Shown here piece by piece: positions 1 through 64,000 of a stretch of DNA of 64,000 nt (the first letter of the stretch is position 1; the number at the start of each line of letters is the position of its first letter). Position numbers and translations under genes: made by a program. The notes under the pieces were generated by a model. That model was not told the origin of the DNA. It was given only the letters and a program-made list of their open reading frames with translations, and did not search any database. Source of the stretch: Ferribacterium limneticum (lineage in GTDB: Bacteria; Pseudomonadota; Gammaproteobacteria; Burkholderiales; Rhodocyclaceae); contig NZ_CP075189.1 in the NCBI RefSeq assembly GCF_020510565.1, forward strand, positions 1,472,501 through 1,536,500, written 5' to 3'.

Positions 1-332
1 AGGATACACAGGGCGGCCCACAAGTAGTCAAGCTTGAGCGGCTGTTGCATGTAGAAAACGACGAAGGGGACGAAGATGGCCAGGGTGATCACTTCCTGCA
101 GGATCTTGAGCTGGCCGAGGCTGAGTTCGGTATTGCCGATGCGGTTGGCTGGCACCTGCAGCAGGTATTCGAACAGCGCGATGCCCCACGAAATCAACGC
201 AGCGATCCACCACGGCTTGTCGTTGAGATGCTTGAGATGCGAATACCAGGCGAAAGTCATGAAGACGTTCGATAGGGCCAGCAGAACCACCGTCTGCCAG
301 AGCACGGGGATGTGGAAACCAAAAACGGTCAC
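1..332 (-). CDS. DUF486 family membrane protein (partial, 3' end beyond window)
   Basis: Reading the minus strand from a GTG at 332 gives about 110 residues of a small hydrophobic protein with four likely membrane segments, including SNVFMTFAWYSHLK near residue 15 and ISWGIALFEYLLQVPANRIG in the middle. This pattern is the DUF486 (COG3169) family of small DMT-like integral membrane proteins, usually about 115 aa, so only a few C-terminal residues are missing at the left edge. The start overlaps the folK stop (GTGA), which suggests translational coupling at the end of the pcnB-folK run. Function of the family is unknown. Confidence 0.75.
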   Translation of the reverse strand, partial: MTVFGFHIPVLWQTVVLLALSNVFMTFAWYSHLKHLNDKPWWIAALISWGIALFEYLLQVPANRIGNTELSLGQLKILQEVITLAIFVPFVVFYMQQPLKLDYLWAALCI

Positions 333-805
333 AGTCGGACGATGCCCTGATTGGCGACGGCCGGAAGCCAGGCGGCGACGGTGCCGCGCCCGGGGATGGC
401 GAGCCGCGGCGCAATTTCAGCCAGCGGCTGGAGGACGAAGGCGCGCAGGTGCAGGCGCGGGTGGGGCAGGGTCAGGCGCGGCAAGTCGAGGAACTGGTCG
501 TTGTAGAGCAGCAGGTCTAGGTCGAGCGTGCGCGGGCCGTTCTTCTCGGCGCGGATGCGGCCGAAGCGTTCTTCGATGTCAAACAGCGCGGCGAGCAGGG
601 CTTCCGGCGCCAGTGTGGTTTCCAGTTCGGCCACCGCATTGACGAATTCGGGCTGATCGGTGAGACCGACCGGCGCCGTTCGATAGAGCGAAGAGCTATG
701 GACAACGCGGCTTTCCGGCAGGTTGGCCAGGGCGGCGAAGGCGGCCAGAACAGTAGCCGCCGGGTCGCCGAGGTTGGCGCCCAGCGCAACGTAGGCAGTG
801 TTCAT
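329..805 (-). CDS. folK: 2-amino-4-hydroxy-6-hydroxymethyldihydropteridine pyrophosphokinase
   Basis: This 158-aa cytosolic enzyme transfers pyrophosphate from ATP to 6-hydroxymethyl-7,8-dihydropterin in folate synthesis. The N-terminal YVALGANLGDP, the central PRTLDLDLLLY signature with its metal-binding Asp pair, and the following LPHPRLHLRAFVLQPL are all present and in family order. Length is normal for HPPK. The ATG overlaps the pcnB stop (ATGA), the pcnB-folK arrangement common in proteobacteria, so the two are probably translationally coupled. Confidence 0.95.
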   Translation of the reverse strand: MNTAYVALGANLGDPAATVLAAFAALANLPESRVVHSSSLYRTAPVGLTDQPEFVNAVAELETTLAPEALLAALFDIEERFGRIRAEKNGPRTLDLDLLLYNDQFLDLPRLTLPHPRLHLRAFVLQPLAEIAPRLAIPGRGTVAAWLPAVANQGIVRL

Positions 806-2145
806 TCTGCGGGGGGGGGGGAGCTACCTTCGGTGGCCGGTTTTTTCTTGCGGCGGCGGCGCTTTTTGTCGCCGGCCTGCTCGGGTTGCAGCATTTCGGC
901 GCGTTCTTCGCCATCGACCTTTTGGAAGCGCGTCCACCACTCGGCCAGTTCGATGTCGACTTCGCCGGATTCGGCGCGCAGTACCAGAAAGTCATAGCCG
1001 GCACGGAAGCGCGGCTGTTCGAGCAGGGCGTAGGGGCGTTTGCCGGCGCGCGCTTCGAAGCGTGGTTGCAGCGCCCAGATGTCCTTGATGTCGCCGGCGA
1101 TGCGGCGCGTGATGGCGAGTTTTTCGCCCTGCACGTCGATGACCGTATCCATCGCCTGGTAAAGCGCCGGAATCTTCGCCTCGCCCTTGGCCTTGAGCTT
1201 TTCCCAGTGGGCCAGCACTTCGTGCCAGAGCAGGGTGGCGAACAGGAAGCCGGGTGAGACGCCTTTTTCCTGACGAATGCGGTCGTCGGTGTTCTTGAGC
1301 GAGAGCATGACGAATTTCTCGCCCATCGGCTGTTCGAGAATGACGTCGAGCAGCGGCAGCAGGCCGTGGTGCAGGCCCTCATCGCGGAGCTGGGTGATGC
1401 ATTTGACCGAATGCCCGGAGGTCAGCAGCTTGAGCATTTCGTCGAAAAGGCGGGCGGCCGGCACGTTTTCGAGCAGGCTGGCCATTTCGCGGATCGGTTT
1501 CTTGGCTTCCGGATCGATGAATAGGCCTAGCTTGGCGGCGAGGCGGACGGCGCGCAGCATGCGGACCGGGTCTTCGCGGTAGCGGGCGCGCGGCTCGCCG
1601 ATCATGCGCAGGGTTTTTTGTTTGAGGTCGCCGACGCCGTGGTGATAGTCGATGACGGCTTCGGTGGCCGGGTCGTAGTACAGCGCGTTGGCCGTGAAGT
1701 CGCGGCGGGCGGCGTCGTCGGCATGGCTGCCGAAAACGTTGTCGTGGAGGACGCGGCCGTGTTCGTCGGTCTTCGTCTTTTCGTCGAGCATGCCGCGGAA
1801 GGTGGTCACTTCCAAGGTTTCCTGGCCCATCATGACATGCACGATCTGGAAGCGGCGGCCGATGATGCGTGAGCGGCGGAAAGCGCGGCGGACCTCTTCC
1901 GGCGTGGCGTCGGTGGCGATGTCGAAATCCTTGGGCACGGCGCCGATCAGCAGGTCGCGTACTGCACCGCCGACGACGTAGGCCTTGAAGCCATGGCCTT
2001 GCAGGGTTTCGCAAACGCGCCGGCTGCCGCTGCTGATGCGGTCGCGGGTGATGCCGTGGCTGGAGACGGGAATGACGGCCGGTTCGTGCTTGCCGGCCTT
2101 GGGCTTCTTGCCGCTGAAAACGCGGGATATGAATTTGCGGATCAC
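802..2145 (-). CDS. pcnB: Poly(A) polymerase
   Basis: 447-aa class II nucleotidyltransferase that adds poly(A) tails to RNA 3' ends and promotes decay. The head domain shows YVVGGAVRDLLIG near residue 57 and the DFDIATDATPEEV metal-binding motif, then RRDFTANALYYDP and the RNA-binding body. A basic tail (DKKRRRRKKKP) is typical of PcnB rather than CCA enzyme. Its last codons are written in a run of eleven G on the plus strand (811-821, proline codons), so slippage there would change the tail and the folK overlap. Second gene from the 3' end of the hda-HAD-pcnB-folK series. Confidence 0.95.
   Translation of the reverse strand: MIRKFISRVFSGKKPKAGKHEPAVIPVSSHGITRDRISSGSRRVCETLQGHGFKAYVVGGAVRDLLIGAVPKDFDIATDATPEEVRRAFRRSRIIGRRFQIVHVMMGQETLEVTTFRGMLDEKTKTDEHGRVLHDNVFGSHADDAARRDFTANALYYDPATEAVIDYHHGVGDLKQKTLRMIGEPRARYREDPVRMLRAVRLAAKLGLFIDPEAKKPIREMASLLENVPAARLFDEMLKLLTSGHSVKCITQLRDEGLHHGLLPLLDVILEQPMGEKFVMLSLKNTDDRIRQEKGVSPGFLFATLLWHEVLAHWEKLKAKGEAKIPALYQAMDTVIDVQGEKLAITRRIAGDIKDIWALQPRFEARAGKRPYALLEQPRFRAGYDFLVLRAESGEVDIELAEWWTRFQKVDGEERAEMLQPEQAGDKKRRRRKKKPATEGSSPPPAE
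811..821. repeat. G11 homopolymer at the 3' end of pcnB
   Basis: Eleven consecutive G on the plus strand encode the SPPP residues just before the PcnB stop, 10-18 bases from the folK start. It is the longest homopolymer noticed in the window. A slip of one base would change only the last few residues of PcnB but would move its stop away from the ATGA overlap with folK. Confidence 0.8.
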
Positions 2146-2193
2146 GTATTACCGTTCAATGAGCGTTTTGGGCGCTACGGGAAAAGGCGGATT

Positions 2194-2862
2194 CTACCGC
2201 AAAGTAATGATTTTCCAGCCCATTTGACTGGCATGGGCGTGCAGCTTTTCGTCCGGATCGACGGCCACCGGCGTCTTGACCTTACCCATCAGCGGCAGGT
2301 CGTTGTGCGAGTCGCTGTAGAAATAACTGTCGGCGAAGCTGCCCCACCACAGGCCGAGCGATTCGAGCCAGGCTTCGACGCGTTCGATCTTGCCTTCGCG
2401 GAAGGACGGTGTGCCGCTGGGCGATCCTGAAAATCGGCCATTTTCCGGGTTGACCGCAGGAATGGTGCCGATCAGGTGCGGAATGCCGAATTCGCGGCAA
2501 ATGGCGCCGGTGACGAAGCTGTTGGTGGCGGTGACGATGGCGCACAAGTCGCCAGCATCGAGATGGCTCTTGACCAAGGCGCGGGACGGCTGGCCGATGA
2601 TTGGCAGGATGTGGCGGGCCATGTATTCGCGGTGCCAGGCATCGAGTTCTTCCCGCGAATGACGGGTCAGCGGGGCGAGCTGGAAATTCAGGAATTCGTA
2701 GATGTCGAGCGTGCCGGCCTTGTATTGCTCGTAGAACTGGATGTTCTTGGCTTCCTGCAACTCGCGGTCGACGACGCCTTTGCTGATCAGGAATTGCGCC
2801 CACTCAAAGTCGGAGTCGCCGGTGAGCAGGGTGTTGTCGAGGTCGAAGAGGGCAAGATTCAT
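2194..2862 (-). CDS. HAD-IB family phosphatase (SerB/CicA-like)
   Basis: 222-aa haloacid dehalogenase-type hydrolase. The nucleophile motif LFDLDNTLL is at residues 5-13, motif II lies around IVTATNSF and motif III/IV around YFYSDSHNDLPLM near residue 185. This is the HAD-IB subclass, which includes phosphoserine phosphatase and CicA; the natural substrate cannot be told from sequence. It overlaps hda by 4 bp, so it is probably translated with it. A copy of the window-wide repeat lies inside the gene (2430-2464) and on this strand encodes AVNPENGRF. Confidence 0.85.
   Translation of the reverse strand: MNLALFDLDNTLLTGDSDFEWAQFLISKGVVDRELQEAKNIQFYEQYKAGTLDIYEFLNFQLAPLTRHSREELDAWHREYMARHILPIIGQPSRALVKSHLDAGDLCAIVTATNSFVTGAICREFGIPHLIGTIPAVNPENGRFSGSPSGTPSFREGKIERVEAWLESLGLWWGSFADSYFYSDSHNDLPLMGKVKTPVAVDPDEKLHAHASQMGWKIITLR
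2430..2464 (+). repeat. Dispersed repeat copy, in the HAD phosphatase gene
   Basis: The AT-rich half is AAAATCGGCCATTTT and the core is CCGGGTTGACCGCAGG, which carries one extra G and one mismatch. It lies antisense to the HAD gene and is translated as VNPEN, as in the mutL and sigma-factor antisense copies. Confidence 0.75.
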
Positions 2863-3512
2863 GCGTTGGCTTCCTGGTTGAGCAGTTCGCGCAGCAGCGG
2901 CAGGGTGACGGCGCGTTTTTGTTCCAGCGTGTATTGGTCGAGGGCGACGATGATGGCCGATAGCCTGCGCATGTCGCGCGGGGCGTGGCGCATCAGGTAG
3001 TCGATGATTTCCGGCGTCAGCTTGAGGGCGCGCTCTTTGGCCTGGGTGGCCAGGGCTTCGGCCTTTTCGGCGTCGGACAGCGGTTGCAGGCGGCAGATCA
3101 GGCCGGAGCCGAGGCGGGTGCGCAGGTCTTCGCGCAGCGTGAGGTGAGCCGGCGGCTGCGCGGCTGCGGTCAACAGCATTCCGAAGGCCATTTTGAGGCG
3201 GTTGAAATGATTGAAGAGGGCGATCTGGCCAGTTTCGTCAAGCATTTCAACGTGATCGACAGCCAGTTGCTCCGCAGTTGGGGCTGATTTCAGTGCCGGG
3301 TCGAGGGCCGCGTCGATATAGGCAAAGCCGCTTGCCTGCAGCAAATGCGAGCATCCCGAGCCGGCTTCTCCCCACAGGCAGAATGACGTGTCGGTGCGTG
3401 TTCCGGCCAGCCATTCGGTGAGCAGGGCCAGCGTTTGAGCATTTCCACCAGCGACGAAGTTATCCAGGGTGGGCGAGCTTTCGGGCAGCAAATCGAGAAT
3501 CAGCTGGCGCAT
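2859..3512 (-). CDS. hda: DnaA regulatory inactivator Hda / DnaA-homologous AAA+ protein
   Basis: 217-aa protein with a single DnaA-type AAA+ domain and no DNA-binding domain IV, as expected for Hda. With the beta clamp, Hda stimulates ATP hydrolysis by DnaA to prevent re-initiation. The N-terminal RQLILDLL resembles the clamp-binding QL(S/P)LPL motif. The Walker A region LWGEAGSGCSHLLQA has Cys in place of the catalytic Lys; E. coli Hda is also degenerate here. Heads the hda-HAD-pcnB-folK-DUF486 unit, whose genes overlap or lie close together. Confidence 0.85.
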   Translation of the reverse strand: MRQLILDLLPESSPTLDNFVAGGNAQTLALLTEWLAGTRTDTSFCLWGEAGSGCSHLLQASGFAYIDAALDPALKSAPTAEQLAVDHVEMLDETGQIALFNHFNRLKMAFGMLLTAAAQPPAHLTLREDLRTRLGSGLICRLQPLSDAEKAEALATQAKERALKLTPEIIDYLMRHAPRDMRRLSAIIVALDQYTLEQKRAVTLPLLRELLNQEANA

Positions 3513-3625
3513 CGGGATAGCGAAAGGGAATGGGGCCGAAATTCTAGCATTGCTGCCGACGACAGCGCCGATTTAGACCGGCGCCGGCGTTCTCGAAGTC
3601 TGCTTTTTCAGCCAGTCCCGGGTTT

Positions 3626-3937
3626 TTATACCGAAGCGCGGGCCAGGATGGCCGCTAGCCGCGGGTAGTAGCCGGTTCGGCTGACCCTGAGGTGGTGTTC
3701 CATTTCGAGCGATTCGGCGGTGTTGCGGGCCGAGGGGGAGCGGCTGAGCAGGTCCGGGAAGGCGTCTGGAGCATCGACCACGGTAAAGATGCTCGTCAGC
3801 AAGCGAGCGCATGCCTGGTAATAAGCCGGATCCAGTCGAACAAATTTTGCGCCGTTGTCGCAGGCATCAAGGTAGGCGGCCGCTGTTGTCGAGGTTTCGG
3901 CAAGCGACCTGATCTGGCTGGGGCTTAAATAGGTCAT
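3626..3937 (-). CDS. Hypothetical protein (103 aa)
   Basis: The family is not recognised. It is a small, soluble, alpha-helical-looking protein with no signal peptide or membrane segment (MTYLSPSQIRS... to ILARASV). A good Shine-Dalgarno (AAGGAGA) lies just before the ATG, supporting a real gene. A short inverted repeat (TACCGG/CCGGTA, 3962-3983) sits upstream and could be an operator. Monocistronic, between hda and tyrS. Confidence 0.6.
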   Translation of the reverse strand: MTYLSPSQIRSLAETSTTAAAYLDACDNGAKFVRLDPAYYQACARLLTSIFTVVDAPDAFPDLLSRSPSARNTAESLEMEHHLRVSRTGYYPRLAAILARASV

Positions 3938-4065
3938 GGCGCATCTCCTTCGGTAACTCTCTACCGGAAAATCTACCCGGTAAATTCATTAACGTCCGGA
4001 AATGCTTCACGTTTAGTGCATTTACGCGCTGTAACACTTTGGTTCAGCGCGAGTACAAACGCCGG

Positions 4066-5340
<1,275 letters not shown>

Positions 5341-5437
5341 TGCTTTTTCTCCACGGAACAGCGCCGCCGGCGCCGGAAATTCGAACCGGCGATTTTAGCA
5401 GAGCGCCATCTCTGCACGGCGTGCGGACGGCTGAATG

Positions 5438-5481
5438 GGATTTCGATTTTGGGCGAAATTTCCGGTTGACCGTAGCGATTC
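5438..5481 (+). repeat. Dispersed repeat copy between tyrS and the poly-Asn gene
   Basis: Full-length copy: TTTCGATTTTGGGCGAAATT followed by TCCGGTTGACCGTAGC. Intergenic, just downstream of the stop codon of the minus-strand poly-Asn gene. Confidence 0.9.
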
Positions 5482-5494
5482 CTCAGCTAAGGGC

Positions 5495-5962
5495 TCAACC
5501 GTTGTTATTATTATTGTTGTTATTGTTATTATTGTTATTATTGTTATTATTGTTGTTGCTGAATCCGAGTTCGAATGTCGGCTTTGCCGCAGCCGCCTCC
5601 GCGCTGCCGGGCAGGTTGAGGAGCAGGGCGGCGGTGCCCAGCATGACCAGTTTGCCGCTGCCGGCGTAGCTGTTGGCGTCGATTTCCGAGAGTTTCTTGT
5701 GGTTGCACCAGACAGCATGTTGCCGACTGGCGGTGGGAACGGGAATGGTGTCGATGGCGCTGCTATCTTCCTTTCCGGCATGGCAGAAGATGTTGCCATC
5801 GCTATAGACGGCGTAGCCCGTTTTGTTTTTCGGACGGCTTAGCCACTTGACCAGCCGTTCCTCGATTTCAGTGCGTCCCCGTCCGTCGTCCAGGCGCAGG
5901 GCGTTGAGAAAACATTCGACGGTGTAGGCAGTGCGGGCGAGTTCGTCGGGGGCCATGATCAA
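5495..5962 (-). CDS. Poly-asparagine-tailed protein, candidate radical SAM substrate
   Basis: 155-aa protein of unrecognised family. The first 95 residues form a soluble region with three cysteines (near residues 18, 60 and 86). Next come a hydrophobic segment (LVMLGTAALLLNLPG) and an Ala-rich stretch, then the end: FELGFS, nineteen consecutive Asn and a terminal Gly. The Asn run is written with mixed AAT/AAC codons. The start overlaps the upstream radical SAM/SPASM gene by 4 bp, so the two are co-translated. That context suggests a peptide-modification precursor or partner whose C-terminal tail is the target. This is inference; a microsatellite expansion of an otherwise ordinary tail is the alternative. 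Confidence 0.7.
   Translation of the reverse strand: MIMAPDELARTAYTVECFLNALRLDDGRGRTEIEERLVKWLSRPKNKTGYAVYSDGNIFCHAGKEDSSAIDTIPVPTASRQHAVWCNHKKLSEIDANSYAGSGKLVMLGTAALLLNLPGSAEAAAAKPTFELGFSNNNNNNNNNNNNNNNNNNNG
5515..5562. repeat. Trinucleotide (ATT/GTT) microsatellite encoding poly-Asn
   Basis: Plus-strand mixture of GTT and ATT triplets, read as AAC/AAT on the coding strand. The mix of two synonymous codons in an irregular order suggests the Asn run is kept at the protein level rather than being a fresh slippage product. Confidence 0.8.
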
Positions 5963-7764
5963 GCCTCGGTCAGGTAGTGAAACTCAAGGTTCTGGAAGGG
6001 CAGGTTGATGGCCTGCACATGGTAGAAGGCGTTCGCTTTCTGTTTCTGATAATGGTAGTCGCGCAAGTAGCCGGTGGTCACCAGCAGGTTGTTGCGCACG
6101 CCACGCTGGAACAGCGGTGCATGCAGGGCGAGGAGCGGGGCGAGGTCGAGCATGGCCCAGTCGTCGCCGAGCGGGCTGTCGCTCAGGCAGTTGGCGAAGC
6201 GCTGGTAGGTAAACAGGTGCTCCTGCTTGCTGCGCTGCTCGTCGCCGTACACCACCGGCGTGTCGCGCAACACTTGCAGGTAGACCGTGTTGCGCACGGG
6301 CTCCGTGCAGGCAACGGCGAATAGCTCGCGGCGCAGGTGCAGGCGAATCTGGTCGCCCGGCAGCAAGGTGTGGCAATCGGCGCGGGCGCGCAGGATTTGC
6401 GATTCCAGCGCCAGCCATTCATCGTTGAGTTCGAGTCGCCAGGCGTCGGCCCGATAGAGTTCGACCAGGATAGGGTCAGCGGCAATCAGTGCGCGCAGTC
6501 CGTTCTTGGCGTCGACCAGATCGCTGGGCAGGACGAGCGCAGCGGGGGCAGGCGGTGGCGGTGGCTCGGCGATGGCCAGCCCGGGGTGGGCGCGGGCGAT
6601 GTAGTGGCGGGCGTAGGCGGCCTGTTCGTCGCCGGCGAGCGCCGGGAAGCGCTGCGGGTAATCGCGGTAGAGCGCCTTCTGCAACTGGCAGGTATAGGAC
6701 TTGGCGTGTTGCCGCTGGAATTTGACCACGGCACAGCCGCTGTGACATTGCGCCAGATGGCCGCAGGCGCGGCAGTCGTTGGCCAGGCCGAATTGCTGAT
6801 GGATGGTGGCGATCTTGCGGGCGCCGGTGGCGAGGATGGTGTCGACGCTATCGGTGAACACGTTGCCGTAGTGGAATTCCGGCAGGCCCTGGCCGCGCAC
6901 GCAGGAATAGACGTTGCCGTCGCTCTGCAGCAGGTAGAAGCGTTCGCCGCAATTGATGGCGTTGGTGCAATAGCTCGGGGTGAATTCGTCAAACCAGTTC
7001 CGGCGCAAGCCCTCCTCCAGTTCAGTGCCGGCGAAGGCAGCATTGAGGGCGTCGTAGAGCGCCAACTGGGTTGCCTCGTCGGCCGGCGCCAGCGGATTGC
7101 CTCGGGCGGCGGTGTTGAGCGCCGAGGGAAAGGCGAACATCAGGTTCATCTGGTTCATGTCGAAACCGAGGTCGCGGTGGATGTACCAGATGTCGTCAAT
7201 CAGCGCCGGCAGGTCAGCCAGATGTTCGGCGGCCAGCGTCGCCGAAATTTTCTTGGCGTGCGGGTAGGCGGCAAGGCGGCGCAGGTTGTCGCAGGCCAGA
7301 TCGCGCCAACCCTTGCCGCCCAGGGTGCGGCGATGCTCTTCATGCAGCTTCAGCGGGAGATCGATGGAGGCGCTGATCGATACCTTGTGGCGGTCGAACA
7401 GGTCGTAGAGCGGTGCGAATTTGTAGAGATTGGTCTTGATGTGTGGCGCCAGCTTCTTGTGGCCGAGCGCGGAAATCGCATCGAAATGCTTGAGGTAATG
7501 CGCTCGAACCATGCTGAACAGTTCATCGAGTACGGCTGGCGGCAGCGTCGTCACTTCGCCGCCGTGCAGCGATACGTTGAAGGCCAGCACGCCGGCCTCG
7601 TCGAGTGCCGTCAGCGCGTGACGCAGCGTGGATACGGCGCGTGCGCTGTCTTCCTTGAGTTTCGCCTCGGTCGTCTGCGTGCCCAGGTAGCAGTAGCTGC
7701 AGCCCAGGTTGCAGGCCAGGGTTGGCACGTAGAGGAGGTGGACGGGACGGCTCGGCGCGTTCAT
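5959..7764 (-). CDS. Radical SAM/SPASM peptide-modifying enzyme
   Basis: 601-aa enzyme. The radical SAM CxxxCxxC motif (CNLGCSYC) is at residues 18-25. A SPASM-type cysteine cluster follows between about 265 and 350: CTNAINCG, SDGNVYSCVRG, then CRACGHLAQCHSGC. The roughly 250 residues after that match no domain I recognise. SPASM enzymes modify ribosomal peptides, and this gene is coupled to the poly-Asn protein and close to a small membrane protein, so a dedicated RiPP-like or protein-maturation system is likely. The exact repeat core GGTTGACCGT overlaps the start-codon region (7765-7774). Confidence 0.85.
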   Translation of the reverse strand: MNAPSRPVHLLYVPTLACNLGCSYCYLGTQTTEAKLKEDSARAVSTLRHALTALDEAGVLAFNVSLHGGEVTTLPPAVLDELFSMVRAHYLKHFDAISALGHKKLAPHIKTNLYKFAPLYDLFDRHKVSISASIDLPLKLHEEHRRTLGGKGWRDLACDNLRRLAAYPHAKKISATLAAEHLADLPALIDDIWYIHRDLGFDMNQMNLMFAFPSALNTAARGNPLAPADEATQLALYDALNAAFAGTELEEGLRRNWFDEFTPSYCTNAINCGERFYLLQSDGNVYSCVRGQGLPEFHYGNVFTDSVDTILATGARKIATIHQQFGLANDCRACGHLAQCHSGCAVVKFQRQHAKSYTCQLQKALYRDYPQRFPALAGDEQAAYARHYIARAHPGLAIAEPPPPPAPAALVLPSDLVDAKNGLRALIAADPILVELYRADAWRLELNDEWLALESQILRARADCHTLLPGDQIRLHLRRELFAVACTEPVRNTVYLQVLRDTPVVYGDEQRSKQEHLFTYQRFANCLSDSPLGDDWAMLDLAPLLALHAPLFQRGVRNNLLVTTGYLRDYHYQKQKANAFYHVQAINLPFQNLEFHYLTEA

Positions 7765-7774
7765 GGTTGACCGT
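7765..7774 (+). repeat. Core-only copy of the dispersed repeat at the radical SAM gene start
   Basis: Exact GGTTGACCGT directly against the start codon of the minus-strand radical SAM gene. The AT-rich half is absent, so this is either a core-only copy or chance. Confidence 0.4.
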
Positions 7775-7784
7775 GCTCGCCTGC

Positions 7785-8252
7785 CTAGGTGAACTCTGCT
7801 GCAGGCGACGCCCGGCGCACGCGTTCGGTTAAATGCTTGGCGACCTTGTCGAACTTGGCTGCCTTGTTGCGGGCAATCTTGTCGGTCTTGCGCGCATTGG
7901 TGGGGAACTTGTCGCGTTCAAGTAGGAGTCGGTTGCCGTCGGCACAAATCAGGTGGAGCTTGCCGGCGCTATCGTCGCGTTCGATACGCACCACATTGGC
8001 GAAATAGACGATCTGACCACCACAAATCAGGTAACGGGCATTCACCAGAAGCTTTTTGCGCGTGACCAACAGAATGATCACGCTGAGCACGAAAAGGAAA
8101 ATGGCCAACGGCCAAATCTGCCTGGCGAGCAGGCTGGCGCCGAAAAAACCGGCGGCAAACCAGTACTGAAGCCTGCTGCGACAACCAGGGCCCTTGTAGT
8201 CGTATTTCCAGGCGGCGAAACGCGATTCGTCCATATCGATTGAGCGTGGCAA
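7785..8252 (-). CDS. Hypothetical membrane protein upstream of radical SAM gene
   Basis: 155-aa protein with two adjacent membrane segments (about residues 30-65), a basic stop (TRKKLLVNAR) and a cytosolic C-terminal domain rich in Lys/Arg. The family is not recognised; the topology resembles small PH-like bacterial membrane proteins. It ends 20 bp before the radical SAM gene on the same strand and may belong to that unit. A start at the second Met (MDESRFAAW, near 8234) is also possible. Confidence 0.6.
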   Translation of the reverse strand: MPRSIDMDESRFAAWKYDYKGPGCRSRLQYWFAAGFFGASLLARQIWPLAIFLFVLSVIILLVTRKKLLVNARYLICGGQIVYFANVVRIERDDSAGKLHLICADGNRLLLERDKFPTNARKTDKIARNKAAKFDKVAKHLTERVRRASPAAEFT

Positions 8253-8354
8253 AACGAAGCCATGATAACGCCAGCCTTGAGGCGAAAGGTAACAGCATCA
8301 TGACAGGCGGTCATGCTGGCTCGCAGTCAAAGCCGGTTTGCGGCTGCTGCGGCA

Positions 8355-8400
8355 ATTTCGATTTTGGGCCAATTTTCCGGTTCACCGTGGGAATGCGCAT
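8355..8400 (+). repeat. Dispersed repeat copy upstream of purM
   Basis: ATTTCGATTTTGGGCCAATT followed by TTCCGGTTCACCGTGGG; one mismatch (C for G) in the core. It lies in the divergent gap between the 7785-8252 gene and purM. Confidence 0.85.
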
Positions 8401-8516
8401 TTTTGGCCGGCGGCTGGAATGGTGGGGTTGGCCGGCCGGTTAGGGGAGCTTGGCGGTTTCGGGTAAAATCGCTGTTTTTTCCAGCGGCCTTCGCCGCGCC
8501 TTGGCGCCTAAAGACC

Positions 8517-9549
<1,033 letters not shown>

Positions 9550-9560
<11 letters not shown>

Positions 9561-10176
9561 ATGGCCGTGGCGGGTCGCGGCGATGTTCGTCTGCGGCCTG
9601 TTCCTGCTGAATGTCTCGTCGACCGTCTGGGCGGCGAGCCAGAAGCCGTCACACAAGGCGGCTGCAACCAGACATGTCAAGAAGGCAGTGCGGCATTCGC
9701 CGCGCCAGGCCGAGTTGGCCCCCGCATTCGGGGCGGCCGATCTGCTCGAGGACGGCGTACCCGGCCTGCGCGGCCACGCCAGTTTTTACGGCCGGGGCTT
9801 TCAGGGCCGCAAGACGGCCACCGGCGAACGCTTTGACGTCAAGCAGTTCACCGCCGCCAGCAATCGCTTTCCGCTCGGTACCATGCTCGCGGTCAGGCGC
9901 ATCGACAACGACCGTTGCGCCATCGTCAAGGTCAATGACCGGATGCATCCGAAACACCGCAAACGCATCATCGACGTGTCGCGCGGTGTCGCCGAATACC
10001 TCAATATGGTTCGCGCCGGTGTCGTCTTCGTCAGTGTGGTGCCCTTGAAGAAGGGTTGGCAGGAGGGCGGTGCCGGCTCTTGTCAGGCGGCTTTCGAGCC
10101 GGAAACCGAACCGGGATGCGCGTCTTGCGGTCAACTACCGCAATTGCCTGAATTCCTGCCCAATATCGACGGCTGA
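9550..10176 (+). CDS. RlpA-like double-psi beta-barrel protein
   Basis: About 208-aa exported protein. After a signal peptide ([18 protein letters not shown]) comes the RlpA/DPBB core: [40 protein letters not shown] and [13 protein letters not shown]. RlpA proteins are septal lytic transglycosylases acting on denuded glycan strands; no SPOR domain is present, so septal localisation is uncertain. A TTG at 9550 gives a basic n-region (SKWPWR) before the hydrophobic core, whereas ATG at 9583 gives none, so 9550 is preferred though uncertain. It overlaps the end of purM. Confidence 0.75.
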
Positions 10177-10258
10177 TTTTGTTCTGCGATTTCAGCTGGT
10201 TCGTTACAATTCCGGCTATTGCTGACTGCCCGGTCAGTTCGAACCTTTGCCGAATGCC

Positions 10259-11410
10259 ATGAACAAAAATACCCGTTTCGGAATCATCGCCATCGCACTT
10301 GCTGGTATGGCTGGCCTGGGCTACTACGCCTACACCGCCAACCGCGCCCCGGCCGCCGGACCAGTCGCGCCGAACGGGGCTCCGGCCAAGCCGGCAGCAG
10401 GTGGAGCTCCGGCCAGCTTTCCGACGGCGGTGGAGGTGGCCCGGGTGGTGGCCAGCGATTTTGCTGATGATGTGGCCGCAGTCGGTACCCTGAAATCGAA
10501 CGAATCCGTCGTGCTGCGCCCCGAAATAGCCGGGCGCGTGGCCTCCATTGGTTTCAAGGATGGCGCCATCGTGGCCAAGGGAACGGTGCTGGTTGTCTTC
10601 GATGCAGCGATCCAGGACGCCGAATTGCTGCAGGCCCGGGCCAATCTGGCATTGGCCAAAAGCAGCTATGAGCGCAACGTTGAACTGGTCGGCAAGAAAT
10701 TCCTGAGCCAGCAGGCACTCGACAGCTCGTCAGCAACGCTCAAGGTGCAGGAGGCCGCCGTTCAGCTGGCCGAGGCCAAGGCCGCCAGGATGCGCATCAA
10801 GGCGCCATTCACCGGCATGGTCGGCCTGCGCAATGTCAGCGTCGGCGATTACCTCAAGGACGGTCAGGATCTCATCAACATCGAGGATGTCGCCACCTTG
10901 CGCGTCGATTTCAAGCTGCCGGAAAACTATCTCGGCCGCATCAGCAAGGGTCAGAGCGTCGAGGTGGTGAGCGATGCTCTGCCCAGCGAGCGCTTCAAGG
11001 CCGTGCTCGACGCCATTGACCCGCTGGTCGATCAGAACGGCCGCTCGATTTCAGCCCGCGCCCGGCTCGACAACGCCAAGGGCAAGCTGCGGCCCGGCAT
11101 GTTCGTTCGCGTTCGTCTACTCTTCGGCGAGCGCAAGGCCGTGCTCATGGTGCCCGAACAGGCCATCGTGCCGGGCGGTCACCCGGCGGTGTTCAAGGTG
11201 GTCGACGGCAAGGTCAGCCTGGTCAAGGTCAAGCTTGGGGTGCGGCGGACGGCGCAGGTTGAAGTCGTGGAAGGATTGGCGGCTGGCGATCTGGTCGTGA
11301 CGGCCGGCCAGTTGAAGCTGCGCGAAGGTGCTGCGGTGCGTCCGGTTGGTGAAGGCACGCCAGCTGCGGCGCCGCAGGCGGCGGTAGGCGGGACGGCGGC
11401 CGGCAAATGA
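10259..11410 (+). CDS. RND efflux periplasmic adaptor subunit (MFP family)
   Basis: 383-aa membrane fusion protein. The N-terminus anchors in the inner membrane (FGIIAIALAGMAGLGYYAY), followed by a Pro/Ala-rich linker, the lipoyl half motifs (RPEIAGRVASIGFKDGAIVAKG and APFTGMVGLRNVSVGDYL), a helical hairpin and a beta-barrel. It links the inner-membrane pump to an outer-membrane channel. Its stop overlaps the pump gene by ATGA. No TolC-type gene is nearby, so an unlinked channel is presumed. Confidence 0.9.
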   Translation: MNKNTRFGIIAIALAGMAGLGYYAYTANRAPAAGPVAPNGAPAKPAAGGAPASFPTAVEVARVVASDFADDVAAVGTLKSNESVVLRPEIAGRVASIGFKDGAIVAKGTVLVVFDAAIQDAELLQARANLALAKSSYERNVELVGKKFLSQQALDSSSATLKVQEAAVQLAEAKAARMRIKAPFTGMVGLRNVSVGDYLKDGQDLINIEDVATLRVDFKLPENYLGRISKGQSVEVVSDALPSERFKAVLDAIDPLVDQNGRSISARARLDNAKGKLRPGMFVRVRLLFGERKAVLMVPEQAIVPGGHPAVFKVVDGKVSLVKVKLGVRRTAQVEVVEGLAAGDLVVTAGQLKLREGAAVRPVGEGTPAAAPQAAVGGTAAGK

Positions 11411-14400
11411 AAGTTTCCGAGATCTGCATCAAGCGGCCGGTCTTCGCGACCGTGCTGTCGCTGGTCATCATGCTGCTCGGCATCGTTTCCTACGACCGGC
11501 TGCCGGTGCGCGAGTACCCAAAGATCGATGAACCGGTGGTCACGGTCAACACGAACTATCGCGGCGCCTCGGCCGAGATCATCGAGTCGCAGGTAACCAA
11601 ACCGCTGGAGGATTCGCTGGCCGGGATCGAAGGTGTGGAAGTGATCACTTCCATTTCGCGGGCCGAAAGCAGCCAGATTTCGGTGCGCTTCAAGCTCGAA
11701 CGAGCGCCCGATTCGGCGGCTTCCGATGTCCGCGACCGGGTTTCCCGCGTCCGTAACAAACTGCCGGATGAGGTCGACGAGCCGGTCATCGCCAAGGTCG
11801 AGGCCGATGCCAATCCGGTGATCTGGATCGCTTTTTCATCCGACAAACATTCGGCGCTGGAAGTGACCGACGTCGCCACGCGCATCGTCAAGCCGCGCCT
11901 GCAGACCTTGCCCGGCGCGGCCGATGTGCGCGTTTTCGGCGACCGCAAGTTCGCCATGCGCATCTGGCTCGACAAGCAGCGGCTGGCGGCTTACCAGCTG
12001 ACGCCGGCCGATGTCGAGGATGCCTTGCGCAAGCAGAATGTCGAGGTGCCGGCCGGCCGTATCGAAAGCCGCGAACGCGAGTTTTCCGTGGTGGCCAATA
12101 CCGACCTCAAGACGACCGAGGAATTCGGGGCGGTCATCGTCAAGACGGTGAACGGCTATCCGATCCGTATCAACGATCTTGGTCGGGTCGAGATCGGGGC
12201 CGCATCGGAGCGTAGCTCCGTGCGTTTCAAAGGGCGCTCGGCTGTGGCCCTCGGCGTCATCAAGCAGGCGACGGCTAACCCGCTCGAACTGTCGAAAGCG
12301 CTGCGTGCCGAGTTGCCGAAAATCACCAGCGAACTGCCGGAAGGCATGAGCGCCAATCTGTCCTACGATTCGTCAGTGTTCATCGACCGCTCGATCGAGT
12401 CGGTGTTCAAGACCATCGGCGAGGCCATCCTGCTCGTGCTCGCCATCATCTTCTTCTTCCTGCGCAATGTTCGGGCGACGCTGATTCCGCTGGTCACCAT
12501 CCCGGTGTCGCTGATCGGTGCCTTCGGCATCATGTTTGCGCTTGGTTTCACGATCAATACGCTGACCCTGCTCGCGCTGGTCCTGGCTATCGGCCTCGTC
12601 GTCGATGACGCCATCGTCATGCTGGAGAACATCTTCCGTCACATCGAGGAGGGCATGCCGCGCATGCAGGCGGCGCTGCAGGGTTCGAAGGAAATCGGCT
12701 TCGCGGTGGTCGCCATGACGCTGACGCTGGCCGCGGTCTATGCCCCGGTGGCGTTCATGACCGGGCGCACCGGCAAACTGTTCATCGAATTCGCCCTTAC
12801 CCTGGCCGGCGCCGTACTGGTCTCCGGTTTCGTCGCGCTGACCCTGTCGCCGATGATGTGCTCGGTCCTGCTCAAGCACGAGGAAAAGCACGGCAAGGTC
12901 TTCCTGATGGTTGAAGGCTTCCTGAACTGGCTCAACGCCGGCTACAAGCGAGTGCTGACCGCTTCGCTCAACCGCCGCTGGATCGTGCTCGTCGGTTTCG
13001 TCCTCGTCGCTGCCTCCTGCGGCGTTCTGCTCAAGGCGCTCAAGTCCGAACTGGCGCCGGTCGAGGATCGCGGCATCATTTTCGGCATGTTCCTCGGGCC
13101 CGAAGGCGCGACGCTCGATTACACCGAGAAATATGCGCGCCAGATCGAGGCCATTTACAGCCAGACCAAGGATGCCGAACGTTATTTCGTCGTGGCCGGC
13201 AACCCGACGGTGAGCCAGGGGATTTCCATTCTCGGCCTGACCGACTGGAACGATCGCAGCCGTCGTTCGCCGGAAATCGCCAAGGAGCTGTTCCCCAAAT
13301 TCGGCAGCATTCCCGGTGTCATGGCCTTCCCGATCACGCCGCCGTCGCTCGGCCAGAGCCCGCGTGAGCGGCCGGTCAATTTCGTCGTCGTCACCGCCGC
13401 GCCCTACGAGGAACTGCAGAAAGTGACCGGCGAGATCCTGGCCGAAGTGGCGAAGAACCCGTCGCTGACCAACGTCGATACCGACCTCAAGCTCAACAAA
13501 CCCGAGCTGTCGGTCGACGTCAAGCGTGACAAGGCGGCCGACATGGGCGTGCCGGTCGAGACCATCGGGCGGACGCTGGAAACTTTCCTCGGAGGCCGGC
13601 AGGTCACGCGTTTCAAGCGCGATGGCGAGCAATACGACGTGATCGTCCAGGTTGCCGAAGTCGAGCGGCGCAATCCCGAGGACATCCGTGACATCTACGT
13701 GCGGGGCCGCGATGGCGCCATGATTTCGCTGGAAAATCTGGTCGATGTCAAAGAGACGATCAGCCCGCGCGAACTGAACCACTTCGGCCAGCGCCGCGCC
13801 GTGACGATTACCGCCAATCTGGCGCCGGGCTACACGCTAGGCGAGGCGCTGACTTTCATGGATGGCGTTGCCAACCAGGTGCTGAAACCGGGCTACGCCG
13901 CCGACTACAACGGCCAGTCGCGTGAATTCCGGCAATCGTCGTCGTCGCTGGCCTTCACCTTCGGCCTGGCGCTGGCTTTCATTTACCTGGTGCTGGCCGC
14001 CCAGTTCGAGAGCTTCCGCGACCCCTTCATCATCATGCTGACCGTGCCGCTGTCGATGGCCGGCGCGCTCCTCGCCCTCTGGCTGAGCGGCGGCACGCTC
14101 AACGTTTACAGCCAGATCGGCCTGGTTACGTTGGTCGGCCTGATCACCAAGCACGGCATCCTGATCGTCGAATTCGCCAACCAGTTGCAGGAAAAGGGCA
14201 TGACGATCAAGGAGGCGGTCATCGAGTCATCCTTCCTGCGCCTGCGGCCGATTTTGATGACGACTGGCGCCATGGTGCTCGGCGCCGTGCCGCTGGCCTT
14301 CAGTACCGGGGCGGGCGCCGAGTCGCGGCAGCAGATCGGCTGGGTCATCGTCGGCGGCCTGCTGCTCGGCACCTTCTTCACGCTGTTCGTGGTGCCGACG

Positions 14401-14445
14401 GTGTATTCACTACTGGCAGCGCGCAAGGAGCAGATCGAAGCCTGA
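11407..14445 (+). CDS. RND efflux transporter permease (HAE1/AcrB family)
   Basis: 1012-aa inner-membrane proton-driven exporter with the usual 12 membrane segments and two large periplasmic loops. The proton-relay Asp pair is in LVVDDAIVMLENIFRHIEEG in TM4, and the TM10 Lys region is LITKHGILIVEFANQ. The N-terminus MKVSEICIKRPVFATVLSLVIMLLG is typical of MdtB/MexF-like single-pump systems. Substrate cannot be inferred. Coupled to the adaptor gene upstream and convergent with miaA. Confidence 0.93.
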   Translation: MKVSEICIKRPVFATVLSLVIMLLGIVSYDRLPVREYPKIDEPVVTVNTNYRGASAEIIESQVTKPLEDSLAGIEGVEVITSISRAESSQISVRFKLERAPDSAASDVRDRVSRVRNKLPDEVDEPVIAKVEADANPVIWIAFSSDKHSALEVTDVATRIVKPRLQTLPGAADVRVFGDRKFAMRIWLDKQRLAAYQLTPADVEDALRKQNVEVPAGRIESREREFSVVANTDLKTTEEFGAVIVKTVNGYPIRINDLGRVEIGAASERSSVRFKGRSAVALGVIKQATANPLELSKALRAELPKITSELPEGMSANLSYDSSVFIDRSIESVFKTIGEAILLVLAIIFFFLRNVRATLIPLVTIPVSLIGAFGIMFALGFTINTLTLLALVLAIGLVVDDAIVMLENIFRHIEEGMPRMQAALQGSKEIGFAVVAMTLTLAAVYAPVAFMTGRTGKLFIEFALTLAGAVLVSGFVALTLSPMMCSVLLKHEEKHGKVFLMVEGFLNWLNAGYKRVLTASLNRRWIVLVGFVLVAASCGVLLKALKSELAPVEDRGIIFGMFLGPEGATLDYTEKYARQIEAIYSQTKDAERYFVVAGNPTVSQGISILGLTDWNDRSRRSPEIAKELFPKFGSIPGVMAFPITPPSLGQSPRERPVNFVVVTAAPYEELQKVTGEILAEVAKNPSLTNVDTDLKLNKPELSVDVKRDKAADMGVPVETIGRTLETFLGGRQVTRFKRDGEQYDVIVQVAEVERRNPEDIRDIYVRGRDGAMISLENLVDVKETISPRELNHFGQRRAVTITANLAPGYTLGEALTFMDGVANQVLKPGYAADYNGQSREFRQSSSSLAFTFGLALAFIYLVLAAQFESFRDPFIIMLTVPLSMAGALLALWLSGGTLNVYSQIGLVTLVGLITKHGILIVEFANQLQEKGMTIKEAVIESSFLRLRPILMTTGAMVLGAVPLAFSTGAGAESRQQIGWVIVGGLLLGTFFTLFVVPTVYSLLAARKEQIEA

Positions 14446-14471
14446 CGGGCGGCCTCGCACGGCCGAGCGGA

Positions 14472-14514
14472 TATTTCGTTTTTTGGCGTTTTTTCCGGTT
14501 GACCGTAGCAGTCC
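14472..14514 (+). repeat. Dispersed repeat copy between RND pump and miaA
   Basis: TATTTCGTTTTTTGGCGTTT followed by TTTCCGGTTGACCGTAGC. It fills the 74-bp gap between two convergent genes and ends five bases before the miaA stop. Confidence 0.9.
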
Positions 14515-14519
14515 GCCGT

Positions 14520-15464
14520 TCAGGCCGCCAGGAAGCGCGCGGTGCGCTCGGCCACCTGCTCGGTCAGCATCGGGTTCAGGCAATCGAAATTCTCGGCTTC
14601 GAAGGAATTGGTCAGCCAGGTGATCTGGCGTTTGGCCAGTTGGCGTGTCGCGAAAATGCCGCGGTCGCGCAGTTCCTTGAGTGGCAGAGTGCCGTCCTGC
14701 GCCTCCCAAGTCTGCCGGTAGCCGACGCAGCGCATCGAGGGCAGATTGAGGCTCAGCGCGTATTTTTGGCGGAGCAGGCGCACTTCGTCGTCCAGTCCGG
14801 CCAGCAGCATTTCGTCGAAACGGCGGGCGATGCGCTCGTGCAGCACGGCGCGGTCGGAGGGCAGCAGGCCGATGGAGAGCAAATCGTAGGGTGGCTTCTG
14901 TTTTTCGCTTGCGGCCAGCAATTCTGACATCGGCCGGCCGGTCAGCCGGCAGATTTCCAGGGCGCGTTGCAGGCGCTGGCTGTCGGTCGTGTGGAGCCGG
15001 GCGGCGGTCGCCGGGTCGAGCTCGGCCAGCTTGGCGTGCATCGCCGGCCAGCCCTCGGCCGCTGCTTCGGCATCGATTTCAGCACGCAGCGCGGCGTCGG
15101 CCTGCGGCAGGTCGGCCAGGCCGTGCAGCAGGGCGCGGAAATACAACATCGTGCCGCCAACCAGCACAGGGACCTTGCCGGCCTTGGTGATCTCGTCCAT
15201 CGCGGCCAGCGCATCGGCGCGAAAACGGGCGGCGGAGTAGCTTTCCTCCGGCGAGATGAGGTCGATCAGGCGGTGCGGGTAGCGGGCCAGCGTTTTGCGG
15301 TCCGGCTTGGCGGTGCCGACATCCATGTCGCGGAAAACCTGGGCCGAATCAACGCTGATCAGCTCGACCGGAAAGCGGTCGGCCAGCGCCATGGCAACCG
15401 CCGTCTTGCCCGACGCGGTCGGACCCATGATCAGGATGGCAGGCGGCAAGCGGGGTGAGTTCAT
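14520..15464 (-). CDS. miaA: tRNA dimethylallyltransferase
   Basis: 314-aa enzyme that adds a dimethylallyl group to N6 of A37 in tRNAs reading UNN codons. The P-loop GPTASGKTAVA, ISVDSAQVFRDMDVGTAKP, and DSQRLQRALEI motifs are present. The chosen ATG gives MNSPRLPPAILIMGPTASGK; upstream in-frame sequence is not family-like. miaA often follows mutL, but here it is 14 kb away from it. Confidence 0.95.
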   Translation of the reverse strand: MNSPRLPPAILIMGPTASGKTAVAMALADRFPVELISVDSAQVFRDMDVGTAKPDRKTLARYPHRLIDLISPEESYSAARFRADALAAMDEITKAGKVPVLVGGTMLYFRALLHGLADLPQADAALRAEIDAEAAAEGWPAMHAKLAELDPATAARLHTTDSQRLQRALEICRLTGRPMSELLAASEKQKPPYDLLSIGLLPSDRAVLHERIARRFDEMLLAGLDDEVRLLRQKYALSLNLPSMRCVGYRQTWEAQDGTLPLKELRDRGIFATRQLAKRQITWLTNSFEAENFDCLNPMLTEQVAERTARFLAA

Positions 15465-15694
15465 GGCGGCGAATGCTAGCACGCCCGGTGCCGTTCCATC
15501 TCCGGGCAATAGCCAGGTCAGGATAGGCTGGAGGCAGCGAATTGAACCGGTCTCACAAAACACTGATTTTGCTGTTTCTGGTTATTTTTGCTAAAAATGG
15601 ATGATGAGTGGACAGCGCTGTCGCAGTCCGGATAATCAGAACGGCTGCGCTACCTGCAGCGGCGAAGAAAAAACATGAGGAGCATGGAGACAAC

Positions 15695-16846
15695 ATGGCT
15701 ACCGAATCTCCCTTTCGTACCACCCATTCCTGTGCCACTGATGCGCGGCAGGCGGCACGGGAATTTCATGCCGGGGTCGAGCAGCCCGACATGTCGATGG
15801 TCATTTTTTTCTGCTCCAGCGACTATGACCTCGATGCCCTGGCCGACGAACTGAACCAGCTGTTTGGCAGCGTACCCGTGATTGGTTGCACCACGGCCGG
15901 CGAAATCGGCTCTGCCGGCTACCGTGCCCAGAGCCTGTCCGGTGTCAGTTTCGCCGCAGCCGCCGGTACAGTCGCTGCCGGCTGCCTTCCCGACCTGAAG
16001 AATTTCGAAATCGCCCAGGGCCAGGTGTTTGTGCAAGGGCTCCTGCAGCAACTGGACAAGCACGTTTCGAAGGGGAACAGAGCCTTTGCGCTGCTCCTGA
16101 TCGATGGTCTGTCGGTGCGCGAGGAGCCCGTCGTACGTGCCTTGCAGGCGGCCCTGGGGAGCATTCACCTGTGCGGAGGATCGGCCGGCGATGATCTTAA
16201 GTTCGCCAATACCAAGGTCTTCCAGGACGGCGCTTTCCGCGACAACAGCGCCGTTTTGCTACTGGTCAGCACGCCTCTTCCGATCCGTATTTTCAAGACT
16301 CAGCATTTCACCAGCGAAAACGAACGGCTGGTGGTTACCGAAGCCGATGCTACTCAGCGCATCGTCAAGGAAATCAATGGCCTGCCGGCCGCCGAGGAAT
16401 ATGCCCGGGTGCTTGGCGTGACGGTCGACAGTCTCACCCCGGAGCACTTTGCTGCCACCCCGGTGGTGGTCGTCCTCGACGGTACCGACTACGTCCGCTC
16501 AATCCAGAAAGCCAACCCGGATGGCACCCTGACCTTCTTTTGCGCCATCGAGGAAGGGCTGGTCTTGCGCGTGGCGCGCGGCGGCGACATCTACGCCAAC
16601 CTGGAGCAGACTTTTGACAATCTCCGTGAGGAAATCGGGCAGCCAGCGCTGACGCTTGGCTGCGACTGCATCCTGCGCAATCTGGAAATTACCCAGAAGC
16701 AACTCAAGGGGAAAATTGGCGACCTGTTCCAGCGCAACAACACGGTCGGCTTCAGCACCTATGGCGAACAATTTGGCGGCGTCCACGTCAACCAGACCTT
16801 TACCGGCATTGCCATTGGCTCTGCTGCCGAGAGCAAGCATGACTGA
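15695..16846 (+). CDS. FIST-domain sensor protein (NosP-like)
   Basis: 383-aa soluble protein with FIST_N (about residues 30-220: VIGCTTAGEIGSAGYRAQSLSG) followed by FIST_C. Proteins of this architecture next to a histidine kinase are the NosP family, which bind heme and sense nitric oxide, and the partner gene downstream fits NahK. Other FIST proteins may sense amino-acid-like ligands, so the ligand is inferred from context. The ATG is preceded by GGAG; the gene overlaps the kinase gene by 8 bp. Confidence 0.85.
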   Translation: MATESPFRTTHSCATDARQAAREFHAGVEQPDMSMVIFFCSSDYDLDALADELNQLFGSVPVIGCTTAGEIGSAGYRAQSLSGVSFAAAAGTVAAGCLPDLKNFEIAQGQVFVQGLLQQLDKHVSKGNRAFALLLIDGLSVREEPVVRALQAALGSIHLCGGSAGDDLKFANTKVFQDGAFRDNSAVLLLVSTPLPIRIFKTQHFTSENERLVVTEADATQRIVKEINGLPAAEEYARVLGVTVDSLTPEHFAATPVVVVLDGTDYVRSIQKANPDGTLTFFCAIEEGLVLRVARGGDIYANLEQTFDNLREEIGQPALTLGCDCILRNLEITQKQLKGKIGDLFQRNNTVGFSTYGEQFGGVHVNQTFTGIAIGSAAESKHD

Positions 16847-17942
16847 TCCGGTCGCCGCCAACGCCTCGCCGCAGGAAGCAGCGCTGCAGCGCGAAGTCGT
16901 TCGCCTCAACAAGATAGTGACCGCTCTGATGAACCGGGCGGAGCGCGACATGAGCGCCAAAGTCTCGGATTTCAGTGCATTCCAGTCGGGCGTGGCCCTG
17001 GAAAACCAGGTCCGTGAGCGGACCCAGCAACTGGAGGCGGCGCTGCGCGAGAACGAGCGGGTCAATCAGGCGCTGCAAAGCGAAAAGGAGGAGCAGCGCA
17101 TCCTGATCCTCAAACTGGAAGAGGCTCACAACCAGTTGCACCAGTCGGAAAAACTCGCCTCGATCGGTCAGCTCGCGGCCGGCGTGGCCCACGAAATCAA
17201 CAATCCGATCGGTTTCGTCAATTCCAATCTGGGTACGCTCAAAGGCTATGTCGACAAATTGATCAAGCTGATCGAGGATGTCTCGACCACAGTCGAACCG
17301 CTGCTCGCCAATGATTTGGTGGTCAAGAAAAACCTTGAGGAACTGAAGCGCAAGGCCGACCTCGATTTCCTGCGCGAAGACATCGGATGCCTGATTACTG
17401 AATCGATCGACGGCACCACCCGGGTTCGCCGGATCGTCCAGGATTTGCGTGATTTCTCGCGGACCGGTGAAGTTGATATGGAATGGGTTGATCTCCATGC
17501 CGGTCTGGAGAGTACCCTCAACGTCGTCTCCAACGAGATCAAGTACAAGGCCGACGTCGTGCGCGACTACGGTACGCTGCCCCTGGTCGAATGCCGGCCA
17601 TCGCAGATCAATCAGGTCTTCATGAACCTTCTGGTCAACGCAGCCCAGGCCATTGATCAGAAGGGCAGGATCACGCTGAAGAGCGGCTGCGTCGACGACC
17701 AGGTATGGTTTTCTGTCAGCGATACTGGCAGCGGTATTCCGCCCGACATCGTGGCGCGCATTTTCGACCCCTTCTTCACCACCAAGCCGGTCGGCAAGGG
17801 CACCGGCCTAGGCCTTTCCGTCTCCTACGGCATTATCGAAAAACACGGCGGCAAGATCGATGTTGCCAGTCAGCCAGGGCAGGGAACAACCTTTACCGTC
17901 TGGCTCCCGGCTCGCCAACCTGAGGCAAGTCCGGCGGTGTGA
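16839..17942 (+). CDS. Cytosolic histidine kinase partnered with the FIST sensor (NahK-like)
   Basis: 367-aa kinase with no membrane segment. An N-terminal coiled coil (about 20-110) leads to the H-box [22 protein letters not shown] and a HATPase_c domain with N-box [32 protein letters not shown] and [14 protein letters not shown]. It should autophosphorylate in response to the FIST protein encoded just upstream. No response regulator follows, so the phosphate acceptor is elsewhere; in known NosP systems it is an Hpt or a c-di-GMP-linked regulator. Confidence 0.88.
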
Positions 17943-17974
17943 ATCCGGCTACGCTTCCGACGGCCGACAAGGAT

Positions 17975-18766
17975 TCACGGTGTTTGCCGGGCGCCGCCTG
18001 GCGCCGGAGTGTCGGCCAGTGCAGTTTCCAGATAGGTGACGGCGGCCTGGTAGTCGCCCTGAATTGCTTCCCGCGTGCCGCGTGAAACCCGGCTGAGTGG
18101 CCGCCACTGCGCTTCAGGAACACCCGCCAGCGTCGCGTGCATGCCGATCAACTGGGTGGCGGGAATCGGCATGACGTCGCCCGGTGGCGATTCGAGCGCC
18201 GCACTCATCGTGCCAACATGGGCGGCGAGCAGGAAAAGATGGCGCAGGCGTGGTGAGCCGGCCAGCTCGATACGCCCGGCAACCCCGCTCGGGTCATCTT
18301 CGATGCGCTGGGTCAGACCGCTGAAATCGGCCGCGGTGCGCACCGGCAAACGGCTGACCGGGGCGACACCGAGCAGAGTGGCGGTTTCGTCGAGGCGGCG
18401 AATGTGTGCTTCGACCGGCCGTGCCAACTGCGCCATGATGTCGTCGGGCTGTTGCCCGTAGCCGCCCAGCCACTGGCTCAAGTAGCCGTATTCAAAACCG
18501 AGCAGAAAGACACGCCGGGGAAAGTGCGGGTCGAGTCCGAGCTCGCGTGTCCGTGATTTTTCGGCGATGGTGGCCGCTTCGTCGGCGTAGGTTCGGGCCG
18601 GGTCGTTGACCGTCCAGCCGATGTGGGCCAGTTCGGCCGCGCCCCACATCCAGAATGCCTGAATGCCAAGGTAGAGCAGGGTGATCGCTACGGTCGCCAG
18701 CAGGAAGCGCCAGGGCTCGCGCCAGCCGGCGGGGTGTCTGGTTGTGTCGGGGCGCTGGGTGGTCAT
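17975..18766 (-). CDS. Hypothetical membrane-anchored protein
   Basis: 263-aa protein of unrecognised family. One membrane segment near residues 18-42 (FLLATVAITLLYLGIQAFWMWGAA) leaves a long, probably periplasmic, helical domain of about 220 residues. The start at 18766 gives MTTQRPDTTRHPAG. It is divergent from the membrane/TIR-like gene 18830-20467, with a 63-bp gap that must carry both promoters, so a functional link is possible. Confidence 0.6.
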   Translation of the reverse strand: MTTQRPDTTRHPAGWREPWRFLLATVAITLLYLGIQAFWMWGAAELAHIGWTVNDPARTYADEAATIAEKSRTRELGLDPHFPRRVFLLGFEYGYLSQWLGGYGQQPDDIMAQLARPVEAHIRRLDETATLLGVAPVSRLPVRTAADFSGLTQRIEDDPSGVAGRIELAGSPRLRHLFLLAAHVGTMSAALESPPGDVMPIPATQLIGMHATLAGVPEAQWRPLSRVSRGTREAIQGDYQAAVTYLETALADTPAPGGARQTP

Positions 18767-18829
18767 GACAGTTTCCTGAATATGACATTGGGCGTAGGCT
18801 ACTCCAATTCGGCCCGAGAGGAGCGAGCG

Positions 18830-20467
18830 ATGCATGGCGGCGAACCGAGTGTGCATTTCATCAACAGCGTGCTGGTCACGGTGGTTGTCGCGCTGTTCGT
18901 CCTCTGGCGTTACCGGCTGGCCATCCTGGGCGGCATGCGGCGCGGCGATTCCGCATTTTTGCCTCTGCCGGCTGAGCGTGCGCCGGGCCGGGCCGTGCTG
19001 GCCGACGGCGACATCGCCGCCCGCGAGCAGGCGATGCGCCAACGCGTCGCCGCCGCCTGGTTGCTGACCACGGCCATTTGCAGCCTGCCGATGGCTGTGG
19101 CCTACATGGTCGCCGGCAAAATGAGCGCCTCGCCGACCTATGCGCTGGCGCTGACCTGCAGCTACATGATTGCCGCCTTGCCGATGATTGCCGTCTCGCT
19201 GGCCTGGCCGCCATGGCGCATGGTTATCGCCTTTGTCGTCATGATGCTGAGCTTCGCGGCGCTCTGCCTGCTCGCCGGCATCATCGAACGTAGCCTGCTC
19301 GGCCGGCCCCTGAGCTGGAAAATTCTCGGCCTCGTCCCGTTGTTCTTCGATATCGCCTGGAACCAGCTGTGGATGGCCGGGCTATTCTGGCTGCTGTCCT
19401 GGCCAACCCGGCTGCGCGGCGTCGTGCCGATCACCTTCGCCGCCGTGCTGGTCTTCGCCGCGGCGCCCTTTGCCGGCTCCCGCCTGACTGCCGTGCTCGC
19501 CGCCACCGAGGTCGGCACACCGTGGGTATATACGCTGGGGCTGAATGGCGTTTTCATGCTCATTGCCCTGCCGGTCGGCTGGCTGGCCTGGTTGCGGCTG
19601 GGCAAACTTGCCGCCGATTACGAAGCCAAGCGCTTTTCCGACGCCCAGTTGCTGGCCCGCACCTGGTGGCTCATGCTCGTCGTCACCATCGGTTTCGACA
19701 TCCTGGCCGGTCGCGAGCGCCCGACCTTCGCGCTGCTGCTGGTCGTTGGCGAGATTGTCCTCTTTCCGCTGGTCAATCATTGGGTCATGCGCTGGCTGGG
19801 TGTGGCTAAATTGGCGGCAGCGAAACCGGCGCCAACGCTCCTCCTGCTCCGCGTGTTCGGCTACACCGCCCGCACCGAGCGCTTGTTCGACCGCGTCGCG
19901 TCGCGCTGGCGTCTGCTTGGCCCGGTCACCACGATCGCGGCGCCCGATGTCACCGCCCGCACCATCGATCCCGGCGACTATCTGCGCTGGTTGACCGGAC
20001 GTATTGATGACCTCTTCGTCACCTCGCGCGCCAGTCTCGACGCCAAGCTGGCGAGGCTCGATCTGGCCCCCGATCCTGACGGGCGTTTCCGCATCAACGA
20101 ATTCTGCTGCCGCGACTCGACCTGGCAGGCCACCGTCATCGAACTAATGTTGCGCGCCGACGTCGTGATCATGGACGTGCGCGGCATCAGCGCAGCGCGG
20201 CTGGGCTGCGAGTTTGAACTGCAGCAACTGGCCAAGCGCCTGCCGCCGCAAAGGCTGGTGCTGGTGGTCGATGAAACGACGGAACGCGAACATCTGAAAG
20301 CTGTTTTCGGCCCTACCCTTGAGCAGGTCAGGGTGATCGAAATTCACCGCCGCCGCGATGCTGACCGGGCTTTCGAGGCGCTTGTCGATGCGGCTGGCGG
20401 AGCCGGCTCGCCTCCGGATGCCTGGTCAGCCGGAAAAAAAGATGGCGCAAACCAAGCTGCGCCATGA
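18830..20467 (+). CDS. Polytopic membrane protein with C-terminal TIR-like domain
   Basis: 545 aa. The first 340 residues contain about eight hydrophobic segments. The last 200 form a soluble domain with alternating strands and helices: DYLRWLTGRIDDLFVTSR, ADVVIMDVRGIS, GCEFELQQLAKRLP, RLVLVVDETTE. The core ADVVIMDVRG followed by GCEFEL resembles the layout of TIR-type Rossmann folds, but this is inference. The ATG at 18830 follows an AGGAG site. Its 3' end overlaps the terminator of the convergent PEP-CTERM gene. Confidence 0.65.
   Translation: MHGGEPSVHFINSVLVTVVVALFVLWRYRLAILGGMRRGDSAFLPLPAERAPGRAVLADGDIAAREQAMRQRVAAAWLLTTAICSLPMAVAYMVAGKMSASPTYALALTCSYMIAALPMIAVSLAWPPWRMVIAFVVMMLSFAALCLLAGIIERSLLGRPLSWKILGLVPLFFDIAWNQLWMAGLFWLLSWPTRLRGVVPITFAAVLVFAAAPFAGSRLTAVLAATEVGTPWVYTLGLNGVFMLIALPVGWLAWLRLGKLAADYEAKRFSDAQLLARTWWLMLVVTIGFDILAGRERPTFALLLVVGEIVLFPLVNHWVMRWLGVAKLAAAKPAPTLLLLRVFGYTARTERLFDRVASRWRLLGPVTTIAAPDVTARTIDPGDYLRWLTGRIDDLFVTSRASLDAKLARLDLAPDPDGRFRINEFCCRDSTWQATVIELMLRADVVIMDVRGISAARLGCEFELQQLAKRLPPQRLVLVVDETTEREHLKAVFGPTLEQVRVIEIHRRRDADRAFEALVDAAGGAGSPPDAWSAGKKDGANQAAP
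20434..20465 (-). terminator. Rho-independent terminator for the PEP-CTERM gene
   Basis: Perfect 8-bp arms ATGGCGCA/TGCGCCAT with an 8-base loop, followed on the minus strand by seven T. It lies inside the last codons of the plus-strand gene. Confidence 0.8.
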
Positions 20468-20500
20468 TCAGTTGTCCGTCGCTTGGCGGCGGACTTGGCT

Positions 20501-21121
20501 TCAGTTGATGGCGCGCTGGTTGCGCCGGGCGACGCCGCCGACGATGGCCAGGCCGGCCAGCAGCATGGCGTAGGTTTCCGGTTCCGGAACTGCCGGTACT
20601 GGCGTCCTGGCCAGCCAGGTATTGAACGCATTCAGGTGGTTGTAGGAGGCATTCATCAGGCTTCCATAGGACGCGTAAAGGGGCGAGTCCGTTGGGATAA
20701 GGGCCCTGGCTGCAGTCAGGTCGGCGATGTCGAGCAATTCGATATTCTTGCCGACGGTCAGCGCGGCAAAGCTCGAGGTGCTGCCTTGCGCCACCAGGTT
20801 CAGGTAGAGCGATTGCAGCGCCGGATTCTGGAACTGGCCGGCGGCGAGCGAGGTCAGGTCGCTGACATCAAGCCCGATGGCGTTGGCTTGACCAACCAGC
20901 GTAGCCACATGCATGTCTTCCGATCGGGGGATATTCTTGAACGGCATGATTGTCGGGTAGAGGAAGCCGAACGAGCGGTACACGTCACCGGCCAGCTTTT
21001 CTTCCTCGATCATGTAGCGCAGGCTGTCGATTGCCTCGGACGAATAGCTCTGGGCTTGCGCGACCGCGGTGCCGGTGATGTAGATGGCCAGTGCGGAAAT
21101 GAAAATTCTGAACGCGTTCAA
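20501..21121 (-). CDS. DUF2202 ferritin-like protein with PEP-CTERM sorting signal
   Basis: 206-aa exported protein. A signal peptide (to AVAQAQS) precedes a DUF2202 ferritin-like helical domain (SLRYMIEEEKLAGDVYRSFG and SEDMHVATLVGQANAIG carry likely Glu/His metal ligands). The C-terminus is a canonical PEP-CTERM tripartite signal: VPEPETYAMLLAGLAIVGGV then ARRNQR. Exosortase would process it at PEP and direct it to the envelope or exopolysaccharide. DUF2202 proteins usually lack this signal, so the fusion is notable. Confidence 0.9.
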   Translation of the reverse strand: MNAFRIFISALAIYITGTAVAQAQSYSSEAIDSLRYMIEEEKLAGDVYRSFGFLYPTIMPFKNIPRSEDMHVATLVGQANAIGLDVSDLTSLAAGQFQNPALQSLYLNLVAQGSTSSFAALTVGKNIELLDIADLTAARALIPTDSPLYASYGSLMNASYNHLNAFNTWLARTPVPAVPEPETYAMLLAGLAIVGGVARRNQRAIN

Positions 21122-21429
21122 TGTGTTACCCCCTGAAGAATTTATTATTGAATTGGCGCCTCAATACCCCCGCACAGCCTGTCTGACGGACTGGACGGGG
21201 TGCCAGGCCGGGCGATCATAAGGAAAATCTAATACATTCGGAATGTGTCAAATTGCCGCATGTCATGGCGCTCTCTTGGCGCTGTGGTGGCGGAAGCCGA
21301 AGGGAAAAATGGCTAATTGCCGTGTCGCCATTTGTCCGCCGATTTGATGAATATAATGTCTCTGTTAAATCGGTTTTTTCGGGCAACACTGGCCTGGCCG
21401 CCGATTTCTTCATCTCGGGGCTTGGCATC
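21122..21429. other. 308-bp divergent intergenic region
   Basis: Lies between the PEP-CTERM gene and the EAL-HDOD gene and must hold both promoters. A short palindrome ACATTC-G-GAATGT occurs near 21234-21246. I checked the PEP-CTERM side for a sigma-54 -24/-12 pair and did not find one (TGGCAC is present without a properly spaced TTGC). No other structure is evident. Confidence 0.5.
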
Positions 21430-22764
21430 ATGTTCGGTTTCATCAAACGCGTTTTCGGCATGGGTGGCGGAGAGACTGCACCCAGCAAAGGCGGCAGTTC
21501 GTCGCCCGATGTCCCGGTTAATTCGGCGCCAGCGGTAGCCGTCCGCAAGGCTCCGCCGGTGGTTCTGTTGCGAGACGAGATCATCGATGCCCGGACACGC
21601 ATAGCCGGCTACCGTTTTTCAGCTCGCCGGCCGGATTCCGAACTGCTCGCCGACGCCTCGGCGACGCTGGAAATCCTCACCGCCAGCAACGTCGCGGCCT
21701 TTGCTGTTCGGCGTCTGGCGCTGATTCCCCTGACCCACGATGACTGGACGCGCCAGGACTACACGCCGCTGATCGGCCCGATGACGACCTTTCTGCTCGC
21801 TCTGCCCGATGGCGCCAGGGTATCCGACGACTGGAACGCGGTTGCCGCCGCCATTCATGGCGCCGGGGCGAGGATCGCACTGGCCGCCGGTGACATCGTG
21901 ACGCATCGGCAAACGATCCTCGAACACGCCGATTATCTGCTCCTCGATTTTTCGGCGCTTTCCTTGTCCAGCCTCGAGGTTCTGCTGCGCACCCTGCGCC
22001 AGGAAAAGCCGGGCCTTGAACTCATCGCCGACAAGGTCAGGCGCTGGCCGGAGCATCGCTATTGCGTTTCGCATGGCATCGCCTATTGCCTCGGCACATT
22101 TACCACCGAGCCGGACGAGGAGCAGCAGGCCAAGGAAATCGGCCAGAGCCAGCTGGTCCTGATCGAAATGCTCAACCAGCTGCGCAAGGACGCCGAGCTG
22201 GCCGACATCGCCCAGATTGCCAAACGCGACCCGGGCGTCATCGTCAAGGTGATGGCCATGGCCAACTCGCCGATGGCCGGGTTGGCGCAGCCGGTGACCA
22301 GCATTGATCAGGCGATCATGGTGCTCGGCCGGGAACAGCTCTACCGCTGGCTGTCGATCGGGATGTTCCGCGCTGGCGCCGGCTCGCCGCGCGACGAGGT
22401 GCTGCTCGAACTGGCCCTGGCGCGCGGGCGTTTCCTCGAACTGCTCGGTCAGGAGAAGCACAGCAAGCTGGAGTGCGATGAGTTCTTCCTGCTCGGCCTG
22501 CTTTCGCTGCTCGACAGCCTGCTCGGCCTGCCGATGAGCGCGGTGGTCAGCAAGCTCAATCTGTTGCCGGCGCTGAGCGAAGCCTTGCTCGACAGCAGCG
22601 GCCCGTTGGCGCGCTACCTGATGCTGAGCATCGCCGTCGAAAAGGGCCGTGTCCAGAACGTCGCGCGTCTGGCCGAACAGCTGGGCTATGCGCTCGAAGC
22701 CATCGAGTCGGCTTCAGTCGAAGCGATTGGCTGGGCGGAGGAAGCGGTCAATCTGACCAAGTGA
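21430..22764 (+). CDS. EAL-HDOD (YuxH-type) signalling protein
   Basis: 444-aa soluble protein. A low-complexity N-terminus (to about residue 40) precedes a degenerate EAL domain without an ExL motif, so it is unlikely to hydrolyse c-di-GMP. The C-terminal HDOD domain starts near 240 (LVLIEMLNQLRKDAELADIAQIAKRDPGVIVKVMAMANS). YuxH/CdgJ-type proteins act as protein-protein signalling scaffolds in motility and attachment. The start is placed at the ATG giving MFGFIKRVFGMGGG. Confidence 0.85.
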   Translation: MFGFIKRVFGMGGGETAPSKGGSSSPDVPVNSAPAVAVRKAPPVVLLRDEIIDARTRIAGYRFSARRPDSELLADASATLEILTASNVAAFAVRRLALIPLTHDDWTRQDYTPLIGPMTTFLLALPDGARVSDDWNAVAAAIHGAGARIALAAGDIVTHRQTILEHADYLLLDFSALSLSSLEVLLRTLRQEKPGLELIADKVRRWPEHRYCVSHGIAYCLGTFTTEPDEEQQAKEIGQSQLVLIEMLNQLRKDAELADIAQIAKRDPGVIVKVMAMANSPMAGLAQPVTSIDQAIMVLGREQLYRWLSIGMFRAGAGSPRDEVLLELALARGRFLELLGQEKHSKLECDEFFLLGLLSLLDSLLGLPMSAVVSKLNLLPALSEALLDSSGPLARYLMLSIAVEKGRVQNVARLAEQLGYALEAIESASVEAIGWAEEAVNLTK

Positions 22765-22779
22765 ACCGGACGGCGAGGC

Positions 22780-23592
22780 TCAGCAGGCCCGCCCACTGGC
22801 TCGCGTAAAGCCGAAGCCGCCTTCGCCCGAGCCAGCCGGATTGATGCAGATGCGCATGGTCAGCGAGCGGGCCGCCCGGTCGAGATCGACCGGGAAGGGC
22901 GAGAAGGGAACCGAGCGTTCGACGACGGCCTTGACGAAGGCGATCTCGTCGGCCTGATCGCCGGCATTGACGACCCTGAAGGACTTCATCGAGCCGTCCG
23001 GATTGATCTTGAACTCGATGGAAGCAGGCCGCATGCCCTTGGCGCGCGGGTCGTTCTTGACGAAGCTGGCGCTGCGATTGAGGCGTTTGAGCAGGCCTTC
23101 GAGATACATTTCGAGGCTGAACGGGTCGGGCGGCGCGGCGTTGGGGCGCAGGTCGAGCAGGGCGCTGCCGGCTGATTCTTCCCGCGCCTGCTTCCACGCT
23201 TCCTCGCGGGCCATGGCTTTTGAACGCTGGGCCAGCGTCGGTTTGGGGGCGGATTTGGCGTTGTTGTCGAGCTCGTCGAGAAAGCGGTTCATGTCCGCCT
23301 TTTCGGCCGCCGTCCATTGCGGTGCGCTGGCGACCGAGGTTTTGCCCGGCTTGTTGGTGGTCAGCAGGCGCGGGCGTTCCGGCTTGATTTTCGCCGGCTT
23401 CTGGCGTGCCTCGGGAGCGCTCGCCGTTTCGGTCGACACCGGCTTGCGCAGGCGGGCTTCCATGCGCGGTGGACTTGAGGCTTCGTCCGGATCATGCCGG
23501 GGGATCATCAGGATCAGGGCGTGGATCAGGAGCGAGGCAGCAAACGCGAAAAGCGGTGCTCGCCGGGCAGGAGAGGGATGGGACACGAACAT
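22780..23592 (-). CDS. TonB-like C-terminal domain protein
   Basis: 270 aa with a single N-terminal membrane segment (LFAFAASLLIHALILMIP, the LLIHALI pattern of TonB-type anchors), a Lys/Pro/Ala-rich linker, and a C-terminal domain of about 95 residues (ASIEFKINPDGSMKSFRVVNAG, FSPFPVDL) typical of TonB/TolA-like energy transducers. No ExbBD genes are adjacent. Convergent with the EAL-HDOD gene. Confidence 0.65.
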   Translation of the reverse strand: MFVSHPSPARRAPLFAFAASLLIHALILMIPRHDPDEASSPPRMEARLRKPVSTETASAPEARQKPAKIKPERPRLLTTNKPGKTSVASAPQWTAAEKADMNRFLDELDNNAKSAPKPTLAQRSKAMAREEAWKQAREESAGSALLDLRPNAAPPDPFSLEMYLEGLLKRLNRSASFVKNDPRAKGMRPASIEFKINPDGSMKSFRVVNAGDQADEIAFVKAVVERSVPFSPFPVDLDRAARSLTMRICINPAGSGEGGFGFTRASGRAC

Positions 23593-23670
23593 CGCCGGTA
23601 TTTTAGGCGGCGCAGCCGATGGTTGGCTGTAACGATGTGTGGTTTTGTGCGCTTGCCTGAGCCGGGAAAG

Positions 23671-24255
23671 CTAGTTTCCGGGCTGTTGCCGGGCGACGAT
23701 GTGTTGCATCTGACGACGATGGGCCAGGGTGTGCATGGCGGCCAGGGCATGCCAGCCGCGCAGGTCGAGCTGGCCGAACCACGGATGGGCGTGGCGCAGG
23801 GGGCTGCGCAAATCGCCGAGGCGGTCGATCAGCCGGGCGTAATCGTCGACCGCCGCGCGCAGCTGGGCGTGCTGTTCGGCTCCGGCAGTGAGTTCGGGTT
23901 TGACCTCGGCGATGCGCAGCTCGCGGCCGAAGCTGTTGCCGTCGGCCAGGGCTTTGGCCAGTTGGCGGATGCCGGTGTCGACGATGACCAGATGCTGCAG
24001 CACCATGTTGGCCGACCAGCCACGGCTGCTGTCTTCCAGCCCGGTGACGCGCGGCACGATGACTGGCTGGCTGGCCAGCGCCGGAGGCAGGCTGGCGGCC
24101 AGGGCGAGGATGGTTTCGGTCTCCCGGCGCAGCCAGCGGGTCAGCGCATCCTTGCTTAAAAAAGTCCGCAAGGCTTGAAGCAATGTGCGGGAAATCCAGC
24201 GTTCGAGGGTCGGCAGGCCGGCGCCGGGCGGGGCGAGTTGGGTGGTAGTGGTCAT
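23671..24255 (-). CDS. DinB superfamily (DUF1569-like) protein
   Basis: 194-aa helical protein. GWSANMVLQHLVIVDTG near the middle and AMHTLAHRRQMQHIV near the C-terminus supply the spaced His residues of the DinB/YfiT metal-binding four-helix bundle. Members act as thiol-dependent transferases or are uncharacterised. The start is the ATG giving MTTTTQLAPPG; the longer in-frame reading runs through a repeat copy and is not coding. Confidence 0.65.
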   Translation of the reverse strand: MTTTTQLAPPGAGLPTLERWISRTLLQALRTFLSKDALTRWLRRETETILALAASLPPALASQPVIVPRVTGLEDSSRGWSANMVLQHLVIVDTGIRQLAKALADGNSFGRELRIAEVKPELTAGAEQHAQLRAAVDDYARLIDRLGDLRSPLRHAHPWFGQLDLRGWHALAAMHTLAHRRQMQHIVARQQPGN

Positions 24256-24270
24256 GGCAGGAAGGCTGGT

Positions 24271-24313
24271 CTTTTCAATTTTGACCAAAATTTCCGGTTG
24301 ACCGTGAGAGTCC
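24271..24313 (+). repeat. Dispersed repeat copy between the DinB-like gene and the TIR operon
   Basis: CTTTTCAATTTTGACCAAAA followed by TTTCCGGTTGACCGTGAG. Intergenic, close to full consensus. Confidence 0.9.
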
Positions 24314-24323
24314 ATGGCCGAGG

Positions 24324-24833
24324 TCATTTCTCGCAGCCGTAGCGCCATTTGGCGACCAGCAGGTAAAGCGTGCCGGCCATGAAATTGGCGATGAGCAGCC
24401 ATTTGCCCGTGGCCACCAGTCCGGCGATCAGGTAGAGGGCCGGGGCGTGGGTTGCCGGCTCGGAAATCAACTGGAGGTGGAGCAGGTTTTCAATGGCATC
24501 GAGCCCTGCGGCGCCGGGCAAGGTCCAGCTGGAAAGGCGTCGGGTCGTTCGGTCGAGTTGCCGGAAAAGGCAGCCGTAGCGGGCGAGCAGGTAACCGAAC
24601 AGGCCGTAGCTGGCGAGGACCGGGAAGTCGATGTGGAAATGGCGGCGGAAAAGGTCGACGCCATCCGGGCCCCACTGGTCGAGAATGGCTTTGAAGGATG
24701 TCTCATCAAAGGTGAATTGCAGCGCCGGAATGCCGGGCGTCAGTGGCGCTGAGTGGACGGCCATGGCGACGAAAAGGCCGAGCGCCAGCGCGCCGGACAG
24801 CCAGAGCAGCAGGGTGGCGATTTGCCGCGTCAA
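24324..24833 (-). CDS. Hypothetical polytopic membrane protein of the TIR operon
   Basis: About 169 aa with four hydrophobic segments (TLLLWLSGALALGLFVAMAV at the N-terminus, then VLASYGLFGYLLA, ALYLIAGLVATGKW and IANFMAGTLYLLVA). The family is not recognised. A TTG start one base after the stop of the TIR gene is chosen because upstream in-frame sequence lies inside the TIR gene and lacks a credible start. The tight spacing argues for coupling with the TIR gene. Confidence 0.6.
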   Translation of the reverse strand: MTRQIATLLLWLSGALALGLFVAMAVHSAPLTPGIPALQFTFDETSFKAILDQWGPDGVDLFRRHFHIDFPVLASYGLFGYLLARYGCLFRQLDRTTRRLSSWTLPGAAGLDAIENLLHLQLISEPATHAPALYLIAGLVATGKWLLIANFMAGTLYLLVAKWRYGCEK

Positions 24834-24834
24834 A

Positions 24835-25482
24835 TTACGCCACCCGCTTTTTTCGTTTCCACCACAGGAAACCTTCAACGCCGGCAAAGAGCGCCAGCAG
24901 GCTGACGATGACGCCACGTGCCAGTTCGAGCTGGTTGTCGGCATTCGGGGCCAGGGTGCCGATGGCGTATTTGGTGGCGATCACGACGACGACGACAAAA
25001 ATCGCGGCGCGCAGTGCCAACAGTCGCCAGGCATAGGGACGGCCGATGGCATCGGCGAGACGGCCGGCATCGGCTGTCCACGCCTCATCGCGCAGGTTGA
25101 TGGCCTGACGATTGACCAGGGCGCGCAGGTCGTCGGGCAAGGATGCCGCACTCGGCAGCTCGGCGCCCTGGAGCAAAACCGGGATGACCCGCTTGCCGAG
25201 TTTTAGCGCGGTGGCGATCTCGATGCGGACGAAGTCGGGCTCGGGCTTGTTGAGTCGGCTGTTCAGTTCGGCCAGCCATTTCTTGCCGATTAGGACGACG
25301 GCCACTTCGGTCCCGGCCAGCTCGCGCTGCAAAAATACGGCGAAATCCTCGCCGGCCGGAATATCGTCGGCATCGCGAAAGACGCAGGCAGCACCGAGCA
25401 GGTTTTCCAGCGAATCGGCCAGCCGCCCGGCCTCACCCGTCGTGTCGCTGCGCCGGTAGCTGATGAAGACCGGATTAGCCAT
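24835..25482 (-). CDS. TIR-domain protein with C-terminal membrane anchor
   Basis: 215 aa. The TIR_2 domain fills residues 1-140: PVFISYRRSDTTGEAGRLAD, VFRDADDIPAGEDFAVFLQ, VLIGKKWL and DFVRIEIATALKLGKRVIPV. The Glu in FVRIEI is at the position used as catalytic in NAD-cleaving TIR proteins. Two hydrophobic segments follow (LLALRAAIFVVVVVIATKYAIG and VIVSLLALFAGVEGFLWW), so the TIR domain would face the cytosol at the membrane. It sits between a proline-rich lipoprotein gene and a polytopic membrane gene. NAD cleavage, signalling or immunity roles are all possible. Confidence 0.88.
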   Translation of the reverse strand: MANPVFISYRRSDTTGEAGRLADSLENLLGAACVFRDADDIPAGEDFAVFLQRELAGTEVAVVLIGKKWLAELNSRLNKPEPDFVRIEIATALKLGKRVIPVLLQGAELPSAASLPDDLRALVNRQAINLRDEAWTADAGRLADAIGRPYAWRLLALRAAIFVVVVVIATKYAIGTLAPNADNQLELARGVIVSLLALFAGVEGFLWWKRKKRVA

Positions 25483-25506
25483 GAAAGCCTCGCGCCGCGC
25501 CGGGTT

Positions 25507-26430
25507 TCACAGGATGCTCAAGGGTTCCCAGATGCCCCCCTTGTCGAGATGCGTTTCACCCGACACTGCACTGGGCAGCAGGGTTTTCGCCGGGCCGGAC
25601 TTGCCCTTTTTGAACTCGTAAATCAGGGCGCGGGCGCGATAGTCGTCGCCATAGGGCAGGGCGCCAATCGATGCCGGTAGCGTGTGCGCCCCGCCACCGG
25701 CCCAGCCCTTGATCTTGTCGTCGCTCGGCGCCGTGGTGGACTGCACCCAAGGGGCGTCGGTGACGACGAAAACAATCGCCCGGTAATTGCCGGCCGGCGC
25801 CTTGGCCAAGGCCTTGATGAAGTTTGCCAGCGACAGATTGTTCACCGACGGCGTGCCGATCTTCCAGCGATCCGCCCCGGGCATCGGCGTGCCATCGGCC
25901 TTGATCTGCTCGAGCTGCGTCGCCAGCGCAAAACCACGCGGCACGGCGTAATAACTCCGCTGTTCGTAATGGGCCAGGCGCAGGGCCTTCTCGAACTTGT
26001 CGGCGACATTGGCCAGGCGGGTCGTCGAGCCGGTGCGCAGCCATTTGTCGGGAATCGACTCCTCGGCGGAAGCCTTGGGCGGCGGCCAGTCGAACTGCGG
26101 AATCGACGGCGCAGCGTCGCCTGTGACCTGATCTGGCGCCGGCTTCACCAGACTGCCGAAGCCGCCAGACCCGGTCTCGCGTGGAATTCCGCCGCCATTC
26201 GCAGCAGCCGGTCTGGGCGGCGGGGGCGGCAGCGTTACCGGCGCAGGCGCCGGGGCCGGTCTTGCTGCGGCGGCTGGTGGCGGGGGAGGAGGTGGCGCTG
26301 TTTCCACAGGTGTTTCGAGCGGGGCGCCGGATTTTCCGCAGGCATTCAGCCCGGCCAAGACCACAAGCGCAAAAAACAGCCGCCATGCATTGCGGCGCCC
26401 AAAAGCAGAGACGGAAAACAGATTGAGCAT
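25507..26430 (-). CDS. Proline-rich lipoprotein of the TIR operon
   Basis: 307 aa. A signal peptide ends in a lipobox (VLAGLNAC, Cys near residue 32). A Pro/Ala-rich linker (about 37-85) leads to a globular domain of about 180 residues that I do not recognise (SIPDKWLRTGSTTRLANVADKFEKALRLAHYEQRS..., NYRAIVFVVTDAPW). The linker would span the periplasm or outer leaflet. It is 24 bp upstream of the TIR gene on the same strand. Confidence 0.7.
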   Translation of the reverse strand: MLNLFSVSAFGRRNAWRLFFALVVLAGLNACGKSGAPLETPVETAPPPPPPPAAAARPAPAPAPVTLPPPPPRPAAANGGGIPRETGSGGFGSLVKPAPDQVTGDAAPSIPQFDWPPPKASAEESIPDKWLRTGSTTRLANVADKFEKALRLAHYEQRSYYAVPRGFALATQLEQIKADGTPMPGADRWKIGTPSVNNLSLANFIKALAKAPAGNYRAIVFVVTDAPWVQSTTAPSDDKIKGWAGGGAHTLPASIGALPYGDDYRARALIYEFKKGKSGPAKTLLPSAVSGETHLDKGGIWEPLSIL

Positions 26431-26585
26431 GGATGCCTCCTGCCGTCGAAAATCTGCCGGCGAAGCTGCCGGCCTTCATGGAGCGCTTCCCCCCGGAAAA
26501 CGGAGGGCTGATCAGGAGCCTACGAAGTTTTAGCAGTGGATGCAAGCATGTTGTTGGCATGGCGGCGGAAGCTCGCGACAGTGCA

Positions 26586-26630
26586 GGATTTCGTTTTTGG
26601 CCAATATTTCCGGTTGACCGTGGGATTGCA
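26586..26630 (+). repeat. Dispersed repeat copy downstream of the GGDEF-EAL gene
   Basis: GGATTTCGTTTTTGGCCAAT followed by ATTTCCGGTTGACCGTGGG. It lies in a 255-bp gap that otherwise shows nothing recognised. Confidence 0.9.
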
Positions 26631-26685
26631 CTTTGCGGTGAACGGGGGGCGATGAAACTCCCTCTGCCCCTTGATGCCCAGGGAA

Positions 26686-29397
26686 TCAATCGACGTTGTC
26701 GACTGCCCGCATCGGGAGGTATCCGCCCCGTTGCAACACGCCTTCGATGGCGGCAGCCGTGGTCGGGCGGCCAAAGTGGTAGCCCTGCATCAGGCGGCAG
26801 CCGTGGTCGAGCAGGAAGTCGGCTTGGGGGCGTTCCTCGACGCCTTCGGCAATGACTTCCTTTTGCAGACTGTCGGCGATGGCGATGATGGCCCGGACGA
26901 TGGCGACGTCGTCGGTGTCGCCCGGCAGTTCGCGGACGAAGGACTGGTCGATCTTGATGCGGTCGAAGGGCAGGCGCTTGAGGTAGGCGAGGCTGGAGTA
27001 GCCGGTGCCGAAATCGTCGATCGACAACTTGATGCCCAGGGCGCTCAGTTCGTCGAGCACGGCGACGATGCGGTCGGTGTCGTGGATGAAGGCGCTTTCG
27101 GTGACTTCCAGCTCGAGCCAGCAGGGCTCCAGACCGGTTTCGGCGAGGATGGCGATGATGCGTTGGGCGAGGTTGGCCTGGCGTAACTGAACGGCGGACA
27201 GGTTGACCGCCATGACCACGGGCGGCAGGCCCTGCTCCTGCCATTGGCGGTTTTGCCGACAGGCTTCGCGCAGTACCCAGTCGCCGATCTGGTTGATCAG
27301 GTTGCTTTCCTCGGCGATGGGGATGAAGCGCGAAGGAGGGATATTGCCTTTTTCCGGGTGGTTCCAGCGGACCAGCGCTTCGAGTCCGATCAGCCGGCCG
27401 CTTTGGGCGTCGACCTGCGGCTGGTAATTGAGGTAGATGTCCTGGCCGCGCTGCGCCCGGCGCAGGCAGTTTTCCAGCATCACCCGTTCGGAGATGCGGG
27501 TGTTCATCTCGGGCATGAAGAAACGGTAGGCATTGCCACCGGCGGCCTTGGCCTGGTACATCGCCGTGTCGGCGTTCTTGAGCAGGCTGCCGATGTCCTG
27601 GCCATCCTCCGGGTAGGTGCTGATGCCGATGCTGGCGCCGACGCGCAATTCGTGCCCGGCCACCATGAAGGGCTCGCCCAGTGCGTCGATCAGTCGCTGG
27701 GCGATGCTGGCCAGACGCGAGGGCGAGCCATAGCCCTGGATCAGGATGGCGAATTCGTCGCCGCCCTGCCGGCTCACCGTGTCGCGCGCATCGAGGCTGC
27801 TGCGCAGGCGCTGGGCCGCCTCGCGCAGCAACTGGTCGCCGATCTCGTGGCCGAGCGTGTCGTTCACGTTCTTGAAATGGTCGAGGTCGAGGAACATCAG
27901 GGCGACCTCGGCCTGGGTGCCGAAAGTCAGGGCCAGTGCCTGCGACATCAGATCGGCCAGCATGCCGCGATTGGGGAGCTGGGTCAGCTGGTCATGTTCG
28001 GCCAGGTAGCGGATGCGCTCCTGGTCTTCGTGCAGTTGCGTGATGTCGCGGGCGACGCCGGCGACACCGGCCAGTTCGCCGCGTTCGTCGAGGACCGGGG
28101 TGGAGATGAACTCGAAATGACGGGTCTCGCCGTCGGCCAGTTGCTGGGTATCGGTCCGCCGCTGTTGCCGTTGTTCGGTCAGCGCCAGGGCGTCCTGCCG
28201 GGTCAGCGATTCGGCCGCTTCGGCCGGCCAGATGGCGGCTACCGTCTGCCCCGGCAGGGTGTCGGCCGGCTGGCCACAGGCCCGCGCGTAGGCGTCGTTG
28301 ACGGCGATCAGGCGTTGCGCGCGGTCGCTCAGCCAGGCCGGGTCGGGCAGGCTGTCGAGGAGGGCGCGGGTTTGCCGCGTGGTGTTCTCGTAGGCCCGGG
28401 TCATGTCTTGTGCCAGCACCCGCGCCCGGTCGTAGGTGCGCAGCCAGACGACGATCCAGCCGGCGAGAACGAAGGCCAGCAAAAGAATGCTGAGGACTGA
28501 CCACATGACTTGCTGGTACCAGTTGGCCAGATAGTCGCTCGGTGCGTGGCCAACCACCACGTACAACGGGTAGTGGCCGACCTGACGAGCGACATAGAGG
28601 CGCTCGATGCCGTCAACCGACGAGCGATGGGTGAAATTGCCATACGCCAGCTTGTTGGCGATCTGGGTTGTCAGCGGGGTGTTTTCGAGGACGGTACCCT
28701 GGCGTTCGGGGGCGGCCGGGTAACGGGCGATCAGCCGGCGTTCGCGGTCGATCAAAGCGATGCTCTGGCCGGCACCGAGCTTGAGGCTGGTGAAGAATTC
28801 CTGGAAATGATCGGCACGTACCGCTGCCTGGACGAGGCCGGCGAATTGGCCTTGCCGGTCGTCGAGGCGGCGGCTCAGCGTGATCACCCAGTTGCTGGTG
28901 ATCTTGGCAAACAGCGGCTCGGAGACGACCAGGGCGCGAGCACCGTCGCGATTGCGCCGGAAGTAGTCGCGGTCGCGAATATGGACGCTGGCGATCTTGC
29001 CCGAGGCGTCATGCGTGAAGTTGCCATCGGCGTTGGCCACGCGCAGGCTTTGCGATTCGCTGGCGATCAGTGCCAGATAGCTGGCCAGCGCGGTGTTGAT
29101 CGCGGCAGCGTCGCCCGATTCGCCGGCCAGCGTGGTGTTCAGGCGCAACTGGCTGGCCAGCAGCACGGTGTCGATCTTGTCCACAGTGTTGTGGGCGTGT
29201 GCCTCCAGTACGCGCGCCAGATTGTCGAGGTTGCGCAGGGCAAACTCGTTTTCGCGGTCGAGCGAGACTTTCAGGCCGCCGACAATGAGCCCGATATAGG
29301 TCAGCAGGGCAAGGAGCCCCAAGGCCATCAGGACATTGCGACGTTCGCCGGGGGGCGCCGAGGACGGTCGGAGCAACTGCCTGAGGGATGACATCAT
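26686..29397 (-). CDS. CACHE-PAS-GGDEF-EAL c-di-GMP enzyme
   Basis: About 903 aa. An N-terminal membrane segment ([20 protein letters not shown]) and a second near residue 300 bracket a periplasmic CACHE-like sensor. A PAS domain follows ([23 protein letters not shown]), then GGDEF with an intact active site ([10 protein letters not shown]) and EAL with [16 protein letters not shown] and AEGVE. Both synthesis and breakdown of c-di-GMP are possible. It begins 35 bp after mutL on the same strand. The ATG at 29397 is chosen as the last candidate before the membrane segment; 29508 is possible but overlaps mutL. Confidence 0.88.
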
Positions 29398-29432
29398 GAG
29401 GGCGCGGGCCGGGGCGAGTGTGAGCCGCCGAA

Positions 29433-31259
29433 TTATTGCCCGCGCAGAAACAGTTTGTCGAGATCGTTGAGTGACAGTTCCGTCCAGGTCGGTCGGCCGT
29501 GGTTGCATTGGCCGGCGCGTTCGGTCTCTTCCATCTGGCGAAGCAGGGCGTTCATTTCGGGGACGGTGAGCAGGCGGCGGGCGCGGACGGCGCCGTGGCA
29601 GGCCATGGTGGCGAGCAGTTCGTTGCGTCGGGCGGTGGCGAGCTGGGTGATGCCGTGTTCGCGCAGTTCGGCGATCAGCGATTTGGCCAGGGCGGCGGGG
29701 TCGCCGGATTGGAGCAGGGCGGGGACGGCACGCACGCCGAGTTGATTCGGGCCGAGCGGGGCGATCTGGAAGCCGAGATCGGCCAGCGCCTCGGCGTGTT
29801 CTTCGACGGCCGCGATGTCGAGCGGATCGGCCGAGAAGACGGCCGGGATGAGCAGCGCCTGCGTGGCGATCTGGCGGTTGTCAAAGGCGTTTTTGAGTTT
29901 TTCGTAGAGGATGCGCTCATGCGCCGCGTGCATGTCGATGAGGATCAGGCCGCGGGCGTTCTGGGCCAGGATGTAGATGCCGTGGAGCTGGGCGAGGGCG
30001 TAGCCGAGCGGCGGGCCGGCGCTGTCGGGCGGCGGGCTGTCAATGCCACGGTCAACCGGAAAATTGGGCTGAAATTGAAATGTCGTGGCCGGGCTGGCGG
30101 ACGATGGCGTGACCTGTTGCGCGGCGCGGGCGAAGGCGAGGTAGGCGGCAGCTGCCGGTTCGGCGACGCCGAGGCTGCCTTGATGACGGAGTGGCGGGGC
30201 GTATTCGAAATTTGGCCGATTTTCCGGGTTGACCGTGGAAGTCTCGCGTTCGACCAGCGCCGGGGCGGCTTCGGCCTGAACGGGCGCGGCCAGCGTGCGC
30301 TGGATGGCGTGGAAGACGAACTGGTGCATGGCGCGCGAATCGCGGAAGCGGACTTCGGTCTTGGCCGGATGCACATTGACGTCGACCAGCGCCGGGTCGA
30401 TGTTGACGAACAGGCAGACGGCTGGCTGGCGGCTGCCGTGCAGCACGTCGCGGTAGGCTTCGCGGAGGGCGTGGCTGATGATCTTGTCGCGCACGAAACG
30501 GCCGTTGACGAAGACGTACTGGCCGTCCTTGGCATCGGTGGCGCGCGTCGGGTCGATGGCGAAACCGACGATGGACAACGGTCCGGCGCCGGCATCGACA
30601 GCGCGGGCGGCGCCGAGGAAATCGTCGCCGAGGATGTCGGCAATGCGCCGCGGCGCATCGGCGGGGGCTAGCTGGAACAGGTTGCGGCCGTTGTGGGTCA
30701 GGCTGATCGCGACATCCGGCCGGGTCAGGGCCAAACGCCGTACGGCGTCGGCGCAGTGGGCAAATTCGGTGCTTTCCGACTTCAAAAACTTGCGGCGGGC
30801 CGGCGTGTTGAAATAGAGGTCGCGCATTTCGACGACGGTGCCGGCCATCAAGGCGGCCGGTTCGGGTTCCGCATCGGGCTCGCCTTTTAATTTCCAGGCA
30901 TGCGCCGCACCGCGTTCGCGGCTGGTAATGCTCAGCCGGGCAACAGAAGCCACCGAAGCCAGCGCCTCGCCACGAAAGCCAAGCGTGCCGACGCGCTCAA
31001 GGTCGTCGAGGCTGGAAATCTTCGACGTGGCATGCCGGGTCAGCGCCAGCGCCAGTTCATCTTTCGCAATGCCGCAACCATCGTCCGTGATGCGGATCAG
31101 CTTGACGCCGCCTTCCTCCAGATGCACCTGGATCGCCTTGCTGCCGGCGTCGAGACTGTTTTCGAGGAGTTCCTTGAGGACGGAGGCGGGTCTTTCAACC
31201 ACTTCGCCAGCGGCAATCTGGCTGATCAGCAGGTCGGGGAGGCGGGCAATAGTCGGCAT
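29433..31259 (-). CDS. mutL: DNA mismatch repair protein MutL (endonuclease type)
   Basis: 608-aa mismatch repair ATPase. The N-terminal GHKL domain has [28 protein letters not shown] and [12 protein letters not shown]. The C-terminal domain carries [14 protein letters not shown], which fits the DQHAxxExxxxE endonuclease motif, plus ACHGAVRA and CNHGRPTW, as in organisms without MutH. The variable linker (about residues 335-430) contains two copies of the window-wide repeat in opposite orientation, 160 bp apart, both kept in frame. The start at 31259 gives [11 protein letters not shown]. Confidence 0.96.
30041..30083 (-). repeat. Dispersed repeat copy 1 inside mutL (sense)
   Basis: Minus-strand reading is TTTCAATTTCAGCCCAATTT followed by TCCGGTTGACCGTGGC. 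In the MutL frame it encodes [14 protein letters not shown] in the interdomain linker. Confidence 0.9.
30201..30247 (+). repeat. Dispersed repeat copy 2 inside mutL (antisense)
   Basis: GTATTCGAAATTTGGCCGAT followed by TTTCCGGGTTGACCGTGGAA, with the extra G seen in other antisense coding copies. Read on the mutL strand it gives [14 protein letters not shown]. Confidence 0.9.
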
Positions 31260-31302
31260 CGGCGCATTATAATGCGCCGTCATTCAAACCCCGGCGCCCC
31301 GC

Positions 31303-31944
31303 ATGGAACTCCTGACCCAATTCATCGAAATCGTCCTCCATCTCGACAAGCATCTGGCCATCATGGTTCAGCAGTACGGCTTGTGGATTTACGGCATCCT
31401 GTTCTTCATCATTTTCTCGGAGACTGGTTTTGTCGTATTGCCCTTTCTGCCGGGCGATTCGCTGCTTTTCGTGGCCGGTGCGCTGGCCGCCATCGGCGAG
31501 GGGGGCATGGATATCTTTACGCTGATGGGTGTGCTGATTGCTGCGGCGGTGCTCGGCAACACGGTCAATTACCAGATCGGCCGCTTCCTTGGGCCCAAGG
31601 TTTTCCACTGGGAAAACTCGCGTTTCTTCAACCGCGACGCGCTGATCAAGACGCACGCCTTCTATGAAAAACATGGCGGCAAGACGTTGATCATTTCGCG
31701 CTTCCTGCCGCTGTTCCGCACCTTCGCGCCCTTTGTTGCCGGCATTGGCTCGATGACCTACGCCCGTTTCACGCTATTCAACCTGATCGGCGCCGTTGGC
31801 TGGGTCGTTTCGCTGTGTCTGGCCGGCTACTGGCTGGGCAACATGCCGTGGGTCAAGGCCAATCTGTCGGTCATCATCATCGGCATCATCATTTCCTCGC
31901 TCATTCCCATCGGCTGGGGCTACCTCAAGAGCAAGGAAGCCTGA
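31303..31944 (+). CDS. DedA family membrane protein
   Basis: 213-aa inner-membrane protein with the DedA/SNARE-associated domain: SETGFVVLPFLPGDSLLFVAGALAA and the later GGKTLIISRFLPLFRTFAPFVAG. DedA proteins are lipid scramblase-like transporters, several of which recycle undecaprenyl phosphate. Divergent from mutL with a 43-bp gap. Its stop overlaps the start of the next gene (TGATG). Confidence 0.9.
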   Translation: MELLTQFIEIVLHLDKHLAIMVQQYGLWIYGILFFIIFSETGFVVLPFLPGDSLLFVAGALAAIGEGGMDIFTLMGVLIAAAVLGNTVNYQIGRFLGPKVFHWENSRFFNRDALIKTHAFYEKHGGKTLIISRFLPLFRTFAPFVAGIGSMTYARFTLFNLIGAVGWVVSLCLAGYWLGNMPWVKANLSVIIIGIIISSLIPIGWGYLKSKEA

Positions 31945-32648
31945 TGCGCTGGCTGGCCGTCATCCTTGTGCTGGTGCTGGCGGCCTGTACGACGAAGATG
32001 GACAAGGCCGGCCGGACGGAATCCACGGTCGACCCGAAATATCTGCTCAAATCGGAAGTCGACCGCATCGCCGACACCAATCGTGCCGAGGTGGTCACTG
32101 GCCTGCTGCTGATCGCCGACAAGCTCTACAAGCGCAATCCGAAGGAATGGAAGAAGAGTGGCGCCGTGAGTCGTGAAGCGGCAGTCGAGCGCCTGCGCCA
32201 ACGCCAGTTCCGCAGCTGGCCGGAGTTCAGCGGTTTGCGCGAAGGCGCGGTGGCTTCGCTGGCCTTCACCGAGGTTTATGCCGGCGACCGCGTCATGGCG
32301 CTGATGTTCGGGCTGCTCGGCATGGTCGACGCTGCCTTCGAGCACAAGGACGAGTTCTACATCCTCGACAGCCTCAACGAAATGAAGCTCTACAACAGCG
32401 CCCGCAACATGGATATCGCCATCTGGAAGCTCGGCCACGACCGCAACGCGGCCGGCGAGCTCTTCCTGCTCTCGAACGAGCTCGACCCGGCCAACCGCAA
32501 CCTGTCGTACGAGCGCGAATTCGGCCGCGTCATGGGCCTGCTCGATTTCATGGCCAAGGTCGTTGCCGACCGCAATGGCCGCACTTTTTCCCGGCTGAGC
32601 CAGTCCGTGGCCAGCGCCATCTTTTTACCCGTGAGTTTTTTGAAATGA
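31944..32648 (+). CDS. Hypothetical lipoprotein
   Basis: 234 aa. A short signal peptide with lipobox (VLVLAACTT, Cys near residue 14) precedes a helical domain of about 215 residues with no recognised family (LREGAVASLAFTEVYAGDRVMALMFGLLGMVDAAFEHKDEF). It overlaps the DedA stop and the purN start, so it is co-translated with both, suggesting an envelope role. Confidence 0.75.
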   Translation: MRWLAVILVLVLAACTTKMDKAGRTESTVDPKYLLKSEVDRIADTNRAEVVTGLLLIADKLYKRNPKEWKKSGAVSREAAVERLRQRQFRSWPEFSGLREGAVASLAFTEVYAGDRVMALMFGLLGMVDAAFEHKDEFYILDSLNEMKLYNSARNMDIAIWKLGHDRNAAGELFLLSNELDPANRNLSYEREFGRVMGLLDFMAKVVADRNGRTFSRLSQSVASAIFLPVSFLK

Positions 32649-33292
32649 AGAGAATCGTCATCCTGATTTCCGGTCGTGGCAGCAACATGGAGGCGTTGAT
32701 CGCCGCCCGCGACGCCGGAACGCTGCCCGTTAACATCGTCGCCGTGATCAGCAACCGGGTCGAGGCCGAGGGCCTGGAAACCGCGGCAAAATCGGGCATC
32801 ACGACGCACTTCATCAATCACAAGGCCTTTGCCGGGCGCGAGGCTTTCGATAGCCGGCTGGCCGAATGCATCGACGAATTCGAGCCGGATCTCGTCGTCC
32901 TTGCCGGTTTCATGCGCATTTTGTCCGACAGCTTCGTGCGTCATTACGAAGGCCGGCTCATCAACATCCACCCCTCGCTGCTACCGTCCTTCCCCGGCCT
33001 GCACACGCACCAGCGGGCGCTTGACGAAGGCGTGCGCATCCACGGCTGCACCGTGCATTTCGTCACGCCGGCTCTTGATCACGGCCCGGTCATCATCCAG
33101 GCCGCCGTGCCGGTGCTCGATGGCGACGACGAGGCCAGCCTGTCGGCCCGCGTCCTGCGCCAAGAACACATTGTTTACCCGCAAGCCGTGCGCTGGTTTG
33201 TCGAAGACAAATTGACGCTGGAAAACGGTCGCGTCCGGATCGCCGCCGAACTGGCCGAACCGCCTGTGCTGATCTCTCCCGAAATCCGCTGA
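32645..33292 (+). CDS. purN: Phosphoribosylglycinamide formyltransferase
   Basis: 215-aa enzyme that formylates GAR with 10-formyl-THF in purine synthesis. ISGRGSNMEALI at the N-terminus, the catalytic NIHPSLLPSFPGLHTHQRAL and GCTVHFVTPALDHGPVI are all present. Overlaps the lipoprotein gene by 4 bp. Confidence 0.96.
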   Translation: MKRIVILISGRGSNMEALIAARDAGTLPVNIVAVISNRVEAEGLETAAKSGITTHFINHKAFAGREAFDSRLAECIDEFEPDLVVLAGFMRILSDSFVRHYEGRLINIHPSLLPSFPGLHTHQRALDEGVRIHGCTVHFVTPALDHGPVIIQAAVPVLDGDDEASLSARVLRQEHIVYPQAVRWFVEDKLTLENGRVRIAAELAEPPVLISPEIR

Positions 33293-33298
33293 CTGGTT

Positions 33299-34252
33299 GT
33301 GCCGCTCGCCCTCGTCATCGCGCTCGCCGCTTCGCTCGGCATTCATGCCGCAGCGCTGTTCGGCACCGATGTCGAGATTTTCGGCGGGGTGGATGAGCCG
33401 GTTCCCCTGCGCGCCGAGTTGCAGCCGCCACCGCCGCCGGCGGCCGAACAGAAACCAGTCGTCAAACCCCGCCCGAAACCGGCCAAGCCAGCCCCTCTGG
33501 CCACCGCCAAGCCGTCGCCATCGGTCGAAACCGTGGCCCCGGCGGCGGAAACCAAGCCTTCCGAATTTGCCCCGAATTTGCCGTCGACCGTGGCAAAGCC
33601 GGCGCCGGAGCCGGCCAGGCCCCTGCTGCCGGCCAAAGGCCGCATGCGTTTCGTCATCTTCTACGGCACCCAGGGTTTTCAGATCGGCCGCGCCGAACAC
33701 AGTTGGGAATTCACCGAGGACGGCCGTTACCGGCTGACCGGCATGACCGAAACCATCGGCCTGGTCGCCCTCTTCAAGCCGCTCGTCTTCGAGAACGAAA
33801 GCAGCGGTAGGCTCGTTGCTGGCGGCCTGCAACCCGAAACCTACCGGACGCGCAAGAATGGTAAGGACGCCAACGAAAACGCCGATTTCGACTGGTCGAC
33901 CGCCGAAGTCCGCCTGTCGCGCAGCGGCGCCGTGCAGCCGATAACCACCGGTGCCCTGGACATCCTGTCGCTCAACTACCAGCTTGCCTACCTGCGCCAG
34001 CCGGAAGGCGGCACGACGGTCGGCGTCGTCACCGGCAAGAAATACGACCGTTTCGCCCTCGATTCACTGGGCGAAGAGGAAATCGACATCCCGGCCGGCC
34101 ATTTCCGCACCCTGCATCTGCGCGCCATGGGTGATACGGTGACCGAAATCTGGATTGCCCTCGACCGTCACCGCCTACCGGTTAAAATTCGCTACACCGA
34201 TAAAAAAGGCGACATTTTCGAGCAAGTCGCGACTGAAATAGGATCACCATGA
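33299..34252 (+). CDS. DUF3108 domain protein
   Basis: 317 aa beginning with a GTG. An N-terminal membrane/signal segment (LALVIALAASLGIHAAALFG) and a Pro/Ala/Lys-rich linker (about 35-115) precede the DUF3108 beta-rich domain (FVIFYGTQGFQIGRAEHSWEF... EIWIALDRHRLPVKIRYTDKKGD). Probably envelope-located; function unknown. A degenerate repeat-like stretch sits in the linker (33563-33600). It overlaps the methyltransferase gene by 4 bp. Confidence 0.85.
   Translation: MPLALVIALAASLGIHAAALFGTDVEIFGGVDEPVPLRAELQPPPPPAAEQKPVVKPRPKPAKPAPLATAKPSPSVETVAPAAETKPSEFAPNLPSTVAKPAPEPARPLLPAKGRMRFVIFYGTQGFQIGRAEHSWEFTEDGRYRLTGMTETIGLVALFKPLVFENESSGRLVAGGLQPETYRTRKNGKDANENADFDWSTAEVRLSRSGAVQPITTGALDILSLNYQLAYLRQPEGGTTVGVVTGKKYDRFALDSLGEEEIDIPAGHFRTLHLRAMGDTVTEIWIALDRHRLPVKIRYTDKKGDIFEQVATEIGSP
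33563..33600 (+). repeat. Degenerate dispersed-repeat-like stretch in the DUF3108 linker
   Basis: GAATTTGCCCCGAATTT followed by GCCGTCGACCGTGGCA. The core has the CGTCGACCGT variant also seen in soxD. Weak member. Confidence 0.4.
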
Positions 34253-35511
34253 AAGCCCGCTTCACACCCGCCCTGTTTGCCCACGCCGAAGCCGTTCTCG
34301 GCCTGCTGCTGCGCTTCGATTATCCGGCCGACGCTGTCGTTTCGCGCTATTTCCGCGAGCATCGTGAGCTCGGCCATGCCGACCGCGCTTTCGTCGCCGA
34401 AACGGTGTTTGCCGTCCTGCGTCGCGGTCGTAGCCTCGAAGCGCGTTGCGCCGGCAAGCTCTCTGACCGTCGCCGCCTGCTCGCTGCATTGGCCGTGACG
34501 CGCGGCTGGAGCCAGCGCGAACTGGCCCCTGTCCTCAAGGCCAGCGAAGAAGAATGGCTGGCCGCCGCCAAGGCCATGCCGGAAGCCGACTTTCCGCCGT
34601 CCGTCCGCTGCGACCTGCCGGACTGGCTGTACAACCGTCTCGAAGCCCAGTTCGGCGCCGACGAAACGCTGGCCCTGGCCCACGGCCTCAACCAGCCGGC
34701 CCCGCTCGACCTGCGCGTCAATACGCTCAAAGCCAACCGCGAAGAAGTGCTGGCCAAGCTGGCCGCCGACGACATCGCCGCCATGCCCGGCCCGCTCTCG
34801 CCCATCGCCGTTCGCCTGCGCGACAAGCCGGCGCTGGCCAAACACCCGCTGTTCATCGAAGGTGCCGTCGAGGTCCAGGACGAAGGCAGCCAGCTGCTCG
34901 GCTTCCTGCTCGAGCCGAAGCGCGGCGAAATGGTCGTCGATTTCTGCGCCGGCGCCGGCGGCAAGACGCTGCTGCTCGGCGCCCTGATGCGCAATACCGG
35001 CCGGCTCTACGCTTACGACGTTTCCGACAAACGCCTGGCCAACCTCAAGCCACGGCTGGCCCGTTCCGGCCTGTCCAACGTCCATCCGGCCCGCATCGAG
35101 CACGAGCGCGACACCAAGATCAAGCGTCTGGCCGGCAAGGCTGACCGCGTGCTGGTCGATGCGCCGTGTTCCGGCCTCGGCACGCTGCGCCGCAACCCCG
35201 ACCTGAAATGGCGTCAGGATGAGGCTTCGGTGGCCGAACTGACCGTCAAGCAATTGTCGATTCTCGAAGCGGCTTCGACCATGGTCCGCCCCGGCGGCCG
35301 TCTGGTTTATGCCACCTGCAGCCTGTTGACCGCAGAAAACGACGACATCGTCGCCGCGTTCCTGGCCAAGCATCCTGATTTCACGCTGGTTCCGGCCTCG
35401 GCCATTCTCGCCAAGCAAGGCATCGCCTTCGACGGTGACCTGCTGCGTCTGCTGCCCAACCAGCACAACACCGACGGCTTCTTTGCCGCGGCGCTGGAAA
35501 AGAAGGCATGA
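34249..35511 (+). CDS. RsmB/NOP family RNA (cytosine-5) methyltransferase
   Basis: 420-aa SAM-dependent methyltransferase. The SAM site is VVDFCAGAGGKTLLLGALM (about residues 226-245). The two catalytic cysteines are in DAPCSGLGTLRRNPDLKW and YATCSLLTAEND. An N-terminal NusB-like region of about 140 residues is present, so it is RsmB-like, but the target RNA position cannot be assigned from sequence. Its stop codon forms one end of the inverted repeat described at 35511-35749. Confidence 0.88.
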   Translation: MKARFTPALFAHAEAVLGLLLRFDYPADAVVSRYFREHRELGHADRAFVAETVFAVLRRGRSLEARCAGKLSDRRRLLAALAVTRGWSQRELAPVLKASEEEWLAAAKAMPEADFPPSVRCDLPDWLYNRLEAQFGADETLALAHGLNQPAPLDLRVNTLKANREEVLAKLAADDIAAMPGPLSPIAVRLRDKPALAKHPLFIEGAVEVQDEGSQLLGFLLEPKRGEMVVDFCAGAGGKTLLLGALMRNTGRLYAYDVSDKRLANLKPRLARSGLSNVHPARIEHERDTKIKRLAGKADRVLVDAPCSGLGTLRRNPDLKWRQDEASVAELTVKQLSILEAASTMVRPGGRLVYATCSLLTAENDDIVAAFLAKHPDFTLVPASAILAKQGIAFDGDLLRLLPNQHNTDGFFAAALEKKA

Positions 35512-35749
35512 TCCTTGAAACCTCAGTTGACCGCTCACCCATCCTTGACCGGCCGCATGAACACTGATTTTTGTGCCTTCGAAGTGATTAACCCATCGGG
35601 TGGCAACGCTACGCGGCCGCTGGCACGTCTGGCCGGGCGTCTGGCTTTGTCGCTTCTCCTTGCAGGCACGAGCCTGCAGCGTCGTCGCTTCGCGCCGGCC
35701 ATCCCGTCCAAACGCGCCATCATCCGCGTCCAACCGAGGTTTCAAGGAT
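35511..35749. repeat. 235-bp intergenic element bounded by perfect inverted repeats
   Basis: ATCCTTGAAACCTC at 35511-35524 is the exact reverse complement of GAGGTTTCAAGGAT at 35736-35749, and the match continues (GTTG/CAAC) after one mismatch. The arms include the last base of one stop codon and the first two of the mscS start. Inside is a second perfect hairpin TGCAGGC-ACGA-GCCTGCA (35661-35678). The short open reading frames inside do not look like proteins. It is either a MITE-like element or a regulatory leader able to hide the mscS start. Confidence 0.7.
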
Positions 35750-37028
35750 GAGCGAGAAAAGCCAGGCCCTGCGCCTGATCAACGACCTCGTCGCGGATTT
35801 TCGCGATCCGGATTTCGTTTGGCAGGTGGTCGCGCTGGTCGCCTGCATCGGCCTCGCCGCGCTGATCGCCCACTGGTGGCGCGGCCGTCGTACCGAAGGC
35901 GAAGGGCGGCTGTCCGATGCCAGCTCCCGTCTGGCCTTCCCGCTCACCGGCATGGTGCTGACCGGCATCGCCATCGCCACGCTCGGTTCGCTCATTCACG
36001 TCAATCTGCTCAAGCTGGCCATGCCGCTGCTCGGCTCGATGGCGCTGGTGCGCAGCGTCATTTTCGTGCTCCGTCAGGCTTTCCCGCGGGCGACCTGGCT
36101 GACCGCTTGGGAACGCATCATCGCGGCCACCGTCTGGGGCTGGCTGGCGCTCTACATCACCGATCTGGCGCCCTTCGTCATCGAGGCCATGGAGTCGGTG
36201 GAGTTTCACATCGGCAAGCAGCACATCGATTTGTGGACCGTGCTGCGCGGCATTGCGACCATTTTCCTGACCGTCGTTTTCGCGCTGTGGATCGCCGGCG
36301 TCATTGAAGCCAGGCTGATGCGCGTCCAGACCATCGACGCCAACCTGCGCATCGTCGGAGTGCGCGTCGCCAAGGCCGGCCTGACCGTCATCGCCATCCT
36401 GGCCAGCCTGGGGCTGGTCGGCATCGACATGACGGCGCTCTCGGTATTCACCGGCGCGCTCGGCGTCGGTCTTGGTTTCGGCCTGCAGAAGATCGCCAGC
36501 AATTACGTTTCCGGCTTCATCATCCTGCTCGACCGCTCGATCCGCATCGGCAATGTCGTCCAGGTCGGCACCGATGCCGGCGAGGTGACGCAGATCACGA
36601 CCCGCTACACCGTGCTCAAGAACCCGGGTGGCAGCGAGTTCATTGTGCCGAACGAAACGCTGATCAGCAGCACGGTGCAGAACCAGACCTATTCCAACGC
36701 CCAGTTGCGCCTGACGACCAGCGTTGGCGTCGCTTACGACAGCGATCTCGATCTGGCCGCCCGCCTGATGACCGAAGCCGCCGCCGCTCAGGAACGCGTC
36801 CTGGCCGACCCGCCGCCCAAAGTTTTCCTGACCCAGTTTGCCGACAGCAGCATCAACCTGGAACTCGGCTTCTGGATCGACGACCCCGAAAAAGGCAAGG
36901 GCAATGTCATCTCCGACATCAACTTCGCCATCTGGCGCGCCTTCAAGGAAAACGGCGTTTCCATTCCCTTCCCGCAGCGCGAAGTCCGCATCCTCAACGA
37001 AACGCAAGCGCCCGTCGCCAGCGCATGA
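35748..37028 (+). CDS. MscS family mechanosensitive channel
   Basis: 426-aa inner-membrane protein with about five membrane segments. The pore helix region is TALSVFTGALGVGLGFGLQKIASNYVSGFIILLDRSIRIG, followed by the MscS beta domain (VVQVGTDAGEVTQITTRYTVLKNPGGSEFIVPNETLISS) and the alpha/beta C-terminal domain. Protects against hypo-osmotic shock. Its SD/start region lies in the right arm of the inverted repeat above, so it may be translationally controlled. Confidence 0.9.
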   Translation: MSEKSQALRLINDLVADFRDPDFVWQVVALVACIGLAALIAHWWRGRRTEGEGRLSDASSRLAFPLTGMVLTGIAIATLGSLIHVNLLKLAMPLLGSMALVRSVIFVLRQAFPRATWLTAWERIIAATVWGWLALYITDLAPFVIEAMESVEFHIGKQHIDLWTVLRGIATIFLTVVFALWIAGVIEARLMRVQTIDANLRIVGVRVAKAGLTVIAILASLGLVGIDMTALSVFTGALGVGLGFGLQKIASNYVSGFIILLDRSIRIGNVVQVGTDAGEVTQITTRYTVLKNPGGSEFIVPNETLISSTVQNQTYSNAQLRLTTSVGVAYDSDLDLAARLMTEAAAAQERVLADPPPKVFLTQFADSSINLELGFWIDDPEKGKGNVISDINFAIWRAFKENGVSIPFPQREVRILNETQAPVASA

Positions 37029-37029
37029 A

Positions 37030-37056
37030 AAATGGCGCGGGGTGAGCGCGCCATTT
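37030..37056 (+). terminator. Terminator after mscS
   Basis: Perfect 10-bp arms AAATGGCGCG/CGCGCCATTT around a 7-base loop. The T-rich run that follows is the start of the adjacent dispersed repeat. Confidence 0.7.
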
Positions 37057-37095
37057 CAATTTTGGTCAAAATTTCCGGTTGACCGTGGAAGTCTG
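37051..37095 (+). repeat. Dispersed repeat copy after mscS
   Basis: CCATTTCAATTTTGGTCAAA followed by ATTTCCGGTTGACCGTGGAA. It abuts the mscS terminator, so the AT half doubles as the terminator tail. Confidence 0.92.
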
Positions 37096-37112
37096 GTTCC
37101 GGAACGAGAGGG

Positions 37113-37265
37113 CTAGCTGAGCAGCATCATTTGCCGCTCGTAGTTGCGCAACAGGCGTTCCTTCCGTTGCTGGTCGAAAGCCTTGCTGGCGTGGGCAATG
37201 CGCTGCCCGAGCTTGTCCAGTTTGAAAAACTTCTTGAGTTTGCGCTTCGTCTTTTCCATCGTCAT
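37113..37265 (-). CDS. Small basic protein (50 aa)
   Basis: MTMEKTKRKLKKFFKLDKLG... is a highly basic, helical small protein (Lys/Arg-rich). A GGAGAC site lies right before the ATG, which supports translation. No family recognised. Convergent with mscS. Confidence 0.55.
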   Translation of the reverse strand: MTMEKTKRKLKKFFKLDKLGQRIAHASKAFDQQRKERLLRNYERQMMLLS

Positions 37266-37363
37266 GTCTCCGTTGGGGGGTGAGGACGAATTCACTTTAT
37301 CGGGCGCGGCCAGCAGCGTCTGTGGTGGTCGTTTGCATAATTTGTAACCAATGCTGACGCCGT

Positions 37364-38092
37364 TCAGAACAGCGTCGTCGCCCGCACCCAGGCATCCGGC
37401 AGCACGCCCACCACCTGCGCTTCCAGCCATTTGTCGGCACCGGACAGGATGGCGATGCCGGTCAGCAGGATGATCACGCCGAAGGCCTTCTTGATCCCGT
37501 CGATGCGCTGCAACACCCAGCCGCGCGCTGCATTGAAGCCCTTGCGCGAAGCGTAGGCCACGGCGACCAGCGGAATCGCCGCACCAATGCCGAACAAGCC
37601 AAGAATCACCCCACCGCGCAGCGCACCGCCCTCGCTGGCAACCAGCGTCAGCGCCGAGGCGAGCAAGGGGCCGGAACACGGGCTCCAGACCAGACCGAGC
37701 ACGCCGCCGAGGAGCAGGGCGCCGCCCAGCGAGCCGCCGTCGAGCTTGGCCGAAGCCGCATTGGCGCTCGACGCGATGGGCAGCATCCATTCGGTGAAAC
37801 GGCGATTGAGCACCGGCACCAGCATGACGAGGCCGAAGGTGATCAACATCCAGGCGCCGAACAGCCGCACGCTGTCCGAATCGATGCCAAGCGCCGGGCC
37901 GAGGGCGCCGAGGACGATGCCGATCAGCGCAAACGAAATCGCCATGCCGGCGCCCATGGCCAGCGGCGCCAGCCGGTTGGCCTGCACGGCGCCGCCGAGG
38001 ACCAGCGGCAGGATGGGGAAAACGCAGGGGGAGAGTGTCGTCAAACTGCCGGCGACCAGGCTCAGCCCGAGGTGGGCGAGGGGAATGTCCAT
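37364..38092 (-). CDS. CcdA/DsbD-type membrane thiol transporter
   Basis: 242-aa inner-membrane protein with six membrane segments. The two redox-active cysteines are in TLSPCVFPILPLVLGG near residue 22 and LVWSPCSGPLLASAL near residue 135, the CcdA/DsbD-beta pattern that carries electrons from cytosolic thioredoxin to the periplasm. A periplasmic thioredoxin gene ends 5 bp upstream on the same strand and is the likely partner. Confidence 0.88.
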   Translation of the reverse strand: MDIPLAHLGLSLVAGSLTTLSPCVFPILPLVLGGAVQANRLAPLAMGAGMAISFALIGIVLGALGPALGIDSDSVRLFGAWMLITFGLVMLVPVLNRRFTEWMLPIASSANAASAKLDGGSLGGALLLGGVLGLVWSPCSGPLLASALTLVASEGGALRGGVILGLFGIGAAIPLVAVAYASRKGFNAARGWVLQRIDGIKKAFGVIILLTGIAILSGADKWLEAQVVGVLPDAWVRATTLF

Positions 38093-38097
38093 GGCGC

Positions 38098-38478
38098 TTA
38101 CTTCGCGCTATCAAGCACGGCGCGCAACGGCGCCGGGTCGGTCTCGCCGGCCAGTCGCCCGGTTTCCTTGCTGCCCTTGTAGACAATCACCGTCGATTGC
38201 GTGCGCACGCCAAGCTGGCGCTTGAGTTCGCGCTCCTTGTCGTAATTGACGATGAGCAGCGTGCCGGGCACCGCGGCATCGCCCTTCCAGCCGTTGAACA
38301 CCTTTTCCTGGGCGCGGCAGGTCGGGCACCAGTCAGCGTGGAAATGCAGCGCCACCGCTTCGCCGGCCTTCTGTTTGGCGGCGAGGGTTTCCGGCGAGTA
38401 GGGCTGGATGTCGAGCGCGAAGGCGAGGCTGGCGGCGGCCGCCAGGGCGAGGCCGGCGAGAAGCTGGATGGTTTTCAT
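38098..38478 (-). CDS. Periplasmic thioredoxin-fold protein
   Basis: 126 aa with a signal peptide (MKTIQLLAGLALAAAASLAFA) and a thioredoxin fold whose active site is HADWCPTCRAQEKVF. It probably receives electrons from the CcdA-like protein encoded just downstream to reduce periplasmic disulfides, for example in cytochrome c maturation. The start at 38478 gives the best signal peptide. Confidence 0.85.
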   Translation of the reverse strand: MKTIQLLAGLALAAAASLAFALDIQPYSPETLAAKQKAGEAVALHFHADWCPTCRAQEKVFNGWKGDAAVPGTLLIVNYDKERELKRQLGVRTQSTVIVYKGSKETGRLAGETDPAPLRAVLDSAK

Positions 38479-38742
38479 GATTATTCTCCGTTGAGGTGGG
38501 GTAATCATTAGTCGCCGGGGTGGCGAAAAACTTACAGCTCAACGGGGAATGATTGAGGAGCGGGGAATACGTGCTGCTGGTTGCCGGGGCGCATCCGGGG
38601 TGAATTGCTCAAGGGTGCCCATTCCGGCCGTAGCCACTATTGGAAAGCGGTCACTCAGAACGTTCAAAATCACCGGCCTACGCGGCTTTTCGTTCAGTTC
38701 CAGTGCATGGCAGGGTTAGGTGCCATTTCTCCATAGTTAGGA

Positions 38743-39351
38743 CTACCGCGCCTTGACGCGCTTGCGATTCTTCCAAGGGTGAAGACTTCCATTCCGAAAT
38801 TCGACAACAACTCCTCCATCGCAATCGCATCCATTTGGGCCAAAGTCTTCCGGTTCGCCGTCGCACTCACATACATCGCCAAAGAGCCAGAACTCGGGCA
38901 TATCGCTCTGATCGAGGTCGGTGATAAATGAGATTTTCCCTGATTCATACATAAACCCTTGCGCCGAAAGATCAACTTCTGTGACCGTATCGCCTTGGAC
39001 AATGAAAGTCAGGGGATACTCAAGGTAGGCGTAATAGCGACTAGCTGTTTGGTCTGTTTCCAATGACGGGGAGCACGCTACAGTGACTACCATCGCTTTC
39101 CTCTCAGGCCTTGGATTGCGATATATCGTCATGTTGTTCTGCGGACATTTATGTTCTTTGATTGCCATAAGTGCAGTTTCCAACGCGGCCTCAGACATGT
39201 ACTTGGACAACTGCTTAGTGTTAGTCACTGCCGTGGCCCTGAAATGTTCTGCCTTTGGAGGAGAGCGAGGAGGAGCAGCGTCAGCACACGATATTGAGAA
39301 AATCGTTGTGCACAGCGCAAGCACCAAGAGATGAGCAATGTGAGGTTTCAT
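38743..39351 (-). CDS. Hypothetical exported Cys-rich protein in a lower-GC patch
   Basis: 202 aa with a signal peptide (MKPHIAHLLVLALCTTIFSISCADA; possibly a lipoprotein at SISC). The C-terminal region has a Cys/Asp cluster (VCECDGEPEDFGPNGCDCDGG). Base composition is visibly lower in GC than its neighbours, and the flanks contain no other genes, which suggests recent acquisition. The family is not recognised. Confidence 0.6.
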   Translation of the reverse strand: MKPHIAHLLVLALCTTIFSISCADAAPPRSPPKAEHFRATAVTNTKQLSKYMSEAALETALMAIKEHKCPQNNMTIYRNPRPERKAMVVTVACSPSLETDQTASRYYAYLEYPLTFIVQGDTVTEVDLSAQGFMYESGKISFITDLDQSDMPEFWLFGDVCECDGEPEDFGPNGCDCDGGVVVEFRNGSLHPWKNRKRVKAR

Positions 39352-39498
39352 GGCACCTAAATTATTCAGACGCTGCATCGTTTGGGTTATTGCTTATGGA
39401 TAAAAGGGGCCGGGCTCGAATTTTCACTGGCGCCCGAGGCGAATAACGCCAAAAGCATACACGTAGTACAGTCGAATGTCCGTTTGTGGAAACAATGG

Positions 39499-40278
39499 TC
39501 AGCGATCACTCGTGGCCGGTTGCTGTCCGATCAAACTGCCGAGCACGATGCCTTGCCGGCGCAGGTTGTCGAGCAGCGCGGCGCCGTGGGCGAGCAGTTG
39601 TTCGGGGGCGGGGTGTTGCAGTTCGGCGGCGATCTGGTGGATGGCGGTTTTGCCGGTGGTTGGTGCGGCGGCGAGCAGGGCCAGCAGGCGGCTGGTGACG
39701 GCGTTGATCTGGCTGAATTGCACGTCGTCGTTGGCGTCACGGTAGACGGCAAGGTAAGTCGGTTGCGGCTTGCGCGGTCGGTAGTCCGGGCTGATGCGGT
39801 GCACCGGCCAGGTGTAGGCGAGGTTGAGGAGGGCCGGATTGAGGGCGACCGGGTTGCGCAGCAGGTCGCCGGCCGGGTCGTGTGCGGGCTTCGGCGCATC
39901 GATGACGTCGACCGCCAGCTCCGCCCATTCGTAGTGCGCCAGTTCGGGTAGCCAGGCAGGTAGCGGCTGGCGGATGTCGGCCTCGGCCAGATAACGGGCG
40001 AATTCGCGCGGAATCTCGCGGAACCAGGGCGTGTGCAGCGGCCAGTCGCGGTAGAAGGTCCGGCACAGTCGCCGCCAGCGTTTTTCACCGAGAATCGCCC
40101 GGCTGACCGGAAAACAGCGGTCGACAAAGCCGCAGATGTTGTTGAAGAGCAGTTCGTTGTACACCGCCATGCGGCGGGCAGGTACGCCGGGTGGGCGCGG
40201 GGTGTGTTGCGGGTCGCGCAGGTGGGCGGCGAAGGCGCGCTGGAAATCCTGGAAATCGGGTGAAGGCGCGGCGTTCAT
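39499..40278 (-). CDS. hvfC: HvfC/BufC-like RiPP biosynthesis partner (DUF2063)
   Basis: 259 aa. The N-terminal DUF2063 domain (DFQDFQRAFAAHLRD, RMAVYNELLFNNICGFVDRCFPVSRAILG) is the conserved partner of MNIO enzymes; in HvfC/BufC it binds the precursor peptide and enzyme. Its start overlaps the hvfB stop, so the two are coupled. Last gene of the cassette. Confidence 0.88.
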   Translation of the reverse strand: MNAAPSPDFQDFQRAFAAHLRDPQHTPRPPGVPARRMAVYNELLFNNICGFVDRCFPVSRAILGEKRWRRLCRTFYRDWPLHTPWFREIPREFARYLAEADIRQPLPAWLPELAHYEWAELAVDVIDAPKPAHDPAGDLLRNPVALNPALLNLAYTWPVHRISPDYRPRKPQPTYLAVYRDANDDVQFSQINAVTSRLLALLAAAPTTGKTAIHQIAAELQHPAPEQLLAHGAALLDNLRRQGIVLGSLIGQQPATSDR

Positions 40279-41117
40279 CAGGCGGCCTTTCGGGATGCTG
40301 CGGCCTGCAAACGGACAATTTGCTCGACTTCCACGGTCAACCGGAAAAAATCGGGAAAATTGAAATCGCGTTCCAGGCAGGTCGGCACCTCGCCGCCGAT
40401 GCGGGCGTAGGCGGCTTCGAGCAGCGACCACACCGGGTCGATGACATCGGCGCCGTGGGTGTCGATGAGCAGCCCGTCCGGCTCAACATAATGGCCGGCG
40501 ACATGGACGTAGCAGGTGCGTTCGAGCGGCAGGGCGTGCATGAAGGCGAGCGGGTCGAAGGCGAAATTTTGGCTGTTGACGTAGATGTTGTTGACGTCGA
40601 GATGGAGCAGGCAATCGGCTTCGCGGACGATGGCCGAGATGAATTCCGCCTCGCTCATCTCGGCGCCGGGCGGCGCGACGTAGTACGAGGCGTTTTCGAT
40701 GCCGATGCGCTGGCCGAGGATGTCCTGCGCCCGCTGGATGCGCTCGGCTGTCCATTTGACGGCGGCTTCGGTGAGCGGGATCGGCAGCAGGTCATAGAGC
40801 TGACGGTCGTCGGCGCACCACGACAGGTGTTCGGTGTAGAGGCTGATGCCGTGCTCGGCCATGAAGCTCTTGATGCGGCGGAGCAGCGCTTCGTCCAAAG
40901 GCCCTGGGCCGCCCAGCGAGAGAGACAGGCCGTGGCAGACGAAGGGGTAACGCTCGGTGAAATGGCGCAAATCCTTGGCCGAACTACCGCCCATCCCGGC
41001 CCAGTTTTCCGGGGCGATCTCGAAGAAGCGGATGGCGTCGGGAACGCCGGCCTTGAGCGGGGCGATCAGTTCGCGGCGAAAGCCGAGGCCGGCGCCGTGC
41101 GCATGGCGTGCTTGCAT
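40278..41117 (-). CDS. hvfB: MNIO (DUF692) peptide-modifying oxidase HvfB/BufB
   Basis: 279-aa TIM-barrel multinuclear non-heme iron oxidase. Metal-ligand regions FVCHGLSLSLGG, YTEHLSWCADD, IENASYYVAPPGAEMSE, HLDVNNIYVNSQN and HVAGHYVEPDGLLIDTHG are in order. In bufferin/Hvf systems this family turns precursor cysteines into thiooxazole/oxazolone-type groups that bind copper. Near the C-terminus the dispersed repeat supplies the residues DFNFPDFFRLTVEVEQ. Confidence 0.92.
   Translation of the reverse strand: MQARHAHGAGLGFRRELIAPLKAGVPDAIRFFEIAPENWAGMGGSSAKDLRHFTERYPFVCHGLSLSLGGPGPLDEALLRRIKSFMAEHGISLYTEHLSWCADDRQLYDLLPIPLTEAAVKWTAERIQRAQDILGQRIGIENASYYVAPPGAEMSEAEFISAIVREADCLLHLDVNNIYVNSQNFAFDPLAFMHALPLERTCYVHVAGHYVEPDGLLIDTHGADVIDPVWSLLEAAYARIGGEVPTCLERDFNFPDFFRLTVEVEQIVRLQAAASRKAA
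40328..40370 (-). repeat. Dispersed repeat copy inside hvfB (sense)
   Basis: Minus-strand reading GATTTCAATTTTCCCGATTT followed by TTTCCGGTTGACCGTGGAA; encodes DFNFPDFFRLTVEV near the HvfB C-terminus without breaking the frame. Confidence 0.92.
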
Positions 41118-41186
41118 TGAATTGGCTCCAGTCAGGGAGAAAAGGCGGGCAGGGATAGCCCCGCGCCGCCAGGTTTCAGGGCCGAC

Positions 41187-41519
41187 TTACTTCTTGGCGC
41201 CGCAGGCGGCATCCTTCTTCTTGTCAGCGCCGCACTTGGCTTCGGTCGACTTCTTGGCGGCGCCACAGGAGGCATCCTTTTTCTTGTCGGCGCCACACTT
41301 GGCCTCGGCGGCCTTCTTGTCGGCCCCGCACTTGGCGTCCATCTTCTTGTCGCCGCCGCAGCTGCCGTCCTTCATCTTGGTATCGGCCTGGGCCAGCTGG
41401 TAGCCGGCTTCCAGCTTGGTCGCACCGAAGGGGTTTTCAGCAGCGTGGGCCAGCGGGCTCAGGGCAACAGCGGCAAAGGCAGAACCGACAGCCAGCGAGA
41501 CGAAATTTTGTTTTTTCAT
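41187..41519 (-). CDS. hvfA: HvfA/BufA-type Cys-repeat precursor peptide
   Basis: 110 aa. A leader/signal peptide (MKKQNFVSLAVGSAFAAVALSPLAHAAE) precedes six cysteine-glycine repeats of the type KCGADKK or SCGAAKK. This matches the low-complexity HvfA family (EGKCG-type repeats) modified by HvfB/HvfC, with the Cys of each repeat the predicted target. It would be secreted to the periplasm and bind copper or a related metal. Confidence 0.88.
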   Translation of the reverse strand: MKKQNFVSLAVGSAFAAVALSPLAHAAENPFGATKLEAGYQLAQADTKMKDGSCGGDKKMDAKCGADKKAAEAKCGADKKKDASCGAAKKSTEAKCGADKKKDAACGAKK

Positions 41520-41550
41520 GATTTTCTCCGTTGAGATTGAGGTGGTCGGA

Positions 41551-41730
41551 TCAGTCTTTTTGACTCATCCAGGCGCCCGTCACCTGACGCATGAACGCGA
41601 ACTGCTTTTCAGCCCGTCGGCAGCCGACACAAAACGCCAGGTGCAGGCGAAACTGGAGTCGCTCCCAACGGCTGAGCGGGCGTTCCAGTTGGAGCGAGGC
41701 GAGGCGGGTGGCTTCCTTGCAGCTGATCAT
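41551..41730 (-). CDS. Small zinc-finger anti-sigma-like protein
   Basis: 59 aa beginning MISCKEATRLAS with the zf-HC2 layout (C near residue 4, then HLAFCVGC). It lies 31 bp upstream of hvfA on the same strand and is divergent from the ECF sigma gene, so it may restrain that sigma factor. Membrane segment absent; metal or redox release is the likely trigger (inference). Confidence 0.7.
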   Translation of the reverse strand: MISCKEATRLASLQLERPLSRWERLQFRLHLAFCVGCRRAEKQFAFMRQVTGAWMSQKD

Positions 41731-41848
41731 TTCAGTTCCTGTTCTACGTCGTTGGCTTGGTGGCCTGCTCAATTAGTCGGAGCGGTCATCAAAACCTTAC
41801 AAAAATTTTTTAAAGTATGATTCTTCGCCATAACCTAATCGAGTTGCC

Positions 41849-42418
41849 ATGGCTTCTGACCCCTTGCACGACCCGGAGTTTCTCACAAGCCTGCGCCGCG
41901 ACATGCTGCGTTTCGCCGACATGCAGCTACGCAACCAGGCGCAGGCCGAAGATGCCGTGCAGGAAGCGCTGGCCGGTGCACTGGGCGGACGCGAAAAGTT
42001 CGCCTCGCGTTCATCGCTGCGCACCTGGGTGCTCTCCATCCTCAAAAACAAGATCGTCGATGTGCTGCGGGGCCGCGTTCGCGAGAATGCTACGGTCAAC
42101 CCGGAAAATGACGAAAATTTGCAAGGATATTTCAACGACCGCGAGCACTGGGCCGAAGACACCCGACCATCTGAATGGGAAACGCCGCAGCAGGCCATGG
42201 AAAACAAGCAGTTCTGGGAAGTCTTCGAGGCCTGCCTCTATCGCCTGCCGGAAGCCAGCGGACGTATCTTCACCATGCGCGAAGTGCTCGGTTTCGACAC
42301 CGACGAAATCTGCCAGACCCTGGGTATCACCACCAATAATTGCTGGGTACAACTGCACCGGGCACGGCTGGCCCTGCGCGCCTGCCTTGGCGCCAACTGG
42401 TTCGGCGAAGCGGCCTAG
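41849..42418 (+). CDS. ECF-type RNA polymerase sigma factor
   Basis: 189 aa with sigma-70 region 2 (DMLRFADMQLRNQAQAEDAVQEALAGAL) and region 4 (LPEASGRIFTMREVLGFDTDEICQTLGITTNNCWVQLHRARLALRA). The linker between them holds a repeat copy that encodes TVNPENDENLQ. Divergent from the zinc-finger/hvf operon, it is the obvious candidate regulator of hvfABC. Confidence 0.9.
   Translation: MASDPLHDPEFLTSLRRDMLRFADMQLRNQAQAEDAVQEALAGALGGREKFASRSSLRTWVLSILKNKIVDVLRGRVRENATVNPENDENLQGYFNDREHWAEDTRPSEWETPQQAMENKQFWEVFEACLYRLPEASGRIFTMREVLGFDTDEICQTLGITTNNCWVQLHRARLALRACLGANWFGEAA
42086..42126 (-). repeat. Dispersed repeat copy inside the ECF sigma gene
   Basis: Plus-strand reading GCTACGGTCAACCCGGAAAA with AT-rich sequence after it; the core runs opposite to the gene and carries the extra G. 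Translated as TVNPEN in the inter-domain linker. Confidence 0.85.
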
Positions 42419-42432
42419 GCACCGCACGCGCA

Positions 42433-43089
42433 ATGGTCCGCATCGGCCTCCTCTGCGGTGTGTTGGCGCCGGTGCTCTGGGCGGCGGTGATTGTCATTGC
42501 CGGCGAACTGCGGCCCGGTTTCGATCATGTCGGCCAGTACATCAGCGAACTGGGCGAACGCGGCAGCAGCACCGGGTTTTTCATGCGCTATGGCGGTTTC
42601 GTCGCCAGCGGGCTGCTCCATATCGGCTACGCGGCGGCATTTTATGCTGCCGTCGCTCGGGCCACCGGTCGTCCCCGCCTGACGCTGCTCGTTGCCAGCC
42701 TCATCGCGCTCAATGGTCTTGGCCGCATCGGTGCCGGCATCTTTGCCTGCGAACCCGGCTGTGCCGCGCCGGAAGTGCTCAGCCAGCGCCTCCATGGCCT
42801 GTCGGCAAGCATCGCCTTCCTCGCCATCGCGGCCGCCGCGCTGCTCGGCACCCTCCTTTTTCGCCGCGATCGCCGGCTAAGGCCGCTCAGCACCTACTCC
42901 CTCGTTACCGGCGCTGCCGGTCTGCAATTCCTGCTGCTGATGTTGGCCAGCGACGCGGCGCATGCCTACACCGGTCTGTACGAACGCCTGGCCTCCGGCA
43001 TCCTGTCGCTGTGGGTGTTGGTGACGGCGCTGCGCCTGGCTGCCCTTGCCGCCGATAGCGTCCAGGCTAAATCCGCTCCCAGACCGTGA
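42433..43089 (+). CDS. DUF998 membrane protein
   Basis: 218-aa integral membrane protein with six hydrophobic segments; FDHVGQYISELGERGSSTGFFMRYGGF is the DUF998 signature. Function unknown. It follows the sigma gene by 14 bp. Its 3' end overlaps the convergent ovoA by 23 bp. Confidence 0.8.
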   Translation: MVRIGLLCGVLAPVLWAAVIVIAGELRPGFDHVGQYISELGERGSSTGFFMRYGGFVASGLLHIGYAAAFYAAVARATGRPRLTLLVASLIALNGLGRIGAGIFACEPGCAAPEVLSQRLHGLSASIAFLAIAAAALLGTLLFRRDRRLRPLSTYSLVTGAAGLQFLLLMLASDAAHAYTGLYERLASGILSLWVLVTALRLAALAADSVQAKSAPRP

Positions 43090-45172
43090 CTTCCGACAGC
43101 GTGTGCTGGAATTTCCGTTTCGTTTCGCGAATGACAAAGGGCACGGATTCAGGCCCGCGCACCAGGCGGAAATGCTTGCCCAGCATGGCTTTTAGGCCAT
43201 CGAAGGTGGTCACGTTCTCGCCATCCTTCTTGAAACCGCCGATCCACTCCTCGCGCTTGGTGTGTTCCTGTAGCCAGGTGTAGGGCGAGGTCAGCATGAG
43301 CAAACCGCCCGGGTTGAGGCGTTCATGGACGGTTTTGAGGAAGAGCGCCGGGCTGTACAGGCGGTCGATCAGGTTGGCGGCGAGGATCAGGTCGTAGCCG
43401 GCGAAAACCGGCTTGAGATTGCAGGCGTCGCCCTGGAAGAACTCGATCTTGGCCGCCACGTCTGTAAGGCCGAGCGCCGCCAGTGAGCATTCCTTGTAGC
43501 TGACCAGTTCGCCTTCTTCGGTCAGCGTGTAGCGCAGCCGGCCTTGTTCGGCCAGTTGCGTGCCGACGCCGATGAAGCGTGCCGAGAAATCGATGCCGGT
43601 GACCTGATCGAAATGGCGGGCTAGCTCGAAAGTCGCCCGGCCGGTCGCGCAGCCGAGATCGAGCGCCTTGCCCGCCGGCTTGTCGCCCATCGTGGCGATG
43701 GCCAGTTGCGCCAATGTTTTCGGGAAATTGGCGACGCCGAAATAGTCTTCGCCGTAATGGAATTCGATGTATTCCGAAATCAGCCGGTCGGTTTCGTAAT
43801 GCGAAGCCGGTTGGGTCGCTGCCGCATCGCCGACGACATAACGGAAACCGGCGTGCTGGAAGAAGTGGCGGCGAAAGGCGTAGCGCGACACCGGCGCGGC
43901 CTCGTTGCCGCAGGAAATCCACGAACCGCCCTTGAACAGGTTGTGGCGCTCGTCGAAGGTCGGCGTCGTGAAATCGTCGTAGATCGGATGGACTTCGAAG
44001 CCAGCGAACGGGTAGATCGGCGTTTCCAGCCATTGCCAGACATTGCCGATGACGTCGAATAGCGGGCCATGGGCAAAGCGATTGACCGGGCAACTTGATG
44101 CCTCGTGGCTCAGGCCAAGGTTGGCTGGTAGATCGCCAGGCAGGTCAGCGACTCCGGCGAACTGGCGCAGCGCCTGCCATTCATCCTCGCTCGGAAGGCG
44201 CACGGCCTGACCGCTCTCGCGCGCCTTCCAGTTACAGAAGGCCTTGGCCTCGTGGTAATTGTTCTCGACCGGCCAGTCCCAGGGCATGGCGACTTCTTCG
44301 AGCATCAGGCGCAGGCGCCACTGCGGACCGTCCTTGATCCAGAAAGTCGGGTGCTCGGCCTTGGCGAATTTCTTCCATGCCAAACCTTCCTCCGGCCACA
44401 GGGTGTCGTCGGCATAGCCACCGGCTTCGACGAAGGCGAGAAACTCGCGATTCGAGACGAGATAACGGCTGGCCTGGAAGGCGGCGGTCGACGCCTCGTG
44501 ACGGCCGAATTCGTTGTCCCATCCATAGATTTTCGGGTCGCTGCGGTCGCGGCCGAGGCGCAGTTCGGTGGCTGGAATGCCGACCAGCGCGTTCTCCGGC
44601 GCCGGCCCGCTGTCGCGACAGGGTTCCCAGGCCGGATGCTTCTGCACGTATTTGAGCTGATGCTGGCGAATCAGCACCGACGAGGTTTCGAGGTGGATGC
44701 GCTCATGCTCGATGCCCATGACGATAATCCAGAACGGGTCATCCCAGCCAATCGGCAGGTTCAGCGGCAAGCTCTCGATCAACTGCGCCACGGTCGCCCG
44801 CACGGCCCGGCGATAGGCTCGCACCTCGTCCACGCGCGGCCAGTCGTAACGCTGATCGCTCAGGTCGTCCCAGCTCATTTCATCGACGCCGATGGCGAAC
44901 ATTGACTCGAAGCCGGGGTTGATGCGCTGCTCGATCAAGCCGGCAAGAACCAGCTTGTTGATGAAAAAGGTGGCGGTGTGGCCAAAATAGAAAATCAGCG
45001 GGTGACGCAACGCAATCGGTTTGACGTAGTAAGCCTCGTCGCTGGTCAGTACTTCGAACAACTGCTCGTAGCGGTCGAAGGTGGCGTGAAAGTAGTCGAG
45101 GATCTGCTGGCGCTTCTGTTCGGCGTCGGCGCCCGTCAACAAGGGAGTTGCGGGAAAAATGGCTTGCTTCAT
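43067..45172 (-). CDS. ovoA: OvoA: 5-histidylcysteine sulfoxide synthase / methyltransferase
   Basis: 701-aa bifunctional enzyme of ovothiol synthesis. The N-terminal DinB-type iron site has RHPLIFYFGHTATFF and the HxxxHxE motif in MGIEHERIHLET; the FGE-sulfatase domain (to about 430: NEFGRHEASTAAFQASRYLVSNREFLAFVEAGGY, KGGSWISCGNEAAP) builds the sulfoxide. The C-terminal SAM methyltransferase (GKALDLGCATGRATFELARHF) makes 4-mercaptohistidine N-methylated. Length and domain order match OvoA rather than EgtB. Confidence 0.93.
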   Translation of the reverse strand: MKQAIFPATPLLTGADAEQKRQQILDYFHATFDRYEQLFEVLTSDEAYYVKPIALRHPLIFYFGHTATFFINKLVLAGLIEQRINPGFESMFAIGVDEMSWDDLSDQRYDWPRVDEVRAYRRAVRATVAQLIESLPLNLPIGWDDPFWIIVMGIEHERIHLETSSVLIRQHQLKYVQKHPAWEPCRDSGPAPENALVGIPATELRLGRDRSDPKIYGWDNEFGRHEASTAAFQASRYLVSNREFLAFVEAGGYADDTLWPEEGLAWKKFAKAEHPTFWIKDGPQWRLRLMLEEVAMPWDWPVENNYHEAKAFCNWKARESGQAVRLPSEDEWQALRQFAGVADLPGDLPANLGLSHEASSCPVNRFAHGPLFDVIGNVWQWLETPIYPFAGFEVHPIYDDFTTPTFDERHNLFKGGSWISCGNEAAPVSRYAFRRHFFQHAGFRYVVGDAAATQPASHYETDRLISEYIEFHYGEDYFGVANFPKTLAQLAIATMGDKPAGKALDLGCATGRATFELARHFDQVTGIDFSARFIGVGTQLAEQGRLRYTLTEEGELVSYKECSLAALGLTDVAAKIEFFQGDACNLKPVFAGYDLILAANLIDRLYSPALFLKTVHERLNPGGLLMLTSPYTWLQEHTKREEWIGGFKKDGENVTTFDGLKAMLGKHFRLVRGPESVPFVIRETKRKFQHTLSEVTVWERI

Positions 45173-45276
45173 GCGGTTACCGGTCGAGAATGTTTTCACA
45201 GGTCGGAAATGATGACCTTGCTGCGTTACGGCCCAAAGGCGAGTGGGTGATTAGACAGCGATATTGTCGCGAAGGC

Positions 45277-45303
45277 AAAAAAAACCCCGCCACGAGGGCG
45301 GGG
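45277..45303 (-). terminator. Rho-independent terminator after the small-protein pair
   Basis: CCCCGCC/GGCGGGG stem followed on the minus strand by a run of eight T. It ends the minus-strand transcript of the two small genes and the two-component system. Confidence 0.85.
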
Positions 45304-45354
45304 TAACAGGGAGTTTCTCGAATCGGGGGAAATTCGAGAGGAGGGTAAAGCGGT

Positions 45355-45540
45355 TCAGTCTTTTCGGCGTTTCTTCAACCAGTAGCGGGCAACGGCGATG
45401 AATGCGCCGGCAGCAACAGCGGTCACAGCGGCCTTGAGCGGTTCAGCCTGACCTTCCGACAGCCAGTCGAATCCGGTGATGCCAATGAAGACACCGAGGG
45501 ATTCGCTGATCGGCAGGTTGTCCGAAAAGGCCATGGCCAT
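45355..45540 (-). CDS. Small membrane protein (61 aa)
   Basis: One membrane segment (LKAAVTAVAAGAFIAVARYWLKKRRKD) with a basic cytosolic end, and a polar N-terminal half. No family recognised. Overlaps the upstream small gene by ATGA and lies downstream of a two-component system. Confidence 0.6.
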   Translation of the reverse strand: MAMAFSDNLPISESLGVFIGITGFDWLSEGQAEPLKAAVTAVAAGAFIAVARYWLKKRRKD

Positions 45541-45659
45541 CAGCGGCGATTGGCGCGTACGGGGATGGTCGCCAGCTTCGGTTGGGCTTGCACGTGAGCC
45601 AGCTCAAACAGGTATTGGCGGGTGGCTTCGATAAATTGCTTGATGTTCATTTTGGTCAT
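45540..45659 (-). CDS. Small protein (39 aa) coupled to the small membrane protein
   Basis: MTKMNIKQFIEATRQYLFE... a soluble amphipathic helix ending in basic residues. Starts at 45659, 45650 or 45698 are all possible; AAGGAA favours 45650-45659. It overlaps the next small gene, which supports both being translated. Confidence 0.5.
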   Translation of the reverse strand: MTKMNIKQFIEATRQYLFELAHVQAQPKLATIPVRANRR

Positions 45660-45774
45660 TTCCTTGTTGTCCTCTTGATGGGATTGGTTTGCTTCCATGC
45701 CTCGCATTCTAGGGACGCGCCGGCCCTGCGTCTGTGGCACAAGCGTGCCTCGGAGGTAACAGGTTTTGATCTTG

Positions 45775-45791
45775 TGTGACGCTTTGTGACG
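45775..45791. promoter_or_regulatory. Tandem TGTGACG direct repeats (possible response-regulator site)
   Basis: TGTGACG occurs twice with a 10-bp period (45775 and 45785), the spacing typical of OmpR-family dimers. It lies between the kinase stop and the small-protein pair. Candidate only. Confidence 0.35.
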
Positions 45792-45804
45792 CCGCCGAAA
45801 TCGC

Positions 45805-47241
45805 CTATTGGCGGGCTTTCCAGGTCAACGTGAAGCGGGCGCCGCCGAGTGGCGAGGCGTCGGCTGTGGCGGTGCCGCCATGCAGTTCGAGAACGCGACG
45901 GGCGATGGCCAGGCCGAGGCCGTAGCCACCGGTCGACCGGTCGCGCGAACGGTCGAGGCGGGTGAAGGCAGAGAAGATGTGTTCGCGCTCTTCGGGCGGG
46001 ATGCCGATGCCGTCGTCGTCGACGTGGATCCGGATCGTTTCGCCGATTTGCTCGGCATCGACCGAGATTCGCGTGGCAGCGTACTTGAAGGCATTGCGCA
46101 GCAGATTGCGCAGGGCGTAGGGCATGGCCTTGCGGTCCAGGTCGACGAACAGGTTTTCCGGCAGGTTTTGCGTGTTGACCATGACCTCAAGCTTGCGGCC
46201 GAGCAGGCGGACGGAATCGACTTCGTCGGTCAGCCATTCGGCCAGCTTGACGCTGGAAAAATGCGCTTCCGGCGCTTCGCGCTCGAAGCGGGCGTAGGTC
46301 AGGCTGGTGTCGATGAGCTGGTCGAGCTCGTCGAGATCGGCTTCCATCATCGCCCACAGGCGTTCGCGTTCTTCGCGCAGCTCGGTTTCGGAGAGCATTT
46401 CCAGCGCAAAGCGCATGCGGGCAATCGGCGTGCGCAGTTCGTGCGAAATGCCGCAGGACAGCTCACGATGCGTGGCGAGCAACTGCCGGATGCGCTCCGC
46501 CATGCTGTTCATCGTGTCGGAAAGCGGCGCGAAAAGCTGGGTGCGGACGGGGGGCGAAACGGCCTCGAAATGGCCGTTGCCGAGATCGAGCGCGGTCTGG
46601 CGCAGGCCTTCGAGATCGCGCCAGACCGGACGAATCCAGAACCACAGCGCGACGGCGAAAATAAGGCCGATCAGGCTCCAGGTCAGCAGGCGCAGACGCA
46701 GTTCGAGCGGCAGACGGTCCTTCAGTTCCGGGTTGCGGTTGGCAGCGAGCGGGCCGACCACCAGCACCTGACTGGATGTCCCGAGGCGGTGGTACATGAT
46801 GTCGCCGTCGTGGTCGATGGCGATGTCACCGGCATCGAGTTTGATGACCTGACTGGGCGTCAGCATGCGGTCGAGGCTCATGCGCTCGACGATGCCCAGT
46901 TTGTAGGAAAACTTGTTGTCGATTTCCTTTAGGTGCTTTTGCCACTCGCGGCGTGGCTGACGGAAGAGTTCGTCTTCGATCAGGGTGATCGTGCCGCGCA
47001 TGAAACGGCGCGCGTAGTCGTCGGTAATGCCGCGCTGGGCAGTGGAAATGACGAAATCAGCGGTAAAGGCAATGGCGACGAAAGAGCCCATGGCCAGCAA
47101 ATAGAAGTTGAAGAACAGCTTGGACAGGCTGTAGCGCTTGCCGCGCCAGCGCGGCAAGGCGACCCGGATCAGCGAGCGGGCGAGACCTTCGTTCTTCTCC
47201 TTCGGCCGTGCCGCCCCGAGTTCGGGTTCAGTTCCAGTCAT
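45805..47241 (-). CDS. Sensor histidine kinase (RstB/EnvZ type)
   Basis: 478-aa inner-membrane kinase with two membrane segments (about residues 45-65 and 190-210) enclosing a periplasmic sensor, a HAMP region, H-box LSCGISHELRTPIARMRFALEM and HATPase motifs NLLRNAFKYA, DDGIGIPPEER and GGYGLGLAIA. It overlaps the response-regulator gene by 14 bp and forms a pair with it. The signal is unknown. Confidence 0.9.
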   Translation of the reverse strand: MTGTEPELGAARPKEKNEGLARSLIRVALPRWRGKRYSLSKLFFNFYLLAMGSFVAIAFTADFVISTAQRGITDDYARRFMRGTITLIEDELFRQPRREWQKHLKEIDNKFSYKLGIVERMSLDRMLTPSQVIKLDAGDIAIDHDGDIMYHRLGTSSQVLVVGPLAANRNPELKDRLPLELRLRLLTWSLIGLIFAVALWFWIRPVWRDLEGLRQTALDLGNGHFEAVSPPVRTQLFAPLSDTMNSMAERIRQLLATHRELSCGISHELRTPIARMRFALEMLSETELREERERLWAMMEADLDELDQLIDTSLTYARFEREAPEAHFSSVKLAEWLTDEVDSVRLLGRKLEVMVNTQNLPENLFVDLDRKAMPYALRNLLRNAFKYAATRISVDAEQIGETIRIHVDDDGIGIPPEEREHIFSAFTRLDRSRDRSTGGYGLGLAIARRVLELHGGTATADASPLGGARFTLTWKARQ

Positions 47242-47935
47242 GCTTGCTGAAAAGATAACCCTTGCCACGCACGGTCTTGATGCGCGTCGGGTTCTCCGGA
47301 TCGTCGTTCAGCTTCTTGCGCAGGCGGGAAATACGGGCGTCGATCGAGCGATCCAGTCCGTCGAAGCCGATGCCGCGCAGTTCCTGCAAAAGGTCGTCGC
47401 GCGACAGTACATTGCCGGCGTGCGAGGCGAGCAGCCAGAGCAGGTCGAACTCGGCGGTGGTCAGGTCGATGGTCTGGCCATTCAGCGAAGCGGTGCGCGT
47501 CGCCTGACTGATCTTGAACTGGCCGAAGACCATGCTCTCCGATTCGCTGTTGCCGCCGGCATCGCCCGCCGTCGGTAGGCGCCGTAACAAGGCCTTGATG
47601 CGGGCGAGCAGGACGCGCGGCTGGACCGGCTTGGCGATGTAATCGTCGGCGCCCATTTCGAGACCGAGAATCTGGTCGAAGTCCTCGTCACGCGCCGTCA
47701 GCATGAGGATCACGCCGCGATACAGCGGCCGGATGGCGCGACAGACTTCGAAACCGTCCTTGCCGGGCAGCATCACGTCAAGAATGACCAAATCGGGCTG
47801 CTCGGCCAGAATACGCGCCTCGGCGGTGTCGCCGCGGGGCTCGATGCTGACTTGCATGTCGTTCTTGGTCAGGTATTCGGCCGTCAGTTCGGCCAGGCGT
47901 TCGTCGTCTTCGACTAGCAGGATGCGTGTATTCAT
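47228..47935 (-). CDS. OmpR-family response regulator
   Basis: 235-aa protein. The receiver domain has the acidic pair in LLVEDDERL, the phospho-Asp in VILDVMLPGKDG and the Lys in DDYIAKPVQP. The winged-helix effector ends in ISRLRKKLNDDPENPTRIKTVRGKGYLF. First gene of the two-component unit. Confidence 0.92.
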   Translation of the reverse strand: MNTRILLVEDDERLAELTAEYLTKNDMQVSIEPRGDTAEARILAEQPDLVILDVMLPGKDGFEVCRAIRPLYRGVILMLTARDEDFDQILGLEMGADDYIAKPVQPRVLLARIKALLRRLPTAGDAGGNSESESMVFGQFKISQATRTASLNGQTIDLTTAEFDLLWLLASHAGNVLSRDDLLQELRGIGFDGLDRSIDARISRLRKKLNDDPENPTRIKTVRGKGYLFSKHDWN

Positions 47936-47989
47936 CCGCCAATCTTAACCACCTGCCGGGCAGCGGTCCACCTTCCCGTGCCTCGACTC

Positions 47990-48032
47990 CATTTCCACGG
48001 TCAACCGGAAAAATGGCCAAAATTTCAAGTCT
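47990..48032 (-). repeat. Dispersed repeat copy between the response regulator and dsbB
   Basis: Plus-strand reading is TTCCACGGTCAACCGGAAAA then ATGGCCAAAATTTCAAG. Nearly full consensus in a divergent promoter gap of about 150 bp. Confidence 0.92.
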
Positions 48033-48084
48033 CGCCGGCGATGGCATAGAATCCCGGCTGTTTGTCACTTGAGGATTTGCCTGA

Positions 48085-48582
48085 ATGAATTGGTCAAAAG
48101 TACCCATGCGGGCCTGGTTCGCGACGTTGGGGCTAGGTTGCCTGGGTCTCGTTGCCGTCGGCATGGAGTTGCAGACGCTGCTTCGTCTTGCGCCGTGCCC
48201 GCTCTGTATTTTCCAGCGCCTGCTCTACATCGTGATCGGCATCATCGGCCTGCTCGGTTTCATCTGGCCGGCCGGGCGAATGTTGTGGGCCGCGCTGGCC
48301 GGCGGACTTGGTGTATTTGGCTTTGGCGTTGCCGGCTATCAAACCTGGATGCAGGCTTTTCCCGACCTGGCGCCGGAATGCAGCTTCACTGATCCCAACG
48401 CCATCGAGCGTTTGGTTGACTGGCTGGGCATGGAATGGCCGTCGATGTTCCTGGCCACCGGTTTCTGTACCAGCCGCGAATGGGAGTTTCTTGGCCTGTC
48501 GATGGCCAACTGGTCCGTTGTGATGTTCGCCGGCATCGTGGTTTATGCGGCATTGCTTTTCAGGCAGAAACGGCAGGCCTGA
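48085..48582 (+). CDS. dsbB: Disulfide bond formation protein DsbB
   Basis: 165-aa inner-membrane oxidase that reoxidises DsbA using quinone. Four membrane segments, the first redox pair in APCPLCIFQRLLY and the second in PECSF and GFCTSREW. Monocistronic, followed by a bidirectional terminator. Confidence 0.94.
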   Translation: MNWSKVPMRAWFATLGLGCLGLVAVGMELQTLLRLAPCPLCIFQRLLYIVIGIIGLLGFIWPAGRMLWAALAGGLGVFGFGVAGYQTWMQAFPDLAPECSFTDPNAIERLVDWLGMEWPSMFLATGFCTSREWEFLGLSMANWSVVMFAGIVVYAALLFRQKRQA

Positions 48583-48589
48583 AAAAACA

Positions 48590-48611
48590 AAACCCGCCGA
48601 AAGGCGGGTTT
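48590..48611. terminator. Bidirectional terminator between dsbB and rpmG
   Basis: AAACCCGCC/GGCGGGTTT with a GAAA tetraloop, flanked by A/T runs on both sides, serving two convergent transcripts. Confidence 0.8.
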
Positions 48612-48635
48612 GTCGAATGCTCTGGAGAAGCTGAA

Positions 48636-48803
48636 TTACTTCAGCTTGACTTCCTTGTAAGCAACGTGCTTACGAGCCTTCGGGTCGTACTTCATGAACT
48701 CCAGTTTGGCAGGCGTCGTGCGCTTGTTCTTGGAGGTGGTATAGAAGTGACCGGTGCCAGCTGTAGATTCCAGCTTGATTTTTTCGCGACCGCCTTTAGC
48801 CAT
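48636..48803 (-). CDS. rpmG: 50S ribosomal protein L33
   Basis: 55-aa protein [20 protein letters not shown]... with the family's TTSKNKR and [17 protein letters not shown]. No zinc-binding CxxC, so it is the Cys-free form. Follows rpmB by 18 bp, the usual rpmB-rpmG order. Confidence 0.95.
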
Positions 48804-48821
48804 TTTATATTTCCTTCTTTA

Positions 48822-49055
48822 TCAGACTTCGCCGCGGGCACGCAGGTCGGCGAGGACGGCATCGATGCCGTTCTTGTCGATCAGGCGCAGACCGGCGTTG
48901 GAAACGCGCAGGCGCAGGAAGCGGTTTTCAGATTCAACCCAAAAACGACGGTACTGCAAGTTCGGCAGGAAACGGCGTTTGGTTCTATTGTTGGCATGGG
49001 AAACAGTATTCCCAACCATCGGGCCTTTACCCGTTACTTGGCAGACACGCGCCAT
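48822..49055 (-). CDS. rpmB: 50S ribosomal protein L28
   Basis: 77 aa: [38 protein letters not shown] and [20 protein letters not shown] are the L28 signatures. The ATG at 49055 is chosen because longer readings are not conserved. Followed by rpmG. Confidence 0.96.
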
Positions 49056-49136
49056 GATGGTGCTCCAGAATTCGCTAGAAGAGAGCCCACAAGTATAACC
49101 AAAAGTACTTAACCGTTTCAAGGGGTTTTGTGAATT

Positions 49137-49817
49137 TTATAGCAAACCCCGTTCGGCAAAAGAGAGTGGCGGGGTGTTGCCGGCGACGATGAAGTGGTCA
49201 AGAACCTTGACGTCGACTAGCGCCAGGGCCTCTTTCAGTGATCGTGTGAGCATTTCGTCGGCTCGCGACGGCTCGGCAATGCCGGACGGGTGATTGTGGG
49301 CCAGAATGACCGCCGCAGCATTGTTGGCCAGCGCCGCCTTGACGACTTCGCGCGGGTAAACCGAGGTCTGGGTCAGCGTGCCGGTGAACAATTCGTCGGC
49401 TTTGAGCAGGCGGTTCTGGGCGTCCAGCCACAGTGCCATGAACACTTCGTGACCGCGGCTGGCTAGTTTGAGGCGCAGCCAGTCGCGGACCTTGCCCGGC
49501 GAGGTGAAGCTGTCGCGGGTGGCCATGTCCTGCGAAAGGGCGCGCCTGGCCAGTTCGAAACTGGCTTTCAATTGCGCGGCCTTGGCCATGCCGATACCGG
49601 AAACGCTGGCCAGTTCGGCCAGCGATGCTTCGGCCAACGTGCCGAGTTGGCCGTCGAATCGCTGCAGCAGATCGCGCGCCAGATCGACGGCGCTTTTGCC
49701 GCGCACACCAACGCGCAAATAGATAGCCAGCAGTTCAGCATCGGAAAGGGCTTCCGGGCCATGGGCCAGCAGACGCTCGCGCGGTCGTTCGCCTTCGGGC
49801 CAGTCGGTAATCGCCAT
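49137..49817 (-). CDS. radC: RadC family JAB-domain protein
   Basis: 226 aa. An N-terminal helix-hairpin-helix region ([24 protein letters not shown]) precedes the MPN/JAB metal site [18 protein letters not shown] and DHFIVAG. Family function is unresolved. Divergent from coaBC. Confidence 0.92.
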
Positions 49818-49864
49818 ATTCTTTTCCGTTAGAATGTGCGGAGTCCAATTCTAATGGCAAGACA

Positions 49865-51055
49865 ATGGAATTACAGGGAAAACGCATCGTTCTCGGCGTC
49901 ACCGGCGGCATCGCTGCCTACAAGGCGGCTGAGCTGGTTCGCCTGCTCGGCAAGCAGGGCGCCGAGGTGCAGGTGGCGATGACCGAAGGGGCAACGCATT
50001 TCGTGACGGCGACGACCTTCCAGGCGCTGTCGGGAAAGCCGGTCTACCTTGATCAGTGGGATGCCAGGATGCCCAACGCCATGGCCCACATCGACCTGTC
50101 GCGGCAGGCTGATCTCATACTCGTGGCGCCTGCTTCGGCTGATTTCCTCGCCCGCATTGCTCACGGCATGGCCGACGATCTGCTGGCGACCATGGTGCTG
50201 GCCCGCGATTGTCCGTTGCTGGTGGCGCCGGCGATGAACCGCCAGATGTGGGAAAACCCGGCGACGCAACGCAACGTTGTCCAATTGCAGGCCGACGGCG
50301 TGCAGATGCTCGGCCCGGCCAGCGGCGAGCAGGCTTGTGGCGAAGTCGGTGCAGGCCGCATGCTGGAACCCGAGGAAATTCTTGAGGAGGTCATCGCCTT
50401 CTTTACGCCCAAGCTGCTGGTTGGAAAAAAAGTGTTGATAACCGCCGGGCCAACTTTTGAAGCCATCGATCCGGTGCGCGGTATCACCAATCTGTCGTCT
50501 GGCCGCATGGGCTACGCCGTCGCCCGCGCCGCGCGGCAGGCCGGTGCACAGGTGACGTTGGTTTCCGGGCCAGTTGGTTTTTCGGCCCCGCAGGGCGTCG
50601 ACCGTGTCAATGTGCAGAGCGCCCTCGACATGCACGCGGCTGTGATGGTCCGGGCCGCGGCGGCTGACATCTTTATCGGCGTCGCCGCCGTCGCCGATTA
50701 CCGCGTCGCCAATGCCGCCGAGCACAAATTGAAGAAAGACACCGGCGGCATTCCGCCGATTGAATTGGTCGAGAACCCGGACATCCTGGCCGAAGTGGCG
50801 GCGATGTCGGGCGGCCCGTTTTGCGTCGGTTTCGCGGCCGAGAGCCGCAATCTTGAGGAATACGCGCAGAGCAAGCGGCGCAAGAAGAACATTCCGCTGA
50901 TCGCCGGCAACCTGATTCAGGACGGTTTCAGCGGCGACGACAACCGGCTCGTGTTGTTCGACGAGGCTGGCGTCCATCCGCTGGCGCCCGCACCCAAAGC
51001 GGTATTGGCCCGGCAATTGATTGAACACATCGCTACCCTGACGGGGAGAAACTAA
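49865..51055 (+). CDS. coaBC: Bifunctional phosphopantothenoylcysteine decarboxylase/synthase
   Basis: 396-aa coenzyme A enzyme. The N-terminal CoaC flavoprotein part has [19 protein letters not shown], catalytic His in [13 protein letters not shown] and [12 protein letters not shown]. The CoaB half has [26 protein letters not shown] and FCVGFAAES. It overlaps dut by one base (TAATG). Confidence 0.96.
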
Positions 51056-51504
51056 TGCATCAAATCGACGTAAAAATTCTCGACAACCGCCTGCGTGAAA
51101 CGCCGCCGGAATACGCTACGCCGGGGTCGGCCGGGCTCGATCTGCGCGCCTGCATCGAGGCGCCCATCCATGTCGCGCCGGGCCAGACGACGCTGGTGCC
51201 GACCGGCATGGCCATCCATCTGGCCGATCCGGGCCTGGCCGCGATGATCCTGCCGCGCTCGGGCTTGGGCCACAAGCACGGCATCGTACTTGGTAATCTG
51301 GTCGGCCTGATCGACAGCGACTATCAGGGCGAACTCATGGTGTCGGTCTGGAACCGCGGCAGTGTGGGCTTTACGCTCAACCCGCTGGATCGCATCGCGC
51401 AGCTGATCATCGTGCCGGTCCTGCAGGTTGGATTCAATATTGTTGACGATTTCGACGCGAGTCACCGTGGCGAAGGCGGTTTTGGCAGCACCGGGCACGC
51501 GTGA
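51055..51504 (+). CDS. dut: dUTP diphosphatase
   Basis: 149-aa trimeric dUTPase that keeps dUTP low and supplies dUMP. Motifs [45 protein letters not shown] and the C-terminal [11 protein letters not shown] are present. Follows coaBC, the standard order. Confidence 0.97.
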
Positions 51505-51571
51505 GTGTTGAAAGCAGGGTGTAAGCAAATTACTATTTAATTATTTTCTTTTTGGCCAAGGGGTAGGGGAA

Positions 51572-52186
51572 ATGAGGATATTTGGATTGCAATTCGCCGG
51601 CGCTGTGTTCGCCGCACTCTGCTCTATGCCTGTGTTGGCCGCTGACGCGGTCGATCTGGCGCGCGCCGAAGAGATCGTTTCCGGACGCTGCTTTCTCTGT
51701 CATGGCCTCGAAGGCGAATCGGCCAGCCCGGTTTTCCCCCGCTTGGCCGGGCAGCATGGCGACTACATCGCCAAACAGCTGGCTGATTTCAAGTCCGGCA
51801 AGCGCAACAGCGACACCATGAAGCCGCAGGCCGAGGAACTGACACCAGCCGAAATGAAGTCGCTGGGGGCTTTCTTTCAAGCCAAGGTGGTCGGGCCGCG
51901 CACGGGAAGAGACCAGGAACTGCTGGCGGTCGGCAAATTCGTCTTCAACCGCGGCAATCAGTTCTCCGGCCTGCCAGCCTGTTCGACCTGCCATGGGGCC
52001 AAGGGACTTGGCACGCCGCAGTTGCCGCGTCTGGCCGGGCAGCATCCGCGTTACATCGAGGATCAGTTGAAACAGTTCAACAAGCGCGAGCGGACCAACG
52101 ATAACGCGGTCATGCATACCATTGCTTCGAAGCTGTCCGAGCTCGAGACGCATGCCGTTGCCGAGTACATCGCTACGCTGGATTGA
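51572..52186 (+). CDS. Diheme cytochrome c4
   Basis: 204-aa periplasmic protein with a signal peptide (to PVLAAD) and two c-type heme sites: CFLCHG near residue 40 and CSTCHG near residue 139, with repeated PRLAGQH segments typical of cytochrome c4. Electron carrier to terminal oxidases; its place next to fccAB and sox suggests it takes sulfur-derived electrons. Confidence 0.9.
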   Translation: MRIFGLQFAGAVFAALCSMPVLAADAVDLARAEEIVSGRCFLCHGLEGESASPVFPRLAGQHGDYIAKQLADFKSGKRNSDTMKPQAEELTPAEMKSLGAFFQAKVVGPRTGRDQELLAVGKFVFNRGNQFSGLPACSTCHGAKGLGTPQLPRLAGQHPRYIEDQLKQFNKRERTNDNAVMHTIASKLSELETHAVAEYIATLD

Positions 52187-52204
52187 TTGAATTGGCTTGC
52201 TGGA

Positions 52205-52226
52205 GGCCGCCTGCGGGCGGCCTTTT
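52205..52226 (+). terminator. Terminator after cytochrome c4
   Basis: GGCCGCC/GGCGGCC stem with a short loop, followed by TTTT. Confidence 0.75.
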
Positions 52227-52257
52227 GCGTTTGCGCGAGCAATTGCGTCGCTTTGCA

Positions 52258-52304
52258 ATTTTCAATTTTGGCCAAAATTTCCGGTTGACCGTGGGAACGG
52301 TCAA
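52258..52304 (+). repeat. Dispersed repeat copy between cytochrome c4 and fccB
   Basis: TTTCAATTTTGGCCAAAA followed by TTTCCGGTTGACCGTGGGAA; the best match to consensus in the window. It lies between two terminators of convergent genes. Confidence 0.95.
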
Positions 52305-52323
52305 GGCGGCGTGCTGGTCGTAA

Positions 52324-52347
52324 AAAAGGCCGCAAACGCGGCCTTTT
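52324..52347. terminator. Bidirectional terminator between cytochrome c4 and fccB
   Basis: AAAAGGCCGC/GCGGCCTTTT stem with a four-base loop, usable by both convergent transcripts. Confidence 0.8.
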
Positions 52348-52363
52348 CGGGATGAAGTGGCGA

Positions 52364-53641
52364 TCAGGTCAGCATGTCGGCCCAGATGTTCTTCGCCCAA
52401 CCCATCGCTACCTTGCCTTCCAACTCATTCCGCGCTGCGGAGACGCCGCCGGCGCCCTTGACCGGTTGCACGGTCTTGGTTGCGGCGTCGTACTGGTGGA
52501 TCGACGAGACGTGGATGACGTTCTTGGCATCGACGAAGCTGTAGCAGGTGTTCATGACGACCGGCTCCGGATTCGGCTCCAGACCGGACAGCATGTTCAG
52601 AATTGCCGCCGCCGCGAGCTTGCCGTGCTGGTTGGCCATGTGACCCGATTTCGGCATGGTCGGGGCCGGGAAGATGGCGTCGCCAAGGACATGGATGCCC
52701 GGTGTGCTGGTCGATTCCATCGACTGCCAGTTGATGTCTACCCAACGATTGTTGATGAGCTTGATACCTGACTTGGCGGCGATATCGCCAGCACGGTGCG
52801 GCGGAATGACGTTGAGCACATCGGCCTTGAACTTGTCGAATTCGAGCACGGCGGTGTTGGTGCCGACTTCGACATCCTTCACTTCGCTGTTGTTGCGGTA
52901 TTCGATCATGCCCTTGTAGAGATCAGCCCAGGCCTTGGTGAACAGGCCTTTCTTGGACATCACGTCTTCGTTGGCATCAAGGATGACGACCTTGGATTTC
53001 GGCTTGCTCTGCTTGAAGTAATTGGCGACCAGGCAGGCACGCTCGTAGGGTCCGGGCGGGCAGCGATAGGGCGCCTTGGGGATGGCGATGGCGTAGGTGC
53101 CGCCGTCCTTCATCGACTCCAGTTGCTTGCGCAGGGCGACGGTCTGGGCGCCGGCCTTCCAGGCGTGGAGGATCTTCGACTGGGCATCGGCGTTGTTGAG
53201 GCCGGGGATCTGGTCGAACATGAAATCGACGCCTGGTGAGAGCACCAGACGGTCGTAGGACATGGCGCCGCCAGCCTTCAGCGAAATGGTCTTCTTGGCG
53301 CTATCGACCGCAATAACGTCGTCCTGGACGACGCGGACGCCCCATTTGTTCTTCAGGCCGTCGTAGCTGACGGTGATGTCTTCCATGGTCTTGGTGCCGC
53401 CAATGACCAGGTTGGAGATCGGGCAGGAAATGAAGGTCGGGTTGCGCTCGATCAGCGTCACTTGCACGCCGCCTTCGCTCCACATGCGCAGGTACTTGGC
53501 GACCGTGGCGCCACCGTAGCCGCCGCCAACGACGACGACATGGCCGCTGGCTTTGCCGCCGCCAGCGCAGCCGTAAAGGGAAGCCATTGCGCCGGCTGCC
53601 GCACCGACTTTCAGGAAATCACGTCTTTTCATCAGCATCAT
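52364..53641 (-). CDS. fccB: Flavocytochrome c sulfide dehydrogenase, flavoprotein subunit
   Basis: 425-aa periplasmic FAD enzyme that oxidises sulfide to sulfur. A Tat signal (KRRDFLKVGAAAG) precedes the FAD fold VVVVGGGYGGATVAKYL. The redox Cys pair is in FISCPISNLVIGG and MNTCYSFVD. Paired with the cytochrome subunit upstream. The start at the second ATG best fits the GGGGAG site; other ATGs lie within six codons. Confidence 0.92.
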   Translation of the reverse strand: MMLMKRRDFLKVGAAAGAMASLYGCAGGGKASGHVVVVGGGYGGATVAKYLRMWSEGGVQVTLIERNPTFISCPISNLVIGGTKTMEDITVSYDGLKNKWGVRVVQDDVIAVDSAKKTISLKAGGAMSYDRLVLSPGVDFMFDQIPGLNNADAQSKILHAWKAGAQTVALRKQLESMKDGGTYAIAIPKAPYRCPPGPYERACLVANYFKQSKPKSKVVILDANEDVMSKKGLFTKAWADLYKGMIEYRNNSEVKDVEVGTNTAVLEFDKFKADVLNVIPPHRAGDIAAKSGIKLINNRWVDINWQSMESTSTPGIHVLGDAIFPAPTMPKSGHMANQHGKLAAAAILNMLSGLEPNPEPVVMNTCYSFVDAKNVIHVSSIHQYDAATKTVQPVKGAGGVSAARNELEGKVAMGWAKNIWADMLT

Positions 53642-53653
53642 GGTCATCTCCCC

Positions 53654-53959
53654 TTATTTTTGTCCGGCGAAATAGCCGGCGATCAGGTCAAGCTGGGCTT
53701 CGGTGTAGCCCTTGGAGATCTGATGCATGATCGAAGCGGGCTTGTCGCCGCTCTTGTAGTCAGCCAGTTTCTGCAGGATCTTGGCTTTTTCCATGCCGGC
53801 CAGGGCATCCATGCCGGAGCCCTTGACGGCATTGCCGTTGGTGCCGTGGCAGTTGGCGCAGGTGGCGGCCAGATTGCGGCCGAGGTTGGGATCGGCCGCC
53901 TGCGAGGCGCTGGCAAAGGCCAGCAGGCACAGGGCGGCTATGGGAGCAAACGGTTTCAT
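53654..53959 (-). CDS. fccA: Flavocytochrome c sulfide dehydrogenase, cytochrome subunit
   Basis: 101-aa periplasmic monoheme cytochrome: signal peptide to ASQAAD, heme site TCANCHGTNGNA and distal Met in PASIMHQ. It takes electrons from FccB. It lies 12 bp upstream of fccB and is divergent from the arsR-sox unit. Confidence 0.88.
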   Translation of the reverse strand: MKPFAPIAALCLLAFASASQAADPNLGRNLAATCANCHGTNGNAVKGSGMDALAGMEKAKILQKLADYKSGDKPASIMHQISKGYTEAQLDLIAGYFAGQK

Positions 53960-54090
53960 CGATACATCTCCTCTAGTGTTGTCGATACGCCATATATAGC
54001 CAAAATTATTTTAATTGCCCATTTCAGCGTAGTGCCAAGGTTATAAGCCTTTTGCACTAATTGCATGCTGCATTGCAACAATATTAGTAG

Positions 54091-54117
54091 TTGACTATAT
54101 AAGTACGCAGTTATACA
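54091..54117 (+). promoter_or_regulatory. Promoter and operator candidate for the arsR-sox unit
   Basis: TTGACT at 54091 and TATACA near 54112 form a possible -35/-10 pair with short spacing, and an inverted repeat TATAA-N8-TTATA (54098-54115) overlaps it. The surrounding 190 bp is markedly AT-rich. The repeat is a plausible site for the ArsR repressor encoded next to it. Confidence 0.45.
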
Positions 54118-54147
54118 TTGATTCTTGATTGAAATCAAAAGAACGAT

Positions 54148-54504
54148 ATGGACGAGACATCGGACGAGACATTACAGGTTTTCGAACAGGTAGCGCACTA
54201 CTTCGGATTGCTCGCCGATCCGACCCGTTTGCGCATTCTTTCGTGCTTGTGCGCTGAGGAGCGTCCGGTTCATGAGGTGGTGGAAAAAATCGGCCTGACG
54301 CAGGCCAACATCTCGCGGCATCTGAACATCCTTTACCGGGCCGGCGTAGTCGACCGGCGGCGCGAGGGCAGTTCGGTCATGTACCGCGTGATCGATCCGA
54401 ATTTTGTCGACATCTGCCGAACGGTCAGCATCACGGTGGCAAGCCGCGATCTGGGCGATGAGTTGGGGGTGTCGCCGGTGAATTGCAGTACTGACGTCAA
54501 ATAA
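54148..54504 (+). CDS. ArsR family repressor (sulfur-responsive type)
   Basis: 118 aa with a winged helix: YFGLLADPTRLRILSCLCAEE, VHEVVEKIGLTQANISRHLNILYRAGVVDRRREG. Cysteines near residues 30, 32, 90 and 114 could sense persulfide as in SqrR/BigR (inference). It lies between fccAB and the sox genes and likely represses both directions in the absence of reduced sulfur. Confidence 0.88.
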   Translation: MDETSDETLQVFEQVAHYFGLLADPTRLRILSCLCAEERPVHEVVEKIGLTQANISRHLNILYRAGVVDRRREGSSVMYRVIDPNFVDICRTVSITVASRDLGDELGVSPVNCSTDVK

Positions 54505-54520
54505 GCAGAGGGGTTTGTCT

Positions 54521-55870
54521 ATGGGTGACATCGTGAAACAACCGGGGCGTCTGCGGCCCGCACCGGAGAACTTTTTGTCGGAAGAGCAGGTCAAGGCGGT
54601 TGGCAGCGGTCGCCGCGACTTCCTGCGCAAGAGCTTCCTCGCCGCTGGTGCCGCTCTGGCTGCGCCGATGGCAGCGCGCGCGGCGAGCGAGGGTGACGTC
54701 AATATCCTGGAAAACCCGGCGTGGACAACCTCGCTCGGTCTGCCGGTAGCGACCAACCCGTACGGCATGCCGTCGAAGTACGAAAGCCAGTTGCTGCGCC
54801 GGGAATCGCCGGGTCTGGCCCGCGTTGGCGGTGCCTCGGTGTCGTTTGCGCCGCTGCAGGGCCTGTTCGGCATCATCACGCCGTCCGGCCTGCATTTCGA
54901 GCGCCATCATCAGGGCTGGCACGACATCGATCCGTCCAAGCATCGCCTGATGGTCAATGGCTCGGATGATTCGCTGCTCAAGAAGGCCAAGGTTTATACG
55001 CTCGACGAATTGATGCGCCTGCCGTCGGTGTCGCGCATTCACTTCATCGAGTGCGGTGCCAATACGGGCCTCGAGTGGGGCAATGTGGCCGTGCCGACGG
55101 TGCAATACACGCACGGCATGCTGTCCTGTTCCGAATTCACCGGCGTGCCGCTTAAGGTGCTGCTGGAAGACTGCGGCGTCGATTACAAGAAGGCGCGTTA
55201 CGTGCTGGCCGAGGGGGCCGATGGCTCCTCGATGACGCGCACCATCCCGATGGAAATGGTCGAATCCGGCGAAGTTTTCGTCGCTTACGGCCAGAACGGC
55301 GAAATGCTGCGGCCGGAAAACGGTTACCCGCTGCGCCTGGTCGTGCCGGGCGTTCAGGGCGTGTCGTGGGTCAAGTGGCTGCGTCGCATCGAAGTTGGCG
55401 ACAAGCCTTATGCAACCAAGGACGAGGCCGTGCATTACATCGACCTCCTGCCTAGTGGTCAGCATCGCCAGTACAGCTCGATCCAGGAAGCCAAGTCGGT
55501 GATCACCACCCCGTCCGGCGGCCAGACGCTGCTCGACAAGGGCTTCTACAACGTTTCCGGTCTCGCCTGGTCCGGTCGCGGCAAGATCAAGCAGGTCGAT
55601 GTTTCCTTCGATGGCGGCATCAACTGGCAGACGGCACGTCTTGAAGGGCCGATTCAGAACAAGGCGCTGACCCGTTTCAATACCAATTGGGTGTGGGACG
55701 GCTCGCCGGCCATCCTGCAGTCGCGGGCCATCGACGAAACCGGTTTCGTCCAGCCGACCTATGGCCAGCTGCGCAAGGTGCGCGGCACCAAGTCGATTTA
55801 TCACAACAACGCCATCCAGTCGTGGAAAGTCATCGAAAGCGGGGAGGTCAGCAATGTTCAGGTTCTCTAA
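54521..55870 (+). CDS. soxC: Sulfite dehydrogenase molybdopterin subunit SoxC
   Basis: 449-aa Sox (CD) subunit. A Tat signal (RRDFLRKSFLAAGAAL) exports the folded molybdoenzyme. The Moco-ligand Cys is in IHFIECGANTGLEWG, and VPGVQGVSWVKWL is conserved. SoxCD oxidises the SoxY-bound sulfane sulfur. Its stop overlaps the soxD start region. Confidence 0.93.
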   Translation: MGDIVKQPGRLRPAPENFLSEEQVKAVGSGRRDFLRKSFLAAGAALAAPMAARAASEGDVNILENPAWTTSLGLPVATNPYGMPSKYESQLLRRESPGLARVGGASVSFAPLQGLFGIITPSGLHFERHHQGWHDIDPSKHRLMVNGSDDSLLKKAKVYTLDELMRLPSVSRIHFIECGANTGLEWGNVAVPTVQYTHGMLSCSEFTGVPLKVLLEDCGVDYKKARYVLAEGADGSSMTRTIPMEMVESGEVFVAYGQNGEMLRPENGYPLRLVVPGVQGVSWVKWLRRIEVGDKPYATKDEAVHYIDLLPSGQHRQYSSIQEAKSVITTPSGGQTLLDKGFYNVSGLAWSGRGKIKQVDVSFDGGINWQTARLEGPIQNKALTRFNTNWVWDGSPAILQSRAIDETGFVQPTYGQLRKVRGTKSIYHNNAIQSWKVIESGEVSNVQVL

Positions 55871-56900
55871 ACCGCTTTTCGTTTTTGCCCTTTTTTCCGC
55901 GTCGACCGTAGCAATCGCCTTCGAGAACTATCAGGGCGTTGGCCGTCCGGCCACCTCGGCCGAAGTGAAGGCCTGGGACATCGACGTTCGCCCGGACTTC
56001 AAGGGCCTGCCCAAGGGATCGGGCAATGTCGAGCGCGGCAACGAGCTGTTCGAGGAAAAGTGCGCTTCCTGCCACGGTTCCTTTGGCGAGTCGAACGAAG
56101 TGTTCACGCCGCTGGCCGGCGGCACGACCAAGGACGACATCAAGACCGGCAATGTCCGCGGTCTGTCTTCTGGCGAACTGCCTCAGCGCACGACCTTCAC
56201 CAAGGTGGCGACGATTTCGACGGTCTTCGACTACATCCAGCGCGCCATGCCCTGGACGGCGCCGAAATCGCTGAAGCCGGACGAGGTTTACGCCATCCTG
56301 GCCTACCTGCTCAACTTGCAGGAGATTGTGCCCGCCGACTTCACGTTGTCCGACAAGAACATCGGCGAAGTCCAGAAGCTGCTGCCCAACCGCAACGGCA
56401 TGACGACCGATCACGGCATGTGGCCCGGTGCGCCAGCCAAGAAGGGTGGCATCGGCAACGGTGGCAAGCCCGATACGGCAAACAAGGCGTGCATGAAGAA
56501 CTGCAAGCCGGAAGTGCTGATCGGCTCGACCCTGCCGGAATACGCCCGGACGGCGCATGGCGAACTGCGTGATCAGAACCGTTCATTCGGTCCGGTCCGC
56601 GGTACCCAGACGCTCGGCCCCGAAGCCGCCAAGAAGGCAGCCGATGCCGGCACGCTGGATCTGGCGACGAAGAGCGGCTGCATGGCCTGTCACGGCATGA
56701 AGAGCAAGATTGTTGGCCCCGGCTACAACGAAGTTGTGGCCCGCTACAAGGATCAGACCGATGCCGAATCGCGCCTGATCGCCAAGGTCAAGGCCGGTGG
56801 GCAGGGCGTCTGGGGATCGATCCCGATGCCGCCGAACGGTCATATCAAGGACGAAGACATCAAGACACTGGTTCAGTGGATTCTGTCCGGTTCGAAGTAA
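55854..56900 (+). CDS. soxD: Sulfite dehydrogenase cytochrome subunit SoxD
   Basis: 348-aa diheme cytochrome with heme sites CASCHGSFG near residue 69 and CMACHGMKS near residue 283, plus a CMKNC pair. The signal peptide (FSKPLFVFALFSASTVAIAF) is largely written by a degenerate repeat copy. Overlaps soxC by 17 bp. Confidence 0.93.
   Translation: MFRFSKPLFVFALFSASTVAIAFENYQGVGRPATSAEVKAWDIDVRPDFKGLPKGSGNVERGNELFEEKCASCHGSFGESNEVFTPLAGGTTKDDIKTGNVRGLSSGELPQRTTFTKVATISTVFDYIQRAMPWTAPKSLKPDEVYAILAYLLNLQEIVPADFTLSDKNIGEVQKLLPNRNGMTTDHGMWPGAPAKKGGIGNGGKPDTANKACMKNCKPEVLIGSTLPEYARTAHGELRDQNRSFGPVRGTQTLGPEAAKKAADAGTLDLATKSGCMACHGMKSKIVGPGYNEVVARYKDQTDAESRLIAKVKAGGQGVWGSIPMPPNGHIKDEDIKTLVQWILSGSK
55875..55920 (+). 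repeat. Degenerate dispersed repeat in the soxD signal peptide
   Basis: GCTTTTCGTTTTTGCCCTTT followed by TTTCCGCGTCGACCGTAGCA. The AT half fits well and the core has two mismatches; encodes FVFALFSASTVAIA. Confidence 0.65.
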
Positions 56901-56924
56901 CCCAATTTCTACAGAGGAGAAGTC

Positions 56925-57392
56925 ATGAACAATCAACGTCGCACCGTACTGAAATCCGGCTCCGGCGCCGCCCTGCTGGGCATGCTGGCTGCCGCCGGCA
57001 TCATCACCCCGGGCATGGCCCTGGCTGACTGGAACAAGGCTGCCTTTGACGCCAAGAGCATGGCCGACACGCTCAAGGCGCTTGGCGCCGGCACCCCGGC
57101 TGACAGCAAGGACGTCCAGGTCACCGGTCCGGACATCGCCGAAAACGGCGCCGTCGTGCCGGTTGGCGTCGCCTCGACGCTGCCGAACATCACGATGGTC
57201 GCCATCCTGATCGAGAAAAACCCGAATGCGCTGGCCGCTTCCTTCGTGCTGCCGGAAGGCACCGAAGCCAACGTCCAGACCCGCGTCAAGATGGGCCAGA
57301 CCTCGAACATCTACGCGCTGGTCAAGTCCGACGGCAAGTTCTTCATGGCCACGAAAGAGATCAAGGTTACTCTCGGCGGCTGCGGCGGCTAA
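56925..57392 (+). CDS. soxY: Thiosulfate-binding carrier SoxY
   Basis: 155 aa. A Tat-type signal (QRRTVLKSGSGAALLGMLAAAG) and the essential C-terminal GGCGG carrier motif, whose Cys covalently holds the sulfur intermediates. Works as a heterodimer with SoxZ, encoded 27 bp downstream. Confidence 0.96.
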   Translation: MNNQRRTVLKSGSGAALLGMLAAAGIITPGMALADWNKAAFDAKSMADTLKALGAGTPADSKDVQVTGPDIAENGAVVPVGVASTLPNITMVAILIEKNPNALAASFVLPEGTEANVQTRVKMGQTSNIYALVKSDGKFFMATKEIKVTLGGCGG

Positions 57393-57419
57393 TCGACACG
57401 AATTCAAGGAGATAGAAAC

Positions 57420-57731
57420 ATGGGCAATCCAATGAAAATCCGCGCCGCCAGCAAGGACGGCGTTACCGAAGTGAAGGTTCTGGTCAGCCACGAAATGGAA
57501 ACCGGCCAGCGCAAGGACTCCGCCGGCGCCATCGTGCCGGCCTGGTTCATCACCGAACTGACCGCCAAGCATGGCGACAAGGTCGTGCTGACCAGCGAAT
57601 TCGGACCGTCCGTGTCCAAGAACCCCTACCTGGCCTTCAAGTTCAAGGGCGGCGTCAAGGGCGAAAAGGTTACGGTCAGCTGGAAGGACAACAAGGGCGA
57701 TTCACGCACCGACGAAGCGGCCATCAACTAA
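57420..57731 (+). CDS. soxZ: Sulfur carrier partner SoxZ
   Basis: 103 aa, no signal peptide, as usual: SoxZ travels with SoxY through Tat. KILVSHEMETGQRKD-type segment and FGPSVSKNPYLAFKFKGG are conserved. Confidence 0.95.
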   Translation: MGNPMKIRAASKDGVTEVKVLVSHEMETGQRKDSAGAIVPAWFITELTAKHGDKVVLTSEFGPSVSKNPYLAFKFKGGVKGEKVTVSWKDNKGDSRTDEAAIN

Positions 57732-57746
57732 CTGATGGCATGCGAT

Positions 57747-57780
57747 ACGGCAGCCAGGCGGCGCAGACCGCCGCTGCCGT
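57747..57780 (+). promoter_or_regulatory. Intercistronic hairpin between soxZ and soxA
   Basis: Two stacked stems, ACGGCAG/CTGCCGT outside and GGCGG/CCGCC inside. It has no T run, so it more likely sets mRNA stability or relative expression than stops transcription. Confidence 0.55.
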
Positions 57781-57807
57781 TGCCTTTACCCCGTGGAGGA
57801 GTAATCA

Positions 57808-58623
57808 ATGATTCAACGTTTGATGAAAACGCTGGTTGGGGCGGCTGTGCTAGTCGCCTTTGCCGGTGGTGTTGCGGCCCAGGATAGCAAGGTCGCCGAT
57901 GAGCTCGCCAAGTACCGCGAAGCGCTGGCTGACGGCAATCCGGCCGACCTGTTCGAGGTCAAGGGTGAAAGCCTGTGGATGGAAAAGCGTGGCCCGAAGA
58001 ATGCCTCGCTCGAACAGTGCGACCTCGGTCAGGGGCCGGGCAAGCTGGATGGTGCCTATGCCGCCCTGCCGAAGTATTTCAAGGACACCAACAAGGTGAT
58101 GGACGTCGAGTCCCGCCTGGTCCATTGCATGATGACCCTGCAAGGCTTCACGCTGGCCGAAGCGACCAAGCAGTGGTATTCGAAGCCGGGCAAGGATTCC
58201 GACATCGAGGCGCTGATTACTTTCATCGGCGCCAAGTCGAATGGCAAGCCGATCAACGTGCCGGCGACGCATCCGGAAGAAGCCAAGATGGCCAAGATGG
58301 GCGAATACATTTTCTTCCGTCGTTCCGGTCCGCAGGATTTTTCCTGCTCGATCTGTCACGGTCAGGAAGGCAAGCGCATCCGCCTGCAGGATCTCGGCAA
58401 CCTGACGACCAAGGAAGGTGCCGGCTTTGCCATGAAGACCTGGCCGTCGTACCGCGTCTCGCAAGGCACGGTGTGGACCATGCAGCGTCGTCTGATCGAC
58501 TGCATGCGCCAGGCCCGCTGGCCTGAGCCCGAGTATCTGGCCGATTCGATCATCGCGCTGGAAACCTATCTGCAAAAAACTGCGACCGGCACCGTGATGG
58601 AAACGCCGGGCATCAAGCGCTGA
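57808..58623 (+). CDS. soxA: Cytochrome subunit SoxA
   Basis: 271-aa periplasmic protein with a signal peptide (to AAQDSK). One heme site CSICHGQEG near residue 184 and the catalytic persulfide Cys in LIDCMRQARWPEP. With SoxX it joins thiosulfate to SoxY. Monoheme form. Confidence 0.94.
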   Translation: MIQRLMKTLVGAAVLVAFAGGVAAQDSKVADELAKYREALADGNPADLFEVKGESLWMEKRGPKNASLEQCDLGQGPGKLDGAYAALPKYFKDTNKVMDVESRLVHCMMTLQGFTLAEATKQWYSKPGKDSDIEALITFIGAKSNGKPINVPATHPEEAKMAKMGEYIFFRRSGPQDFSCSICHGQEGKRIRLQDLGNLTTKEGAGFAMKTWPSYRVSQGTVWTMQRRLIDCMRQARWPEPEYLADSIIALETYLQKTATGTVMETPGIKR

Positions 58624-58637
58624 AAAAGGGGACGACC

Positions 58638-59285
58638 ATGAATTTCAAATTTGCCCTCTTTTTCGGGTTGACCGTGGCAATCGCAACGCCGGCCCTGGCT
58701 CAGAAAGCTGTTGAAGCACCCGGTGGCAAGTACGCCAAGGAAGCCGACCAGATGTTCCGCGCTTCGTTCAAGGCCGAGAATCCGAAATACTGGATGACTC
58801 GCCTCGAGCAGGACGAGACGATGAAGACCTGCCAGCAATTCCGCGACAACCCGCCGCGCAAGATCGGCGAAAAGCTCGAAAAGCTCAACGCCGCGACCAT
58901 CCGTTACCCGGTTGACGGCAAGCTGATCGGCGACTGGAAGGAAGGCGAGAAGCTCGCTGCCGTCGGCACTGGCGGTCACATCGGCTTCATCCAGCCGGAC
59001 AAGGCTGGCCGGGTCCGTGGTGGCAACTGCTATGCCTGCCACGAGCTGGCCAAGAAGGAAGTCGCTTACGGCACGATTGGCCCGAGCCTGCGCAATTTCG
59101 GCAAGATCCGCGGCAATTCCGAAGAGAACATCAAGTACGTCTACGACAAGATCTACAACTCCAACGCCTTCACGGCGTGCACCAACATGCCGCGCTTCGG
59201 CCTGCATAACTGGGTGACGCCGGAGCAGATCACCCACATCGTGGCTTTCCTGATCGATCCGGAATCGCCGGTTAACAAAGATTAG
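58638..59285 (+). CDS. soxX: Cytochrome subunit SoxX
   Basis: 215 aa with heme site CYACHELAK near residue 132 and a Met ligand region in ACTNMPRFG. The signal peptide MNFKFALFFGLTVAIATPA is almost entirely encoded by a dispersed-repeat copy. It is followed by a terminator-like hairpin that may lower soxB expression. Confidence 0.93.
   Translation: MNFKFALFFGLTVAIATPALAQKAVEAPGGKYAKEADQMFRASFKAENPKYWMTRLEQDETMKTCQQFRDNPPRKIGEKLEKLNAATIRYPVDGKLIGDWKEGEKLAAVGTGGHIGFIQPDKAGRVRGGNCYACHELAKKEVAYGTIGPSLRNFGKIRGNSEENIKYVYDKIYNSNAFTACTNMPRFGLHNWVTPEQITHIVAFLIDPESPVNKD
58640..58686 (+). repeat. Dispersed repeat copy forming the SoxX signal peptide
   Basis: GAATTTCAAATTTGCCCTCT followed by TTTTCGGGTTGACCGTGGCA. 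Exact core with an extra G; encodes the SoxX signal peptide from its second residue. Confidence 0.85.
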
Positions 59286-59299
59286 AACTTGCGTGATTG

Positions 59300-59331
59300 G
59301 CCCGGCCGGGAAACTGGCTGGGCTTTTTTTT
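59300..59331 (+). terminator. Terminator or attenuator between soxX and soxB
   Basis: GCCCGGCC/GGCTGGGC stem with one G-T pair, followed by eight T. It stands within the sox series, so partial read-through is expected. Confidence 0.75.
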
Positions 59332-59388
59332 AGCCGCGCCAAAAGCTTCGCTTGGCCTCGCTGAAATCTCATCTTCAAGGAACAAAAA

Positions 59389-61110
59389 ATGAGCATGAAT
59401 CGTCGGGAATTTCTTCAGGTCATGGCCGTCGCGGCGGCCGGTGGCATGTCCTTGCACAGCGAATTGGCGCAGGCCGAAAAGGGTGCTGCCAAACTGTATG
59501 ACCTGCCCAAATTCGGCAATGTCAGCCTGCTGCACATCACCGACTGTCATGCCCAGTTGCTGCCCATCTACTTCCGTGAGCCGAACGTCAATCTCGGCTT
59601 TGGCGACCAGTTCGGCAAGGTGCCGCACCTCGTCGGTGCCAACCTGCTCAAGCATTTCGGTTTCAAGCCGAACAGCCTCGAAGCCCACGCCTACACCTAT
59701 CTGAATTTCGAAAAAGCCGCCGAGACCTACGGCAAGGTCGGCGGCTTTGCCCACCTCGCGACGCTGGTCAAGCGCATGAAGGCCAACCGCCCCGGCGCGC
59801 TGCTGCTCGATGGCGGCGACACCTGGCAGGGTTCCGGCACGGCGCTGTGGTCGAACGCTCAGGACATGGTCGACGCCTGCAAGGCGCTCGGCGTCAACGT
59901 CATGACCCTGCACTGGGAATCGACCTACGGCGAAGCGCGGGTCAAGGAAATCGAAGAAAAGGATTTCGCCGGCCAGATCGACATCGTCGCCCAGAACGTC
60001 AAGACCACCGATTTCGGCGACGCCGTCTTCAAGCCCTTCGTCATGAAGAAGATGAACGGCGTGCCGGTCGCCATCATCGGCCAGGCTTTCCCCTACACGC
60101 CGATCGCCAACCCGCGCTGGCAGACGCCGAACTGGAGCTTCGGCATCCAGGAAGAAAACATGCAGAAGACCGTCGACGAAGCCCGTGCGGCTGGCGCGCA
60201 GGTCGTTGTCGTGCTCTCGCACAACGGCATGGACGTTGACCTCAAGATGGCTTCGCGCGTCAAGGGCATCGACGCCATCCTCGGTGGCCACACCCATGAC
60301 GGCATGCCCGCCCCGGTCGTCGTCAAGAACGCCGGTGGCCAGACCCTGGTGACCAATGCTGGTTCCAACGGCAAGTACCTCGGCGTGCTCGATTTCGACG
60401 TCAAGAACGGCAAGATCGCCGACTTCCGCTACAAGCTGCTGCCGGTCTTCGCCAACCTGCTGCCGGCCGACAAGGACATGCAGACGCTGATCGACAAGGC
60501 CCGCGCGCCCTATTTGTCCAAGCTCAACGAAAAGCTGGCCATCTCCGAAGGCACGCTCTATCGTCGCGGCAATTTCAACGGCACTTTTGACCAAGTCATC
60601 CTCGACGCGCTGATGAAGGTCAAGGACGCCGAAATCGCCTTCTCGCCCGGCTTCCGCTGGGGCACCTCGCTGCTCCCCGGCCAGCCCATCCTGATGGAAC
60701 ACGTGCTCGACCAGACCGCCATCACCTACCCATGGACGACAGTCAGCAACATGAGCGGCGAGATGATCAAGACCGTGCTCGAAGACGTCTGCGACAACCT
60801 GTTCAACCCTGACCCGTACTATCAACAGGGCGGCGACATGGTGCGCGTTGGTGGCCTGCAATGGACCTGCGATCCGACTGCCAAGATGGGCAACCGCATC
60901 CAGAACATGATGCTCAAGGGCAAGCTCATCGATCCGGCCAAAACCTACAAGGTCGCGGGCTGGGCACCGGTGTCGGAAGAGGCGAAAAATTCCGGCGAAC
61001 CGATCTGGGATGTCGTGGCAAAATATCTGCGTGACATAAAGACCGTCAAACCGGTCAATCTCAACCTGCCGACGCTCAAGGGCGCTGCCAACAATCCGGG
61101 GATTGCATGA
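59389..61110 (+). CDS. soxB: Thiosulfohydrolase SoxB
   Basis: 573-aa di-manganese hydrolase that releases sulfate from SoxY. A Tat signal (NRREFLQVMAVAAAGGM) and the metallophosphatase/5'-nucleotidase motifs HITDCHAQLLP, DGGDTWQGSG, LSHNGMDVD and GGHTHDGMPA are intact. Overlaps the rhodanese gene by 4 bp. Confidence 0.96.
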   Translation: MSMNRREFLQVMAVAAAGGMSLHSELAQAEKGAAKLYDLPKFGNVSLLHITDCHAQLLPIYFREPNVNLGFGDQFGKVPHLVGANLLKHFGFKPNSLEAHAYTYLNFEKAAETYGKVGGFAHLATLVKRMKANRPGALLLDGGDTWQGSGTALWSNAQDMVDACKALGVNVMTLHWESTYGEARVKEIEEKDFAGQIDIVAQNVKTTDFGDAVFKPFVMKKMNGVPVAIIGQAFPYTPIANPRWQTPNWSFGIQEENMQKTVDEARAAGAQVVVVLSHNGMDVDLKMASRVKGIDAILGGHTHDGMPAPVVVKNAGGQTLVTNAGSNGKYLGVLDFDVKNGKIADFRYKLLPVFANLLPADKDMQTLIDKARAPYLSKLNEKLAISEGTLYRRGNFNGTFDQVILDALMKVKDAEIAFSPGFRWGTSLLPGQPILMEHVLDQTAITYPWTTVSNMSGEMIKTVLEDVCDNLFNPDPYYQQGGDMVRVGGLQWTCDPTAKMGNRIQNMMLKGKLIDPAKTYKVAGWAPVSEEAKNSGEPIWDVVAKYLRDIKTVKPVNLNLPTLKGAANNPGIA

Positions 61111-61721
61111 TGAAACTCCTGCCGAAACTATTTGCTGTTGCCGCGCTGGCCTTTGCCACGCAAACCTTCGCCGCCGACTGGGCGCCCGGTAGCACCGATT
61201 GGGACAAGCTGCCAGACGTCAAGAAGTCCAAGGTCGGCCTCTACCTGACGCCGCAGCAGGCCTACGACATGAAGAAAGCCAACCCGAAGGGCGTCGCCTT
61301 CTTCGACATCCGTACCCGGGCCGAAGCCATGTACGTCGGCTGGCCGAGCGATGCCGATGCGCTGGTGCCCTACGTCGAGCATCCCGAGTTGATGAGCGAC
61401 TGGGACGACAAACGCGCCATGTACAAGCTCGAGCCGAACCAGGATTTTGTGCCGGAACTGGAGCGTCGCCTGAAAGAAATGGGGCTCGGCAAGGACGCCA
61501 CGATCATCCTCGTCTGCCGCTCCGGCGACCGCAGCTCGAAGGCGCAGGATCGCCTGCAAACAGCCGGTTATACCAAGGTTTACGGGATTGCCGAAGGCGT
61601 CGAGGGCGATACCGCCAAGGAAGGTCCGAAAGCCGGCCAGCGCGTCGTCAATGGCTGGAAGAACGCCGGCCTGCCGTGGACCTACAAGCTCGACAAGGCG
61701 AAGATGTACTTCCCGCGCTGA
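61107..61721 (+). CDS. Periplasmic rhodanese-domain protein of the sox cluster
   Basis: 204 aa with a signal peptide (KLFAVAALAFATQTFAAD) and a rhodanese fold whose active loop is VCRSGDRSSKA. It is co-translated with soxB, so it probably shuttles sulfane sulfur with the Sox enzymes. Confidence 0.88.
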   Translation: MMKLLPKLFAVAALAFATQTFAADWAPGSTDWDKLPDVKKSKVGLYLTPQQAYDMKKANPKGVAFFDIRTRAEAMYVGWPSDADALVPYVEHPELMSDWDDKRAMYKLEPNQDFVPELERRLKEMGLGKDATIILVCRSGDRSSKAQDRLQTAGYTKVYGIAEGVEGDTAKEGPKAGQRVVNGWKNAGLPWTYKLDKAKMYFPR

Positions 61722-61742
61722 TCGTCAATCGGCGTTCAAAGA

Positions 61743-61769
61743 AATCCTCGCTGCGGCGGGGATTTTTTT
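61743..61769 (+). terminator. Terminator at the end of the sox operon
   Basis: AATCCTCGC/GCGGGGATT stem (one T-G pair) followed by a T run. A dispersed repeat copy comes just after it. Confidence 0.75.
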
Positions 61770-61788
61770 CGTCTGGCATTACGCGGCA

Positions 61789-61833
61789 TTTCATTTTTTG
61801 CCGTTTTTTCCGGTTGACCGTGGGATTGGGCGC
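61789..61833 (+). repeat. Dispersed repeat copy after the sox operon
   Basis: CATTTCATTTTTTGCCGTTT followed by TTTCCGGTTGACCGTGGG. It lies between convergent genes and touches the stop codon of the NifX-like gene. Confidence 0.92.
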
Positions 61834-62193
61834 TCACCCGTTTTGGCTGGCCAGCCAAGCGACAATCGAGGCTTCCGGCGCGCCGTAGGGGTAATCGTCC
61901 ACCGGTTCGATGCCCGCCTCGCGCAACCGGGTGCCGGGGCCGCCGCCGATCCGGGCGACGAACAGCGCCCGGCAGTCGGCGAGGGCACGCAGGATGACTT
62001 CGCGCTTGTCTTCGTCGCCATGGCCGCCCTGGCAGTAATGCTCGACCTCGCGCTTTTCGAGGAAGGCGACCGTGCCGTTGCGCACGGCGTAGATGGCAAA
62101 GTCGTCAGCGTGGCCGAAGTGCAGGTCGATCTGCTGGCCGGTCTTGGTGGCCACAGCGATCAGGCAGTCCGGGGAGAGGGGGGCGGTTGTCAT
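61834..62193 (-). CDS. NifX/NifB-type dinitrogenase cofactor-binding domain protein
   Basis: 119-aa single-domain protein (Nitro_FeMo-Co family): IAVATKTGQQIDLHFGHADDFAIY, CQGGHGDED and LFVARIGGGPGTRLREAGI. Such proteins bind Fe-S or FeMo-type clusters; outside nif regions the role is unclear. The start at ATG 62193 lies 12 bp downstream of the end of the next gene. Confidence 0.85.
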   Translation of the reverse strand: MTTAPLSPDCLIAVATKTGQQIDLHFGHADDFAIYAVRNGTVAFLEKREVEHYCQGGHGDEDKREVILRALADCRALFVARIGGGPGTRLREAGIEPVDDYPYGAPEASIVAWLASQNG

Positions 62194-62204
62194 CGTTGGT
62201 CCTT

Positions 62205-63065
62205 TCAAAGTTCGTGGTCAGTGCCGGAGCGCAAGGCGCGGGCGACGGCCATGGCACGCTGTTCGTGCAGCGTGGTGGCCTCGTCCTCGTCGGTTTTGGG
62301 AAGCGACAGGCAGGCGGCCAGGGCCTGCTTGAGCAGGGCGGCTTTCGGATAGGTCGGCGTGGTGTTGCCCGGGTAGGCGAAGTAGTCGCAGGCGCAGACT
62401 GTCAGCAGGTCGTCGAAGCGCGCCGGGTCGGCAAAGGCACCAACGCGTTCGAGCAGCGCGGTCATCGAGTCGGCGCGCATGCGCGTCGCGCGATGCACGC
62501 GCTCCAGTTCCATGGCGGCCAGGATGGCGAAATCCTCGAGCTCGGTGGGGATGCCGAAACGCGTGCAGATATTGCGGATGCGCGGCAGGCAGCGGTCGAT
62601 GTGGCGGTAGTGCGAGGGCAGATGCTGCGGCGGTGAGTCGGCCTTGCCGAGATTGCACAGTAGCGCGGCCAGCCGCACGCGCAGGGGAGCGTTGGCGACG
62701 GCTGCCATGTCGAGTACCCGCCCCTGATGCCGCCCGATATCGACCGGCTCGCCATCGAAGCCGGTCTCGAAGCGGCCGAACAGCGCGGTGAATTCCGGCA
62801 GCAGGCGCTCCAGCGCGCCGCAGGCGGTCAGCGCCGCCAGCATGCGCGAGGGCTGGGCACCCATCAGGCCTTCGGCCAGCAATGGCCAGACGAGTCGCGC
62901 ATCGAGTTCGGCCAGGGCACCGCTGGCGACCTGCGCGGCCATGTCGTCGAGCGTGTCATCGCCGAGTTCGCCACCGGCCATGGTCGCCCCGGCAGCCACG
63001 GCGAACAGGGACAGTCGGGGGTCGAGCGACAGCGAATCGAGCAAGGCTTGTGAGTTTTCTGACAT
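62205..63065 (-). CDS. Headless CCA-adding-enzyme-like protein
   Basis: 286 aa that align by eye with the C-terminal half of bacterial Cca: LTACGALERLLPEFTALFG, VRLAALLCNLGKADSP, PSHYRHIDRCLPRIRNICTRFGIPTELEDFAILAAM and FDDLLTVCACDYFAYPG. The nucleotidyltransferase head is absent and the HD pair of Cca (HDLGK) is CNLGK here, so nucleotide transfer and HD phosphatase activity are both unlikely. It lies 11 bp upstream of the NifX-like gene, so the two may be co-expressed. Confidence 0.7.
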   Translation of the reverse strand: MSENSQALLDSLSLDPRLSLFAVAAGATMAGGELGDDTLDDMAAQVASGALAELDARLVWPLLAEGLMGAQPSRMLAALTACGALERLLPEFTALFGRFETGFDGEPVDIGRHQGRVLDMAAVANAPLRVRLAALLCNLGKADSPPQHLPSHYRHIDRCLPRIRNICTRFGIPTELEDFAILAAMELERVHRATRMRADSMTALLERVGAFADPARFDDLLTVCACDYFAYPGNTTPTYPKAALLKQALAACLSLPKTDEDEATTLHEQRAMAVARALRSGTDHEL

Positions 63066-63174
63066 CTTCGGCACAAATCGGGAGGGTATCTGCGCTGTTA
63101 GCGAGAAACGTTCCAGACGGCCGTTGCCGGGATTCGGGTTGGCCAGCACAGGGCGGCTGACCGTTGAAGATGGA

Positions 63175-64000
63175 TTACGGCGAGGTTGCCGGCGTGCTGC
63201 CGGCACATGCCGTTGTCGACTGCTTGGCTGGCCGGTCGATGAGTCGGTCGGCCACTCCGGCACCGAGCCACATGCCGATCAGCGAAATCCACGCCGTCAG
63301 CGCGAAAATCGCGGCGCCCGAGACGCCGGCACCGACGGCGCAACCGCCGGCCAGCATGCCGCCGAAACCCATGCAGACGGCGCCGGCCATGTAGCGCCGC
63401 ATGCTGTGGCCATCCTTGAAGCCTTCCAGCTTGAGTTCCTTGCCCCACAGGGCGGCGAGGAAAGAGCCGAGGACCACGCCGGGGACCAGGCCGATATTGA
63501 AGTCCCACGGCTGGCCGGGTGGCGAAAGCACCAGCATGAGCATGTCGGCCGACGGGCCGGTGAAGCTCAGGCTCTGCACCGGGATGATTTCGAAGGATTG
63601 CGTACCGACCTGGTAGGTGACCAGCCAGGCTAGCGCAACCATCAGGCCGACGCCGCTGCCGCCCAGCCATTCGCGCCGGGCAAGGTGGGCGCGGCGGGCG
63701 AAGTGAATGGCCGCGGCCAGCCAGGCGAGACCGAAGAGCAGGCCGCCGATATTGCCGAGATGGAGGAAGGCGAGCAGGTCGCGGGCGGTGCCGCCATCGA
63801 TGGTCAGCCAGCCGGAAACCCAGGTGCGCAGTGGCGAGAGCAGGCCGTTCAGCGAGGCTTGGGCGGCGACGGCGAAAATCAGCCCGGCGAGCAGGGCACG
63901 CAGGTTGCCGTTGGCGGCCAGCACCAGCATGCGCGACGAGCAGCCGCGGGCGAGGATCATGCCGACGCCGAAGAGCAGACCGCCGACCAGCGCGCCGGAC
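63175..64000 (-). CDS. YeeE/YedE thiosulfate transporter (partial, 5' end beyond window)
   Basis: About 275 residues of a polytopic membrane protein reach the right edge without a start. GALVGGLLFGVGMILARGCSSR and GGMLAGGCAVGAGVSGAAIF are the two Cys-bearing pore loops of the YeeE/TsuA family, which imports thiosulfate. Placement next to sox genes fits sulfur uptake. Confidence 0.88.
   Translation of the reverse strand, partial: SGALVGGLLFGVGMILARGCSSRMLVLAANGNLRALLAGLIFAVAAQASLNGLLSPLRTWVSGWLTIDGGTARDLLAFLHLGNIGGLLFGLAWLAAAIHFARRAHLARREWLGGSGVGLMVALAWLVTYQVGTQSFEIIPVQSLSFTGPSADMLMLVLSPPGQPWDFNIGLVPGVVLGSFLAALWGKELKLEGFKDGHSMRRYMAGAVCMGFGGMLAGGCAVGAGVSGAAIFALTAWISLIGMWLGAGVADRLIDRPAKQSTTACAGSTPATSP

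Follow-up and report, generated by a model that had tools for sequence, protein, structure and literature searches.

A 41-bp dispersed repeat of Ferribacterium limneticum, a probable self-specific DNA-uptake sequence

The repeat in the window and in the genome

The analyzed stretch of 64 kb of the Ferribacterium limneticum genome (here referred to as the window) carries copies of a short dispersed repeat within and between genes that include mutL, a tyrosyl-tRNA synthetase gene, a sigma-70-family gene and a cytochrome c gene (Table 1). The exact core GGTTGACCGT was found 14 times, which is the count given in the first-pass annotation, compared to a mean of 0.09 and a maximum of 1 in dinucleotide shuffles (n = 100). 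An A/T-rich flank was located beside 13 of the 14 exact cores, the core at 7765 being the one without it. Furthermore, four cores with one mismatch (2448, 4349, 8379 and 32025) had a flank as judged by eye and two copies carried two mismatches (cores at 33582 and 55900), in line with the three to five degenerate copies anticipated before.

Table 1. Copies of the repeat in the 64-kb window
Copy	Position	Strand	Core	Context
degenerate	2424..2464	+	GGTTGACCGC	within HAD-family gene
degenerate	4325..4365	+	AGTTGACCGT	within tyrosyl-tRNA synthetase gene (gene on opposite strand)
full	5440..5480	+		between tandem genes
degenerate	8355..8395	+	GGTTCACCGT	intergenic by gene calls; a longer ORF start would include it
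full	14473..14513	+		between convergent genes
full	24272..24312	+		5' end of gene with weak DinB_2 match below Pfam cut-off
full	26588..26628	+		between tandem genes
full	30041..30081	-		mutL, between DNA_mis_repair and MutL_C domains (about residues 401-414)
full	30203..30243	+		mutL, between DNA_mis_repair and MutL_C domains (about residues 347-360)
degenerate	32018..32058	-	GGTCGACCGT	within called gene
degenerate	33558..33598	+	CGTCGACCGT	
full	37053..37093	+		between convergent genes
full	40326..40366	-		MbnB/TglH/ChrH-family gene; 13 aligned orthologues gapless across motif
full	42085..42125	-		sigma-70-family gene; 10 aligned orthologues gapless across motif
full	47990..48030	-		between divergent genes
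full	52259..52299	+		between convergent genes
degenerate	55876..55916	+	CGTCGACCGT	5' end of gene, read as signal-peptide-like
full	58642..58682	+		5' end of cytochrome c gene, read as signal-peptide-like
full	61788..61828	+		between convergent genes

In the genome of 4.15 Mb the exact core occurred 581 times, 293 and 288 times on the two strands respectively, whereas the reversed core used as control occurred 20 times (8 and 12). The near-chance number that would have spoken against the repeat was thus not observed, and the copies lie in both orientations in the window and in the genome, as had been described. A strong genome-wide excess on equal strands is expected of an uptake sequence. The density was 1 core per 7.1 kb (0.14 per kb) in the genome and 1 per 4.6 kb in the window.

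A table of 131 sampled copies defined a motif of 41 bp with an informative span from -24 to +16, instead of the 43 bp first assumed. It is composed of the strict core and two A/T tracts spaced by one helical turn, located approximately 8-13 and 19-24 bases after CGGT. The palindrome TTTTGGCCAAAA proposed earlier was not fixed; two T/A tracts separated by a G/C spacer were conserved instead. The core was common to the copies and the flank varied among them. At a flank score retaining 90% of the perfect cores, 117 perfect cores were found versus 28 with one mismatch. A strict core next to a flexible flank, with A/T tracts in the case of the USS, is the anatomy known from uptake sequences.

Dialects in related genomes and likeness to known signals

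The search in relatives suggested by the first-pass annotation revealed related tags in 37 of 76 genomes of the genus (here the Azonexus/Dechloromonas group, judged by named relatives). These carried one or more of three dialects, here named A, B and C, and the other 39 carried none of the three in number. The dialects were identified in stretches of 60-420 kb from five relatives and in 37 kb of G062, and non-carriers may hold further ones. GTYGACCG was common to all three dialects, whereas the near-palindrome CGGT-TG-ACCG, noted before, is a feature of the F. limneticum dialect. ACGGTC is found in the cores of A and B, and the reversed C dialect, the commonest, contains TGCGGTC. On a one-locus tree the dialects were clustered. 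At position 55900 two dialect types, one core base apart, were found at the same place, since G268, G290, G303 and G062 have GTCGACCGCAGCA there. Outside the genus the search covered the A core only, which was near the reversed control across 67 further genera of the family (249 genomes drawn evenly).

To our knowledge, tags for the import of self-DNA have so far been reported from two bacterial families only. The repeat resembles the USS of the Pasteurellaceae (Hin and Apl types) in its short strict core, the two A/T-rich segments on one side and the existence of dialects. It differs in its betaproteobacterial host, in its sparser sites and in an uptake role that is putative. Additionally, the A/T segments of the USS are nearer to the core than the tracts of the repeat. 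With an H. influenzae genome of 1.8 Mb the repeat is roughly six-fold sparser than the cores of that species, and its 0.14 sites per kb are below the approximately 1 per kb that is a property of the known cases rather than a definition. According to PMC7811141, H. influenzae has 1,465 cores and N. meningitidis has 1,892.

The extended Hin-USS is quoted in PMC12616744 as AAAGTGCGGTCAATTTT. The reversed C dialect, TGCTGCGGTCRAC, has the nine bases TGCGGTCAA in common with this quoted form if R is taken as A, and an identity of this length was present in 27 of 20,000 shuffles. The inner core GCGG of the USS is found in the reversed C dialect, whereas A and B have ACGG and consequently ACGGTC instead of GCGGTC.

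The DUS of the Neisseriaceae shares the betaproteobacterial host and the existence of dialects, of which PMC3630211 lists eight that follow phylogeny. However, the DUS is described in PMC12616744 as an uninterrupted motif that is at most about 13 nt long, in contrast to 41 bp with A/T tracts here, and its CTG core (PMC3630211) differs from our consensus, so that the two have no core in common. In further distinction from the DUS, a pilin survey of four genomes and a GspH survey of 16 yielded neither a ComP-like receptor nor any dialect-linked receptor candidate. HIP1, the highly iterated palindrome of cyanobacteria, is likewise a very abundant dispersed short sequence but consists of a short GC palindrome without A/T tracts.

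Origin and placement of the copies

At three coding copies orthologues without the motif could be aligned across it gaplessly. The alignment proposed in the first pass therefore indicates that these copies were gained by substitution and not by insertion, as expected of an uptake sequence. For the copy at 42085..42125 two genomes (G062 and G201) had a 3-base insertion just beyond the low-coordinate end of the motif, and three further genomes yielded no alignment. For the copy at 58642..58682, G112 and G288 were gapless across the motif with an altered core. Two intergenic copies that were tried were alignable among carriers only.

The copies are evenly spread and avoid close spacing, with 1.5% of gaps below 500 bp compared to 7.2% expected. 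This would suit a binding site of a chromosome-organizing or nucleoid protein (for instance a condensin loader or a nucleoid spacer) requiring about 1 site per 7 kb and co-evolving with the dialects. A strict core with A/T flanks and the gain by substitution would be in agreement with such a site as well. However, when orientation was compared with ori/ter and the coding strand, as suggested previously, no polarity was found, and there was no replichore bias (36/39 versus 27/29). A KOPS- or Chi-like role was rejected for the same reason, and orientation clusters, to which runs like the eight minus copies at 886-898 kb had seemed to point, did not reach significance (like orientation in 104 of 194 neighbours compared to a permutation mean of 96.7, p = 0.16). 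The 39 of 76 congeners without the dialects would be odd for an essential chromosome function. The near-control level of the A core in the 67 other genera and the nine bases that the C dialect has in common with the Haemophilus USS likewise speak against a nucleoid site, which we consider unlikely.

Although genic copies were present, the repeat was strongly enriched in intergenic DNA. According to a simple custom gene finder, which mis-called mutL, and a loose definition of the flank (8 of 12 A/T positions), 46 of 129 flanked copies were fully coding compared to 88% of random 40-mers, and 19 were located between convergent genes compared to 0.5%. This enrichment, strongest at convergent genes, and two inverted pairs of copies (genome positions 3187405/3187424 and 3909403/3909420) might point to transcription signals, either operators of a large regulon or intergenic terminators or RNA elements. 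We regard this as highly improbable in view of the 46 coding copies, the mere 13 of 129 between divergent genes and the indifference to gene direction in tandem-gene gaps (18 copies along and 17 against in a hand count). In addition, a single copy does not read as a hairpin followed by a T run in the 131-site table, and an RNA element was discarded as no Rfam family reached the gathering score within the window. The occurrence in genes as well as between them, free of replication polarity, is in agreement with an uptake sequence.

REP elements are hairpins that spread with RAYT transposases and, like the repeat, are dispersed and rich in intergenic DNA. A mobile or REP/MITE-type origin by transposition, suggested by several hundred copies dispersed on both strands, has next to no likelihood, given mostly single copies with a common core and varying flank, the two dialect types at 55900 and the gapless motif-free orthologues, which rule out insertion at the three coding copies. 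The second refuting outcome named in the first pass, identity to a known transposon or REP family, is addressed indirectly by these orthologues and by the Rfam search of the window, which returned no hit.

Low-GC stretches were poor in sites (4 in 120 kb versus 127 in 744 kb, p = 6e-5; the GC limit was picked once the table had been seen). Two islands inserted in comEC of carrier relatives had zero cores where about 5.2 extended sites were expected (chance 0.006). Scarcity in recently acquired DNA, as found in these stretches and islands, is expected of an uptake sequence; an 18-base pattern in three viral contigs, with full flank in L389 and partial flank in L388, counts against it. In an uninformative plasmid comparison, window positions 1-20000 matched 30 records in part, over no more than 15% of the query.

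A putative uptake system

In the F. limneticum genome the comEC and comEA ORFs were uninterrupted and 16 pilin-signal matches were found. Among the 11 carriers of the A dialect, three (G268, G313 and the 76% complete G280) gave no ComEA match above the curated cut-off, and comEC was interrupted in two (G290 and G277). The G112 stretches contained no dialect of the GTYGACCG family but another, different repeat, and only 6 extended A sites were present in this genome despite an uninterrupted comEC and ComEA matches, which counts against an uptake role. A tie between missing sites and broken comEC was rejected: splits above 20 kb were not commoner in non-carriers (5/26) than in carriers (3/30, p = 0.45), counting genomes at least 90% complete with the split on one contig, states read by hand, and leaving out smaller splits and separate-contig pieces (G257, G258, G263, G265 and G300). 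GspH/FimT loci were not at the same place among carriers, and the pilin standing alone in the position list was dismissed as receptor because we read it from its neighbours as a type II secretion pseudopilin. No report of natural transformation in the Azonexus/Dechloromonas group was found in the literature searched.

Judged from sequence features, the repeat is probably (about 70%) a self-specific DNA-uptake sequence of a third lineage beside the USS of the Pasteurellaceae and the DUS of the Neisseriaceae. We favor this reading because of the USS-like anatomy, the gain by substitution, the dialects, the depletion in low-GC stretches and islands, the missing ori/ter polarity, the presence of competence genes and the nine-base identity between the C dialect and the Haemophilus USS. 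The low density of sites, the A carriers with interrupted comEC or no ComEA above the cut-off, the similar frequency of comEC splits in carriers and non-carriers, the lack of a receptor candidate in the pilin and GspH/FimT surveys and the absence of transformation reports in the literature searched speak against it. Of the two readings offered in the first pass, the uptake sequence is thus the more probable and the nucleoid or segregation site the less probable.

At the cell surface the core (in USS orientation ACGGTCAACC) would be bound by a DNA receptor, for which a minor type IV pilin is the probable candidate, and the two A/T tracts with their spacing of one turn might ease bending of the DNA. 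Pilus, ComEA and ComEC would then draw the DNA inside, where it could replace the resident allele through homologous recombination. Fragments with good sites would enter more often, so that sites would be gained and kept by biased transformation, presumably mostly where they cost least, i.e. in intergenic gaps, signal peptides and protein linkers. After a change or loss of specificity the sites would shift dialect or decay. Rather tentatively, the signal could be homologous to, or have converged on, the Haemophilus USS. Since both the inner core GCGGTCAA and the phased A/T tracts are retained in the commonest dialect, it is conceivable that a single receptor type brought one DNA code to the beta as well as the gamma lineage, and that shifts from GCGG to ACGG followed within the genus.

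If the uptake reading is true, a third, environmental lineage would possess an uptake code, with 37 of 76 surveyed genomes carrying its dialects, and natural transformation would be implied for the Azonexus/Dechloromonas group. Carriers together with nearly site-free close relatives would then offer a natural experiment on the origin, change and disappearance of such codes, and could show whether the code is adaptive or a by-product of a biased receptor.

Abundance and structure of the repeat

The exact core GGTTGACCGT was found 14 times in the window, as counted in the first-pass annotation, compared to 0.09 copies expected from dinucleotide shuffles. Allowing up to one mismatch, 25 copies were present versus 3.1 expected, and 13 of the 14 exact copies were flanked by an A/T-rich stretch. 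The genome of the window (G000; 4,150,051 bases in one contig, the window spanning 1472501-1536500) contained 293 forward and 288 reverse cores, and the reversed control 8 and 12, respectively.

The motif was characterized from 131 copies in 864 kb, comprising the window and 40 stretches of 20 kb. Information was clearly over background from -24 to +16, with a consensus of roughly ATTTCAWTTTTGGCC.WWTTTTCC-GGTTGACCGT-GGCAATC. The flank contains a pair of T/A tracts, at -8 to -3 and at -18 to -14, spaced about one helical turn apart with a G/C spacer in between. A flank-score cut-off chosen so that 90% of the perfect copies pass was passed by 117 perfect, 28 one-mismatch, 9 two-mismatch and 3 three-mismatch cores, a distribution indicating a strict core and a loose flank. 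Single mismatches were confined to core positions 1, 4, 5 and 10.

Copies had been described as lying in both orientations. This holds genome-wide. Strand counts were alike in both replichores (36/39 and 27/29; terminus set near 2.39 Mb from GC skew). For the 195 copies within the initial 1.3 Mb, neighbours shared their orientation no more often than expected by chance (104 of 194 alike, p 0.16). Gaps below 500 bp made up 1.5%, fewer than the 7.2% predicted by an exponential distribution. Six stretches with a GC content below 58%, a limit picked after the per-stretch table had been seen, carried 4 copies in 120 kb versus 127 copies in 744 kb for the other 35 stretches (binomial p 6e-5).

Placement and origin of the copies

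The position relative to genes called with our own finder was determined for the 129 copies whose flank passed a permissive test. Of these, 46 were fully coding. Intergenic copies numbered 35 at tandem, 19 at convergent and 13 at divergent gene pairs; a further 15 overlapped a gene end and one lay at a stretch edge. Of random 40-mers used as control, 88% were coding and 0.5% fell between convergent genes. Three of the six frame and strand classes held nearly all coding copies (20, 17 and 8). The gene mutL holds two window copies, both between the domains DNA_mis_repair (214-331) and MutL_C (430-570), and further copies are found in signal-peptide-like 5' ends like that of the cytochrome c gene listed in the table. 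It looks as if copies were placed where the cost is least.

The first-pass annotation had proposed to align orthologous loci in order to distinguish gain by substitution from gain by insertion. At three window loci all aligned orthologues were gapless through the motif, and from these alignments the copies at 40333, 42092 and 58666 are taken to have arisen by substitution. The differing cores of the near non-carriers G112 and G288 at 58666 may be either decayed or never-completed copies.

Motif copies and neighbouring features (window coordinates unless stated otherwise)
Position	Feature	Observation
5502-5564	TTATTG/TTGTTA-type repeat run	Directly downstream of a motif copy
39499-42418	MbnB/TglH/ChrH enzyme, DUF2063 protein, small ORF with three 33-base repeats, sigma-70 gene	Resembles a bufferin-type metal-binding peptide operon
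40333	Motif copy	13/13 aligned orthologues gapless through motif; codon gap in seven, outside motif
42092	Motif copy	10/10 aligned orthologues gapless through motif (three genomes gave no alignment); three-base insertion in G062 and G201 just beyond the low-coordinate end
52283; 61812	Intergenic copies	Alignable among carriers alone
55900	Motif copy	Window GTCGACCGTAGCA; G268, G290, G303 and G062 GTCGACCGCAGCA; dialect types one base apart
58642-58682; 58666	Copy in signal-peptide-like 5' end (our reading) of cytochrome c gene	Every aligned genome gapless through motif; two-base gap ahead of it in G303 and G062, 12-base gap after it in G062; core GGGTTGACCGTG in window, GGGTTGAGCCTG in G112, GGGGTGACAGTA in G288
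3187405/3187424; 3909403/3909420 (G000)	Two close inverted motif pairs	Core facing core

Dialects among relatives

A survey of 249 genomes of the family revealed a clear excess of the A core, the form of the window species, solely within its own genus. The highest A-core total in the other 67 genera was 22, with controls of like size. Counting in relatives, as suggested by the first-pass annotation, detected 59 to 345 copies of TTTCCGGTTGACCGTNG in 11 of 76 genus genomes and 0 to 12 in the rest.

A k-mer screen of sampled relatives identified further forms. GTYGACCGTG was over-represented in G147, often inside ACGGTCGACCGTG, and G240 had a related form. In G222 the over-represented form was GTYGACCGCAGCA. 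All are variants of the same element as the window motif, and in G000, G147 and G222 the distance from the distal A/T tract to GTYGACC varied by no more than one base. Dialect C (GTYGACCGCAGCA) was present with 42 to 357 copies in 32 of the 76 genomes (reversed control at most 3 in total). Dialect B (ACGGTCGACCGTG), for which each perfect palindrome contributed two counts, attained 30 to 420 copies in four genomes. Altogether, 37 of 76 genomes are carriers of A, B or C. C copies persist in most A-dialect species (79 in G000; 220 next to 124 A copies in G313), with low counts in G277 (21) and G286 (5). On a one-locus tree (1.34 kb, 16 genomes), which is weak evidence on dialect history, the four dialect states required 5 changes versus 8.7 in shuffles, and none of 200 shuffles was as low.

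A 20-base version of the motif matched at least 120 stretches in named genomes, assigned to Azonexaceae, Azonexus, Dechloromonas, Rhodocyclaceae or less specific proteobacterial MAGs. One Desulfobacterales MAG contig (L124) bears it outside the group and may be mis-binned. An 18-base pattern was found in three viral contigs, with the full A/T flank in L389 and a partial one in L388; these two copies may represent host flank, prophage or an acquired site. In G112, a close relative poor in uptake-like motifs, a different repeat (CGTCATTCCC / CGGGAATCCA), which we take to be REP-like, was over-represented in the stretches L206-L225.

Competence genes and similarity to known uptake sequences

Matches exceeding the curated cut-off were obtained for ComEC in 68 and for ComEA in 67 of the 76 genus genomes. 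In G000 these matches correspond to ORFs of 775 and 250 aa, the latter opening with a signal-peptide-like stretch, and 16 pilin-signal matches were present. In eight of 76 genomes (G201, G249, G255, G277, G288, G290, G297 and G315), over 20 kb of other DNA interrupted the ComEC match within a single contig, recurrently at a few model points (near 145, 161 and 590). No core was present in the islands of two carriers, 43 kb long in G290 and 34 kb in G277, compared to about 5.2 extended sites expected from genome counts. According to our reading, a resolvase-like protein stands at the start of the G277 island, and transposase-like genes are found in that of G290.

Known uptake sequences are described in PMC7811141, PMC3630211 and PMC12616744. 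The reversed C core reads TGCTGCGGTCRAC and shares with the extended USS strings excerpted from PMC12616744 an identical run of at most nine bases (reading R as A, TGCGGTCAA), matched by 27 of 20,000 shuffles. For the A and B cores, the corresponding run was seven bases long (326 and 502 of 20,000). These figures are indicative, as the comparison was made once the likeness had been noticed. Relative to the core, the A/T tracts are on the side where the USS also has them.

No report of a DNA uptake sequence in Rhodocyclaceae was found in a search with subscription papers largely outside its reach, and an earlier description is possible. Among the matches listed for the literal 10-mer GGTTGACCGT, all were unrelated by title, as were those for natural transformation or DNA uptake in Dechloromonas. 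The sole match for uptake signal sequences in Betaproteobacteria was a review, and for Azonexus a Neisseria pilus paper. Queries for over-represented intergenic repeats or oligonucleotides in Dechloromonas and for uptake sequences in families beyond the two known returned no literature.

Several observations do not fit well with a role in uptake. The density is low, some carriers lack a recognised ComEA, and the state of comEC did not differ between carriers and non-carriers. Moreover, G112 has few sites despite possessing comEC and ComEA, no uptake receptor was found, and the motif is present in one or two viral contigs.

Nevertheless, with a probability of roughly 0.7, the motif is best explained as a self-specific uptake sequence, because it is abundant, spread without strand preference, built of a strict core with A/T tracts, derived by substitution and placed at low cost. 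The depletion in foreign-looking DNA, the dialects, the near absence in close relatives, the competence genes and the USS-like C core argue for the same reading. Biased transformation would keep these sites in the genome.
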